64,000 bases of DNA, taken from positions 7,332,648 through 7,396,647 of the forward strand of contig CM073329.1 in the NCBI GenBank assembly GCA_037043015.1. Reading direction: 5' to 3'. Of the stretch, positions 1-64,000 are shown piece by piece. This stretch comes from Bryum argenteum (lineage: Eukaryota; Streptophyta; Bryopsida; Bryales; Bryaceae). The first letter of the stretch is position 1; each line of letters begins with the position of its first letter. The notes beneath the pieces are model-generated. The model had not been told where the DNA came from. It saw only the letters and a program-made list of their open reading frames with translations, and searched no databases. The position numbers and the translations under genes are program-made.

Positions 1-311
1 GTCTAAATGTGTAGTAGTGACAATTCAGTCGTTGTTACGTAACTTATTGTCAGTACATCATTAGTACATGGCTAACATTAGTATTTAAATGGATCACAAG
101 TGCGAGGCGCACAATGCAGTGTGTACAGTTTGTGAGTACCAAACATACTGAATTATATAATTACTCTTTTCGATCATGATACTGCACATACTAACAATGG
201 TACTTGAGGTACTGAATGACACAGACTTCCTACTGTGGTAGTGAAATATGTACCATGTACATGAGTGGATTGTACAAGTAAACTTACATTCCTTCGTGGC
301 TAATTGTTTCA

Positions 312-3300
312 GTAGCACCTTCGCCCACGACCACACAGAAGGCCGCAGGTCGTGCACCCGCTCCTCCCGGCCCTGTCGTAACTCTCGACAATCTCATTTA
401 CAGCAACCACGGGGTTATGGTGACGCGCCAACAAACCCCAGGCAGATTCGAAGCTTTAGTTCAGCAGTTCTCCAGAACGACCGAGCTGAGAGGTGCCAAG
501 GCGAAGTTGTTTGACGATGAGGAGCCCGCGAGGAACAAGCGAAAAAGAACAGAGCCTGTGAAAATAGGGAGTGCTATTGTTGATGGAGAAGTGGAGCCTG
601 ACCTGAAGAGTGACGAGGACGAGGATACGGAAGATGCCGAGGGCGACGTCAACATGCCGACTCTTCGCGACAGCTCCGGAGACACTGTGCCTGCAGGTGG
701 CGACAGCAAGAGCAAGAGCGGTGATCAGCAAGACGATGATGATGATGACGCCGACTCCGGACAAAACAATTTCTTTGTGCAGGTACACAGTGAATCGAGA
801 AGTCCTGCAGAGAAGACAATGACTCTTGTGGAGAAAACGCCATGCGCAGATAAGACGCCAAGCAGTGAGAAGACTCCGTCACTTGGGTTGCCCGCAATAT
901 CACCGAACACGAGGCCCACAACGAGGTCCACTGCCTCACCGAAGGAGTTGCCCAATGTGACACCGAACATGTCGCCCCCAACGAAGTCCTCTGCCTCACC
1001 AAAGTCTGTGGCTTGGAGAGATCTTATCGCAACACCAAGTCCGGAGAAAGGTGAGGAACTATCTTCTTCCTTGAATTCAGAACACAATTAATACTTTTCT
1101 GACTTGCGGTTTTAAATTTTGATGAATTCTGAATTGCGGTTGTGAATTTTGAAGGCGGGACGTCAAGCAGAGGCGGCACAGGAAGTCCACAGCCTTTGAA
1201 AACGACGCCACGGACTATAATTGTGCATGCTCTGAGGGCGTCATCAAGTGGCAATCGGGTGGAATGCGTGGGGGTCCCTATCCGGCCTATCGATCTGTTC
1301 AAAGTTTCACCTGCCCGGATCGATGCCCACGCGGTTGGAGTGACGAGTGCGCTTGAAGGGGAGAACAACATTGCTGATGAGGGCGAAATTGAAAACGCCG
1401 ATGCCATTTCCACGGAGACGGTGCCAGTCTCAGAGGAGGCCGAAGCAGAGCAGGAAGCAGTAGCCGAGGCAGAGTCCGCGCCAGGAGAGACTGCGCCCGC
1501 GCCCGCGCGAGCGCCAGAAGAGGCCGCGTCTACGCCAGCGCCAGAGGAGGCCGCGCCTGCACCAGCGCCGCAGGAGGCCGCGCCCGAGCCAGCGCCACAG
1601 GAGGCCGCGCCCGCGCCAACAACACGACAGGCGGCGCCAGCGCCACGGGAGGTCGCGCAGCGCCCCGCCACAATCGGCCGCACCAGCGTCACCGCCACGC
1701 GAGGCCGCGCCCGGCACGGGAGGCCGCGCCCGCGCCGCCACGCGAGGCCGCGCCCGCCACAGGAGGCCGCGCCCGCGCCTCCGCCACACGGGAGCCCGCG
1801 CCTCCGCCCACGGGAGCCCGCGCTCCGCCGCCACGGAAGCCGCGCCCGCCCATTCGGGAGCCCGCGCCCGCGCTCCGCCACGGGAGCCCGCGCCGCGCTC
1901 TCCGCCACGGGAGCCCGCGCCCGCGCCTCCGCCACGGGAGCCCGCGCCCGCGCCTCCGCCACGGGAGCCCGCGCCAGCCATTCGGGAGGCCGCGCCGGCG
2001 CCATCGCCAGGACAGGCCGCGCCGACGCCATTACAAGTCGGCGGGGCTGAGGCCGCGCCAGCAACCGAGGCCGCGCCATCGCCAACAACGGCCGCGCCAG
2101 CTCAACAAGAGGTCGCGCTAGGAGAGGCTGTGAAGAAGACGAGGTCGCTGCTCGAGGTTGAAGGCTCCTGCTCCGTGCCGGGGACTGAAGGACCACGTTT
2201 GAAGCGCGCAAGAGGACCTGACGTGGAGTCCCCATCGCCTCCTAAGAACTCGCGGAGGAATAGCGGGGACAATAAGAAGCGCAGGGTGAGTGCCACCAAA
2301 ACGAAGAAGGGGAAGAGCTCTGGGCCGGGTCGAGGGCGAAGGTCGTAGCGTGGGTGGGAGTAGAGTCCAGGGCTGTTTGAAGGGAATGGGCTTGCTAGAG
2401 TTAAGCCCGGTGATGTATACTTGTTTTGATTATACATGTTTTGCGTCAATATCGGTGTCAGTGTCGTGAATTTCATTCAAATTCTAAATCTTAACTTTGC
2501 TTACTAAAAGGTGGGGCTGTTGGGGTGTGGAACCCTACAGGACTCCGACAATTACATGATTGAAGATCTGTCTAGGGGCGTAGAGCCCATCGCAATTCCG
2601 GTTGTGTCTGCAGATGTACCTTTTCCGAGTTTCCGGTATATCAATTCGAGCGCGGTTTATGATCGAGCAATCGTCGTCAATGCTTTGTCTACCCTGGACG
2701 TTGGGTCGTACTGTGATTGCCCAGGGGGAGATTGCTTGACGAACCTTGAGTGTACGTGTTCTGGAGCAAGGGGCGATCGGTTTGCCTATACAGTCGGGGG
2801 AGTCCTGCGCAATGTGTTTTTGCAAAGGCTCATACGGGAGGCGTCTGACTCTACAAAAGTCAACAATTCATGCACTTGCATGCATGTAGCTAAAGGCATC
2901 GAGGCAGTTCTAAGCTGTTCGCAGCATAGGCCTCCAACCTTTATTAGTGAGTGCAATGTTAAGTGTGGATGTCACAGGTCGTGTGGCAATCGTGTGGTAC
3001 AGCGGGGAATGACGTACCGTGTGGAGATATTTCACACAGGCGGTGCCGGGTGGGGAGTGCGTACGAAGGACTACATTCCGCGTGGTGGGTTTGTGTTTGA
3101 GATGACAGGTGAAATTCTGACCAACGCAGAGCAGATTGTTCGGAACAAAGAATGCAAAGATGGGCCAGCATATGCCGTTCAAATTGACGCTGACTGGGCT
3201 GCGGAGCAAGTACTGGATGACGACAGGGCACTTTGTATCGATGCAAGCCGATTTGGGAATGTAGCTCGCTTTGTAAACCATAGGTATGCTGTGAAACTCT

Positions 3301-3627
3301 AAAGTGGCCAAGGTTTAAGATTCTTAGTAAATGCAATGGGTTTTTTGCAATTGTAGCAACCAAAGCTTCAAGACATCAATCAATCACACTATGTTCCTTG
3401 AATGTGACTGCAGGTGCCAAGACGGTAACCTAATCAATGTTCCGGTGATAGTAGGGAGGTTGGACCGAAGCTTCTACCGGGTTGCCTTCTTCACAACGCG
3501 AGAAGTGCATCCGTACGAGGAGCTTACATGGGATTACGGGATCGATTTCTTGCAGGAGGATTCGGAGTTGCCGGTGTTTGCTTGTAAGTGTGGAAGTGAA
3601 TACTGTAGGGATAGCAGGAGGAAGTGA
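312..3627 (+). CDS. SUVR-type SET-domain histone-lysine N-methyltransferase, four visible exons, 5' end incomplete
   Basis: Predicted nuclear protein lysine methyltransferase, by family most likely acting on histone H3K9. Visible exons are about 312-1050, 1155-2285, 2511-3283 and 3357-3627, with GT-AG introns of 104, 225 and 73 nt; the 312 start is an acceptor, so a 5' exon lies upstream. Exons 1-2 encode a long disordered acidic and Pro/Ala-rich region with basic stretches. Exon 3 holds a Cys-rich pre-SET (CDCPGGDC, CTCMH, then ECNVKCGCHRSCGNRVVQRG) and the first half of SET (GWGVR, GGFVFEMTGEIL, RFVNH). The NH-S of the SET core is restored exactly across the 73-nt intron. Exon 4 carries HPYEELTWDYG and the post-SET CKCGSEYC. 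The frame changes inside the GC-rich repeat of exon 2, so that region has an unseen intron, a VNTR indel or an error. Family assignment is firm; target residue is inferred. Confidence 0.88.
1490..2110 (+). repeat. GC-rich coding minisatellite (Glu-Ala-Ala-Pro-Ala-Pro type) in the SET gene
   Basis: Imperfect short repeats of GAGGCCGCGCCCGCGCC type. In the gene frame they read as EAAPAP-like units at 1,540-1,660 and again at 2,050-2,110, but between about 1,660 and 2,050 the same repeats fall in other frames. Very high GC compared with the flanks. Confidence 0.8.
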
Positions 3628-4538
3628 TCCCGATTTCTCCACTTAGTATGTTATGCACAAATCGTACACACTAGGTTCATTTTGAAGTACTTATTTTATG
3701 CAGAAAGTGTACACACAATTAACATTCGGAAGTATGCTTAGTATAATTTTTCAGAGATATGTGTAATCCGGACGTAGTTCACATGGTACATTTTGTACAC
3801 ACATCAGACATTATTAGTAGACATGCTTATGTAGCATGACTACAACACTTATTTTATGCACAAATGGTACACACTATTTTTATTTTATGCACAAATTGTA
3901 CACACTATTTTTATTTTATGCACAAATTATACACACTATTTTTATTTTATGCAGAAATTGTACACACTATGTAGCATGTTTACAACACTTATGTAAGCTA
4001 GGGGTGTGAATTCCCTACTGTGCACATTATACAGTATTTGTTCCATAACTGCCTCACCAATGCAGATTCAATCGAATTCTATTCCATCGGGCCTTTCTCC
4101 AGGACCTCACCTTCCTGCAAATTTAGTGCTAATGTACTTTACCTCGTGTTTCATTTTTCACATCATTTTGTGGAATTCTGTGCAACCCTAGGGGGTGAAC
4201 TTCGGTACTTGACCATCAGAGGCCTTATTCTGGAGAACAAGACATGCTGGTTTTTTAAGCAAAGGGCCGGTTTCAATCAAGAGTACGAAGACCATTGAGA
4301 GTTTAGACATCACAATTGCGGTCTCAGTCAAGAGGTCTCAGTCAAGAAGTTAAGATACAAGGTATAATGTGCGTAGCAGAAACAAGTACTAAAAGTTACA
4401 AACTCAGTAGTATTAATGTATCCGAAGTACTGGTCTGAATGATACAAACTCAATTGTATTAATATAACAACCTCAGTAGTATACAATGCGTACTATCCAT
4501 GTATCTAAAGTACTGGTGTTAATGAAACACAAGTACTT
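3628..4538. other. Convergent intergenic region, GTAC-rich
   Basis: Space between the 3' ends of the SET gene and the transposase-like gene. AT-rich with no supported gene. It has many GTAC tetranucleotides, often as GTACAC or AAGTAC, and includes the 31-bp tandem repeat described separately. Confidence 0.6.
3851..3975. repeat. 31-bp tandem repeat, about four copies
   Basis: The word TATGCACAAAT followed by GTACACAC recurs with an exact 31-bp step (starts near 3,856, 3,887, 3,918 and 3,949). Lies just 3' of the SET gene. Confidence 0.85.
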
Positions 4539-7500
4539 CTATGTAGGATTAAAAGCCCACCAATCCCTTACAGCATCCTCACATGCAACTTTTGACTCCG
4601 CACTTATCATGTATACACGGTCGCCCTTAACTCTATGTGCTGCAAGCTGCATCTGGAACTTATAATGCCGAACCAGATGAGCATCAATATGTGCATCTAC
4701 AGCCTTACCACAGAAAAGATATGTTCTATCACCCGTACCATTCTTCTGGTAATATTTGGCCCGAATGACATGATCTCCAGGACTGAAGACACCTCCCCAA
4801 GGACAAGTGACAGGCTCCTGTAAAATAAACTTTGGTTGAAGGCACTGCAAAATGTAGAACGTCTGCTCTTCCGGATTATCGCGCTCGGCCGGAATCATGA
4901 AGTTGTCTCCTATCTCCACCAAGTCACCAAGCTCCTCCAATACTCCATCAGGAATCCATGTGGCCTCATTGTCCAACTCAGCCACTTGTTCTGCTAATGC
5001 TTTGCTCGAGAATGGATGAAGACGCTCCAACTTCCAATTCTGCACATGGGAAGCATTTTCACAATTAAGCCAGTTACCATCAACACAATGGACGCAGAAA
5101 CATGACAATTCACGTGTTCGAAGAAGAGTAGGGTCAGTCATAGAAAATCCCATGATGGAATGTAGTGCCTTCGACCCATGCAGTGTACGGCACTTCACTC
5201 TAGAATTCCTGTGATCAACATCTTCTTCTCCTACATTCCAGAACACACGTGAGATATGGTTTAGGGGGTGTGAGAGGATGTATCCACCCGATCAGAGTAT
5301 TTCTCCCTAAGAAATAGTACAACTTCAGCGGCGTTTTGTAGAGGCCTGTCAGGATTCAAGATCTGTTCCTGCCTTAGTGCCCTCTTGATGACAGCACCTG
5401 CACCATCCCACTCCCCCTTCCCATGCGCTGACTCAAAATAGTTCCACCTCATCCGGCACCCCCCAGTGAGCATTGGATACCGACTCACAAAGTACATCGC
5501 CGTAGCGCACTTAAACTGAGAGCTGCATCCATCACTATATACCCAATGCTCCTCTATGTCAATACCAGCTTCTCGGATCAAATCCCAGTGCAATAACAAA
5601 CAATGTTGTACAAATGCTGAGTCATGGGATTTATCATCAGAAATGTAGTAGTGGGTTTGTACAACTATTTCATCCCCTTCCTTCCACATAGTGATATGCA
5701 CGAGAATGGTAACACTACTGCTGAAATAATACATTGACTGCACTTCGTTCTGTATAGCAAATGTATAGTTCTCAGCAAAGTCAATGTGGGAGACAAGTAC
5801 TCCCTCAGGGATGTTCTTCATCATGAGTTGGCACTGCTCATCTTGCCATCTAGCTCTGAAGTTGTGACTGACAAATGTCGTGACAGTATCCTCCATGTAC
5901 GCCAAGAACTCGGACACTACCGTTTCCTTGAATGCTTCCTGAAGCCGCTTTTTTGGCAACCCAGTGTCGGCATGGACCCCCACCTGAGTCATCTCAAAGC
6001 ACTTCCACTTCAAGATGAAGGTGTTAGTTTCACATTTCTCATTTGGGCAAATGTTGAACTTCTTAAAACCACATTCTGCACATTTACCCATTAAACACTC
6101 CAACCTGTGGTACCTATCATACTCCCCTTTAGGGCACACGCACGCTTCCCACATATCTGTTATACGCTTGTACACAGAATTGTGAGCCTGACATCCAACC
6201 TCTGTCCCATCACCTAAACAAACTACGCAATTACAAGCACAATTACTAGAGGAATGAAAGCCCCTCAATTTATCCCGAAGAGTGAGTAAACCAGTCTTCA
6301 TCAAATCCATTTCAACGTGGTAGATGCAGCAGCATGTTTTCCTCTCCTTTAGCTTCTTAACCCACCACGGTTTCAAGCGCTCAAACGCTCTGCGACGCAC
6401 GTTACACTCAGGATGCGCCTCTGCAAATCTTAAGAAGAAATCAGACTGTCCACAAAAACAGTCAACAAAGTGCAATATGTTAGTTTAATTCCATCCATTC
6501 TGTACACGGAGTACATCGATGTACATAATGCAAATATCTCCACGCCTGCCCGCATACGATTTGTACTATTCACGGTAGACATGACGATAATAGTGTACAA
6601 CAAGAACCGACAATACAATTTTAGGTACTTAATGTGATACAAAACGTAATGAACGTATCATTTCCAAAGCACAGTACCAGCTTCTGATATGGAAATACCT
6701 AGAAACAATACAACCCACGCCAAAACTGTAACATGTTTACAAGGGTATAGTTACATGCGCAACAGTAATGTACTCCGAGGACACTGACTACAATAAGTAG
6801 GACTACTCCGACAGCTTCGACTACAAATAAATACCTACAATCGATACAACCAACGCGAAAACTGTAATATGGGTACAAGAGTATAGTTACACATGCCACA
6901 GAAATGTACTCCGACAACGCTGACTACAATAAGTAGGACTACTCCGACTGCTTCGACTACAAATAAGTACCTACAAACGATACAACCAACGCAAAAACTG
7001 TAAGATAAATACAAGAGTATAGTTACACATGCAACAGAAATGTACTCCGACAACGCCGATTACAACAAGTACGACTTGTCCGACGGCTTCAACTACAAAG
7101 AAATACCTAGAATCGATACAACCCACGCCAAAATTGTAAGATGAATACAACAGTATAGTTACACGGGCAAGATTAATGTACTCCGACGACGCTGACTACA
7201 ACAACTACGACGTGTCCGACGGCTTCAACTACAAAGGAATTCCTAGAAAAGATACAACCCACGCCAAAACTGTAAGTTGAATACACTAGTATAGTTACAC
7301 ATGCAACAGTACTGTACTCCTAGGACGCTGACGACACCAACTACGACTTTTCCCAGGGCTTCGACTAAAAAGACTCATGCGAATAAATATGTAGAGTACA
7401 ACAACTACCATAGTGTTAAAGTGAATACAAGATAGACACCTCGATCGGAAGTAATACCCTAATTTACAGGAAGTACCATGACTAAGCCCAAGTAGATTAC

Positions 7501-8559
7501 ATAATACAAAGACTAAGTGGAGCAGTAGGAAAATTATGAGGTACCCATAACCACAGAAGCAAACGAGATACCGCAGTAAACATGAATTGCTACAAACTAC
7601 TGAACCTAAAGTTTGAAGTACTCTTACTCCTCAAAGACAGCCGACTAAGAACTCTCACAAGTCCCTCATAAGTACAGAAACTGTCATGGTACAAATTCAG
7701 GAAGAAGACAAAGTACCTGCGTCTCACACAAGTAGTGAGTAGGGTGCGGTGGTAACCAATCGTTTCGCCCGACCCTGTGTCTAACAATGTCCTTCTTGTT
7801 TGGTGAAACCTTCGTTTGCGTAGTCCACCACGAAAGCACGCAGTCTTTCACGTACTCAGAGAAGCCTTCCCTCTTCTGTCGGGATAAACGAAGTTTTGAT
7901 ACGCCCGGTAACGCTCCATCAACTCCTTCCACCCTCCTTTTGTACGCGGAAGCAACGCTGCGTGTGCTTGTCAAACCAAGCACCCTGGATAAAGCACTGA
8001 CATCCCTAAAACCGCCGGTCGACACTGCTGCGTCCAACAGCGCAGATTTCCTCGCTAAATAATTGTTCGAGTTTGCGACTTTCACTAAACCTAACTCATG
8101 CTTGAAGCTCTCTATGAACGCATCTCTAGCTTTTGCTTGGCGGGAGGATAATAACACTGGCAACAACGGAACAAGCATAGCATTACCAAGAACCCTCTCC
8201 ATAACTCCTCTACGCCCTTCTAGATTTAGGCAGCCGCCCAACTCCTTCACAATCAATTCACAAATGCGTAAGGCTACTCTATTACTCTCCCGAACTGTAA
8301 GTGATGGTGTTTCAATCTCATCGAGTTCTCCATCGATTTCTTCTACACTCTCCGATACCAACGCACTGCAGCAGCCCACTCTCTCCCTATCACGTAATCT
8401 CTCGTCGCTCTCTTCTCTCGCGCAGCCGGCTAACATCAATTGCCTTTGTCTCTCCCGCTCAACTTCCAGCTCCTCTATCTCCCTAAACCGTTGTTGAGGA
8501 CCCGGACGAGTAAGACCCTCCCTCACCCGACGAGTTTTGCGGTGTTCCCCATACCACAT
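4539..8559 (-). pseudogene. DDE-type transposase-like gene, two exons with one frameshift
   Basis: Exon 1 runs 8559-7717 and exon 2 from 6445 to 4539; the intron (7716-6446, 1,271 nt, GT-AG, phase 0) joins ..HYLCETQ to SDFFLRFAEAHPEC. Exon 1 is charged and ends in a basic segment (WWTTQTKVSPNKKDIVRHR) typical of this plant and invertebrate transposase-like family. Exon 2 has a CCCIYHVEM and CxC-rich zinc-binding segment (near 6,170-6,330), then candidate acidic catalytic motifs SHIDFAENY, YSDGCSSQF and FESAHGKGEWDG, fitting an RNase H-like D-D-E core. A run of five C near 5,266-5,270 puts a stop in frame; the C-terminal 235 residues (5,246-4,539) continue in the -1 frame, so a single C appears to be missing. 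I see no clear terminal repeats. Role inferred from motifs: DNA transposition in the nucleus. Confidence 0.75.
6693..7373. repeat. 136-bp tandem repeat, five copies, inside the transposase intron
   Basis: The word AAATACCT and its flanks recur at 6,693, 6,829, 6,965, 7,101 and 7,237, an exact 136-bp step. Units contain CGATACAACC, TATAGTTACAC and TGTACTCCGA. The array makes up over half of the intron. Confidence 0.9.
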
Positions 8560-10950
8560 GACTGACGTTTACAGCATTGCCATGGAAACCGATTACAACC
8601 TCACGAAGCAAAAAAACATGAAGCGTGACCGAAGCGCAGCAATAGCCACTGGAGCAACGGCTTCGAATCGCAAACACAATTGTCTGCTGCCGACCACGTT
8701 CGGCGGCCGAGAAGACAATAATGAATGGCGGTAGTGGATGTAGCCGCCCGTATGAGCTGTCGGACTCCACGACCGCCAAATCAATCACATCATCAATGTG
8801 CCACGTAAGCGATTGTCCCCGTACTCGTGTTACTCATGTTACTCTTGTTGTACTTGAATGCGCCCCCTTATAAAATAGTATTTAAACAAATCAGCTTGTT
8901 TTGAATTTTTGGTTGCGTACCATTGCTTAGTAGGTTTAATAGCCTCGGAAAATGCTCCTAAACCAGCACAAATGTGAGAACATCATTTAGAAATCGTTTG
9001 CAAAGTATTTCAATTTTGCAACTGGCATATCCTCCACACATTCAATTCCGCCAGAAATTTTATTGTACTTTCTAAATGAGTGGCAGCTTATGAATCTAAA
9101 GGTTGGTACTAAATCTTCTAATTACTTGTAGAAAAGCCCAAACGTAGTACTTTTGTCTTTTCTTTTGACAGTGACATTCAGACTAAATTATAGAAAAGTA
9201 CTAAATACTCAAACATATTAGAGGATTTTTCCAAGTTTAATAGATGTCATATCATTATCGCGAGTTTATACAATGGCATATGAAAGCAATTTTGTAATTT
9301 ACGCCTCTAAGGTATGGCGAATTTGCGATTGAAATTGAGGAGTACAGGTTCTCCCAACTTGTGACCGTCAAAGATACACAGTCTAGTGTACTCTCACCCT
9401 TTAAGATGTTGTTACTTTCGAGATATTGTCATCGGTCCCTTGAGATTGAGTGACAAATGCTTTGTCTCCACAATCATCTTGACCTCCTTACGATCGACGT
9501 TGTGCCTCATATCTTAACAACCTCTCCTCTAGTTAATAAACAGTCTAATTCTAGGTGATACATTAGACTACGCACATACAATAGATACAATATTATTAAA
9601 ACTCGGTCTAAGGCTCCAAATCTGAATCTTTGATAAAAGCATCTTCTCATCAAAAGGATGATGCAAATCTTTAAGAACCCTCGTCATACTCTCAATATTA
9701 GGTAAGTGTGATGAAATGTTGTCACTCTTAGACATCTTGTAGTCATAGAATTTTCCTTGTAATTGAAAAAATATTCTCAACTATGCGTTTAAGATGTATC
9801 TCACACAGTTTCTCCCACATGTCCGAAGTTGTAAGCTTCCTAAAGACTTTCGGAGTAACACAAGAGCTTCCTTGGAGTTGCGTTCTTCTCTTCCTACATA
9901 TCGATTTGAATCTGTATATTTATATTGAGATAAGTCTCCAAAAGATCACTATGTACACAATTTTGGTAAGCGCTCCTCTCCTAAGACAACTTTGAGAATA
10001 TTTTTAGCCTCAAAAACTATCTCCATATGATATTTCCACAAGAAAAAGTTCTCTCCATCAAAGTGTTAATTCCAAACTTCTTCAGTTTCTCCATGGTCTT
10101 GACTCTTGAGACAGGTGTAGAAGAAATTTATAGGAATGAAAAAGTAAGGAAAAAAAGAACAAACTAAACTAATCAGTTGAAATTATGTGGTCGATCTAAT
10201 AAGAGCAGCAGGTCACAAACAATGGTGGGAGTGCCATAACCTATTGAATTTTACATACTTACACTCTACCTAGGCTCTCACACACAAAACTCAAGTATCC
10301 AGAAGTCAAAAACAAGGGCTCACCAACAAATCAATGAAACACTCAAACAAGTGATCCATTAATCTAAATATTATAATTATTTTTTTTGTATGAATCACTA
10401 TACACAACGTTTCACATAATGCCTTCAGAATGCTCTCGTTAACTCATTTCTACGCTGACACCACCGTTTGCTTACAAGATTTAAATTGATCAAAAATCTA
10501 CTCCTAAAGTACGTTTGACACAACATCGAGAAGATTCGGTGATGATATTGATGATTAGTCGTCTTGAATGCATGAAAGTTGACTGGTCGTCACATCAATA
10601 GGTATTACGGAATAAACACAGACATTTCAGATGGTCATGAGTTTCGTACAAAATGTCACCTCACTTGAAGAGGAGAATTGCCAAAAATGTGAATCACAAA
10701 CATATCAAACATGGGTCACCACCATCATTTGAATATCGAATACGACCCATGTCAACCACTTTATAGAGTTATTCAGATTCGTGGAATTACAATTAAACAT
10801 GGTCGAATTCTGTACTACAGAGACCGTATCTCTTACTTACACCTTCTGGCTACCGACACTGCCGCACCATCCTCATCTCACTTCAAGAGATTGAAGAATT
10901 ATCAAGAGATATGTATCACACATATATACAAAGTAGAGAACATGGGTCAC
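8560..10950. other. AT-rich spacer without a recognised gene
   Basis: The first ~300 bases are GC-richer and are probably the transposase gene's upstream region. The rest is AT-rich with many stops on both strands. Near 8,865 the sequence TGCGCCCCCTTATA could be the edge of the GTAC-rich element, but no partner end is in the window. The 3' flank of the secreted-protein gene begins near 10,700. Confidence 0.5.
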
Positions 10951-11184
10951 CATCATTATTTGAACACCGCGTACAACAAAACCACTGTAAAACGTTGATC
11001 AGCTTCGTGGATAAATTACAAACATAATCTGATTCTGTACTTCAGACACCGACTTCCTCTTACTTACACACCTTCTGGCTACCGACACCGCCACCACATC
11101 CGCTACCCACCTCAATGTACTTGCACGGCCATGTAGTAGAGTGGTATCTACACACTATGAACTTCAATCTTTCCGCTCACAGAT

Positions 11185-11664
11185 TTACACGAGCAAGACG
11201 ATGCCCAGCTTCACCAGATCCACGACCGTCAGTTTCACGCCCAAGAACAGCACCGTCAGCAGCTTCGTCTTCTCATCTTCCACGCAATCCAGCGCGACGT
11301 GGTACACGTCCCCGATCAGCGTCGCCTTCGACAAGTCGATCACCACGCGTACCTTGGCCACCTTCACTCCCAGGATCTCCAAGTCCACGTACACCAAGTT
11401 GCCCACCACCACTGTCGCTGTCACGGGCGTCAGCACTGTCGTCGTCTTGGCAGGGCACAGCTGGCCCGTGGCACCGAGGCCGACATACACCCTGATGTCG
11501 TGGTAGCACAGATTGAGGTTGACTTTGATATTTAAGTTCACTTTCAGCTTCACACCCAAGTCCAGCTTCCTGGAGCCTGACTCCACGGCTGTGGCGTCCG
11601 CAGCCACGCAGAACGCCGCCATCACCAGACCCAGCAGAGCCAGAGTTCTCATCGACGCCGCCAT
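11185..11664 (-). CDS. Secreted 159-aa beta-rich protein, copy A (intact)
   Basis: I do not recognise the family. Intronless ORF of 159 codons. Residues 1-25 form a typical signal peptide (charged MAASMR start, Leu/Ala/Val core, small residues before the likely cleavage near ADA-TA). The mature part is dominated by alternating Val/Leu/Lys strands (LGVKLKVNLNIKVNLNLCYH, then several VxVxL repeats), suggesting an extracellular beta-sheet protein. Cys are at 19 (in the signal), 53, 70 and 127. Codons are GC-rich, quite unlike the AT-rich surroundings. A TATA-type box (AGTATAAAGC on the minus strand, 11,771-11,780) lies about 107 bp upstream of the ATG. Four near-identical copies exist in the window; copies A and A' share Cys19, copies B and B' have Phe19. 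Confidence 0.85.
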   Translation of the reverse strand: MAASMRTLALLGLVMAAFCVAADATAVESGSRKLDLGVKLKVNLNIKVNLNLCYHDIRVYVGLGATGQLCPAKTTTVLTPVTATVVVGNLVYVDLEILGVKVAKVRVVIDLSKATLIGDVYHVALDCVEDEKTKLLTVLFLGVKLTVVDLVKLGIVLLV

Positions 11665-11770
11665 GACTCACGAGCGCTTCGCAAAGTGATCGAGCTAGAA
11701 AGGCTGGTACGTGCAAGCAGGAAGCGGGAGAGCGAGTGAGATGATGATTTGACTCGGGTGAGTGCAGCTG

Positions 11771-11780
11771 GCTTTATACT
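11771..11780 (-). promoter_or_regulatory. TATA box of secreted-protein gene copy A
   Basis: Minus-strand AGTATAAAGC followed by the conserved CAGCTGCA block; same arrangement at the other copies. Confidence 0.65.
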
Positions 11781-13821
11781 CGCTGGAGCAGATATTCTGC
11801 CTTTTGAATATTGTCAGGCGAGCAGGGACGCCTCACCTCGCTACTCGCAGCAACAGTAACCGGGAGATGTCGTGTCCATGCATCCTTGAGTCAATGGATG
11901 CATGAGCACGATAAACAATCCATCAGCAAGTTGTGTGAATTAACTGTGGTCAATGTGGTCGCCGACTCTAAACAATGAACATGTCTGAGAATGTATGAGT
12001 AGGGTTTCGTGGCGGTCACAATTCCCCGGCCCCTAGATTTCGTGGCTTGCCATGAATGGGACATGAAATAATGGTGCAATGCAAGTGAAACAAGTGTGCT
12101 CATCATCATCGTTGACGAGTTCACGTACTAAAATCAGCACTATCTCGTGTCAGAAATCGATGCAACAATCATGTGATGAAGCAGCGGTCAACTCTTGCCA
12201 GACAGCATTCCCAGGGGAGAAGTTAGAACGCAGAATATCCTAATCGATATGTAAAACACTAAAACCCCGTACAGAAATAGTATCAACCATATTCTGCTAT
12301 CGGGTCAAGCATCATTTGAGGAGACGGATCAGGTTGCACATGTTTCACCCAGAATTAAAGTACAGAAAGGACGAGGGCTCTGACTAACTTTACGTTATTT
12401 TTCTCAGATCAGTTGATGTAATAGTCAATGTATTACTGGAAGTGTCTTGCAGTTGGTCCATAACAGAGCCAGACACAATATCAAACTTGTATTACAATCA
12501 TGCTGCCTGATAAATATTCTCTAAGAAGGCCGCCTGTTGTAGTGAAATATGGTGGACATTTACACTCATTGAAGAATGTAGCGTCGTTTGCATCTGGTAG
12601 AATTGAAGCCTCTTGTAATGTGCTTGTGGTCACTACTGAGCTAGTGTCAATCATGTATTGAGGTGCTCCATGTACCTATTTGAGCGGACCAATGGGCGGA
12701 GGTGTAACATTGAAATGCTTGTCACAGTGCTCCCGTGTGTGAAAGTTGCTTCAACTTCTCTCTGTTGTAGCTTTGTCACATCTTTACCCCGGAGAAGGGA
12801 TTTGCAAGGTGCACCATGAACCATGAACCAACAACGAGTGAAGGTGTCGAGCTCGGCACATGCAACACAATCCGTGTTTGTAGTCGACCTTCGATTGCAT
12901 GGCTTTTGCATTTTTCGTCGTAGCGTCACACATGTCATGTCACAAGCGGGTTTGACTTCCTCATTTGTGCGACAGTGGTCATCGATATCCGAGCTTAACA
13001 TTCTTGTCCATTATGCGTCCATGCACGATAGATCTCTTTGGAATGTCAACGTAAAAAGATATTATAATCATACACTCTAGAGTTCTTCAGTTTCCGACAT
13101 CTCAGTCATGGCTTTCTGTAAGGTGGCGGTCTAAGGTTGAGTGTCCTAAAAGCACCAACTTAAGAGATCTGACCTATTTTTAGCACTAGTAAATTCAAAA
13201 TAAAATTATGACCACATTCGAAATAGGTTTTTGAGGTATGCTGCAAAAATTTGCAGCATGTAATTCGGATTTGTGAATTTTATACCAAATTCCAAAGTGC
13301 TAAGTAAGATTTGACCCAATTGCGTTATATACAAATGAGGTACATGTCCATTTTCACAATCTACAATTGAGGTACAATGCGCTTTTAGGTCCCCTGGCGC
13401 TTTTAGGTGAATTTAAGAAGATTTTGTGCATTTAAATGATTATGGGCAAAATTTGAAAATGAACGAGCACATATCCACATTTTGGACAATTTTGGGCGCA
13501 TTTTGAAGAGTGTTTTCTCCAATGTATGAGGAATTTTGAAGCTCTTAAGGACTTTTTGAAAAGGTATGAATGTATGATACAAATTTTTTACTTGCAAAAG
13601 GTTTCAACTTCATACGAACCAAATTAGGCAGCCAAAGGCTGACAAAACCTTCATTGCCCAGAATATGGTCTTAGTCGACTTAAGGGGTTACCGCAATTCA
13701 TTACGTTCTTCTGGTGAGAAACTGCTCATGGAATTCCATTATCATGAAATCTCCTCAATTTATCGAACATGGTGTTTTCTAAATACTCTACATGGTGACT
13801 CATTCCTATTACAATTTCGGT

Positions 13822-13892
13822 CTTAACCCTTAAACGTCAGAGCATGCCCCTCGGGCTTGGTTTCCAGTGTATTTTCAGAGGGGCTTGACATT
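13822..13892. repeat. Short inverted repeat (hairpin)
   Basis: TTAACCCTTAAACGTCA at the left and TGACATTTAAGGGTTAA at the right form near-perfect arms; GCCCCTC/GAGGGGC also pairs inside. Related TTAAGGGTTAA words occur near 44,770. Confidence 0.7.
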
Positions 13893-14735
13893 TAAGGGTT
13901 AACTCAAGAGTAAAACTTGTATCACTCAAAATTTCTTTCATAATTGATGAAGTGCCAGACTAACCAAAATGACTAGACTGTAACCTTACAATAATGAAAC
14001 TTTCACTTGTCATTATCGATCACTTAAAGCTCATAAATTATTGGAGCCACAGAGTACCGCCCTCGTCCTTTCTGAGTTAAGGACAACCTGATCAGACAGA
14101 TCAAATATGCTTGAACCCTGGAAGCCGAATAATCCACAAATTAGGGCTTGACAATATTTCTGTACCAGATTTTACATAATTATCGAATACGATAAACTGC
14201 ATTCTTACCCCCTGGAGATCCTGTCTGACAAGAGTTGACCGCCGATTTATCTCATGATTGTTGCATCGATTTCCGACACGATAAAATTCAGAATTTATCA
14301 CGCGATCGAAGAACCCGGCTTCGAAGGTGATCAGCACACTTGTATCGATTGCATGGCATCAGACCATTCATGGCAAGCCACGGGAATCTACAACGAGATT
14401 GTGACCGCCACAACACCCTACGCATACATTCCCGGTCATGTTCATTGCTTAGAGCCGCCAACAACATCGACGACAGGTAGTCTGCACACCTTGCATTTCG
14501 ATTCAGGGATGCATGACACGGCATCTTCCGAGTACCTGTTGCTTCGTAGCGTGGGACACTTCGGTCATTGCTGCCTTGAGGTGTTTTCACTGAGGCTAAA
14601 GAGTTGGATAGTTACCCACCTGCGATTACAAAGCCAGCTGCATCGCTCAAAGCGAATCATCTTCTCACTCACTCTTCCGCTTCCTGCTTGCACAAGCCTT
14701 CCTAGCTCGATCAGTCTGCGAAGCACTCGTGAGTC

Positions 14736-15215
14736 ATGGCGGCGTCGATGAGAACTCTGGCTCTGCTGGGTCTGGTGATGGCGGCGTTCTTCGTGGCTGC
14801 GGACGCCACAGCCGTGGAGTCAGGCTCCAGGAAGCTGGACTTGGGTGTGAAGCTGAAAGTGAACTTAAATATCAAAGTCAACCTCAATCTGTGCTACCAC
14901 GACATCAGGGTGTATGTTGGCCTCGGTGCCACGGGCCAGCTGTGCCCTGCCAAGACCACGACAGTGCTGACGCCCGTGACAGCGACAGTGGTGGTGGGCA
15001 ACTTGGTGTACGTGGACTTGGAGATCCTCGGAGTGAAGGTGGCCAAGGTACGCGTGGTGATCGACTTGTCGAAGGCGACGCTGATCGGGGACGTGTACCA
15101 CGTCGCGCTGGATTGCGTGGAAGATGAGAAGACGAAGCTGCTGACGGTGCTGTTCTTGGGCGTGAAACTGACGGTCGTGGATCTGGTGAAGCTGGGCATC
15201 GTCTTGCTCGTGTAA
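14736..15215 (+). CDS. Secreted 159-aa beta-rich protein, copy B (intact)
   Basis: Same 159-residue product as copy A except Phe19 for Cys19 in the signal peptide; all mature-region Cys (53, 70, 127) are kept. Intronless and GC-rich. The ATG is chosen because the MAASMRTLALLGLVM signal sequence starts there and is conserved in all copies. The usual TATA position reads TTACAAAGCC (near 14,626-14,635) where the other copies have TATAAAGCC, so the box may be weakened here. Function unknown. Confidence 0.85.
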   Translation: MAASMRTLALLGLVMAAFFVAADATAVESGSRKLDLGVKLKVNLNIKVNLNLCYHDIRVYVGLGATGQLCPAKTTTVLTPVTATVVVGNLVYVDLEILGVKVAKVRVVIDLSKATLIGDVYHVALDCVEDEKTKLLTVLFLGVKLTVVDLVKLGIVLLV

Positions 15216-15470
15216 ATCTGTGAGCGGAAAGATTGAAGTTCATAGTGTGTAGATACCACTCTACTACATTGCCGTGCAAGCACATTGTGGTCGGGAGCGG
15301 ATGTAGTGGCAGTGTCGGTAGCCAGAAGGTGTGTGTAAGTACGAGGAAGTCGGTCTATGTAGTACAGAACCAGATCACATTTGTAAATCCGCGAATCTGC
15401 ATAATTTATGAATCTGTTGTGTTGTTTACGGTGTTCAGATGATGCCTGGCGGTGATCCATGTTTAATAAT

Positions 15471-16976
15471 TATGTTTGTGATACACATCTTTTAACAAAT
15501 CTCCTCTTGAACTGGGGTGACACTTGGTAGGAAAGTCATGACCATCTGACATGGCTATTTGTTTATTGGGTAATGTCATCACTTTGGTAAATGAGGTAAA
15601 CTGGTCTACCTTTAGATTTTTATTAGATCACAATTAATTTCCCGTCCAAACTTATGACATGATGTACGTCAATTTCAAACATGTTTTATGTTTCATACAC
15701 TACACTTTAAACTTGGAGTTCAACGTGGAGAGACCGTGAGCTGCTACACACAGTACACAGTGAAGAATAGTTCTACTGTAAAATTTCTCTATCATTTGAT
15801 ATATAATATTAGTGATTGAATCTAGTTATACGTTCATTATTAGGAGGGGAACAATGAGATACTTGTTAAAATGTACAATTATACGTGACGATTGCACTAA
15901 GTTTTTTTCTTTTTAATTTTTAAGCAATATGGTGCAACAGTTGTGTGGCATGTGCTTGTCACTGAAAATTATCTCCGCGGTTATGGAGGAGGAAGCTACC
16001 TCTCTAGATTTCAAGGCGTAAGTAAGTGGCTTACACCGACTAGTCTAGAGTCAAGTTGGGTGGAACTGCAAAACTAAATGGCGGTGTTATTGGTATACTG
16101 TGCAGAGTCTCCCGCAGGTATGTGTCTTTGTGACACACGGCCGGAAATCCGGAATTCAGCTACGGGCGGACTGTGTGCCTTCCATGGTGATGAAGTCACT
16201 GTACGTCTGTACATAGTATTCTTTGGTTTGTGACAAAACCCAAACCTAATTCTCTTTACTTTTGTATACGTCACCGTGTCTGACATATTTGCAACCACTT
16301 GTACTTGAAGGCCTTTTTGAAAAAGTATAGGTTGAATTTTTATACTCTAGAAAAAATTGTTAGCTTATCGATAATCAGGGTTGTCATGATGGGCTAGCTT
16401 CCGGTCCGCCTACTTGTCCGATACGCCCGTCGGTAGAGGCCAACATCCACCCGATAGTTAGTAAATAATGTAAAACATTCGCGACATAGTTAGTCCCAAG
16501 TGAAAGATCATCAATGTGGTTGCCACATTGACTCGGCATTGGCGCAAGGTGGATGCCACGTGGAAGAAGGACAAGGGTACAAGAGCGCACGGGTTGCTAC
16601 GTAGGCAATGTACAATTTAGTGTGGATTTAGGCATTTAGCATATTTAATACAATTTTGTATTTTTGTATGGTTGAACGCTAATGAAATACTTTTTCTCTT
16701 AATTATGTTTGTTTGACCAATATTACATGAATGGTATGTGGCTTTATTCAATGAACATGCATGCTTTATGGATGTTTCTTGGTGCATATATATTTATTGG
16801 GCCAACATTAAATACTAATATTTTTCTTTGTTGTGCATATTGATTGGATTTTACTTGAAAGTTGATAGAAGCATGCAGTTTTAGAAGTTTAAGTGTTTAG
16901 ATCTCATTTATCTTATTATATACGATTTCAATCACCATCAGATGTGTAAATGGGCATTTTGAATCATGTCCCAACC
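15471..16976. other. AT-rich spacer with a fossil hAT-type end
   Basis: No supported gene. At 16,377 the sequence CAGGGTTGTCATGATGGG closely resembles the end of the nested hAT element (CAAGGTTGTCATATCGGG) and is followed by GTCC-rich sequence as in that element; no matching second end was found. The last ~90 bp (from 16,889) match 52,646-52,737. Confidence 0.5.
16377..16450 (+). mobile_element. Possible solo or fossil hAT terminus
   Basis: First 12 bases differ from the nested hAT end at one position; the following GGTCCGCC..TTGTCCGATA resembles the subterminal region of that element's right end. No inverted partner or target duplication seen. Confidence 0.4.
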
Positions 16977-16981
16977 CTTAT
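16889..16981 (+). repeat. Left flank of the 35.6-kb element, copy of a target-site repeat
   Basis: From AAGTGTTTAGATCTC to GTCCCAACCC this segment matches 52,646-52,735 in direct orientation. It shows the big element inserted into one unit of a pre-existing tandem repeat. Confidence 0.8.
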
Positions 16982-17009
16982 AACACGTAATTCGTTATAA
17001 TGGGAATAT
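16982..17009 (+). repeat. Left terminal inverted repeat of the 35.6-kb element
   Basis: 28 bp identical to the reverse complement of 52,537-52,564; preceded by TTAT. Confidence 0.88.
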
Positions 17010-17300
17010 ATACGGAAAACGGTAATTCTAAACACCACCATCAGGCTAAATTTGAGTCGACATCAAGCTAAATATATTACCAAATAAGCAACCTTTATCA
17101 ATATTGAGAAGTCTATTCTCAATATACATTACAAGTTTTATCAATATAAAAGACTATTCTCAAAATAGAAAGAAAGTTATTCAAAAGACGTCGAAGCAAG
17201 AAGAGGAGTTTCTGAAGGAGAGTAATTTATTGATGGTAAAATCCCATAAAACAGTTTATTGGTGTAATTGTAGACCTCCAGAAGTAAAGCCTAGGAACAT

Positions 17301-18998
17301 CTAGACAGCACTACGCTGACGTGCATCACCAAAAGCGTCATTTCTATCACGCTTCCCAACAACTCGGCGATGGTCCGCTCCTGAGGACATTCCCACATGA
17401 GCGGCTATAGTCTGCAAAGGATCATTTAGCTTGACTGGTGCTAAATCACAATGGAATTCAAGATCTCTGGAATGAGCTAGGGTGTCATTAATCCCGGCCA
17501 AAGGGCCCGCCGTCATAATTGGGTTGTGATCACTTGTGGCTGCCATGATCCGATTACGTTGAATGACATGACTATCAACAACACCATCCTCGTCATCATC
17601 CATGACCTCCTTGGTATAGTCCACAGCGGATGCGTCGTCTGGAGCGGGAAATATGTACCGCCCTCTCTGCAACTCCGAGAGTGTCCTGGAGCCCTCACTA
17701 TTGAAAGAGGGATCGACAATCAAGACGGACAAATAGGGGGGATGTCATCTGATGAGGCAATATGTCGCTGGCCGGTAATAACCTGAATATCATATAAACA
17801 AACACTAAATTTGTCAAAGAAATTCGCATGGTAAGTCATTAAAACTCTTAGAAGTGACAATTCTCAAATTCATGAACGGGAGGATGAGAGAGGGTCCAAT
17901 ATCACATTACAAACCAAGCATTGCAATTTAGCTCTAGTCGAGCTATTAGCACAGAGAATTCAAACCAATACCATAAGTGAAGGTAATCACGGCAATGTTT
18001 TCCCATTGACCGGGAGCTGGTTCCACACATAGGGCAGATTCCGGGACATGATGCCGTAAACCTCGAAGTCCTTGGACAGGTCATTATGCGAGGGTCTACT
18101 ACTCATAATTTGACGGAAGTTCTCGGGACCTCTCAAATGTACAGCAAAACATAACTCGTGGATTAATTTCAAGGGGTCTGTGTCCGAAAATGGACCCGGA
18201 TGTGAATGGACCCAAGGGTCGGGAAATAGAGTGTTCATTGGAGGAACAGCCATACAAGCGGCAGGGTTGCTGTCGACCATAATAAAGTTGTTGGCATTGA
18301 AATTAGTTCCCTTTCTAGTGAAGAGACGTCGTCGCGGATATTTTAGGAGGATGGGATTAGTCGTGCCAGGGTACATGGCCTTCGAGTAATTCTTCAACAA
18401 GAGTCCATCGCAGGAGTCAGAGGCCAAGATGACTTGCGGAACGGCAGCGGACCTAGAGAATAGGAAAGAGCAAAGACCTTGGACGACCTCGGGCTGCAGG
18501 GTACTCCAAACGTGGATGTGGCAGAAACGGTTTAACACATTGAGGAACGGTGTAAGCCCTGGACGACAGTATACGACCATACCAGAAACTACGCTGGGAA
18601 TAGTGGAGGAAAGTACAGCCGGGTGTATGGGGTCCGGAAAGATAAGGTACTGAGGGGGCGCCTGGGACATAGGGGTAGTAGAACAGAGGACCCCGTTCAA
18701 CTCCAGCACCACATACAACCACTTGGGCATGGACTGCTGTCGATTGAGAGATGGCACAGGCGCTAACGGTTGACCGAGGGAGGTAGGGAAATCCCTGCGT
18801 GAAGATTTTGATAATCGAGCCTGCAAGTGACGATTACAGACGATATTAAAACAAAAGTGTTACCTTGCGAAATGCTGAAGCATGCAAATGACTGCTCGCA
18901 CTGATTGAGGACTGGACCGCCACACCGACTCTCAGCACAAGGTGCTCGGTGGGGGTTCTGGTGGCAATCGGACGGATTATGGTACTCAAAGGCGCGGC
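17301..18998 (-). CDS. FCP1/NIF-like HAD phosphatase-fold protein with lost catalytic DxD
   Basis: Exons proposed on the minus strand: 18998-18864 (45 codons), 18820-about 17991, and a last part 17784-17301 that needs a frame change at a six-C run near 17,740. The short first intron is only 43 nt. The main exon matches the small C-terminal-domain phosphatase fold: KWLYVVLELNGVL at the position of the usual DLDxTL motif, then CRPGLTPFLNVLNRF, HVWSTLQPEVV, SDSCDGLLLK and NNFIMVDSNP. The nucleophile and acid/base aspartates of DxDx(T/V) are replaced (E-L-N), so phosphatase activity is unlikely. The second intron contains one copy of the element's palindrome (17,927). It lies head-to-tail behind the ParB-like gene, which suggests a shared element. 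A 5' exon may be missing. Confidence 0.6.
17927..17948. repeat. Element palindrome, intron of FCP1-like gene
   Basis: TTTAGCTC-TAGT-CGAGCTATTA; right arm partly decayed. Confidence 0.75.
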
Positions 18999-19171
18999 CT
19001 GATAGAGAAATGACGATGTTTAGCCCCGAGTGGTGATGAGAAGGACGCTGACGCGGCCCATACGAAAAATGACATAGAAAAAAAGTCTTCCATTTTATTG
19101 AATGATGTGTATATATGGTAAAATTTACAATAAGTCACATCATCCAATAATTTGAAGACTAACTGCTGGAC

Positions 19172-21525
19172 CTACTCGCCGCCTTGAATGCCGGACTCCT
19201 GTAAAACAAGGAGCGCCGGCTTTAAGATTACTACATAGATAAAACAAAACACAAGCACGGAAACAGTATGAGCAAGTGCCCACCATCCAGTCAAACACGC
19301 AATCATAAGCAACCATGCACTGCCATTTAGCTCGAGCCGAGCTAAATGACCTATACGAAAATGAAGAAAGTAGCTCACCTTGGGGTTCGACGCTGGTGTC
19401 GAGACTGATTCGTTGTGCGCGGATCGACGGGGGCTGCCGGAACCAAACACCTCTTGCTCCACGCCTTCCTGCAACTCCTGAGCACCCCCAAGCGCCTCTT
19501 GCAAGGAGTTTGCACCCTCCGCGACAAGAGTCGGGGAGGCCGAGGTAGCGCCGTCACCTACGTCGTCATCTCCTCGGCTCGTGGCCACGACCGTAGTCGA
19601 CGGAGTCGTTCCGGTCGTCCGGCGCTTGAAGCGGATGTTGGCCATCATCCTCTGTTGCAATCGCAAGATTGGCCTCGGGAAGAGATGCCTCCTGGAAGGG
19701 TTGCTTACGGTCGGCGTTGTCCTGCTGTGCGGGTGAATTGGCAGCAGGAATGCGGGCAGGGACCGGAGGATGAGGGGTGCCGAGCCGTCTGGTGGGACTT
19801 GAAGCGTGGGAGTGGGACACCCGAGATAGCCGCAGGAGGCTGATTAACGGGGTTGCGGGAGGCAAGGGGGACAGGCGCCATAAGATGACTCATCTGTGCA
19901 ATATGAGTCATCATATGCCTCATCTCGCTCAGAACTGTGGTTTGGGAGCTTAAGACAGAGGACTCCAACCTGTCCACTTTGGCATTGAGGGCAGCTTGAT
20001 CAGCCTGCCTCTGCTCCTCCAACCTAGCAAGATCTTCAAGCCTTTGTGCCTCCCGTCTTGCATTCTCTGCTTGCTCCTCAGCTCGTTTGGCGGCCCTCTT
20101 ATCCTCCTTCTCCTTCTCCTTGAGTGCCCGTTTGGCTTCCTTCGAAAGTGGTGGAGGAGGAAGGTTTGTTTCCACCTTCACTCGCGGTTGTGAAGGTACA
20201 CCCTTCTCCTGCGGACCGAGAGGTACTAGCGGATCATCCTCCTCAGTAGGCTTAGGGGAATCAGGCTCCTCAGAGAAGTCGAAGAAGCTACACTCAACGA
20301 GATCATCCGGGTCGTCCGCGTGACTATTCCAAACTCCCCTTCTCAGCAAAGGAAGGTATCTCCCGCTAGCAAGTGCTGTAGCACGCGTTGAATCCCCAGC
20401 AGCCGCTGGAGTTGGCGATGGTTGACTTTCGGGTGCCGAGGCCGGTGCACCACTATCGAGTGCTGGTGACGGTGTTCGATCCGGCGCGGCGTGGACATCA
20501 TCACCCAACGCGTGAACATCTTTACCCAACTCCATGGGCTCGATTTCGATACTGTGGTCCCCGCCTGACGCATCGTTGTCCTGATCACTGCCATTCCCGG
20601 CGTCCTCTTTGTCATCAGAACTATCAGAGGTAGTCTGATCTCTAGGCATCCTCTCTTGCCCAGGCACGACTTCGTCTTCCGTGTCCGACCCAAAGACTTG
20701 ATGATAGCCGTCGTCAGCAGCCTTGGTGCGAGTCTCCCGACAAGCAGCGTCAAAATCATAGCCTTCGTCGTCGCTGAGTGTATCAGGGAGGCCAGTCTCG
20801 GCAAGGAGCTCGTCGCGGAGAGAGGGAGCATTTAGCTCGGCTCGAGCTAAATCTCCCCCCGTCGATTGCAATTGACAACGGTTCACCGGAGGTTGGGCAA
20901 TTTCATCGTCAGCATGTGACAGATTCGCCAAAAGGTTCCTCTGAACTGAACTGATGACGATTGGCTCAACGCCCGCAAGGAGAGAGGAGGTGCGCCCACC
21001 CCTAGTGCCCCTGGTTGACCATCCACGAGAACGAACAGCGCGACCTGATGATGTCGCAGCAGAAGGACCACCACGTCCAGCAAACGGCTCAGCATCACGA
21101 CCACGAACAGCAGACGACGGCTCTCGAACACGACTCACAACAGCAAACGAAGACCCACCACCACGAGCACGACCAGCAGACAAAACATCACCTCGGCCAG
21201 CACGACCAGCAGACAAAGGTTCACTACCACGAGCACGACCAGCAGACAAAGCATCACCTCGGCCAGCACGACCAGCAGACGAAGCTTCACCACCACGAGA
21301 ACGACCAGCTGACGAAGGCTCTCCACCACGAGCACCACCAGACCGTCGAATAAACCCAGGCTCAGAATCAGACCCAGGCTTCGGTCCATGAACCCATGCT
21401 ACATTCACGTAAGCGTCCACACAAAAGTCGTTCGGATCAAGGTTACAATTTGCGTCGAACACAGCGACGTACTTCTCCAAATCATCCTTGTCCTCGTAGA
21501 CTATGTGTGTTTGAAGATCTAGCAT
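19172..21525 (-). CDS. ParB-motif element protein, exons 4-5 (C-terminal part)
   Basis: Continuation of the gene whose exons 1-3 are at 35,356-38,395, separated from them by the intron that received the hAT. Exon 4 (21525-19379) starts after TTTGACAG in phase 0 with MLDLQTHIVYEDKDD; exon 5 (19198-19172) adds ESGIQGGE and stop. Order: an 11-aa RGG-type repeat (GRARGGEPSSA-like, 21,135-21,360), an acidic Asp/Glu/Ser-rich stretch, a Pro-rich stretch, and a charged coiled coil (KEAKRALKEKEKEDKRAAKR onwards). The palindrome at 20,830 is translated as DLARAELN. Exon 4 length is not a multiple of three and the frame must change between about 19,870 and 19,670, so it holds an indel or a missed intron. 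The composition suggests a nuclear scaffold or nucleic-acid-binding tail; function unknown. Confidence 0.65.
19325..19347. repeat. Element palindrome, intron 4 of ParB-like gene
   Basis: Perfect 10-bp arms ATTTAGCTCG / CGAGCTAAAT with spacer AGC. Confidence 0.9.
20830..20852. repeat. Element palindrome inside coding exon 4
   Basis: Perfect arms with spacer GCT; open in the gene frame, encoding DLARAELN. Confidence 0.9.
21135..21360. repeat. 33-bp coding minisatellite (11-aa RGG repeat)
   Basis: GACCAGCAGA-type word at 21,171, 21,204, 21,237, 21,270 and 21,303: an exact 33-bp step. Encodes GRxRGxEPSSA units on the minus strand. Confidence 0.85.
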
Positions 21526-21586
21526 CTGTCAAATGAAAGCAAAAGAGTAAGTAAAAGAAGCCAATTCAGAAATAAAGCAAGCAGGA

Positions 21587-21608
21587 ATTTAGCTCGAGCC
21601 GAGCTAAA
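21587..21608. repeat. Element palindrome, intron 3 of ParB-like gene
   Basis: ATTTAGCTCG, spacer AGC, CGAGCTAAA. A second, degenerate copy lies at 21,661-21,682 and provides the hAT target site. Confidence 0.85.
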
Positions 21609-21954
21609 CGGACATGGAAGGCAACAAAATAGAACATGAAAAACAGCAAACTTCGGCATTTTTAGGTCGATTCGAGCTAAAAGCAAGGTTGTCATATCGG
21701 GCGTGTTGAGGCAATCGGGCGGACAAAACGGACGTACGAGTTGTGCCGGACGGACGGGCGTGCCCGCCCACCTTGTTTGAAGGGGGCGTGTAATTTTTTC
21801 ATGGGTAAGAAACTTTGCAGTAAAAAGCCACGTAGGATGTGACGTGTAAGTCCATCGTGGCGTCGGGGCGGGTGAAATCGTGCCATGGCGAGTGAACTTT
21901 TGTTAGGGCGAGTGAACTTTTGAGAGGGCGGGTGAACTTTTGAGGGGGCGGGTT

Positions 21955-22140
21955 ACATTGGTGGCGGGGGAGGGGGGGCAGGGGGGGGTAGGGCGGGGGA
22001 GGGGGGGTAGGGCGGGGGAGGGGGGGTTAGGGGGGGTAAAGGGGGGGGTAAGGGGGGTTAGGGGGGGTAAGGGGGGTTAGGGGGGGTAAGGGGGTAAGGT
22101 GGGTTAGGGGGGAGGGGTAAGGGGGGAGTAAGGGGGGTTG
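21955..22140 (+). repeat. G-rich block 1 of the hAT element
   Basis: Runs of 4-8 G with interspersed GTTAGG and GTAAGG words; strongly G-biased on the plus strand. G-quadruplex potential. Confidence 0.8.
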
Positions 22141-22204
22141 ATGCGTTTTCATTTATTTTTTTTTTTAATTTTTTCTTGAATTTTTCTTTCGAGAATTTTT
22201 TTAA

Positions 22205-22390
22205 ATAGAAATATCGAAGTATTTACAAATTGATTCATGCATAGAGTGAGTGGTATTAGGCAAGGTATGCATATGAGCGGTTGGAAGAGTGAGGAGGGGT
22301 GGGAATAAGTAAATATGTGCACCCAAATCAAAACAATGTAATTAAATATGTCATAGGACTAAGTACACATGCATCGAATAAGAGAAATTG
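22205..22390. repeat. Shared 3' module, copy 1 (behind hAT transposase)
   Basis: Matches 32,715-32,860 in direct orientation: GATTCATGCATAG, GAGTGGTATT, AAATATGTGCACCCAA, AAATATGTCATA and TGCATCGAATAAGAGAA in the same order. Confidence 0.75.
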
Positions 22391-22662
22391 CCTTATTTTT
22401 CATACATAAGGCGAATGTAATGTAGTAAAAAGTAGAAAGCATGAATAATAATATGATATAATATAATTCATAGTGAATAACGATACAACGTAGATATAAG
22501 GAAATTATATATATTCTCACAACACATAATCTGAACTTCTCTATTTTTTTTTTCTTTTTCAATAAACTTATGCACTATAATAGGCTAATAATAGTGTCTA
22601 ATAAAGGACTACAATAATGATGAGAAGTTCTAAAATACCCAAATAGATAATATAAGTCCGTT

Positions 22663-25600
22663 CTACTTATTAAAACGATTTGATCGCCGCACCCTTTTAG
22701 TGGATGTACCCTCCATGTTGGGATCTCGGATAAGGTCTTGGAAAACAACGTCATCATCATCGGGCGCCTCATCGCACTGTGGGTTACCATCATCGTCGTC
22801 GTCGTCGTTGTTGCCACGTTCAATATCATTGTCGTCGTCGCTACCACTTGAAGAACAAGTAGACTCATTGCGAAGAAGGGCTATTTTTTCGCCGTATAGA
22901 TTTTCCTCAAGTCTAATAACCTTGTGTCTCTTTGCTCTGGGACACTCCCCATCCGAATTCACCGGCGGTCCTCTAGGAACAACAAAAGCTGGTGTTGATG
23001 AAGTGCGACCAGGAACATATGTGTCCACGAATGGTTCAATTACCGTGTTTGGGTTCCTCCCCCCTATTCCTAATGAACAACGCCCGCTTGGCACGGAAGA
23101 CAAGACATCGCCAACATTCTCGTCCCCTCCATCTACGATGTATGCGCAATGCCTCTAGGCCGTATCCATTTTGTAGTGGATGTTGAGCCTCCAAACCCTC
23201 CGCGGTCTATGTTTCCGCTAGGAGTGTTAGTTCCCCCACGTCCTCTAGCTCCGTTTCTTCCACGTGCTTGGTGGTATTGTCCCATTGGATGATGGATAGC
23301 TGGCATAGGGATAATAGGAGGCCTCCCACGGGACCCATCAGATTGGGAAGCTCTTCCACTAGCATTTGTTGCTCCTCCACTAGTATTTGGTGTAGGTGTA
23401 TTTAGCCCAGAGACTGTTCTAGCGACCGGAATATCCGCGTGCATAGGGTCAACATCATCGGTGAATTCGAATGCATCGTGAATCCTACTGATATTCGGAT
23501 CAAGACATTGGGGCGCAACAACGGGTGTAATAGTTCTCCCAATCCCTCCCAATCTTGATGCATTTGGGCTATTTCCCACTTCTCGCGGGGCCACATCTTC
23601 AAAACGATCCACAATTGTTGTATAGGTATTGGGAGTTCCAATAGTACCAATTGTGCCATCTTCTCCCTCGTTCTGCTCATTATCCTCATTGTTTCCGAAA
23701 GAGGGGTGGTTGTAGTTAACATCATGAGCGGGTATGGTTTGATTTGCTTCACGATCTAGCCCATGATCTGAATCTTCGTTTTCCGAATCCAATACTGTAA
23801 TCCGCGCTTGATTGATGCCGACATTAGGGCGATTGTCTGGCGATGGAATGCGACGAGTAGGACTTGTACTCCATGCTCCAGCACCCCAACGGATTGGCTC
23901 TTGGTCATCGTCCATTGCATCGTCTTCACCGTAATATTCCCTACTCTCCCCTAGAAGGTCCGCACCTTCAGCCCAGAGATCTGGATTTTGTCGGTACTCT
24001 CTACCTTCCCAATTGGCTTCCATGTCACTATCGTCCTCTTCTTCTAGGAACTCTCGGTTGGGCTCATCTACCGGAACTGGGCCGAGGGCATCTGGGTCTG
24101 AATCCTCTGAGTTGGCATTGTCTTCATACCAGCGAAGTGGTTCGGGCCCTGGTCTTTTCTGTAATACACGGCCATTGGTATAGATATACACTAATGTCTC
24201 TGCCTTTTCTGGGCCTAACCGATTTCGGCTCTTATTGTGCACAAATGAGTAAGCACTCCAATTACGCTCACATGAACTAGCTGAACATGTGAGAGACAAT
24301 ATGCGTACCGCTATTTTGGAAAGGTACTGATCTCCAATCCTATACCACCATTGATGGGGGAGCATGTTCATTGCACGGATGTCGAAGGCAATGTCGGGGC
24401 TATATGGCCCTGTACCTTCGTCATACTCTTGTAATTCGGATATGACGTCTTCATACTTCACACCCACCACGTCTTTTAATTTCTGAATTACACGATATAG
24501 CGCACGGAGGGCTACGCCATCTTGCTTTAGCGCTGCATTCTCCTTGAGATATGGATTCAAGAGGGCAGCTGCGTAGTGAAGATCCGTAAAACACATGGCC
24601 CTCCTCGCTTTGAATGAATCCTCCAATATTGTTGCAATATCTGGTCGGACGCTAAATGGTGGATCCCTGAATGAAGTCACATGTTGATGCAATCCTTGTA
24701 GTATGAGCCATGCCTTACCCATTGCGGGTTCTCGGCCATCAAACACGCGTAATGCTTTCAAAACCTCCTGCGTCATGTAAATGAAATTCTTGCACCGCTG
24801 CCAGAAGGCCCCATCCTCAATGGTGCGCACGATATTGCGCCAGCGGTGGGCGCCCGCTCCCCTCCCATCCCCGTCCCTCAAGGTATTGGTATAGTTTCAA
24901 CTCGGGGATGGTCTTTCAGTGCCTCTAGGACAGGCTTGAGTTTGACGAGTCGGTCCATCATCAACATATTGCATGCAAAGCGCGTCTCCCCCGGCACCAG
25001 GATTGAGAGTTTAGGACTCAATTCACGAAATGTTGCCATTGTTGCATGATGGTTCCTAATATAATGGCACAACTTTCTTGCCCTCTCGATAAGGTCCTTG
25101 AAGATGTCGATTTTTGCCCAATCTTCCAATAGGAGATCCAAAGCATGAGCCATGCATCCTTGCGAGAAAATCCATGGATACTCCTCGATGATACATTTCA
25201 TTGCTCCAAGCATGTTTGCAGCGTTATCCGTACACACTGCAAATCACATTCTTAGGTCCCACCTTCTCAATGAATACTTTGAGTTTGTTTGCTATATACG
25301 TCGCAGATTTTTTGTGCGCCGGTGGTGTCAATGCTTCCTAGAAATACATCTCCGGTGGGCACGTCATCATCACATTCATGAGGGGCCTACGATTAACATC
25401 GTCCCAACCATCGGTGCATATGGACACCCCATACGCGGATTTTGCAAATCCGATTCTTGACTCAATCTCCTTCTCGACTCGCAATCGGGCTTTGGGTTCT
25501 ATGAGATTAGTCCTGAATTGGTGATAAGATGGAGGAACATAGTCAAACCTCGCCTTGGAAGTTGCTAAAACCGCTTCAATAAAAAACGGGTTCCGGCCAC

Positions 25601-26155
25601 GTTGAATGGGATATTTGCGTTATAGAAACAATTTGCCACTTTTCATCCAATTCTCTTCTCTTCGCGGTGTTCAAAGATTCCTCCATGCTACGTTGGCGCA
25701 TCGCTACGGACCTCGTAGAATTTGATGCGCCTCGGGTAGGCCGACATGGAGTTTGGATTCTCACGTCCCTCTACCACGCACGCATCCCGGCCTCCTCTGT
25801 GAGGACTTCCACCCCTCACTCCAACCCCTGTGTTTGTATCAACACCTACATGGCATGAAGAACCACTAGGAATTCCGTTGGAGGCACCATGTGTAGTAGA
25901 ATCTCCACCGTACATGTCTTCATCACTCATTCTGGCGGGAACTATGCCCCCACAATTTGCAAACCTGCTGCGAACACGATGCGGTACAAGGGAACACACA
26001 CTCTTCTCGGATTTCGGCATGTAGCCTAGGTGCATGAATGCTCGAATTCGTTTGTAGGTGAATGTTGTGTTGCAAAAAACACAAGTAATGTTCCCATCAT
26101 CATGAAATTCATACCACGAATTCCACTCTCTTGTTGTCCTCCGTTGGCTTCCCAT
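22663..26155 (-). pseudogene. hAT-family transposase, frameshifted
   Basis: Starts at ATG 26,155 with a BED-type zinc finger (CVFC followed by a His near 26,040), then a linker, the DUF659 region with CTDGWDDVNRRPLMN (about 25,400) and CTDNAANMLGA (25,237), the QGCMAHALDLLLEDW motif, and the hAT C-terminal dimerisation motif SSCERNWSAYSFVHNKSRNR (about 24,260). The C-terminal third is Asp/Glu/Asn-rich and ends in a basic tail (TKRVRRSNRFNK) at 22,663. The frame is interrupted near 25,700, 25,590, 25,330, 24,880 and 23,130; conserved motifs continue in another frame each time, so these are small indels rather than introns. A functional protein would catalyse movement of the 13.6-kb element. 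This copy is probably inactive unless the indels are assembly errors. Confidence 0.85.
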
Positions 26156-26296
26156 CGCATTCGAGCCTAAAGGATGAAGGTTCTAGTGGCCAATTTGGTA
26201 TATCATGTAAACCCTCTTAATAATTTTTTGCTCTATTCTCTTGCCTGAACCAATTTTGACATTACCTCCGCTGTCAGCTAGCGCTGGTTGCCATCG

Positions 26297-26450
26297 TTGT
26301 AGAAAAAAAAATTGAAAACCTCCTCCCAATGTGCTGAAACGCCCTTCCCCAATCCTCAATCCAACCCTCACGAAGATAAGTGGATCTTGAGAGCTAGGAG
26401 GGGCGGGTTACAAATGAGAAGTTCGCCCCTTATATAGTGGTTGTACTCCA
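26297..26450 (-). promoter_or_regulatory. 5' module of hAT transposase gene with TATA box
   Basis: Contains minus-strand CTATATAAGG (26,429-26,437). The whole block is homologous to 31,990-32,140 upstream of the RING gene (shared AAACGCCCTTCCC, CAATCCAACCCTCAC, AGTGGATCTTGAGAGCTAG and GGGCGGGTTACAA). Confidence 0.8.
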
Positions 26451-26479
26451 TGGTACATGGATGGGAAGATGGGGATTTC

Positions 26480-27115
26480 AATGGGGGTAGGGCCGTAGGG
26501 GCGGGTTACGGGGGCGCGGAAGGGGGCGGGAGTAGGGGGGGAAGGGAAGGGGGGCGGGGGGGGGGGCGGGGCGAGGCGAGAGGGAAGGGAAGGGGGGGGG
26601 GGGGGGGGAAGGGGCGGGTGGGGCGGGTGGGGCGGGTGAGGGGGGTGAGGGGGCGGGTGAGGGGGAGAGGGGGTAGAGGGAGGGATAAGGGGGGGTAGGG
26701 GGTAGGGGAAAGGGGAGGTAGGGGGATGGATAGGTTATAGGGGGTAGGGGAGGGATAGAGGGGGGGAGTAGAGGGGGAGGGATAGGGGGGGTAGAAGGGG
26801 GTAGAGGGAGGGATAAGGGGGTAGGGGGTAGGGGAAAGGGGGGTAGGGGGTAGGGGGATGGATAGGTTATAGGGGGGTAGGGGGAGGGATAGAGAGGGGG
26901 GGTAGAGGGAGGGATAGGGGGGTAGAGGGGAGGGATAGGGGGGGGTAGAGGGAGGGATAGGGGGGTAGAGGGAGGGATAAAGGGGGTAGAGGGAGGGATA
27001 ATGGGGGGTAGAGGGAGGGATAATGGGGGGTAGGGGGGGGGGGAGGGGGGGGAAGGGGAGGGGGAAAGGGGGTGGGAGGTGGGAGGTGGGAGGTGGGATA
27101 GGAGAGGGAGTAAGG
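26480..27115 (+). repeat. G-rich block 2 of the hAT element
   Basis: About 635 bp of nearly pure purine: GGGGG runs with AGGGATAG and GGTAGAGG words on the plus strand. Long glycine or proline frames here are artefacts. Confidence 0.85.
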
Positions 27116-27180
27116 ACACGTGCTGCGTTTTTTAAATGTTGTTTAAATTTTTTAATTTTTTAAATAAAATGTTATTTGAA

Positions 27181-27850
27181 GAAGAATGAATTAAACATAA
27201 TACCACCCACCAAGACATTCTCGTAGTCCTAATATAAATTGTGATCGTAAAATCAAATATATGATTAAACCATTAGGATGATAAATTTATTTGTAATATA
27301 GTATTGGGAAGAAGAATGAAATAAACATAATACCACCCACTAGTACATTCTTTAGTCCTAATATAAATTGTGATCGTAAAATCAAATATATGATTAAACC
27401 ATTAGGATGATAAATTTATTTGTAATATAGTATTGGGAAGAAGAATGAAATAAACATAATACCACCCACAAAGACATTCTTTAGTCCTAATATAAATTGT
27501 GAACGTAAAATCAAATATATGATTAAACCATTAGGATGATAAATTTATTTGTAATATAGTATTGGGAAGAAGAATGAAATAAACATAATACCACCCACTA
27601 GTACATTCTTTAGTCCTAATATAAATTGTGATCGTAAAATCAAATATATGATTAAACCATTAGGATGATAAATTTATTTGTAATATAGTATTGGGAAGAA
27701 GAATGAAATAAACATAATACCACCCACCAGTACATTCTTTAGTCCTAATATAAATTGTGAACGTAAAATCAAATATATGATTAAACCATTAGGATGATAA
27801 ATTTATTTGTAATATAGCATTGGGAAGAAGAATGAATTAAACATAATAGA
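27181..27850. repeat. 129-bp AT-rich tandem repeat, five copies
   Basis: GAAGAATGAA recurs at 27,181, 27,311, 27,440, 27,569, 27,698 and 27,827; step 129 bp (130 for the first). Units include TAATACCACCCAC and GATTAAACCATTAGGATG. Confidence 0.92.
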
Positions 27851-28058
27851 AGGTGGGATTGGAGAAAAATAGCACACATTTTAAGAATATCATTTTTTTT
27901 GGGACGTGGTAGCTCGACTTTGAAATAGAGGGGGGAATTGGTTTGTAGTGGGGCAATCTTGAATAAGAGAGGAAATACGGAAACTTCATTTCTCTCTTTC
28001 CTTGGATCCCCCCTTGGCTCCTTCTTCCACCTACCGGGTATTTTTAAAGTAATGAAGT

Positions 28059-29190
28059 CCAAACATTCCTCACTAAAGCCCGGATTTGGACTTTCCGGAT
28101 ATAGTGGGGGAATGTTTGACTTTTCTACGATTGTATTGAGTATGCCTTCCCTTCCCTCCTCTTCTTTCCCCTCACCCCCTCATCCTCACCCCCGCATCCT
28201 CACCCCCTCACACCACCCCCTCACCCCACCACCCCCTCACCCCACCCCCCGCTCACCCCACCCCCTCACCCCACCCCCCTCACCCCACCCCCTCATCCTC
28301 ACCCCCTCACACTCACTCCCTCATTCCCCTTACCATCTCCGCCCCCCCCCCCCTCGGTACCCGCCCTACCCCCCATGGTACCCGCCCTATCCCCCATGGT
28401 ACCCGCCCTATCCCCCATGGTACCCGCCCTACCCCCATGGTACCCGCCCTACCCCCATGGTACCCGCACCTCCCCGTAATCCGCCCCCCTCCCCGTAACC
28501 CGCCTCCTCCTCTCTCACCCACCCCACGTAGTTTTTGAAAAAAATTTGCCTTCTCTCTCACCAATCTTGTGTTTTGCAAACAAGCATCATTAATGGGATA
28601 AACAAATCCAAACATTCCCTCAATAAAGCCGGGATTTGGAGTATCCCGGATATAGTGAGGGAATGTTTGGATTTCCAATGATTGGATTGACCATCATTCC
28701 ACTCCTCTTCCACTTCCTCCCCTTCTCTCCTCTTCCCTCCCCACTCCTCCCTTTCTTCTTTTCTCCTCCCCCCTCACCCGCCCCCTCATCCTCACCCGCC
28801 CCCTCATCCTCACCCCCCCCCTCACACCACCCCCCCCCTCACCCCACCCCACCCCCCCCTCATCCTCACCCCCTCACACTCACTCCCCTCATTCCCCCTT
28901 ACCATCTCCGTCCTACCCCCCCCCTTGGTACCCGCCCTACCCCCCCTTGGTACCCGCCCCTACCCCCATGGTACCCGCACCTCCCCCTTATCCGCCCCTC
29001 CCCCCGTAACCCGCCCCTCCTCTCTCACCCACCCCACGTAGTTTTTGAAAAAAATTTGCCTTCTCTCTCACCAATCTTGTGTTTTGCAAACAAGCATCAT
29101 TAATGGGATAAACAAATCCAAACATTCCCTCATTAAAGCCGGGATTTGGATTATCCCGGATATAGTGAGGAATGTTTGGATTTCCAATGA
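28059..29190. repeat. Three foldback hairpins within a duplicated block
   Basis: At 28,059-28,115, 28,603-28,674 and 29,118-29,190 an arm TCCAAACATTCC(C)TCA faces its inverse TGAGGGAATGTTTGGA around a core with a second inverted pair (CCGGGATTTGG / TATCCCGG). The last two lie in a ~490-bp direct duplication (28,500-28,780 and 29,000-29,280). Confidence 0.8.
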
Positions 29191-29340
29191 TTGGATTGAC
29201 CATCATTCCACTCCTCTTCCACTTCCTCCCCTTCTCTCCTCTTCCCTCCCCACTCCTCCCTTTCTTCTTTTCTCCTCCCCTCTCCACCCCCTTACCCACC
29301 CCCCTAACCCTCACCCTCCTCACTTCCCCTCTCCCCCCCC
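28140..29340 (-). repeat. C-rich blocks 3 and 4 of the hAT element
   Basis: 28,140-28,530 and 28,690-29,340 are C/T-rich with CACCCC, CCTCAC and ATGGTACCCGCCCTA repeats. Strand bias is opposite to blocks 1 and 2. Confidence 0.8.
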
Positions 29341-29507
29341 TCACTTTGGATTGACATCCGCTACCGGTATGTTTATTTTTTTATTGTCCTATCATGTTTA
29401 TAAGAAATTTATTAATTATTACAAGATTTAAAATAATTTTTTTCTCCCACTTAACTATTTATCAAGCTAACCATACAATGACACCATGATAATTAGCATT
29501 CACATGA

Positions 29508-31993
29508 TCATATGATTATAAACACATGCATAGAGTGTGCCAACAAGTTTGCAAAAGAAAAGCATATGTATTTCAGAGTGTTTAACGATATAGAAAAAGA
29601 GAAGTATATCTTGGTTGCTACATTAGAAAATCGACAATTAGTTCTCGTCCATTCGCCGCATCGCTTTGGGCCGGCGTCGGCATCATTCGTACCCTCCGGC
29701 AAATCTTCACCCCCGCCCAATCGAAGTCTACGAACTGCTGATCGAGTCCTCCTCGCAGGCCCGTCTTCTTCAAGAATACCCCTCAGGAATTGCGATTGTT
29801 GCATGGCTCGAAGCATGCGTCCGGTTTGGGGACTATGTTGTTCCATCAGAAAATCAATGCTTCGGTGGTGTAAAAGGTCTGCCCAGTCGGATTCATCCGT
29901 TGCCCAATTCATCTCGTAATCGCGGTCGGAACGCTCTTCCGACGAATACATCATTCCATCGGACTTCCATTTTAGCCCTTCTGGATGAATCCCAAATCGA
30001 AACTCCTTGTGCGCTTTGTCCCAATACCCGTTGTAAACCTGGTAGAAGAAGTTTCGCTTGCCATTGGCATTTGAGACATTTGATGGAATTAAATGATGGC
30101 AGGCCCTCGTAATTGCCTCCGGATCCCTTTCCCAGCCGAATTCCAGGGCGGCCAACTGCTTCTCTATAGAAGTTAGAGACAATTTCCAACTCCATACCAA
30201 GTCTTCTCCCCATTTCCCTTTGTGTTTAGGGGCATTGGTTTCATTATACTCCCAATGCGGTGGCATGTAATCCTCTAATCCAAAAAGATTGTACAAGCGC
30301 TCGTGGAAGGGAGATTTACATAGCGGACATCGTCGTCGAACAACCATGAAGCCAATCAGGCAAATCGGATGAAACACGTGGCGGCAAGTGCCTACGCAAA
30401 ATCCTCCTTCAGGTCCAAATGGGTTGCAACACATCGCACAATTTTCACCATCCGTCACGAACGTTGCTGGTGTTGGCCACAATTTGGCTGCTTTCTTGAT
30501 GTCCATCGTGTTTTCAAAATCCCACTCGCACTGGGCCCAGTCAATTGTTCCATCCGGTTTTTTTGGCAATTCGTCCGGAAACATCTCGTCTACAATTGCC
30601 CATGATGTCAAACCAAATACCCGCTCTTGGTTATGATCCTTCCATGTCCTATCGATCTTCCTCAACTCCTCAGCTATTTGGTCACCCTTGGCGACGGATA
30701 AAATGCATGTCAACTTCCACTGGTAGTATTGCTCAGCCATCTGATTCATTCGACTCTTCAAGACCTCATTATCTCGTCGAACATCTACCAAATCAACTTC
30801 AAGGGGTGTTGCAGACAAGCCTAATACCTCATTATCTGGTCGAACATCTACCAAATCAACTTCAAGGGGTGTTGCAGGCGAGCCTAATCCTTCGTTGAAA
30901 TCTGCATTATCGAATGCCAAGGAGTCAAGCACACTTCCTATGACCAATCCGTTCGGACTAGTTAATGTACTAGGTCGTGTTTGTGATGTAGAAGCCCCCT
31001 TCCCTTTTGCCATGGCCCCCTCAAGCTCCATGATACGTCTTTGCTTGGATGAGATTTCGTCGCTAGCTCTCCGCATGTCCTCTTTTAGCCGTTGATTCTC
31101 TTCCTTCAAGCGTTGATTTTTCGCCATCAATTTTTGAATCGGCCTTCTCTTGTATCAAAATGCTCCATCTCGACAGACAAATCTACCGGTGGAATTTCAT
31201 CCGCACGCCCCACCACAACAACCTCCACTTCTTGGGGTTCAATGTTTCCCCCAACTGCATGAACCATCTCCACATCTACTATGTTGGGAAGTAGCTGCAC
31301 CGGAACTGGTTGTCTTACTTGGGCCAATGAAGCCATGGGCATAGGCTCTAATGATCGAGCTAGCCTCTTTCGCTTATTCCTTTCCATCGTTTTGCGTCGA
31401 GGTAAAACTATCTCGTGGGAGCCATCGGAGTCGGAATCAAGCGGGGAGTCAGACATATGGTTATGGGGGTCTATTTCCGTAGGTCTGTCGGCTGTGGGAA
31501 ACCACCCAGGATCCTCTACTGCCCAAGTTCCAAAGCCAGGGAAACCATTTTGTACTCGTGGTGCTCGAGCCTTGCCTTCTAAACCCTTCACAGTAGACCA
31601 ATCGAACCTCTTCTTTAAAATGATCTCCACATGAACGCCGCGCACTAAATATAACCCGACCTGGTTCTTGTTTGGTAACTTCGTGGTGTAAAGGAGTTGG
31701 TAAATTTGAAGACATCGGGAAAGGAACTCCGGGTTGGTGCAGTAGCGCAAATTGGCCTTGTTGCTTCTCAAGTGTAAAACATGGCGTTCAGGCTGGAAGG
31801 ATTTGTCGATGTGGCACCACTCAATGTATTGCTTTGCATGGTCAAAATCCCATGGGTCAGCTACATCTTTGCCACGAATGCCAATTTTAACGGATTATTT
31901 AACACATGAAGACGGGCCCATTCTTTGCTGTTTTCCTTGTCGCACTCGTTCTTTGTCTTTTTCTTTCTTGCGGATCGCACTGGTGTCGCCATC
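29508..31993 (-). CDS. RING-H2 finger protein, hAT cargo, frameshifted
   Basis: Predicted E3 ubiquitin ligase. ATG at 31,993 gives MATPVRSARKKK; the frame shifts near 31,900 and again near 31,130. The middle part carries DPWDFDHAKQYIEWCHI and KNQVGLYLVRGVHVE, then an acidic/basic region. After the second shift come a short coiled coil (KEENQRLKEDMRRASDEI), an 18-residue tandem repeat (TPLEVDLVDVR) and a perfect RING-H2 finger around 30,300-30,440: C-x2-C-x14-C-x-H-x2-H-x2-C-x10-C-x2-C. The C-terminal 170 residues are unassigned. It shares its 5' module with the hAT transposase gene, so both are probably co-expressed. E3 activity is inferred from the finger alone. Confidence 0.75.
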
Positions 31994-32140
31994 GTTGTAG
32001 AAAAAATTTGAAAATCTCCTCCAAATGTGCTCAAACGCCCTTCCCGATCCCCAATCCAACCCTCACAAAGAGAAGTGGATCTTGAGAGCTAGAAAGGGCG
32101 GGTTACAATGGGGAGTCCGCCTCTTATATAGTGGTTGGAC
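31990..32140 (-). promoter_or_regulatory. 5' module of the RING gene, duplicate of the transposase promoter
   Basis: Homologous to 26,297-26,450; TATA box CTATATAAGA at 32,122-32,131 on the minus strand. Confidence 0.8.
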
Positions 32141-32179
32141 CCCCCCGCAACCCGACCTAGCACCAAGCAGGCGGATTCC

Positions 32180-32640
32180 CAAAGCGGGGCGGGGCAGGGC
32201 GGGAAGGGGGGGCAAGGGGGGAGGGGAGGGGGGGGCGGGGGGGGGGGGTAGGGGGGGGGCGGGGGGGGGGGGGCGGGGGAGGGGGGGAGGGGGTAGGGGG
32301 GGGGGCGGGGGGGGGGGGAGGGGGGGGGGGGGGAGGGAGGGGGGGGGGAGGGAGGGGGGGGGGGGGAAGGGGAGGGTTAGGGGTTGGGGGGGGGTTAGGG
32401 GTTGGGGGTTGGGGGGGTTAGGGGTTGGGGTTGGGGGTTTAGAGGGGTAAGGGGGGTTTTTTTTTTTTTTAATTTTTTTAAAATTTTTTTTTTAAAGATT
32501 TTTTAAAATATTTTTAGGGGCGGGGGGGGGGGGAGGTTAGGGGCGGGAGTAGAGGGGGTAGGGGCAAGGTAGAGGGGTTAGGAGAGGGGTTAAGGGGTAA
32601 GGGGGGGGTTAGGGGGTTAGCGGCGTTCTTTATTTTATTT
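32180..32640 (+). repeat. G-rich block 5 of the hAT element
   Basis: G runs of up to about 12, split by an A/T-rich stretch near 32,460-32,515, then more GGGGTTAGG-type sequence to about 32,625. Confidence 0.8.
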
Positions 32641-32714
32641 TTTTTAAATTTTTTACTTTTTTTTTTCTTTTTGTTTAATTTTTTAAAAAATATTTTTTTG
32701 ATTTTCTAAATATT

Positions 32715-32860
32715 TTTTTTCGTGGTATTTACAAACCGATTCATGCATAGGTTGAGTGGTATTTGGCAAGGTATGGAACCAATAAATATGTGCACCCAAC
32801 TCAAAACAATGCAATTAAATATGTCATACGAAGATGTACAAATGCATCGAATAAGAGAAG
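32715..32860. repeat. Shared 3' module, copy 2 (behind kinase gene)
   Basis: Same blocks and order as 22,205-22,390; lies just 3' of the kinase-like gene. Confidence 0.75.
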
Positions 32861-32972
32861 TTGCTGCGTATATTATATGTATGTGCACAATTGGAAGTAC
32901 ATATAGTATTGTAATTATCCATGCAATCCTTCTACATACAATAGGCACACGCTAACTTTGGGGACCGCTAAA

Positions 32973-34632
32973 CTAAATAGCTGAAGTACGGAAACAACAC
33001 ATGGGCATGGTCCAATTAAATGGATACTTTTCCAAGGCCTCTTTAACATCGGACACGGTCAACCTTTTGGACACATCCGGGTCTCCGGAGGCCTTTAATT
33101 TGAACGTGAGGTACTCGTGATTCATGGCGCGGTCTATGCGGTGTGGCAAAAGTACTTCATATCGTACTCTTCTTGCCAAATGTGTTGCGCTAACCACCCG
33201 GCGGAGAATGCATCGTTTCGCCTTGGAATATATGTGTTTGCATTCCATAACCTCAAGGGGATTGTCGAAACGCGTGGACCATACAAAAACCATAATTCCG
33301 GTGCCACCCATTTCCGCCATTTGCGTTCTTCATCCAACTTCTCTTGCTTCGCAAATCCATACTTGGATGGCGCTTGTTCCACCACTCGACTTGAAATCCC
33401 CCAATCACAAAGCCCGATGTAAACCGTATCCGGTTTCCAATCATCGAAATGCAATAGAACATTGGTTGGAGTAATGTCGTTGTGGAGATAATTGTGTTCA
33501 TGACACTTTTCCACAATGACAAGCAACGACAATGCCAAGTCAAGTCGTCGTTTACGGAATGTTACAACCCAACGTAGTTGTCTATCGGATAACCCTGAGT
33601 TTCGCTCTTTTGGAATGTCGTCGTATTCCAAGTGATTTGGGATTTTTTTGATTGATATGGATGTCAAAATCTTTGAAGCTACCTCCGTTCCACCATAGCG
33701 AAAATCCATCCATTGTTTTAGGATGCAAGTACGATAGTCTGATGATTCCAAGGTGCTTTACTGGACATCCACCCGCCTCATTTACGATTGCCATCCGCTT
33801 CTCCCTCTCGTTCTTCACGTTCGTCAATTGTTTACGCGCGAATGGAATCCAACTAGGAATATGTTGAAGTTTTGTAAGCACCACCTTAGTAACCTTCCCA
33901 TATCCACCTTGGATACGTTGTCCTGGCATAGATACCACGGTAACGGTTGATTCTAGCCACTTGAAAGTTCCACTGTTGCAATGAGACATAAGAACATCCT
34001 CGGCTTTTAATTTCCATCTCTCATTCCTCTTCCCACGAGCTTTCGAAAAGGTTTGACCAAAACTTTTCACTAAATCTAGCTTTGGAACTAGTTCGTCATC
34101 TTCAATTGTCCATTTGCTCTTGTCTGTCAATTTCTTCCCCGAAATATACGTCCATGCGTCTACGGTGTTGGTAGTCAATTCTACCACTCTGAGGTCCAAC
34201 CATGCACCGTGGTCGTAGAAGTTGGTCCAATCACAAAGTTTGTAATTGTTTTCAAAACAACGCTCCAGGTATTGGTGAAGATCGTGACACAAATTGTGAA
34301 ATCCTTCCTCATTCGCCCCAAGGTAAGACCTATGCAAATCTTGCCATAGTTCGTATCTCATAGAAATGTATACCACTCCGTCGAGCAAATTCGAGATACT
34401 CCTCGGTTGGCATAAGTGGTGTCTCTTCCTCCTGTAGCAAGATCGAATTGTTCTTTTTTGACCCTTTACTTTTTTTCTTTTTTCCCTTTCTTTTCCGTGA
34501 TCCCGATGAAGAAGGGTTTGTAGATTCTGTCTCCTTTGGAATTTCCTCTATTTCTTCACGACGGTCAAGGGGGGTTTCCAAATCTTGATTTCCGTGTCGC
34601 ATACTCGAACCTTGGCTCCCTTCACCCTCCAT
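32973..34632 (-). CDS. Protein-kinase-like gene, hAT cargo, frameshifted
   Basis: ATG at 34,632 opens a Lys-rich disordered N-terminus. The kinase fold follows: glycine loop IQGGYGKVTKV, FARKQL (the VAIK lysine), HLGIIRL, catalytic loop YLHNDITPTNVLL (HND for HRD, Asp and Asn kept), CDWGIS (DWG for DFG, Asp and Gly kept) and WVAPELW (APE). Key catalytic residues survive, so the parent protein was probably active. Frame changes occur near 34,380, 33,720 and 33,140; homology continues each time. The C-terminal segment has FDNPLEVMECKHIYSKAKRC and ends CCFRTSAI. A TATA box (TATAAAAGCC, minus, 34,771-34,780) lies about 140 bp upstream. Substrate unknown; not a known hAT core gene. Confidence 0.75.
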
Positions 34633-34770
34633 TTCGAATCTCGAGAAAAAAACGGCAAAAAAACTCCTCCTCGTCTTTGAAAAACACCCCACCAAGTGCC
34701 CACACTAACTAACTCAATGAAGAAGTAGTGCTTGGCAACTAGTGGAGTGAGGTGAAGAATGAATCAACTT

Positions 34771-34780
34771 GGCTTTTATA
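34771..34780 (-). promoter_or_regulatory. TATA box of the kinase-like gene
   Basis: Minus-strand TATAAAAGCC about 140 bp before the ATG; this promoter is unlike the other two cargo promoters. Confidence 0.6.
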
Positions 34781-34849
34781 GGGAGGGGAGTGGAGGCACT
34801 TGGAGTGTGGTAAAGGAAAAGAAGGGTGGGCCCAACCGGCCTCCGCCTC

Positions 34850-35110
<261 letters not shown>

Positions 35111-35355
35111 TCACCCGCCCCTGTCCTCGACCTACGTGGCGCATACGTGGCGCATACGTGGCGGCCAAGTGGCTTGGTTTTTACCCAAACCCTTGCCACG
35201 TCCTCGTTTTTTTACCTAAATTAAAGTCAACAGAGGTTTGACCGTATCGGGCGAGCGAGAGCTCTATCGGACGGACAAGGCGGACGGACGGGCGGGCGGG
35301 GTGCCCGCCCGGTATGACAACCTTGGCTAAAAGGCAGGAGGCATTGTGAGCTTAC

Positions 35356-38300
35356 TATTCCTGCAAGCATGGGCTTCGTGCCTCCCATAATCGAGAGAAA
35401 TCTGCTTCTTGGTGTTGAGAACATCCGAAGTACACGAATGTAAAACTCCAAGCGCAGCTCGTTCTCGCAGATGGAAAGCTCGTGCTCCCTGTACATTCCC
35501 GACTTGGTGTACAGAGGCAAGTCAGGCGCGTAGAATGTGTCAGGGATGCTATCTAACACATTCTGTACGTGGCTGCTCTTTTTCACGAGGAACAAGAGCG
35601 GGATGAGGTGCTTCTCGAGGACCTGCCCCTCCCGAATGCCATTGAAGCGCTCGTTGCTGGCAGGCGAGTACGTTGACGACTTCGAAACGTACTCATCTTT
35701 CAGCTTGTTGAAGTAAACGTGCGCTTGAGCATTTCTCGAGGTGGTCTCCGTGATCCATAGCCACGCTTCGGGGGATCGAATCGTGGGGTCCGTCACGTAG
35801 TCCCTCCACGCATTCAGGAAGTCCTCGAAGTAGAGATTGGACGTATCGTCCACTCTACTGGTGTGGCCGGGGACGCATCGGAGGTCGATGATGCCTACCG
35901 CGCATCGGCCATCGACCCAAGTGTACCCTTCCTCCCAGGGCCCGAACCGGAATGTCGTCGAGTCAAACATTCGGTAGTGAAGAACCGGGGTCGAGAGCTG
36001 GAAATTCCCTTTCACATCCAGGAATTTCTTGAAGAACTCCGCCGCATACTCGGAGATCTCCTCCGCACTCTTGTTTCTTGACTTCTTCTGGCGATAATCG
36101 CTGAAGAAGTTGTCCCCGGGAAGAGAGAGGAGCATCGCCATCGTCTGCCGATTGACATTGTAATCAGCTTTGAATATGTCCCACTTATCGGCGACAAAGT
36201 TATCGTCAATGTCGAATAACTCCAGTGACGGCTTGATGTTGTGTAGCTCTCTCACAACACATTTTTTCCTCTTCCTCTTCTCTACCCACATCTTCGCAGA
36301 GGCGCATTCCCAGTAGTTGACCCTCGGCCTTTTCACGGACACCTTGGGGTAGGGAAGGTCCCGGCCAGGCGTCTCGTTAAGCATATGGAGTGCCAAGGTC
36401 TTTAGGTCATTCTCCTCAAATCCACCCATGACCTTGAAGAATTCGCGACTCATGACCGCGTCCTTGGCTTTCGACTCCCAATCGTGAGCCACGTTAAAAG
36501 GCTCGCAAGTATCTGGGTCGATTAAGGTTCCATACATGTGAGCGACAATAACTCTTGACCACAGCTTGTATACCTCCTCCGACGCCGTGATGATTTCTAA
36601 CTCGTTGAGGATGTCGGCTGGCTTCAATAGCTTGTCATTTGACTTGGTGTTTATATTCATGAAGCGCTTTACCATCGCAGACTCAAAATCCTGGAAAGAA
36701 TACATCGACGTGAATAACAAACAATGCGGTATGAAACTGGAAGTTTAGCTCGACTCGAGCTAAATGCCAAGCAATCGAGTTGATATGACCATTTGAGATG
36801 CTGCGTGACCTACCTCATACTTCTGTCGGGCAAGCGCCTCCTCGACCGATTCACGGCCGTGCTTGGGCTTCGGACCGCATCTTGCAGGCGATCCGTATCC
36901 CTCCCACACTTCTCTGGCACCAATGATGTTTGTGGCCCACGACGGTATAAAAATTCCTGCGTTGTTGGTCTTGTTTGCCATGATGGACACGGTCATGATC
37001 ATGTCCGCGTCAGAATGCCAAACAACCTGTGCCCGCCAAGTCTTCAGGGAGGTGATCTTCTCCGGTGCAATTCTCGCATCCCTAATCAGGTCCTTCGCCG
37101 CCATAACATGATGCTGCCCATCGATGACACGGAACTTGCACTTTGTAGCGAGAAGTGTATCCCAATCCCATACCTCGGGAGCCTCATTGATAATGGGCAT
37201 AATAATGATGGTCTGCCTGGAGTTCAAGTCGATGGCATTTGTCAAGATATTTTTATAATGCACTATTCCAGTGGGCTCCAGCTTACGAACGATGTATTTA
37301 GCATCGGCGAACTCGAGGAGATCGACTGGTACCAACACAGGCTCCGAGTTCCTGCCAAGAACGTAACAGGGCGCGCACTTCTCCCAGAATTCCTCGAGCG
37401 TCTTAGCAGCAGCATCGTAGTCGATATCCTTCTCCGATGTGGCATGCTTTATAGAAGGATTCAAATACGTAATTGAACTGCCTCCCAAATTACTTTTGGA
37501 CTTTTTACCCTTTCTTCTTGAAGGAGAGGAATTCGGGTTGGGGCGTTTCCTAGTCAGCGTTGGAGTTGCCTCGAGTGAGTCCATGCCTGATCGTGCTGTC
37601 CCTGACCCTGTACCCTCATCCAAAGCAGCCACAGGTACCCTTCGTGCGGGAGCCTTTCCTTTGGCCTTGCTTGTTTCGTAATCAGCCAAAGCACTCCAGA
37701 TATTTGAGGTATACTGCTGGTAGGTTTGGACAAATTTCTTGGGTGAGCCGAGGTTGAGCAAGTTGGACACAATGTGGTCTATGAGACGCGTCTCCGTCTT
37801 CCCGACCAAAAAAGCCTTGATCGTTTCATGCGAATACCGCACTTCGTTAGCAGGAAACACGATGGTGAACACAAATCCAGGAACATATATGGCCTGAAGC
37901 GTGATCAAGAGGTGAGATTCCTCATAGTTGACAGACGAGATGAACGTGTCGTTGCAGATGGGGAGGTACGCGGGATTATTTCCAGACTGCTGGAAAAGGT
38001 AGAAAAACGTAGTCTTCTCTCTGGGGAAGATGGACCATGTCAAAATGGAATGCGGTTTCGGAGCCCACAGCATTCTAAATTGCTTAACGTCCTCCGCAGC
38101 AGAAGCGAGGACATCGGATGGCTCCACGACTAAGGGCTCCAAGTAGCCCTCGATAGTGTTTGTATCAAACAATACCTGGAATTACAGGAAACGAGGAGAT
38201 TTAGCTCGAACCGAGCTAAATGGAAATCCAGACATGTAATGGATATGATCATCAATAACAGATTAAATTAAAGGCGATTTCTCAAAGTATTCTTACCTTA

Positions 38301-38395
38301 GTATCACGACCTTCGTCTTGACTTCCCATAGCGGAATCTCCCTCTGAGTTAGCAGGAGCGGGAATGATTCTTGCGGTCGTCCTGGTGCGAGCCAT
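35356..38395 (-). CDS. ParB-motif element protein, exons 1-3 (N-terminal part)
   Basis: Exon 1 (38395-38297, 33 codons), exon 2 (38175-36814, 454 codons) and exon 3 (36690-35356, 445 codons); all junctions are GT-AG and phase 0, and the chain continues at 21,525. No frameshift in these 932 residues. The protein has a nuclear-localisation-like stretch (RKRPNPNSSPSRRKGKKSKS) and, near residues 380-395, FRVIDGQHHVMAAKDL, which resembles the DGxHR-x-A box of ParB/sulfiredoxin-fold domains (with H for R). Exon 3 has conserved-looking FRFGPWEEGYTWVDG and ERFNGIREGQVLEKHLIPLLFLV segments that I cannot assign. Each intron (121, 123, 180 without the hAT, and 180 nt) holds the element palindrome. Upstream lies a 104-bp array of the same palindrome. 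DNA binding is inferred, not shown. Confidence 0.75.
36744..36764. repeat. Element palindrome, intron 2 of ParB-like gene
   Basis: TTTAGCTCG, spacer ACT, CGAGCTAAA; about 53 nt before the acceptor. Confidence 0.9.
38199..38221. repeat. Element palindrome, intron 1 of ParB-like gene
   Basis: Perfect 10-bp arms with spacer AAC; 23 nt before the acceptor. Confidence 0.9.
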
Positions 38396-38489
38396 GTCTG
38401 CAGTTTAACGAGACCTATAATAGTTGAGGCGATATGGATAGTAGATAAAGTTTGATTTCCCTGTTTTTAGATCGAAAGATGTTCCGGAT

Positions 38490-38985
38490 AATTAGCTCGG
38501 TTCGAGCTAATTGCCCAAAAATGAACTGATTCAGAATTTTACTACGCGCTACGCAAGCTATTTCGCTACGCACAATAATGACAACTCTGTGGACTTAGCT
38601 TGGTTCGAGCTAAACGCCCAATAATTGAACTGGATCAAAATTTTACTACGCGCTACGCAAGCTATTTTGCTACGCACAATAATGACAAATCTGTGGACTT
38701 AGCTTGGTTCGAGCTAAACGCCCAATAATTGAACTGGATCAAAATTTTACTACGCGCTACGCAAGCTATTTTGCTACGCACAATAATGAAAAATCTGTGG
38801 ACTTAGCTTGGTTCGAGCTAAACGCCCAATAATTGAACTGGATCAAAATTTTACTACGCGCTACACAAGCTATTTTGCTACGCACAATAATGACAAATCT
38901 GTGGACTTAGCTTGGTTCGAGCTAAACGCCCAATAATTGAACTGAATCAGAACTTAAATATTTAGACTATTTCGAGCTAATTTGG
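38490..38985. repeat. 104-bp tandem array, each unit with one palindrome, upstream of the ParB-like gene
   Basis: Palindromes at 38,490, 38,594, 38,698, 38,802 and 38,906 (exact 104-bp step) and a degenerate one at 38,961. The last copies read CTTAGCTTG-GTT-CGAGCTAAAC. Units share TTTTACTACGCGCTACGCAA and GCTACGCACAATAATGA. The array starts 95 bp upstream of the ATG, where promoter or 5' leader is expected. Confidence 0.92.
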
Positions 38986-39216
38986 CATGAGTTTTGAATT
39001 CTGAAACAACAACCAGATTCATCTATCGTGCTCACAAGCATCAGAGAGCAACTCCACAAATCCCAAGCGCACAATTCCATTATACTCGCAATATTGAAGC
39101 TCGTGATGGAATACCCAAAAAACTTGCTCTCAGATGCCACCAAGAACTTACCGACACAGATCGCGAAAGACCTCAGTTACCGACAATAACGACTGCCAAG
39201 CTAGGAAGATGAAAAC

Positions 39217-39396
39217 TCACCTCCGAAAACCACAAGAGTAGTGAACCCGAGTCTTCCTTAGCGCCTCGAAACCCACACCCGGCCTTCCAGCGCACCAATC
39301 CTGGCCTGGTACCAATGGCGCACTGAAGCACCTAGAAAGAATGAGGAGCACCGCCAGGAGGACGAACAGAAACAATGTCACCAATATCTCCAACAT
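39217..39396 (-). CDS. Small membrane or secreted ORF, 59 aa, or first exon
   Basis: ATG at 39,396 gives MLEILVTLFLFVLLAVLLIL, a strong transmembrane or signal-anchor segment, then a short Cys-containing tail ending GFRR and TGA at 39,217. A good donor (GGAG-GTGAGT) overlaps the stop, so it may instead be a spliced first exon; I found no in-frame continuation. Unknown function. Confidence 0.35.
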   Translation of the reverse strand: MLEILVTLFLFVLLAVLLILSRCFSAPLVPGQDWCAGRPGVGFEALRKTRVHYSCGFRR

Positions 39397-40450
39397 GCTT
39401 CAGGCTACAATATTTCAAGCTAGCCAGCTAGATCTCTACTCCTGAGCTAGCTCATCGATCACGCACAGAACTATCATGCAAAACCATAGATAATAATTCT
39501 TCATTGGTGGAAACTGATATGATCAGTTTCGAACTGTAGGCAGGTTCAGAGACATCCGCTTCGTCGTCCACGGAACACAGCACTCCCTAAAACACCCTCG
39601 AAGGCTCGAAGAAATCAAATGAGGCAGTCATGCACATTTTTTAGCCGCAAGATTAATATTCGTACACTAATCAAAAAAGGGTGAATTCTCAAAGCAGTAA
39701 CAGAGCAATCCAACAAGTAACACAATGGTAGGAAGAAAGTAACAGCGACAGAAACCAAGAACATTCTTAAAACTCTACTTGCACTCAACAGATATTCATA
39801 TGACATCCACTCTGAAGTATTCCACAAATGAACTGTTTGCCCCAATTCCTCGTGCCTGCACATACTCAATCTCAAACGTATCGAGCAATGAGACGCGAAA
39901 GTGGTAGTCATTAGCCCCAACTCGAAACAAGAAAAACAACAGCAACTATTTGAAAAGTGGTGGTGAGACTAGCACATAATGATTCTAATGCAAGCACAGA
40001 CTCGAATAACGGTGGTCAAAGTTCTATAAAAAACGAGCGAATCAGGTTCATTCAGAAGCGAGCGCGACGCCATTATCACGAAGCAACGAAACATGAGAGC
40101 AATTGAAGAAAGTTAACGAGCAAGAAACAAGCACTCAATCTTGACCCCTAGTCAACGGCGTGTTAAATCTCGATCAACTTGGGGTGTGGGTTCGCAGCAG
40201 CAACTTGGGGTGTGTGTTCCGGTACTGCTGGCTTCTGTTGTCAATTCGGTGAATGGGCTACCGTGGAACAGAGAGATGCGGGAATGGTGGACTACTGGAC
40301 TGGGTCTGTTTGGCTGCCTCGAAGATTGTGCATCGGGGTGCACGAAACTTGCAACCACAAAGTAACGGTGGAGCTAAGGAAACCCCGACAGGAGCTCCAC
40401 CGACATGTGAAACAAAACCACAAAGAGCAGAGCATAGAGCATCGCTGACC

Positions 40451-40555
40451 TGTGAAATGGCGTCGAGGGGACTGGATGACGGTCGAGCTCTTGCCAGCCT
40501 CTGTCTCGAGGCTCCCCAGCTCTGCCTCCCCGGCGTCTCTCTTTTTAGGCAGCAT
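40451..40555 (-). CDS. Possible first coding exon of an unrecognised gene
   Basis: ATG at 40,555 opens MLPKKRDAGEAELGSLETEA.. and runs to a consensus-like donor CACAG-GTCAGC near 40,449. It lies about 500 bp downstream (minus sense) of a telobox. No downstream exon could be assigned. Low confidence. Confidence 0.25.
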
Positions 40556-41051
40556 GTAGCAAGACGAACCCTACAGCAGCTTCTTCTTTACCGACTCCGC
40601 TCCGACGCATCCCCGCGCCCGCAGCTCCGCCCCCACAACCGCACACGACCTCCCTACCGAATCAAATTCTCGCAAACCCTACCACCATGGCCCCCTCCGA
40701 ACCACACAGCACACGCCTGTGCGCAATAACAATCAAAATCAATGGAGGGCAATGCTACATACCGAAATTTCCCTGCGCGCAAATACAGACAGAATCGATG
40801 GCGATGGGCGATAGTAACATTCCGCATTGTGATATATCAGGACTCTTTTGAAGATACGCACCTGGCAAAGTAGTCACGCTCGTGACATGTATTGGAAAGC
40901 ATTAATTCATTTGTTACTGCGCAGGATGTTACCTGATTGCTTGCTGTATCATCTCCCGCCTTCGGAACGCGAACAATGTGAATAGTCGTTCTTCTAAAGT
41001 CTAGTTCAGACCGCGCACGACTTTCTTGTTCGAAAAAAATCTTCCTTCGTA

Positions 41052-41069
41052 ACTTTAGGGTTTAGGGTC
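41052..41069 (-). promoter_or_regulatory. Telobox (two AAACCCTAA-type units)
   Basis: Minus-strand ACCCTAAACCCTAAAGT. Teloboxes are common in plant promoters of growth-related genes; this one borders a GC-rich block to its left. Confidence 0.45.
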
Positions 41070-42032
41070 TGGGGATGCAGCAACGACGATGGCGATGACG
41101 ATGATGATGCCGATCGGGAGAAGGTGCGGTGCTGGTGAAGGCGCGGCCCGCGAGTGATGAAAATGAAGGGAAGCGTCACTTGCAACAGCAAAAGCACAGC
41201 ACACAGTGGCGAGCCTCGTCACTAGGCTCCCTCGAGCTGGGTGAAATCCTATAATGTGTACCCTCACCAACTCCCATGAGGTGTTCTTTTTTTTATTTTT
41301 TTATTTTTTTATTTTTTATTATTCTATATTTGAGAAGTTTTTTGAATGAGATTGTTTTTTATTACAAATTATTTTTAGTTAGACTAAATATAGGTCTCAT
41401 GAGTCAAATTTTGGTCCACATGACCTACAATTAGTCTAAGTTATTAATGACGTCCACGCTAGGATGAAGGATTAAAATTCCTGAGGATTAAAATTCCTGA
41501 GAGTAACAAATGTATATTTCAATGCAATATTTGGTTACCCTTATAAAATCTATAAAATAAATAGGAAAAAAAAACATAAATTTGATATTTTCGATAAACG
41601 CTCGAGTGAACCCAAGTATTTTACTTTAATTTAAAAAATTTGCAAGTCACGTGAAGGTTTTTCTGATGACTTTTGTAGTAAACTAGGCTTGTAAGATGAC
41701 TTCACATACATTGATATGCTAGTTTGATTTTTATGAGCTCTAGAAGACCCATTTAAGATAAGAGTGTATTTGTTTGCTATTATAGGGTCAAAGTCAACTT
41801 TGGTTGGAATTTGTACAATTTTAAACAAATTTAACCCAAGGTCGATGCGGGTGTGAAGCTAAAAAAAAATAAAAAATATATCTTTGCGTATTTCGTATCT
41901 TATATTTTTTAAGAAAATAAGATAATTAGAAATTAGAATTTTGAGTGAAGAGGTTAGTGCATTTAAATGGGAAAGAAGAGGATTGAAATGATTTTTAAAA
42001 ATTTATCTCAATAATTAGTACCCTATAAAAAA

Positions 42033-42399
42033 TAAAATTAGGCACCACAAGCCTTGGCTTGGTGGTCAGGGCTTAGGCCCCCAATGAGGAGGTCGTGGGT
42101 TCTATTCCCCATGCCGGCGTGGTGCTCACCACTTTAGTCCACCCAACTATTGTGGGGGGTCTTTGGACCTTGTTGTATGGGTACCTCAAAGCCCTTTGGG
42201 GGGATACTATGTCAAGTATCCTCAAGGCACTTGTAACTAGCTAGAAACTAGCGTAGTTATAGTGTCCACCCTCGAGAGGGGGAAGTAGTATTGTTCCAAT
42301 TTCCCCTTGTCCGATGGCCATCGGGATATTAGCATTACGAACGGACACTTCATTCACGCCGGCCCCTTAGAAAGGGACCGGAGTTTCTATCTATCTATC
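42033..42399 (+). mobile_element. tRNA-derived SINE, 367 bp, with 14-bp target duplication
   Basis: TACCCTATAAAAAA is present at 42,019-42,032 and again at 42,400-42,413. Near the 5' end is an RNA polymerase III promoter: A box TGGCTTGGTGG (42,055-42,065) and B box GGTTCTATTCC (42,098-42,108). The 3' end is a (TCTA)n simple repeat. No coding capacity. Not a tRNA gene: there is no cloverleaf with an anticodon arm or CCA end that I can fold. Confidence 0.9.
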
Positions 42400-45300
42400 T
42401 ACCCTATAAAAAACATGAAATATTGTTTGAATGCATGAAAGAAATGGAAGTACGTTACAAAGAAGAATAAAATCAGGTTCATATAATTAGGCTAACTAAT
42501 AAGGACCCTAAAAATAGTATGAAATTATACAAGAAATCATATGGCATACAAATCTTTGGCTTTTTATGATCATAGTTGACGTAGTATATTGTCAACTCTC
42601 CTGCCAACATGTAATTTCTGGTTTCTTGTTTCTTGATTGTAGCTTTTTAGGAACTTTTGTTAATCAAGTACATCTATTTGGTTTTTCTGTTTCTTGATTG
42701 CGATCTTTTAGAAATTTTTCCATCTGTTGGATATGAGAAAATAGTTGTGTACAACTTCTTAATGATTTCCACTCATGAGCATGATTTTCTTACTTTTTTA
42801 ATTCTTATAAATTTCTCTCCTCTTATGATTGTTTAGTTTACTGAATTATTTCTATCGGCAAGTTTAAATCTTGAAATAACTAATTAATACCTTATGAAAA
42901 TTATAAAAAAATAAAAAAAATCACAAGTCATACGGATTCATAGGCTGCATTATACTTGCACGTATTGGAAACCAAATTACAACATGAAGTACTACAACCA
43001 TGATCAGAAGTAATTTCTAGAAATTAAAATAATCTTACATTGCCTAAATACTAATTCTAAATTTACAAGCTCAAGTCTAATAATTAAAATTTATAAATGA
43101 TAATAATCCCAAGTCTAATAATTAAAATATAAAATCTAAATAATAATCTCAAGTCTAATAATTAAAATTTCTAAATAATAATAATCTCAAGTGCAAGAAT
43201 TAAAATTAAAATTCTAAAGATTCTTAATTTAGAAATCTAATATTTTCAATCTTAGAAATTATGTTATATTTTCAATCCAACCAAAGAAATACAACCCTAA
43301 ACCAAGATCATGCCTTAGAACATTATTTACACGCACAAAAAACAAAACTTGAAAAAAAGCAAAATCTCAAATTAACCCGAAAGTGGACGAGCCCCAAAAC
43401 TACACAAATGACAAATTACTGTCTCTAAATTACCCTCTTCAAATGAATTGTGAAAATGCACAAAATTAGTCGTACTTTTCAATGTGTCCTTGTAGAATCT
43501 CGTACCGACAAATTCTTCTCGATAGCAAAATTCAATTATACGACACACTCTATATTATACCGATGAGATGTTCATAAGTTAATCCCTAAGTTAAAAAGTG
43601 CCATAAATTGAACCAAAGGTAAGTTATTTAGATCTCAACTGTAAAATCTTGTAGTAGACATGTTGTACATCATGTGGATCAATTTTTGAGTCATGAGGCC
43701 TCATAGATTGCGAGATCATAAGGTATTAGTATTTAGAAAACATTACAAAATCTCAAGATTTTCACTTTGAAGTGAAAATGCTACCAATAGACTTATTGCA
43801 ATGAAAATATCACCAACTACAAAGATGTTAACCTTCATCTCAATAACACCAAAGAACAAGAAAACCATTAGATTGATTTCTTTGCGCAAATAATGGCCTT
43901 GCAATGGTGAAATCTGCTTAAAATTTTACAAAGAAAAAAATGTCCAAAACTAGGCTCCTTGCACAAATTAAAGTGAATGTCATAACTTTTTAGCATCCAT
44001 GATGGAATTAAGGTTTCCAATACAGAAACAAGATTAAATTTTTAATCCAACCCAACCAACAATATTGAAATTAGTATTGCGAGATCAGAAGGTATTAGAT
44101 TGCAAGATCATAAGGTATTAGATTGCAAGATCATAAGGTATTAGTATCCTCAAAAACCATTTATATTTTTAGTTTTTTTAAGATAGAAACATCATTGCAA
44201 AACCAATACTTTAACTATTCAAAACAAATCTCTTCCAACTACAAAGTTGTTGGATTTCATTTTGAGATCATACTTATGCAAAAAAAAATTCATGAAAAAC
44301 TAAAATGGACTTCACATTCCGTAAATTTCCTGGCCATAAGAAATTCAAGTACGACCACACTGATAGTAGATGGATTGACGTAGATACGATCATTACCACT
44401 GTTACACTAGAGTATAACTCGTCCACCGATGTGTACACACTGGATTTTGTAGATGCCGATGCGCTAAATTAGTTTGTTAATGATAAAAAATAAGCAATTT
44501 TAAATGTTGCCTTTAATCTTGCCATGGTTAACAACTTAACATGCCCCATGTTTGAAAACCCAAAAACAAGAGCTGCGGTCACTAAAATGCATGCCTTTAA
44601 TTCATACTTCATTTTATGGCTCTCAGTCACATTTTTACCACACTAACTAGACTTGATTTGTGACCTAATCCAAGTAATTTTCACCAAAACGGAGTCCGGA
44701 TGAAGAAGTTATGGCTCTTTAAAGTTTAGGAGGTCATCCAAAATGTCATCCAAGCGTCGTTTTTTCGACATTCGGTCCATTTAAGGGTTAATCCCTAAAC
44801 GTCTGAAATTGCCTTTACGGCCATTATAATATGATGGTGTATTTTACTAGTATTTGAAATGAATTTGAATCTTTTATAGGCCTCAATTTAATACAAAAGC
44901 TGAAATTTACATCAAGACGATTCTACTGAGCTATTCGCGACCAAATTCAAAACTTTTATTGATAGAAAATGCCAAATGCATGGTCACATATCTACTATGC
45001 CTATGGGTCCTTCGGAGTTAGGGGGTTAAAGAATGCGTCCGTGGCTGTGAATTTGAAGCTTTAACAAGATATTCGGTTCATAGACATTTTGGCCTCCATA
45101 AATGAACGTGATGATTGCGGTCATACGAAGGCTACTACACGAGATCCTATCATAGCTCTGAAGTCAACCGTTTTTAGGCCGGAATAGAAGTGGGATCGGT
45201 GAACTCCCCCGGAAGTCTAGGTGCTACACCCCGGCCCATTGCGAATAATAAATACTAATAGAAGTAATCGTTTTGTGAAACATTTGTACTTATAGTAAAT

Positions 45301-46738
45301 TGTTTGCCGCGTGGAGTTAAATGAGAGAATCAGATGTGAACTAATTTACAATGGCTGCAAATACATCATTAAGAAAAATAGCGTCTACACCGCATAAGTT
45401 CGAGATGTTTCTCGCATTACACAATTTAGAAGCCCAAAGCTTCACTTCGAAGCTTAAAGTCTCAATTGTGAGGTGTGCATTCGTGAGCTTTGTGTTCGAA
45501 AAGAACAGGTGTAGCGATTTTGGAAAATTGAAGAGGTGCATGAAGTTATAATTAGCTAGAGTAAGTTTTCAAACCACATTTTAATATTTGATTAAATTTA
45601 GTATTTTACAATTTTAATTATTACTTAAACATATAATTTGTTGATATTAATCTTTCAGAAGTTTGTATTTATTCAAGGGTTAAATTGTGCAGTAATATTA
45701 CGGGGGAAATTTAATAATCAAATATTTGTAAAAGCATTAGTCGATCTATCCGTACGTATGAAACTTAAAATTTCAAATTTTAACACTTTGATTATATCAA
45801 TTCTAAAATATTCTTCTAAATACTAGTTTATGATGTTTTTCTCAAATTGTCAAATCTGAAACACCCTTCTAGGTTTTAAGAGTTAATCTATTACAATGTG
45901 TTAAATTAGTAAAGCTTCTAGGAAAGGCTAAGAGCATTAACCCCTTAAACGACCATATTATATTTTAAACTCAAAAACTCGCAAACTTTGATTTTCTACT
46001 AAATAAATTTAAAGAAAGAGGTATATTTTTTGAACTTTTTAAAATCTTTCAACGCTAAGATCTTGATTATAAAGTAACATCTGGAATTGGGATTAACATT
46101 TCAACTGTCCGATCATTACCATTTCTCTGATTTTTATACTTGAAATCTATAGTCATGTTTTTGAGAATTAATATTTAAAATATACATAATTTATATATCG
46201 CAACAATGTTTACCGTCGTGTGTTCTATAAGAGAAATGGGAAAAAAACTTATTCCATAACTATTTTAGTTGAATTTTTATTAAATCTTTTAAGTAGTCTA
46301 CCTAAGAAGTTTTATCAAATGTGACCCCTTATATCTTAAGACATATTTAGTCAAAGTTCTTAGTTTAATAAAAACTTTCAAGGCTTGAGTCATCATGTTC
46401 ATTTTGGCATTAGTGATTAATTTTTGCCAAATTTATCATGCAAATTCCGTAATGGAGGAGATTCCCTATATTCGGCTTACAATGCTTTAACATGTATGAT
46501 GATTGAAAACCCAAAAATAAAGCTACGTTCACTAAAATGCATGCCATTAAATCAAACATTATTTTTTGGTCCCCCTATTTGAACTCCATTAGGTAGACTT
46601 CATTTCGAACCCAACCCAAGTGATTTCATCCAAAACGGACATACGATGAAGAAGTTATGCTTCCTCAAAGATTCAACTTGTCATTTAGGGTCGGCTGGGT
46701 AGGATTTTAATTTTTTTAATGCGGGCACATTCTGACCG

Positions 46739-46912
46739 TTGGCGCCTTTTTTTGGCGCCCTTTTTTGGCGCCCATATTTGAAGAATTTCGAGCTTTGTCT
46801 TGGCGCCTTTTTCGGTGTTTTTCGTTTCCTTCTCTAACTTTGCTCTTCGTTGGGTTTTCCTCCGCCTCCAAACCCCTATCCTCCGCGGTCGTGGCTCTCG
46901 GTTTTGGCGCCC
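46739..46912 (+). promoter_or_regulatory. Cluster of five E2F-like sites (TTGGCGCC)
   Basis: TTGGCGCC occurs at 46,739, 46,752, 46,765, 46,800 and 46,904 (about), three of them with a run of T before GGCGCC. This fits the TTTSGCGC core of E2F/DP sites. It lies upstream of the palindrome array and the DUF7869 gene, at the likely transcription start region. Confidence 0.6.
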
Positions 46913-47328
46913 ATTTTCTGCCTCGCGCGTTTCTTCGAGGCGCTCATTCTCTCCCTATCGCTTCCTATCCGCCTCGCGCACGATCTTCTAGCTTTTGGTC
47001 ATTCTATGCCTCCCGCTCTCCCCCACGATTGCCTTTCTATCAACGGGTTTTGCTGTTTAGGGTTTGCAATTGCCGATTCACCTCTTTGTCGATGCTGCTA
47101 GCTGCCAATGTCTTTCAGTGTGAGTAACACGCAACACTTTGCAAATTCTCCTCGTAATTCTCCTTGGTGTCGTTGAAGTTCTCATCTCTATTAACACCGT
47201 ATATGAAGCCGTATTTTGTGTGCACGGATTCCGAGGCACATTTTGGACACAAATACATGGCACGGTTCCCGAGGAGCATTTGACGCCTGCTTTCTACATA
47301 ATACAAATTGGCATGGTTTACAGGGTCT

Positions 47329-47769
47329 ATTTAGCTCGAACCGAGCTAAATGCCACAATTTTCATGTTTTCTTTGAGTTACTGTCTGTATTTTTGTACTC
47401 ATGCAGGGTCGATTTAGCTCGAGTCGAGCTAAATGCCACAGTTGCCATGTTTTCTTTGAGCTGCTCTCTGTATTTCTCGTACTCCTGCAGGGTCGATTTA
47501 GCTCGAGCCGAGCTAAATGCCACAGTTTCCATGTTTTCATTGAGCTACTGTCTGTATTTCTCGTACTCCTGCAGGGTCGATTTAGCTCGAGCCGAGCTAA
47601 ATGCCATAGTTTCCATGTTTTCATTGAGCTTTCATGTATTATTTCTCGTTCATCACAGGTCGATTTAGCTCGGGTCGAGCTAAATTCCACAGTTTCCATG
47701 TTTTCATTGTGCTGCTGTCTTTATTCCCCCCACTCCTGCAGGGTTGATTTAACTCGGTTCGAGCTAAAT
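47329..47769. repeat. Tandem array of six palindromes, period about 83 bp, 5' of the DUF7869 gene
   Basis: Palindromes at 47,329, 47,412, 47,496, 47,580, 47,663 and 47,747. Spacers are AAC, AGT, AGC, AGC, GGT and GTT while the arms stay nearly constant. Units also share CCATGTTTTC and CTCCTGCAGGGT words. Confidence 0.93.
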
Positions 47770-48459
47770 GGTACTGGGTGATGGTCTGGTTGGGGTACCC
47801 AAAAAGGTTGTCCCATGAACAATTGCACTCTATGCTGGTGTGACAAACATATCCATTTTTAAACTGTAATACAATAAGACTTCATTAGATGTGGTTTTAG
47901 TTGTCTATACTTATAATGTATCAAGAAAAAAAATTAAAAATTAAAAAAAATATTTTGAAGTAATTTTATTTGATTTTTTAGTTGAAAAAGTAAGTCATGT
48001 CCCAATAACCTAAAATCCATTGAATCAAGCAAATGGAATATCAACCATTTTTATTTTAATATAATTTTTGAATATGACCTACATCTTCTTGTATAGAATA
48101 CAAAATAATTTATTTAATAATAAAAAAATTAATTCATTGTGCACTATAATGCCTGCAAATCCCCAAATTCAACACTTTTTCCCTCATCTATGAATGGATC
48201 CAAAAAAAATAAAAAATCTAAAAGAAAATCTATAGGCATATATACTTTGATTTCAGTGAGGTGCATGATATTTTATTTTCTATTTTAGGGTCTTTTTACT
48301 TGATTAAAATGACTAAATTAGACAAACTTTGGAGGCTTTCAATAAAAATAACCTAATTAGTGTATCCAAAAAGTGATACCCCAAGCTTACCATTGCCCTA
48401 CTCCTTTCATTGATCCCTTTATCTAGAGTTTGTGTATGTAGAACTCCTGTCGTGGTCAA

Positions 48460-48481
48460 CTTAGCTCGATTCGAGCTAAAT
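48460..48481. repeat. Element palindrome, 5' region of the DUF7869 gene
   Basis: CTTAGCTCG, spacer ATT, CGAGCTAAAT. A half-site ACTAGCTCGT follows at about 48,545. Confidence 0.85.
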
Positions 48482-48577
48482 GGTACCGTATACCCGGATT
48501 CATTGAGCTGCAAGCAGTGTATTCTGTACTTCTGTCAGGGTCAAACTAGCTCGTGCCCCGCGTCTCACGCTTGTATG

Positions 48578-48598
48578 TTTAGCTCGAACCGAGCTAAG
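48578..48598. repeat. Element palindrome, 5' region of the DUF7869 gene
   Basis: TTTAGCTCG, spacer AAC, CGAGCTAAG. Confidence 0.85.
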
Positions 48599-48757
48599 TT
48601 TCCATGGTTCATTAGTGCGGAGTTTTCTTTGTTCCCAAGAAGTATCGATTGCACTTTTGTTGGGCCTAACAATAGTTTCCTATCGCTTTTGTGTGTAGTG
48701 TCCTTCATTTCTCTATTTTCCGACAGCGGCATCTTGGTGATCTCCACAGAAGTATCG

Positions 48758-48778
48758 TTTAGCTCGATTCGAGCAAAC
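48758..48778. repeat. Element palindrome, just before the DUF7869 start codon
   Basis: TTTAGCTCG, spacer ATT, CGAGCAAAC; 18 bp before the ATG at 48,796. Confidence 0.85.
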
Positions 48779-48795
48779 CTTACTTATTCAATAGG

Positions 48796-51738
48796 ATGAC
48801 TAGTGCATCCGATGCCGAATGGGATCGTCTCGATTTCTCTTCAGAGGTATTGTTTTATATCTATTGTAATGTTTTTCATGATGCCTTTATCGGCTTCAAT
48901 ACTAAAATATTTTTGTCGTCCTTGTTTCAGGATTCAGATGCTCCTGAGGTTTTTTTGCCTGATCGGTTAAAGGACTGTCCCGGAATTCCACGAATGAAAT
49001 GGAATACGAAATTTGTGACCCTGCTGGATGGCGGAGGGGCCATCGCTGCAGAAGGTATTTGTCAAAGCATCGCTTCTGAGTGTTTGCCTGATTCGGAGGA
49101 CGAGCCATTATTTACAAGATGACGAAGTATTTGTTCAGATCGTGAAGTGTGTGAATCTCGACATCGTACTTGCGGACACTATATTTGGGACGAGGAAATG
49201 GAAACTTAGCCACGCTATTTATGAAGGTTGGTCACTTCAAGATCATTTACAGCGTGATGAGTACAACGTTGTTGTTTTTACTCGTGATCATCCTAAGCGA
49301 AAAGGGATTCGTCCATATGCCTTGGGCCATCGAAATCCCCGTGTCGTGAGGACCAAGAGAGAAGAGATATTGTTAACGATGGAGTCCGTGAACTTGGTTT
49401 CAACAATGTCGTGCTGCAATAAGAATTGTTGCCAACCTTATCCAAGGGAAAAGATCATGGCTCTTCGTAAGCATATGTACGAATCTTCGGATTTCAAGTT
49501 TAAGGCACACTTCAAGATTGATGTTCATCACAGATTTCACCAGGTCGCTGATGGAAGTATAATGGTGACAACTGAAGGCATTGATATTTGCGCACGTGCT
49601 TGGCAGAATATCAGCGGCGTACCCCCTGCGACTTTCTATAGGAAAAAGGCTCAGGCTGCAGCTGGTCTTCGTGCACGACATCATGGTAATGTTGGACAAA
49701 AGAAACCTCGACTTCACGTAAAGCAAGCTGTTGCAACACTGAAGACTTTAGTTGATAACGCTGCTGATCATTTGCCGCACAAAGCAAAGATGCTTTCAAA
49801 TGGGGTGAAGGTCGTCTCTCGATCGTTGCCGTCATCTTTCAGATGGAAAGATACAATGCCAGAGATTAACCTCATCAATGAGAGGTTGGGCCTCAAACTT
49901 ATCTCTCAGAGCTCTCTTAGCAAGATGAGAAGGGCAAATTTCTCTGAGTACTCCAAAAAAGCCCCGGGGGACAATTTTGCTCGCTGCGCTACTTGTGTGA
50001 GGCTTGAGTCAATGATTAAGTCCATGGTGCCAGATTCTTCTGAAGAAAATATGTGGATCAAGAAGCTCCGACTTCATTTGAATCATCAAGAAATGCATCG
50101 AGAATATTATTACTCAAACCGGTCGATGTCAATCCAACGACCCCGAGATGTTTTATGCATTATTCACGACAAGATGGACCACGCGAAGACGATTTTTGCC
50201 CTTTGTTTTCGCATAAAACAAAATCCAACGACGCTACCGATGAAACTTCCAATTGTTTGTCACGGGGATGATCGCACACGGACATTGCGATGTTCGCTAT
50301 GCTCACTACGGCCTCGACATCTACCCTAGTGACCGCAATCACACGGTTGGTTCCATGTTGAAGCTTTTGCGAGATCTTGAAGGCGTTCTCTATCGCATTC
50401 TAAAGCATTATTATTTGGATCGTGAGTCACCCAATATTTTCTTCACGCTTCACCTTTGGAAAAGATGGTTGTTTGAACTCTCTTCTCACGGAAAGCGAAA
50501 CTTCGTGAGTTGCTCAACCTCTACCTCTGTTTTGCATATTCAAACTTGATAACGCGGCTTCCGACAACAAGAATCGGTTTATGTTTTGTTTTTGGTCTCT
50601 CCTTGTACACATGGGAGTGTTTCGAGAAATTTATGTCAATTTCTTATTAGTTGGGCATACTCATGAAGATATTGACGCTCTCTTGGACGGTGGAGCATGA
50701 TTTCAAAGAAAATGACTTTTTGACGATTCCTCTATTGATGAAGTCATTTATGGACGCCGAGGCTCTTCTGTGATTCCACATTTGATTGAGGAAATTCAAG
50801 ACTTCAAGGGCTACATTAAAGATTTTATTGCTTCAAAAGACGAAATTCTTGTTGGCCATTCCGAAGGACAACAATTTAAGTTTTTCAAGCATGACAATGG
50901 GTGGCCTATAATGAAATACAAGATGTTATGTACCGACAGTGAGTGGCTCCCATCTACTAGTGGAGGTATAAAATTGTGGAAAGAAGATGCGATTACGGGG
51001 AAGCCTTTACTGCCTACCGGTGAAATGAAACCATTGGCGTCAATTCCCATGAAGAATCGGGATGAAATTGTAAAAGGTATTTCAGGCTTTATAAAGATGT
51101 GGGAAACTTCCTGTGCTCAAGACATATCAGGAGAATATCGACGAGCACACGATTCCGTTATACGGTATTGGCGAGCAGTCAATCTTGCATTGGTAGAACC
51201 TATCGAGGTTTCTTTAACGTTGAAGAATGGTTGTTGGCCTTCATCCCAAGTGCCTCCTACTCGAGAATTTCTGAATACTGGCGAATTACGTGAGGAATAT
51301 GGGTAAGATCCGCACTTTATTGGTCGCTTGTGTGATAGACCAAGAGAATCATTCCGTGTTGGTCGTGACGTTTTTGCTGGGTATTTTCTTGCTTTACGTC
51401 CTGCTGATGGAGATGCCCGACCATTTTGGATTGCGAGGGCCTTGACCGATTTTGATGTTGATCGCAACAATCCAAGGTGTATTCAAATTCAATACTTTCG
51501 ACCTTTGAGTAAGCGCCCTGTTGTGCAAGATACGTATGTTGGTTGGGATACACATAAAAGTTTCAAATGGATTTTCGACGATACTCAGGACCCAGTTTGG
51601 CTTCATGGAGGTGCTATTTTTACGTCATGGAAATCTAGCGCAAAACTTGGCTCTCATCGTCCGACAATTTCAATTTCGGAGCAACAAGTGAATATCATTA
51701 AGCAGAGTATTGTACGCTTTGAGGCGGATGAGGAGTAG
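48796..51738 (+). pseudogene. DUF7869 transposase-like protein of the 35.6-kb element, decayed
   Basis: ATG at 48,796; exon 1 48,796-48,846, intron to 48,930, exon 2 onward. Family motifs appear in order although the frame changes: IIHDKMDHAKT (about 50,160), MIAHGHCDVRYAHYGLDIYP (50,265), LDNAASDNKNRF (50,545), VNFLLVGHTHEDIDAL (50,640), then a C-terminal part with PFWIARAL and IQIQYFRP. Conserved Asp residues in the HDKMD, DNAASD and HEDID motifs suggest an RNase H-like catalytic core. Breaks: near 49,100, 50,250, 50,510, 50,682 (one T missing in a TTTGG context), 50,760, and an in-frame TAA at 51,304-51,306. A functional version is the likely mover of the element. Upstream are E2F-like sites and the palindrome array; two palindromes follow the stop. 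Confidence 0.8.
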
Positions 51739-51770
51739 GGGAACAATGTCAGATCATACCGCGCAGTGCA

Positions 51771-51794
51771 ATTTAGCTCTGGTCGAGCTAAATT
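51771..51794. repeat. Element palindrome, 3' of the DUF7869 gene
   Basis: ATTTAGCTCT, spacer GGT, CGAGCTAAAT; left arm has the CTCT variant also seen at 17,927 and 52,075. Confidence 0.9.
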
Positions 51795-52074
51795 AATCAC
51801 TTGGGGTTTTATTCTTGGAAGTTAATCTAAGTGTTACTCTCCTCATGAAAATCTGTCACCGGAGTTGGGTTTCAACATTCGGCTAAACTCTAATAGCGGA
51901 GCAAGGACTGAATCTCAGCAAGTACTGTTTTCTACCTTCTTAGCCGGACGAGGAGTATGGGACGATTCTGGATCATTTTAACCGTTGAGAAGTTCAAGAT
52001 TTTTTACTCCAACATTGTGTCGTGAGAAGTGGATGAGTAGTTCGAGGAGAGTTGCAGATCTTTCGACGCATAGC

Positions 52075-52099
52075 AATTTAGCTCTAATCGAGCTAAATT
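52075..52099. repeat. Element palindrome, last copy before the right end
   Basis: AATTTAGCTCT, spacer AAT, CGAGCTAAATT. About 470 bp inside the right terminal repeat. Confidence 0.9.
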
Positions 52100-52536
52100 A
52101 TTTTATAGGTGTTTTTAGATATGTCCATTTTTGAGATGATTTCCTATCTTTGAACTCTCTTTAAAGTTGCACCTACATGTGCTAATTTCATCAATTTTGT
52201 TCAATTGATTGTTACAATCACTTCTTAATATGTATTATCTTAACTATGCTAGCATATTTATTATTTGGCGGTTACAATTGTTTCTCATTTTAATTCGATT
52301 TATTGTTTTAATGTGCTGACTAAGAACTTCGAAACTAGATGGGTTTTGGCCACACTAAACTAGACTCTATTTAGATGAATTTATTGTTTTAATGTGCTTT
52401 TTTTTTCGTATTTCAAAATTTACGTCTCTCTACCCCTCCATTTTAGCTCTACATGAAGTACTTTTGTGCTTGTTTAGGTTGGTGATAGTGCAAATATTCT
52501 CACTATAATGAAATAATTTTTTTGCTGATAATTGGA

Positions 52537-52564
52537 ATATTCCCATTATAACGAATTACGTGTT
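52537..52564 (-). repeat. Right terminal inverted repeat of the 35.6-kb element
   Basis: Exact reverse complement of 16,982-17,009; followed by TTAT. A diverged direct copy of its inner part lies at about 52,490-52,516. Confidence 0.88.
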
Positions 52565-54600
52565 TTATTTACACATCAACACATGTGTAAAGTAATTATA
52601 CATATAATTTGAACAATTGAGGCCAAATCATTTTAATATCTAAATTAAGTGTTTAGATCTCCTTTGTTCTATTATATTGTATTTCAACTATCATCAAATG
52701 TCTAAATTGGCATTTTCAGTTATGTCCCAACCCCTATTTACATATCTACATATGTGTAAGTTAATTATTCATATAGTTCCACCATCATTAGCCATCAAAT
52801 GTACCGTGCGCAGGCCCTCGCGCCACCCCCTAGGTTCCCACATCCCCGCAAGCTAACTGGAATGCTAAGAAAATAACGGAATTGGTCATCAAAATATTTG
52901 AAAAATAAATTGGAACTATTTTTCCTGAATTACTTAAGAATGGTTGAAGTAATTAAAACTTTGAAAAATAGACGAAAAAATAGAGGGAAATTTAGCTGAG
53001 AAGGGAGGAAAATTAATTCTAAATGTTGATTATATGCTAATAATTACCTTACCAAAATGATGGAATAATAAAAGAAATTGTAGGCCTAACGGATCTATAG
53101 GGTGGAATTTAGTTGCAAGTATTTAGAATCACATGAACATTGAAAAATAAGCATAAAATAGATAAAGGGGGAGAAGAGATGATCTTAATACTTGGGCTAA
53201 TTATGACCCTATAAAAATAATGGAATCATAACAAAAACCATGGGGAATTGCATCTATATGTCATAATTTACGTACACCGACGAGAACTTTGAATGATAAG
53301 GTACTAAGGAATAAAAGGGGAAGGGAGGTGATCTTCATACTTACGTAAGCTATTAAAGACCTCATGAATGTGATGGAAGTGTTGAAATCATTCAAAGGGA
53401 ATAAGAAGTATAGCTAGTATGTACATGGGAATATTTGAATAGACAGAATTTTAAGTAAGGCGATGACTGCAAATGTATAAGCTAAAAGAGAGTGAAAGGG
53501 GTTTTGATAAATTTCTTAAGTGATTGTATCGTATAAAATAATATGTTAAATATTTTAGAGATAGGGAAGGGAATGAAGTGGAGAAGGTTAATCGAACAAT
53601 TGGATTAGCTAATAAGGACCATATAAAAATGATGGAGCCATCAAAAAAATTATAAGAAAATTGGAACTACTTTTTCCATAGTGCTCTAGATTTGCTGTAG
53701 TAACAACAACCTTTAATAATAGAGGAATTTTAGTTAAAATGGGAGAAAATATAATTTTAAAACTTTGATAAACTAATAATTTGCTTATTAATATGATAGG
53801 GCAAATAGAGATAAAATCGAAGGAGGAACAGATCTATAAGGTAGATAATGGTTGCAAGTATTTAATACTAGTTGGTGATGAAAAACAAGAAGAAAATTCA
53901 TAAAGAGGGGGAGGGGTCATTTTATCACCTTATCAAATGATAGTGAAATCAAATAATTTGTGATAATAATGCATCTCTAGGTCATCTTTTACTTGCACGT
54001 ATATTAATTGAACAGAACTTTAAATATTAACAAGAATAATAATATGGAGAGGGAAAATGATTTTTAAATTTTTTTTGATAAGTATTGACCTAACAAAAAT
54101 TATGGATTTTTTTTTTAAAGAAACGTACCTACCTAACATAATTTACTTAGTTTGGCATTGCGCGATGTTACGTAATAAATGAAATAAAATTAAAGAGAGG
54201 AGGAACGGAGGAGGTGGTTTAGAAGTTTCCTATAGCTAATTATGATCTTATAAAATATATGAAATTATTAAAAAAGTGACATGTAACTCAAATTTACATG
54301 GAAGGAACTAATTGGTGTTGATTTGATTCAACAAGAATATGAAGAAGGCATGGGTATGAGTGTAAGACGGGTATGAGTGTATGACGAGAGGGGATGGCAT
54401 GACCGCACCCGACTCCCCTCCCATTCCCCGCCCATTGAGCTATTTCCAACTCCCAATACCTCAATCAGTACAATTCGAACAGCGTATCAAACACAACAGA
54501 TTCATAAAATTATCCAGATTCGTGGATTACAAACATGAACTGGTACTGTACTACAGGGACAGACTTCCTCTTAATTACACCTTCTGCAACCGACACTGCC
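52565..54600. other. Right flank and AT-rich spacer
   Basis: 52,569-52,605 and 52,738-52,775 are two copies of TTTACA(C/T)AT..ACAT(G/A)TGTAA; 52,646-52,737 repeats the left flank of the element. The rest is AT-rich with no supported gene. Confidence 0.55.
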
Positions 54601-56165
54601 ACAACATTTCCAACTCCCAATAGCTCAATCAATACAATTTAAACACCGTATACAACAAAACCACTATAAAACGTCACTCAGATTCGTGGATTTACAAAAC
54701 ATGATCTGATTCTGTACTACGTACAGACACCGACTTCCTTTACTTACACACACCTTCTGGCTACCGACACTGCCACTACATCCGCTACCCACCTCAATGT
54801 ACTTGCACGGCAATGTAGTAGAGTGGTATCTTTACACTATGAACTTCAATCTTTCCGCTCACAGATTTACACGAGCAAGACGATGCCCAGCTTCACCAGA
54901 TCCACGACCGTCAGTTTCACGCCCAAGAACAGCACCGTCAGCAGCTTCGTCTTCTCATCTTCCACGCAATCCAGCGCGACGTGGTACACGTCCCCGATCA
55001 GCGTCGCCTTCGACAAGTCGATCACCACGCGTACCTTGGCCACCTTCACTCCGAGGATCTCCAAGTCCACGTACACCAAGTTGCCCACCACCACTGTCGC
55101 TGTCACGGGCGTCAGCACTGTCGTCGTCTTGGCAGGGCACAGCTGGCCCGTGGCACCGAGGCCAACATACACCCTGATGTCGTGGTAGCACAGATTGAGG
55201 TTGACTTTGATATTTAAGTTCACTTTCAGCTTCACACCCAAGTCCAGCTTCCTGGAGCCTGACCACGGCTGTGGCGTCCGCAGCCACGAAGAACGCCGCC
55301 ATCACCAGACCCAGCAGAGCCAGAGTTCTCATCGACGCCGCCATGACTCACGAGCGCTTCGCAAAGTGATCGAGCTAGGAAGACTTGTGCAAGCAGGAAG
55401 CGGAAGAGTGAGTGAGAAGATGATTCGCTTTGAGCGATGCAGCTGGCTTTATAATCGCAGGTGGGTAACTATCCAACTCTTTAGCCTCAGTGAAAACACC
55501 TCAAGGCAGCAATGACCGAAGTGTCCCACGCTACGAAGCAACAGTCACCCGGATGATGCCGTGTCATGCATCCCTGAATCGAAATGCAAGGTGTGCAGAC
55601 TACCTATCGTCGATGTTGTTGGCGGCTCTAAGCAATGAACATGACCGGGAATGTATGCGTAGGTTGTTGTGGCGGTCACAATCTCGTTGTAAATTTCCGT
55701 GGCTTGCCATGAATGGTCCGTTGCCATGCAATCGATACAAGTGTGCTGATCACCTTCGAAGCCGGGTTCTTCGATCGCGTGATAAATTCTGAATTGTTCC
55801 GTGCCGGAAACCGATGCAACAATCATGAGATGAAGCGGCGGTCAACTCTTGTCAGACAGGATCTCCAGGGGGTAAGTATGCAGTTTGTCCTATCCGATAT
55901 GTTAAATCTGGTCCAGAAATATTGTCAACCTCTGATTCGTGATTTGTTTGGCGGTCACGGTTCAAGCAAGTTTGAGGTAATTATTTGATCAGGTTGACTG
56001 TCCTCAACCCAGAAAGGACGAGGGCGCCACTCAGTGCCTTTAAGTCTAATTACTTTTTGAGTGAAGAGCAAGATTGTACTAGGAATCGGTCACCATGTAG
56101 TGTGTTTAGAAATCGCCATGTTCGATAAATTGAGAAAATTCCATACTAATGGAGTTCCACTAGCA
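54600..56165 (-). repeat. Inverted duplication arm B'
   Basis: Counterpart of 13,730-15,470. The 3' flank has two tandem copies of the CTTCTGG..CCGACACTGCCAC block. Confidence 0.85.
54867..55344 (-). pseudogene. Secreted 159-aa protein, copy B' (2-nt deletion)
   Basis: Same ATG, signal peptide (Phe19) and 3' end as copy B, but two bases are missing near 55,261 (CCTGACCACGG against CCTGACTCCACGG), shifting the frame after about residue 26. The remaining 124 codons are open in the original frame and otherwise identical in sense. TATA at about 55,447 is intact (TATAAAGCC). Confidence 0.85.
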
Positions 56166-58599
56166 CTTTCTTACCCAGAAACAAATAGCTTCGTGAATCG
56201 TGGATAAATATGTTGATGAACGGCAGCTTCTGTGGCATCGAATAGGAAGATGACATGCCGGACGATTCATTAACTAACTTCATGATGCTATGCTTCATGA
56301 TCATGCAATCCACAGTTGCAATGTTAAAACTACCAAATTATCATAACATATTTGGGAAATGAAGACATGTGAGGTTTTTTCATACTCCCTGCAGAAATTC
56401 CTAGAATGTATATACAAGGCTCATTTTAAGTTAGAGAAGGTAGTCTATCAGGCTGAAGCGGGACTCAGCAGAAATTCGTAGAATGTATGTACAAGGCTCA
56501 TCCTAAGTTAGACAAGGTACTCTATCAGGCAGAAGCGGGACTCAGGACCTAACGAAATTTCGAATGAAATTTACCCCACCGACCAAGTCAGTAAATGAAA
56601 GCATGTGCATCTGAGTAAAGTGTAGCAAATGATCTCTTAATAACTGCCCCCGAAAGGGACTTACCAGTCTAGCAAATCACACTTCATGTCCCCAGTTCCG
56701 ATAAATTCCACATAAAAAATGGCATCATGTTCCCAAGTCCAATACAAAATGGCATCATGTCCCCAAGTCCAATTCGGCAACAAGCGTGAATTAGGATTAT
56801 TCCATCGGCTCATTCGGCTGTAGCACAGTCCGTTTCGGTAGCTGCCATATAACTGCATGTACTCCATTGGATAGCTGCTATGGTAGCTTCACAGATGTCG
56901 CCGCATTAGCTGGTTTGACATGTTGCGGTTGCGCCAAGCCCGTGACAACATGAACAGGAATTCGGGACATTTTTGGGGCCCTGTCGGGACCGGATCACTG
57001 TAAATCAGTGCTACGAGCATTTGTCGGGGGCAAGGGAGGGGAAGGGTAATAAAAGAGCACACTAAATTTTGAACACTAAATTTTGAATGTTTAGGCTTCA
57101 AATGCCAAGGAGGGGCTGCTATAATAATTTGAGGCCGTAGGCCCATTTTCGAATTTAGAATTATCAAAAATGGTCACGGGGGGTCCTAATCGAAAATTCG
57201 AAGGATTGTGAAGAAAAAAGCCCATTGTCTCCCAGAAACGATGATAGCGCTTATATAAGGGTGATCATCGTCACCCTGCCAAAGTGCCAATCTCTCGAAG
57301 ATCTCCGAAAACGATGATAGCGCTTATATAAGGGTGTTCATCGTCACCCGCAAAGTGCCAATCTCTCGAAGAGACAAGAGAGTCGCCAAGTGTGAATCAC
57401 GAACATGGTTCCACTTTTGTGATGAATGATTGTCTCCAGATTAATGATCTTCTCAAGAAAGTTAAGCTTGACCCCTAAAGCCGAAAGCCCTTAAAGCTTT
57501 TAAAACTCCTCAAAACCACCCTCTTTCAATGCAAGATGACAATTTACATCTTTTGAGGTAATCTTAAGTATTTAACCGCAAGATCTCATACCTAACTTAT
57601 CCATGTATGTGTATTGTAAACATTAGTTTCAAATTTTTACCAGTTGAAAGATCATAACATTTGAAGTTGAAAAAATTATTTTCCTCTTGTTGCAAAATGG
57701 GTAACTTGAAGTTTTTTGTAAGCCCAAAAGACCAATATTAAGAGTTAATTTGAACTAAGACTCACATTCATATTCTTGTTCCTAGGTGAGCTAGGAACAT
57801 GTCAATAAGATTTATACCCTTAAGTATGCAACCTATAAAACCTAAAGAAATGCTTGAATTCTCAAATGAAGGTATGCAGAAATTCAATCTCAAAGGCTCC
57901 ACTTTGATGATAAATATGACATGTGAAGAATAATGGGATAAAAGATTTAAACTTTGAGATCATGCATAAAACCTAATTACCAAGTACAAAAAATCTAAAT
58001 TGACAATAAGTAAAATCTAATTTTTGGTGAATCTTTGAAGGTCTTGCAATATTATATAATTGGGCAAATTTTGAGAATAAACGAGCATACACAACACCTT
58101 GGGCAATTTAAGGCGATTTCAAGTGCTTCCTAATCGTGACCCTCACTCACTCCGACACAATACCGATATACCACCTCACCACAAACCTCCAACAACAATG
58201 ACATCACTTGCAAGCATTCAAGTAAGTTCTCGATAATGGCTCAAATTTCAAACTACGGAATCGCACCATAGCTAGTGGGGTAAACAATTAGCGTACATGG
58301 TGAAAGTGAAAGGAAAGATAGTCCCAATAGAGTCATCATCTTGACATCCATTTACAATTTACTAGGAACTTTAATTTGAAGATGAGCTCATAAATATTTC
58401 ATAAATGGTGCCCCGAGCCCTTATTTGACACCTTATGCAAGACCGTTTGCAATGAGTACATGGTACACTTATAATAGGAAGCTAACAGAGAGCTCTTAGT
58501 GAAGAAGAAGTCTAGAGCTCTATCTTTGCCATCTCGCTTTATTTTAGAACACCCTCTTTTATTACTTTGACATCAAGCGGTTTGTAAAGGGCGGTTTAG
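56166..58599. other. Spacer between arms B' and A' with short tandem duplications
   Basis: No supported gene. 56,391-56,545 is a 77-bp direct duplication; 56,715-56,775 holds a short AAAATGGCATCATGT duplication; 57,238-57,380 is a 73-bp direct duplication carrying ACGATGAT..ATCATCGT hairpin arms around GCGCTTATATAAGG. 58,020-58,130 resembles 13,430-13,510. Confidence 0.6.
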
Positions 58600-60760
58600 A
58601 TTAGACCGCCACCTTCTGAGAAAGCCATGAGTGAGATGTTGGAAAATCAAGAACTCTAGAGTGTATGATTATAATATCTTTTTACGTTGACATTTCAAAG
58701 AGATCTATCGTGCATGGACGCATAATGGACAAGAATGTTAAGCTCGAGATATCGATGACCAGCCGCACACGGTGAGGAAGTCAAACCCGCTTGTGACATG
58801 ACATGTGTGACGCTACAGCAGAAAATGCAAAAGCCATGCAATCAAGGTCACTACAAACACGGATTGTGTTACATGTGCCGAGCTCGACACCTTCACTCGT
58901 TGTTGGTTCATGGTTCATGGTGCACCTTGCAAATCCCTTCTCCGGGGTAAAGATGTGACAAAGCTACAACAGAGAGAAGTTGAAGCAACTTTCACACACG
59001 GGAGCTTTGTGACAAGCATTTCAATGTTACACCTCTGCCCATTGGTCCGCTCAAATAGGTACATGGAGCACCTCAATACATGATTGACACTAGCTCAGTA
59101 GTGACCACAAGCACATTACAAGAGGCTTCAATTCTACCAGATGCAAACGACGCTACATTCTTCAATGAGTGTAAATGTCCACCATATTTCACTACAACAG
59201 GCGGCCTTCTTAGAGAATATTTATCAGGCAGCATGATTGTAATACAAGTTTGATATTGTGTCTGGCTCTGTTATGGACCAACTGCAAGACACTTCCAGTA
59301 ATACATTGACTATTACATCAACTGATCTGAGAAAAATAACGTAAAGTTAGTCAGAGCCCTCGTCCTTTCTGTACTTTAATTCTGGGTGAAACATGTGCAA
59401 CCTGATCCGTCTCCTCAAATGATGCTTGACCCGATAGCAGAATATGGTTGATACTATTTCTGTACGGGGTTTTAGTGTTTTACATATCGATTAGGATATT
59501 CTGCGTTCTAACTTCTCCCCTGGGAATGCTGTCTGGCAAGAGTTGACCGCTGCTTCATCACATGATTGTTGCATCGATTTCTGACACGAGATAGTGCTGA
59601 TTTTAGTACGTGAACTCGTCAACGATGATGATGAGCACACTTGTTTCACTTGCATTGCACCATTATTTCATGTCCCATTCATGGCAAGCCACGAAATCTA
59701 GGGGCCGGGGAATTGTGACCGCCACGAAACCCTACTCATACATTCTCAGACATGTTCATTGTTTAGAGTCGGCGACCACATTGACCACAGTTAATTCACA
59801 CAACTTGCTGATGGATTGTTTATCGTGCTCATGCATCCATTGACTCAAGGATGCATGGACACGACATCTCCCGGTTACTGTTGCTGCGAGTAGCGAGGTG
59901 AGGCGTCCCTGCTCGCCTGACAATATTCAAAAGGCAGAATATCTGCTCCAGCGAGTATAAAGCCAGCTGCACTCACCCGAGTCAAATCATCATCTCACTC
60001 GCTCTCCCGCTTCCTGCTTGCACGTACCAGCCTTTCTAGCTCGATCACTTTGCGAAGCGCTCGTGAGTCATGGCGGCGTCGATGAGAACTCTGGCTCTGC
60101 TGGGTCTGGTGATGGCGGCGTTCTGCGTGGCTGCGGACGCCACAGCCGTGGAGTCAGGCTCCAGGAAGCTGGACTTGGGTGTGAAGCTGAAAGTGAACTT
60201 AAATATCAAAGTCAACCTCAATCTGTGCTACCACGACATCAGGGTGTATGTCGGCCTCGGTGCCCACGGGCCAGCTGTGCCCTGCCAAGACGACGACAGT
60301 GCTGACGCCCGTGACAGCGACAGTGGTGGTGGGCAACTTGGTGTACGTGGACTTGGAGATCCTCGGAGTGAAGGTGGCCAAGGTACGCGTGGTGATCGAC
60401 TTGTCGAAGGCGACGCTGATCGGGGACGTGTACCACGTCGCGCTGGATTGCGTGGAAGATGAGAAGACGAAGCTGCTGACGGTGCTGTTCTTGGGCGTGA
60501 AACTGACGGTCGTGGATCTGGTGAAGCTGGGCATCGTCTTGCTCGTGTAAATCTGTGAGCGGAAAGATTGAAGTTCATAGTGTGTAGATACCACTCTACT
60601 ACATGGCCGTGCAAGTACATTGAGGTGGGTAGCGGATGTAGTGGCAGTGTCGGTAGCCAGAAGGTGTGTGTAAGTAAAAGGAAGTCGGTGTCTGTACGTA
60701 GTACAGAATCAGATCATGTTTTGTAAATCCACGAATCTGAGTAACTTCGTTAGTCAGTTT
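58600..60760 (+). repeat. Inverted duplication arm A'
   Basis: Counterpart of 10,960-13,131 across gene, promoter and distal blocks. Confidence 0.85.
60070..60550 (+). pseudogene. Secreted 159-aa protein, copy A' (1-nt insertion)
   Basis: Signal peptide with Cys19 as in copy A. One extra C near 60,263 (GGTGCCCACGG against GGTGCCACGG) shifts the frame after about residue 64; the rest stays open in the old frame to the conserved stop. TATA (GAGTATAAAGCC, about 59,955) is intact. Confidence 0.85.
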
Positions 60761-63700
60761 GATCGTATATACTGTTCACATTACACTGATGAGCTTGGTT
60801 CCCTATTCTGTTTGCTTATGATACATACAAGTTGCCGAAAGTGAGATGACAATCTTAGTTTATGCGAGTCATGATTATCTTACATGGCTGGGTGTCAGTC
60901 GGTATTATCGATGTCGTGGAATGCGATTCGGGAATCTGGTGTACCTTCGATCAATAAGTAACGCTTACTATCTCTCCCAATTTCATGTCATTTTTCTTTT
61001 TAACCGAAACTTTTGAGGTCATTGTTGACACATCGTGAGCTGCTGCACGGTGACTCAAGATCATGGCTGCAGTGTGTAATATCTTATTCAACAGAATCAA
61101 AATACTTGCGGCCGGATCCTTTTATATTGATCGTTGGAACAGTGTCAGTCAGTGGTCACTCCTGGAGGTGCACTTACAGGGTATATGGCACAAGAGATTA
61201 GATCTAAGCTAAGGGGTCAACCTACTGTAGTCGTTGTGCGGCATGTACCTTTCGCCGTGAAATGATTCAGCATTCCTGAGGATCGAAGCCACCAGAGTCC
61301 TTATCGTCGTAGTCCTCATGACGCATTCTCATCGTTGAAGGCCCTTCTTGCACAGACTGGAGACAAGGTTGCCCTAAACGGGAGAGCACCGCTACCGGCA
61401 CAAACAGTAGTTTGTGGTGGGGCCCGACAGTCGGCCGCCGGGCTTTAAGCCGCGCGCTGTTACAGCTCTCTGGCTCTGTGCCTGTGGATGAAAACACTGT
61501 AGAGCATTATTCAACTCCCCGCAAAAACTTTAATATAGACTTGTTCACTTTTGTGTACAGGAGATCATGCCTGGTAATCATGAGGAGCCATCTGGCAGCA
61601 ATCGTGAATTTGGAGCATGTTGGTACTTGTCTCATGTATCTGAGGGCCATAACACATGGGAGGAAAGGCAGTGAGATGGAAGATTCGTATTGGTTCTAAT
61701 TAGCAAGTGGTTGCTATGTTGGAGGAAGTAGGGAGAGTGGTAAGAGTGACATAGAGCAACTTTGTAGCTTTGGGGTTTGCTTCTGATGCTTTGGGATCTA
61801 CATGGCAGTGACATGGCACATGGGAGGCACTTGAAAACTACCAGGCATTAGTGCTTGAAAGTCAAGCGGCAATTGATGAAAAGCGGAGAAAATTCAGAGA
61901 GAGGCGGCGGCAGGCGGCGGCTGCCGATGGTGTGGCATGGCCCTATGGGCCAATCTACACGGGGAGGAGAGGAAGTTTCACCCTTTTCTCCAACGTGGCA
62001 CTTTGCCTTTAAAAGAAATTCTTTTCCTTGATTTTCTCCTTACAATGTGGAGTTACAACCCACTACCAAGCACTAGTGCTCGGTAATGGAGTGGTGCATC
62101 TATTGTGCCCCGTCATTGCCATGTGGATCCCAAAGCAATATCCAAAGTCAATTCCAAAGCTACAAAATTGTTCCATGTCATCCTTGTCACTCCCCCTACT
62201 TCCTCTCATGTGACAACCCCTTGCTAATTTGAACCAATGCTATTCATCCAACTCATTGCCTTTCCTTTTGTGTGGATTGCCCTTGATTCGTTCATACTTG
62301 GATCCCACCGGACCATAGGCTTCAAAAATCGACACTGCCCTTTTTCAACGTTTACTTAGATGCGATTTCTGACTTCTTTTGATCATAGAATCTAGTACCT
62401 TTAAAACTTATACATTCGTATGTCAATCAAATTTATAGATCCACTGAGGTCTTCACTTTTCATAGAATTGATCAAATTACAATATTAGAACAATCATCTT
62501 CTTTTTTGGGATGATATGGATTAAAGGGTTCTAAATTCTTGTTGGTAGGTAACGTACTAGGAAAATGCTTTACTAACTATAACCTCATGGGACCTAAGAT
62601 ATTTAGAGAAAAGCTTGATTTTTCACATGGGGGTATGGTTGAAACCCAAATGCAAAGGTAGGTGTTTGTAAATGCAAAAGGAAATAGAATAACTCTTGTG
62701 CCATAGGAGCATGTTCATGAAAATTGAGCCTTTCCGCATGAAACGGGACTTTCTTGGCCCTAGGATTGGTTTACCATTTCTTCTAAGATGGCAAGCGCTC
62801 ACTCGTTGCTAGAGGCTTTCTCTAATGACATTCTTGTTCAAAGAATATTTCAATAGAGAATACGATAAGTGTCAAGAGTTGAGTGGTGGGAAGTGGTACC
62901 AAGAGCCACAATTCCACAAACCATTAATATTGCAGTGAGACCTGATTAAAAGAATTATATAATTGGGACTTACAATAGTTCCAATATGATACCAAAATTC
63001 CTTTTATATACTAAGTGAAAACTTGGCTTAGTATTCCATTTAGAAACTAAAAAGTAAAATGGTGAAAAAAGTTGAATCTCAAAATTTTGTTGAAAATTCA
63101 AAGTTATGAAACTTCTATTGTGTTTGGGTTGTTATTGAGAATGGATGAGAATATACTAGAGTTTTGATCATTTTATAGCCTATATGAATTCAAATCATCA
63201 ATAAAATTGTGTTTTGGATCACAATCCAAATTCTTCTCCTGGCCAAAGATCGCTCTAGAGGAATATAGTGTTTTGTCCATTTGTTATTTTGCGTTAGAAA
63301 TGACGTATACCCGGACTAGTCGAAATTAGTATGGAAAGGTTGGAAAAAGAGCGCGAGTGCATGTTAAAGCATTTAACATGCTTTTGTCACTGTTGACGTC
63401 CGTTTAACAGTGAGTGCCAATAGTGACACGGTGGGATTTTGGGAGAACAGTTTTTGGTCAAAAATAACAAAACACGTCAACGTTGACATGTACGTCCGTC
63501 CTTGGGGAGTAACTTTAGCACTTCCGTTTTTACCCTTTACTAATATTTTAATGATTAAATATAGTTAGATCCATGTCAAAGACGTTTCTTTAAACTCGGA
63601 TGATGTTTAAAGTGACATGGGCGACGCGTTCAAGTGTGTTACTTTTGATGATTCTTAAATCCTACGTGGAATGCCTTGATGACGTGGAAAGCTTATGTGG

Positions 63701-64000
63701 AGGATATGGGTGGCGAGGACAAGTTGGTGTTTGGTCATGGGGGTGTCAATAGTGACGTTGGCGTTTTTTTGTTGACGCAACTTCATCAACGTGTGTTTAA
63801 AACCCCAATTCCGTTAAAATGGCATTATTAGGTAGAGATGGCACACTCAACTTTTCGAACTTTAGTTCAAGAACCATGTGATATAACAGAATTTTAAGGT
63901 GATATTAGGAAAAATGAGTGAAAATGTATATAAAAGAGTGATATTACCAAAAAAATTGTGATATTACAGAATACACCATTTTGTATGAGCACAAATGTAA
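60761..64000. other. Right end of window, no recognised gene
   Basis: Mixed sequence with short open frames only (such as 61,412-61,699) that show no recognisable domain and no convincing splice pattern. A GC-richer patch near 61,400-61,500 and a GGCGGC-rich patch near 61,900 were checked without result. Confidence 0.45.

Follow-up and report, generated by a model that had tools for sequence, protein, structure and literature searches.

A palindrome of fixed half-site spacing in a superfamily of two-gene moss transposons: a probable docking site for an element-encoded protein

The CACTA (En/Spm) transposons have subterminal sites for the protein TNPA. ParB proteins carry a GERR-type CTP/nucleotide-binding box, and there are bacterial and phage proteins in which ParB-like and DNA-methyltransferase domains are joined. 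The target site duplications (TSD) of MULE elements are 9-10 bp long. For the VANDAL elements of Arabidopsis, two reports demonstrate that VANC proteins bind their motifs and that demethylation results; these motifs are short, non-palindromic (YAGTATTAY; AGTTGTCC/AC), and arrayed in one orientation (PMC5735166, PMC10398659).

The window, that is the whole 64-kb stretch of Bryum argenteum DNA analysed here, contains an outer DNA transposon of 35,583 bp (16982..52564), a length that includes a nested hAT of 13,642 bp. The outer limits are set by similarity and TSD: the copies on C2 and C6 cease to resemble it at exactly 16982 and 52564, and a 4-bp TSD is present in all three copies of the element (TTAT on C9, CGTA on C2, and TTAG on C6). 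Comparison of the copies also identified 28 bp terminal inverted repeats (TIR), the left, AACACGTAATTCGTTATAATGGGAATAT, at 16982..17009 (+) and the right at 52537..52564 (-). The nested element (21684..35325) has both the 8-bp TSD (GCTAAAAG, at 21676-21683 and 35326-35333) and the dimerisation domain (Pfam PF05699, E 8.4e-9) of a hAT, and its insertion point is the right edge of the palindrome at 21660. The minus-strand gene of the outer element includes exon A (36814..38176) and exon B (35356..36690), both with splice ends read by eye, and exon C (19708..21528), which has low-complexity and charged repeats and has homologous frames in other copies. An open frame on the same strand (17987..18859) is NIF/CTD-phosphatase-like (Pfam PF03031, E 1.9e-9); this family has a DxDxT motif, at the position of which the frame has LELNGV. 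On the plus strand is a broken DUF7869-type transposase gene (48808..51738) with no single open frame across it, the pieces of which are 40-47% identical to an intact 963-aa frame in another stretch, L009.

A scan of the whole window found 22 sites with 3 or fewer mismatches to ATTTAGCTCGNNNCGAGCTAAAT, compared to 0 in 100 shuffles, and 25 sites with 6 or fewer, spanning 17424 to 52098. All 25 are inside the outer element; at 6 or fewer mismatches there are none in the nested hAT and none in the window outside the outer element. This bears out the initial annotation, which had counted about 24 copies and had seen none in the hAT or beyond the element. A chance origin is ruled out by the empty shuffles together with the complete absence of the reversed pattern from the genome. 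The sites are in introns, 5' arrays, and 3' flanks, and one (20830-20852) is in frame in exon C, all as had been described, with the addition of a weak site with 3 mismatches (17424..17446) in another open frame (17301-17744, minus strand). Predicted introns contain sites at 19325..19347 (0 mismatches), at 21587 and 21660 between exons C and B (21587..21682), at 36743..36765 between exons A and B, and at 38199..38221 (0 mismatches) upstream of exon A. Upstream of the minus-strand gene is an array with a 104-bp unit (sites at 38490, 38593, 38697, 38801, and 38905) and a decayed site at 38960, together occupying 38490..38982. Upstream of the transposase gene is an array of six sites with an 84-bp unit (47329..47769), and three further sites (48459, 48577, and 48757, within 48459..48779) are between it and the transposase start. 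Phased arrays had been described; the two here have units that are not alike. At the 3' end of the transposase gene, the sites at 51771-51793 and 52076-52098 both read ATTTAGCTCT-RNT-CGAGCTAAAT; the site that flanks the minus-strand gene on its 3' side (17926..17948, 4 mismatches) has CTCT in its left arm, as do both of these. The sites closest to the TIR ends are 415 bp inside (the weak site at 17424) and 466 bp inside. No Rfam family was matched at the gathering score in the window.

The palindrome had been described as restricted to one element and as having a free 3-nt spacer. The first is correct for the window, but in the 258.8-Mb genome there are 6193 sites with exact arms and a 3-base spacer, shared by a whole superfamily of elements. 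The second has to be abandoned, as the spacer is R-N-Y in 6077 of the 6193 and exact arms with another spacer of up to 30 bases number just 21 (5 with 0-2 bases and 16 with 4-30 bases). Since both the length of the spacer and its R-N-Y pattern are constrained, the site can be seen as a pair of half-sites, YCGAGCTAAA, that face each other across one base. The innermost R..Y pair mixes freely (A..T 106, A..C 14, and G..T 8). As read from the sequences, the half-site is this core with an outer extension specific to the family, and the two halves are always one bp apart. Among the 99 changes are 26 CpG transitions, all at just 4 of the 18 arm positions, a frequency that suggests that the copies of the motif are probably methylated. 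The R-N-Y pattern was found in 3 stretches of the prokaryote contigs (genome_contigs) and in none of the viral contigs (viral_contigs). Two of the three are Rhizobium stretches with one identical site each, which look like chance; the third is L009.

It had been left open whether the palindrome is a protein-binding site or an RNA hairpin. A hairpin with a role in splicing, stability, or as a small-RNA precursor, or else a DNA cruciform, would be in keeping with the numerous sites in introns near splice sites. Covariation between the arms, which the initial annotation had proposed as a check, is seen at outer pairs -1 and -2, where it is above all within-group shuffles, and at core pair 5 in one protein clade, clade II (70 versus 52.3), but core pairs 0-9 outside clade II have no excess of complementary pairs. 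Single linkage of the sites by flank similarity had put 140 of 188 in one family, leaving 29 uneven 'families', and the test was therefore repeated within element groups. Family-specific symmetric half-sites would explain most of the outer and clade II covariation, though not all. Single arm changes that keep pairing through a G-U wobble number 18, against 15 giving A.C and 70 others. The spacer is constant at 3 bases, so that loops of other lengths are nearly absent, the innermost pair combines freely, and there are six-fold arrays upstream of a start codon. These observations weaken the case for a hairpin or cruciform, which is now considered very improbable. Because the spacing is fixed and there is no G-U bias, the sequences favour a double-stranded DNA site bound by a dimer. 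A DNA-binding site tied to the elements is likewise supported by the half-site grammar, the avoidance of exon B, and the persistence and clade-specific change of the site among diverged homologues.

From its distribution in the sequences, the palindrome is a mark of a superfamily of two-gene DNA transposons in moss-like genomes, in which a DUF7869 transposase is paired with a divergently oriented gene for a putative ParB-like/methyltransferase-like protein. Among the first 100 sites listed, 98 are in clusters adjoining one of the two element genes, as are 12 of the 13 clusters that these sites form. The remaining cluster, C1:1119773-1120027, has no element gene within 1116300-1124000. For three clusters the element gene was absent from one stretch beside them (L062, L065, and L066) and present in a second (L069-L071). 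The AGCTCG motif is common to element families with just 26-33% protein identity, and the palindrome is retained in homologues of 36-68% identity, including those from other samples. A peptide encoded by the motif, for which the patterns were our own back-translation, was found only in P0001-P0004 and P0036 among 81 proteins, and the 11 exon-A homologues P0005-P0015 are all without it; such a distribution would be expected were the motif visible only in frames that enter non-coding DNA. The arrays are enlarged by tandem duplication, and a palindrome carried along neutrally by such duplication and by copying within elements would need no function. This is extremely unlikely: the length of the array unit varies from element to element (30, 33, 35, 38, 46, 78, 84, and 104 bp) while the palindrome itself recurs, the separate motif places in the outer element are similar to each other over just 24-28 bp, and the site is kept in homologues as diverged as those above.

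A symmetrical change of the half-site to AGGTCG is limited to clade II (n=25 in the exon-B tree), and only 106 exact AGGTCG palindromes are present genome-wide. The transposase tree is congruent with the exon-B tree, thus the change of motif cannot be assigned to one gene. The transposases of L087 and L088, which had been considered as 36-kb partners, fell in another clade and are probably mere neighbours. Were the sites bound by a host transcription or silencing factor, with the elements keeping or suffering parts of promoters or insulators, one motif might well be common to such distant families, and the CpG transitions that point to methylation would also fit. However, the symmetrical change in only one element clade, the low genome-wide number of AGGTCG palindromes, and the adjoining of element genes by nearly all of the first 100 listed sites where sites at host genes too would be expected, make a host factor distinctly unlikely.

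The second element protein appears, in low-confidence models, to be composed of a ParB-like fold and a degenerate methyltransferase-like fold. The ParB N-terminal fold is seen in the model of exon A, the C-terminal half of which is ParB-like with IDGQHH; in the exon A proteins, IDGQHH or INGQHS is in the place of the GERR-type box. No helix-turn-helix was identified in these models. Exon B has Foldseek and VIA-align matches to amino-methyltransferases, with a motif-I-like SIMGGTKP and a degenerate motif IV (IDLRC). The catalytic (D/N/S)PP(Y/F/W) of amino-methyltransferases (beta class / MT-A70 like) is replaced by IDLR or IDFR in the window, in P0001-P0004, and in the paralogue in L007/L008. 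Sequence profiles do not support either domain reading: Pfam gave just weak matches for exon A members (DndB in 2 of 12 at E 0.15 and Tea_C in 1 of 12 at E 0.058) and only IcmF-related and UBA_N4BP1 matches for exon B members (E at least 0.13), NCBIfam gave nothing relevant, and the PDB profile search gave only OprM (E 0.68). Exon B is nearly free of sites (5 of 248), and the introns, promoter arrays, and 3' flanks are filled with them.

The intact L009 frame matches DUF7869 (Pfam, E 1.7e-42), with no MULE family in Pfam at E of 1 or less and no PDB match at E of 5 or less. This stretch is filed under a cyanobacterial MAG; it is taken to be moss DNA since the named relatives of its transposase are from Ceratodon purpureus and Physcomitrium patens. 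The transposase gene is the only element gene on its contig and is flanked by palindrome sites there too. Since an array and 3' sites flank the transposase gene in both places, and the congruent trees leave the motif change assigned to neither gene, the transposase could itself bind these dispersed sites, in the manner of TNPA of CACTA/En-Spm, for transposition or transcriptional repression. The sites are, however, set back from the element ends and mostly in promoters and introns, and binding by the transposase is considered unlikely.

We infer instead that the palindrome is probably a docking site for an element-encoded protein, the purpose of which is perhaps escape from host silencing. The site would be recognised as double-stranded DNA by a dimer, most likely of the ParB-like/methyltransferase-like protein. 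Members of the superfamily carry sites in introns and at 3' ends as well as in tandem arrays that precede both genes. By analogy with VANC, this protein would cover the non-coding DNA of its own family and so keep it expressed or unsilenced. Our confidence in this full account, from dimer site to VANC-like anti-silencing, is evenly balanced. A more specific version, in which a ParB-type clamp with a dead methyltransferase loads at parS-like palindromes, spreads, and blocks methylation or silencing, the half-site having shifted in one clade, is unlikely.

Literature searches did not find the palindrome motif in this sense, the best of the matches listed for the 285 papers with one of its 9-mers being primers and unrelated; no paper was found for 'DUF7869', and nothing relevant on similar moss arrays, or on ParB in connection with transposons of plants or other eukaryotes, was among the matches listed. 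Should an element-encoded anti-silencing protein dock at these sites, moss elements would have evolved a sequence-specific escape from silencing with proteins quite unlike those of the Arabidopsis VANDALs. The thousands of natural sites, the fixed grammar, the families with different outer half-sites, and the one clade with a changed core would allow a direct test of whether a transposon protein and its target co-evolve. In a plant transposon, the union of a ParB-like fold with a degenerate methyltransferase would in itself be unexpected, and the palindrome is a usable marker of the superfamily even if its function is another.

With CACTA and TNPA, the moss elements share a short site, specific to the element, that is present in numerous direct and inverted copies, but those of moss occupy promoters, introns, and 3' flanks rather than crowding at the ends. 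With ParB and parS, they share a putative ParB-like fold, weakly modelled, and the linking of a protein to clustered palindromic sites, but the nucleotide-binding box is IDGQHH and the setting is a eukaryotic transposon without ParA or a partition context. The order of the putative ParB-like and amino-methyltransferase-like domains is that of the bacterial and phage fusions, but in moss the domains are split over exons and the catalytic motif is IDLR or IDFR in the copies compared. The elements are not MULE-like, given the DUF7869 match and the 4-bp TSD, and exons A, B, and C have no VANC-family match in Pfam. The moss elements resemble the VANDAL system in that a short motif peculiar to the element is tandemly repeated in its non-coding DNA, including introns and upstream regions, in that this motif differs among related families, and in that the candidate reader is a second protein of the element, separate from the transposase. 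They differ from it in the site, a long odd palindrome with one core motif common to very diverged paralogues, and in the DUF7869 transposase, the TSD of 4 bp, and the putatively ParB-like/methyltransferase-like second protein. By this comparison, the closest known system is VANDAL/VANC anti-silencing, though the genes are different.

The core of the palindrome, TTTAGCTCGNNNCGAGCTAAA, was identified 6193 times in a scan of the genome (258.8 Mb, 25 contigs); the same pattern read backwards is absent. The half-site YCGAGCTAAA occurs 8936 times in the forward sense and its reversed control 425 times, so a large share of the additional copies are lone halves or belong to damaged palindromes. The initial annotation described the 3-base spacer as free. 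It is not: 6077 of the 6193 core sites have an R-N-Y spacer, against about a quarter expected of a free one, and the exact arms have spacers of 0-2 bases in only 5 cases and of 4-30 bases in 16. The R-N-Y rule, the near-absence of other spacer lengths and the half-site counts show two half-sites facing each other with one unconstrained base pair between them, which makes the site an odd palindrome.

In the window, there are 22 matches to ATTTAGCTCGNNNCGAGCTAAAT with 3 or fewer mismatches (none in 100 shuffles) and 25 with 6 or fewer, all between 17424 and 52098. At 6 mismatches none is found in the nested hAT or in the rest of the 64 kb, in agreement with the roughly 24 copies first reported as confined to one element and missing from the hAT. 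They were also said to occupy introns, 5' arrays, 3' flanks and one exon, and all of these positions are seen. Each element gene has an array upstream of it, built of 104-bp units near 38.5-38.9 kb and of 84-bp units at 47.3-47.8 kb, and individual sites are present in introns and at the 3' end of each gene. The exon is exon C, where palindrome 20830-20852 is part of the coding frame and is read LARAELN. Other copies of exon C have sites in comparable positions (L013, L016, L022 and L041).

The site variant with spacer AAC has 6 exact copies in the genome, forming three pairs, one each on contigs C2, C6 and C9, with some 9 kb between the two sites of a pair. Comparing the ends of these three element copies, of which the window holds that on C9, places the outer element at 16982-52564, with a 28-bp TIR and 4-bp TSDs of TTAT, CGTA and TTAG among the copies. 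Immediately to the right of the copy on C2 are pieces of a second, more distant DUF7869 transposase (L059, 762-2776), so an older element adjoins or encloses this copy. The outer element contains two divergent genes. The plus-strand transposase gene (48.8-51.7 kb) is broken in the window copy, its pieces sharing 40-47% identity with an intact 963-aa frame on contig L009 that matches DUF7869 (E 1.7e-42). On the minus strand, exons A and B, with ParB-like and methyltransferase-like folds in low-confidence models, are open, exon C is charged and of low complexity, and there is a NIF-phosphatase-like frame (E 1.9e-9).

The nested hAT (21684-35325; 13.6 kb), recognized by its dimerisation domain, interrupts the outer element at the edge of palindrome 21660 and has the TSD GCTAAAAG. 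Open frames on the same strand include one that weakly matches RING (29508-31154) and one of 321 aa for which Pfam gave no match; the hAT also encloses a 129-bp satellite array (27178-27848) and tracts rich in G or in C. The outer element is flanked on both sides (11066-15341 and 54739-60678) by a gene-sized unit, present in four near-identical copies (93-100%) that are partly direct and partly inverted, with a 160-aa secreted-looking frame that has no Pfam match. Elsewhere in the window are two long minus-strand frames of transposon-like appearance (4539-6484; 250 and 407 aa), with no significant Pfam match, and a plus-strand host-type pre-SET/SET histone methyltransferase exon (2508-3302; Pfam E 1.9e-12 and 1.5e-8).

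Restriction to one element holds for the window and fails for the genome, where the core is found beside diverged element genes. The first 100 core sites listed, joined when less than 7 kb apart, form 13 clusters; these lie within the initial 1.31 Mb of contig C1 and do not sample the genome at random. In 12 of these (98 sites) a transposase or ParB/methyltransferase-like gene, in some cases only 22-33% identical to that of the window, is beside or between the sites; neither was found in the 7.7 kb read for the remaining cluster. There are at least 85 copies of exon B and at least 96 of the transposase. Among the matches listed, 47 of the 85 exon-B copies have a transposase within 40 kb (43 divergent, 2 convergent, 2 in line) and 38 have none. 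Around exon B, 40 loci hold 248 sites with 4 or fewer mismatches, 5 in exon B, which makes up 55,932 of the 165,941 bases, and 243 outside it; sites are present at all 40 loci and on both sides in 39. Contig C1 (44.1 Mb, 17% of the genome) carries, among the matches listed, 67 of 85 exon-B and 80 of 96 transposase copies; it may be a sex chromosome or rich in repeats for another reason.

In the exon-B tree, 25 of 40 copies form one clade, clade II, in which most half-sites have AGGT instead of AGCT (per locus, 8-16 G versus 1-8 C). Of its nearest relatives, L040 is mixed (5 and 5) and L022 and L041 are mostly AGCT, while the 55-60% clade has AGCT only, in each of its nine copies. Genome-wide there are 106 symmetrical AGGTCG sites. 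The outer bases adjoining the core are symmetrical too, and family-dependent.

Four exon-B homologues from other assemblies (36-68% identity) have open frames continuing into the next intron, where each of them encodes the motif (LARVELK/N, FSSSRAN, FSSTRAK). A search for the motif peptides in the reversed sequences of 81 fetched proteins gave no matches. Contig L009 has 8 sites with 6 or fewer mismatches (0.24 per shuffle), all outside the transposase frame, upstream and downstream as in the window. This contig (CADCWO010000071.1) is filed under a cyanobacterial MAG, of which it is probably contamination because the transposase it encodes is of moss type. Relatives of the transposase that carry a name come from two mosses, Ceratodon purpureus (2 of 66 matches) and Physcomitrium patens (4 of 66), which points to a moss as the host.

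Both a protein-binding site and an RNA hairpin had been proposed. Across 83 distinct sites there is no excess of G-U pairs, single changes leaving 18 G-U, 15 A.C and 70 other combinations. Double changes keeping Watson-Crick pairing number 22, of which 20 are the replacement of C-G by G-C that marks the AGGT clade. The arm-covariation test proposed with the two readings gave a divided result. Outside clade II, core pairs 0-9 do not exceed shuffles in complementarity and the two bases of the innermost R..Y pair vary freely in combination, but there is strong covariation at outer pairs -1 and -2 (91 v 54.3 and 81 v 39.2 of 131). Core pair 5 covaries in clade II (70 v 52.3 of 114), where pairs -1, 7 and 9 go in the opposite direction. 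The outer-pair signal is present with one consensus per flank family (23 v 12.6 and 19 v 11.2 of 29), and within element groups (111 v 94.5 and 102 v 83.6 of 159) the excess is smaller, yet above all 2000 shuffles. Family-specific symmetrical half-sites explain most of it; the remainder may reflect common descent among array copies or some residual structural function. Taken with the fixed spacing, these results lead us to favour a putative dimer on double-stranded DNA over a hairpin.

Judged from sequence, the palindrome is probably a double-stranded DNA site of an element-borne system, and the ParB/methyltransferase-like protein is, by a small margin, more likely than not its binder. Of 99 motif changes, 26 are CpG transitions, at 4 of the 18 arm positions, and 19 are other transitions; this richness would be expected if motif copies are methylated. 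Anti-silencing is a tentative outcome, proposed by analogy with the VANC proteins of Arabidopsis VANDAL elements, for which motif arrays outside coding sequence, a dedicated protein besides the transposase and motifs that differ between related families are reported (PMC5735166; PMC10398659). The moss element matches this with non-coding motif arrays, whose units vary in length, with a second gene of its own and with a half-site that is specific to one clade. A close parallel is made less likely by the core motif, which paralogues of about 26-33% identity have in common, whereas VANC targets change fast.
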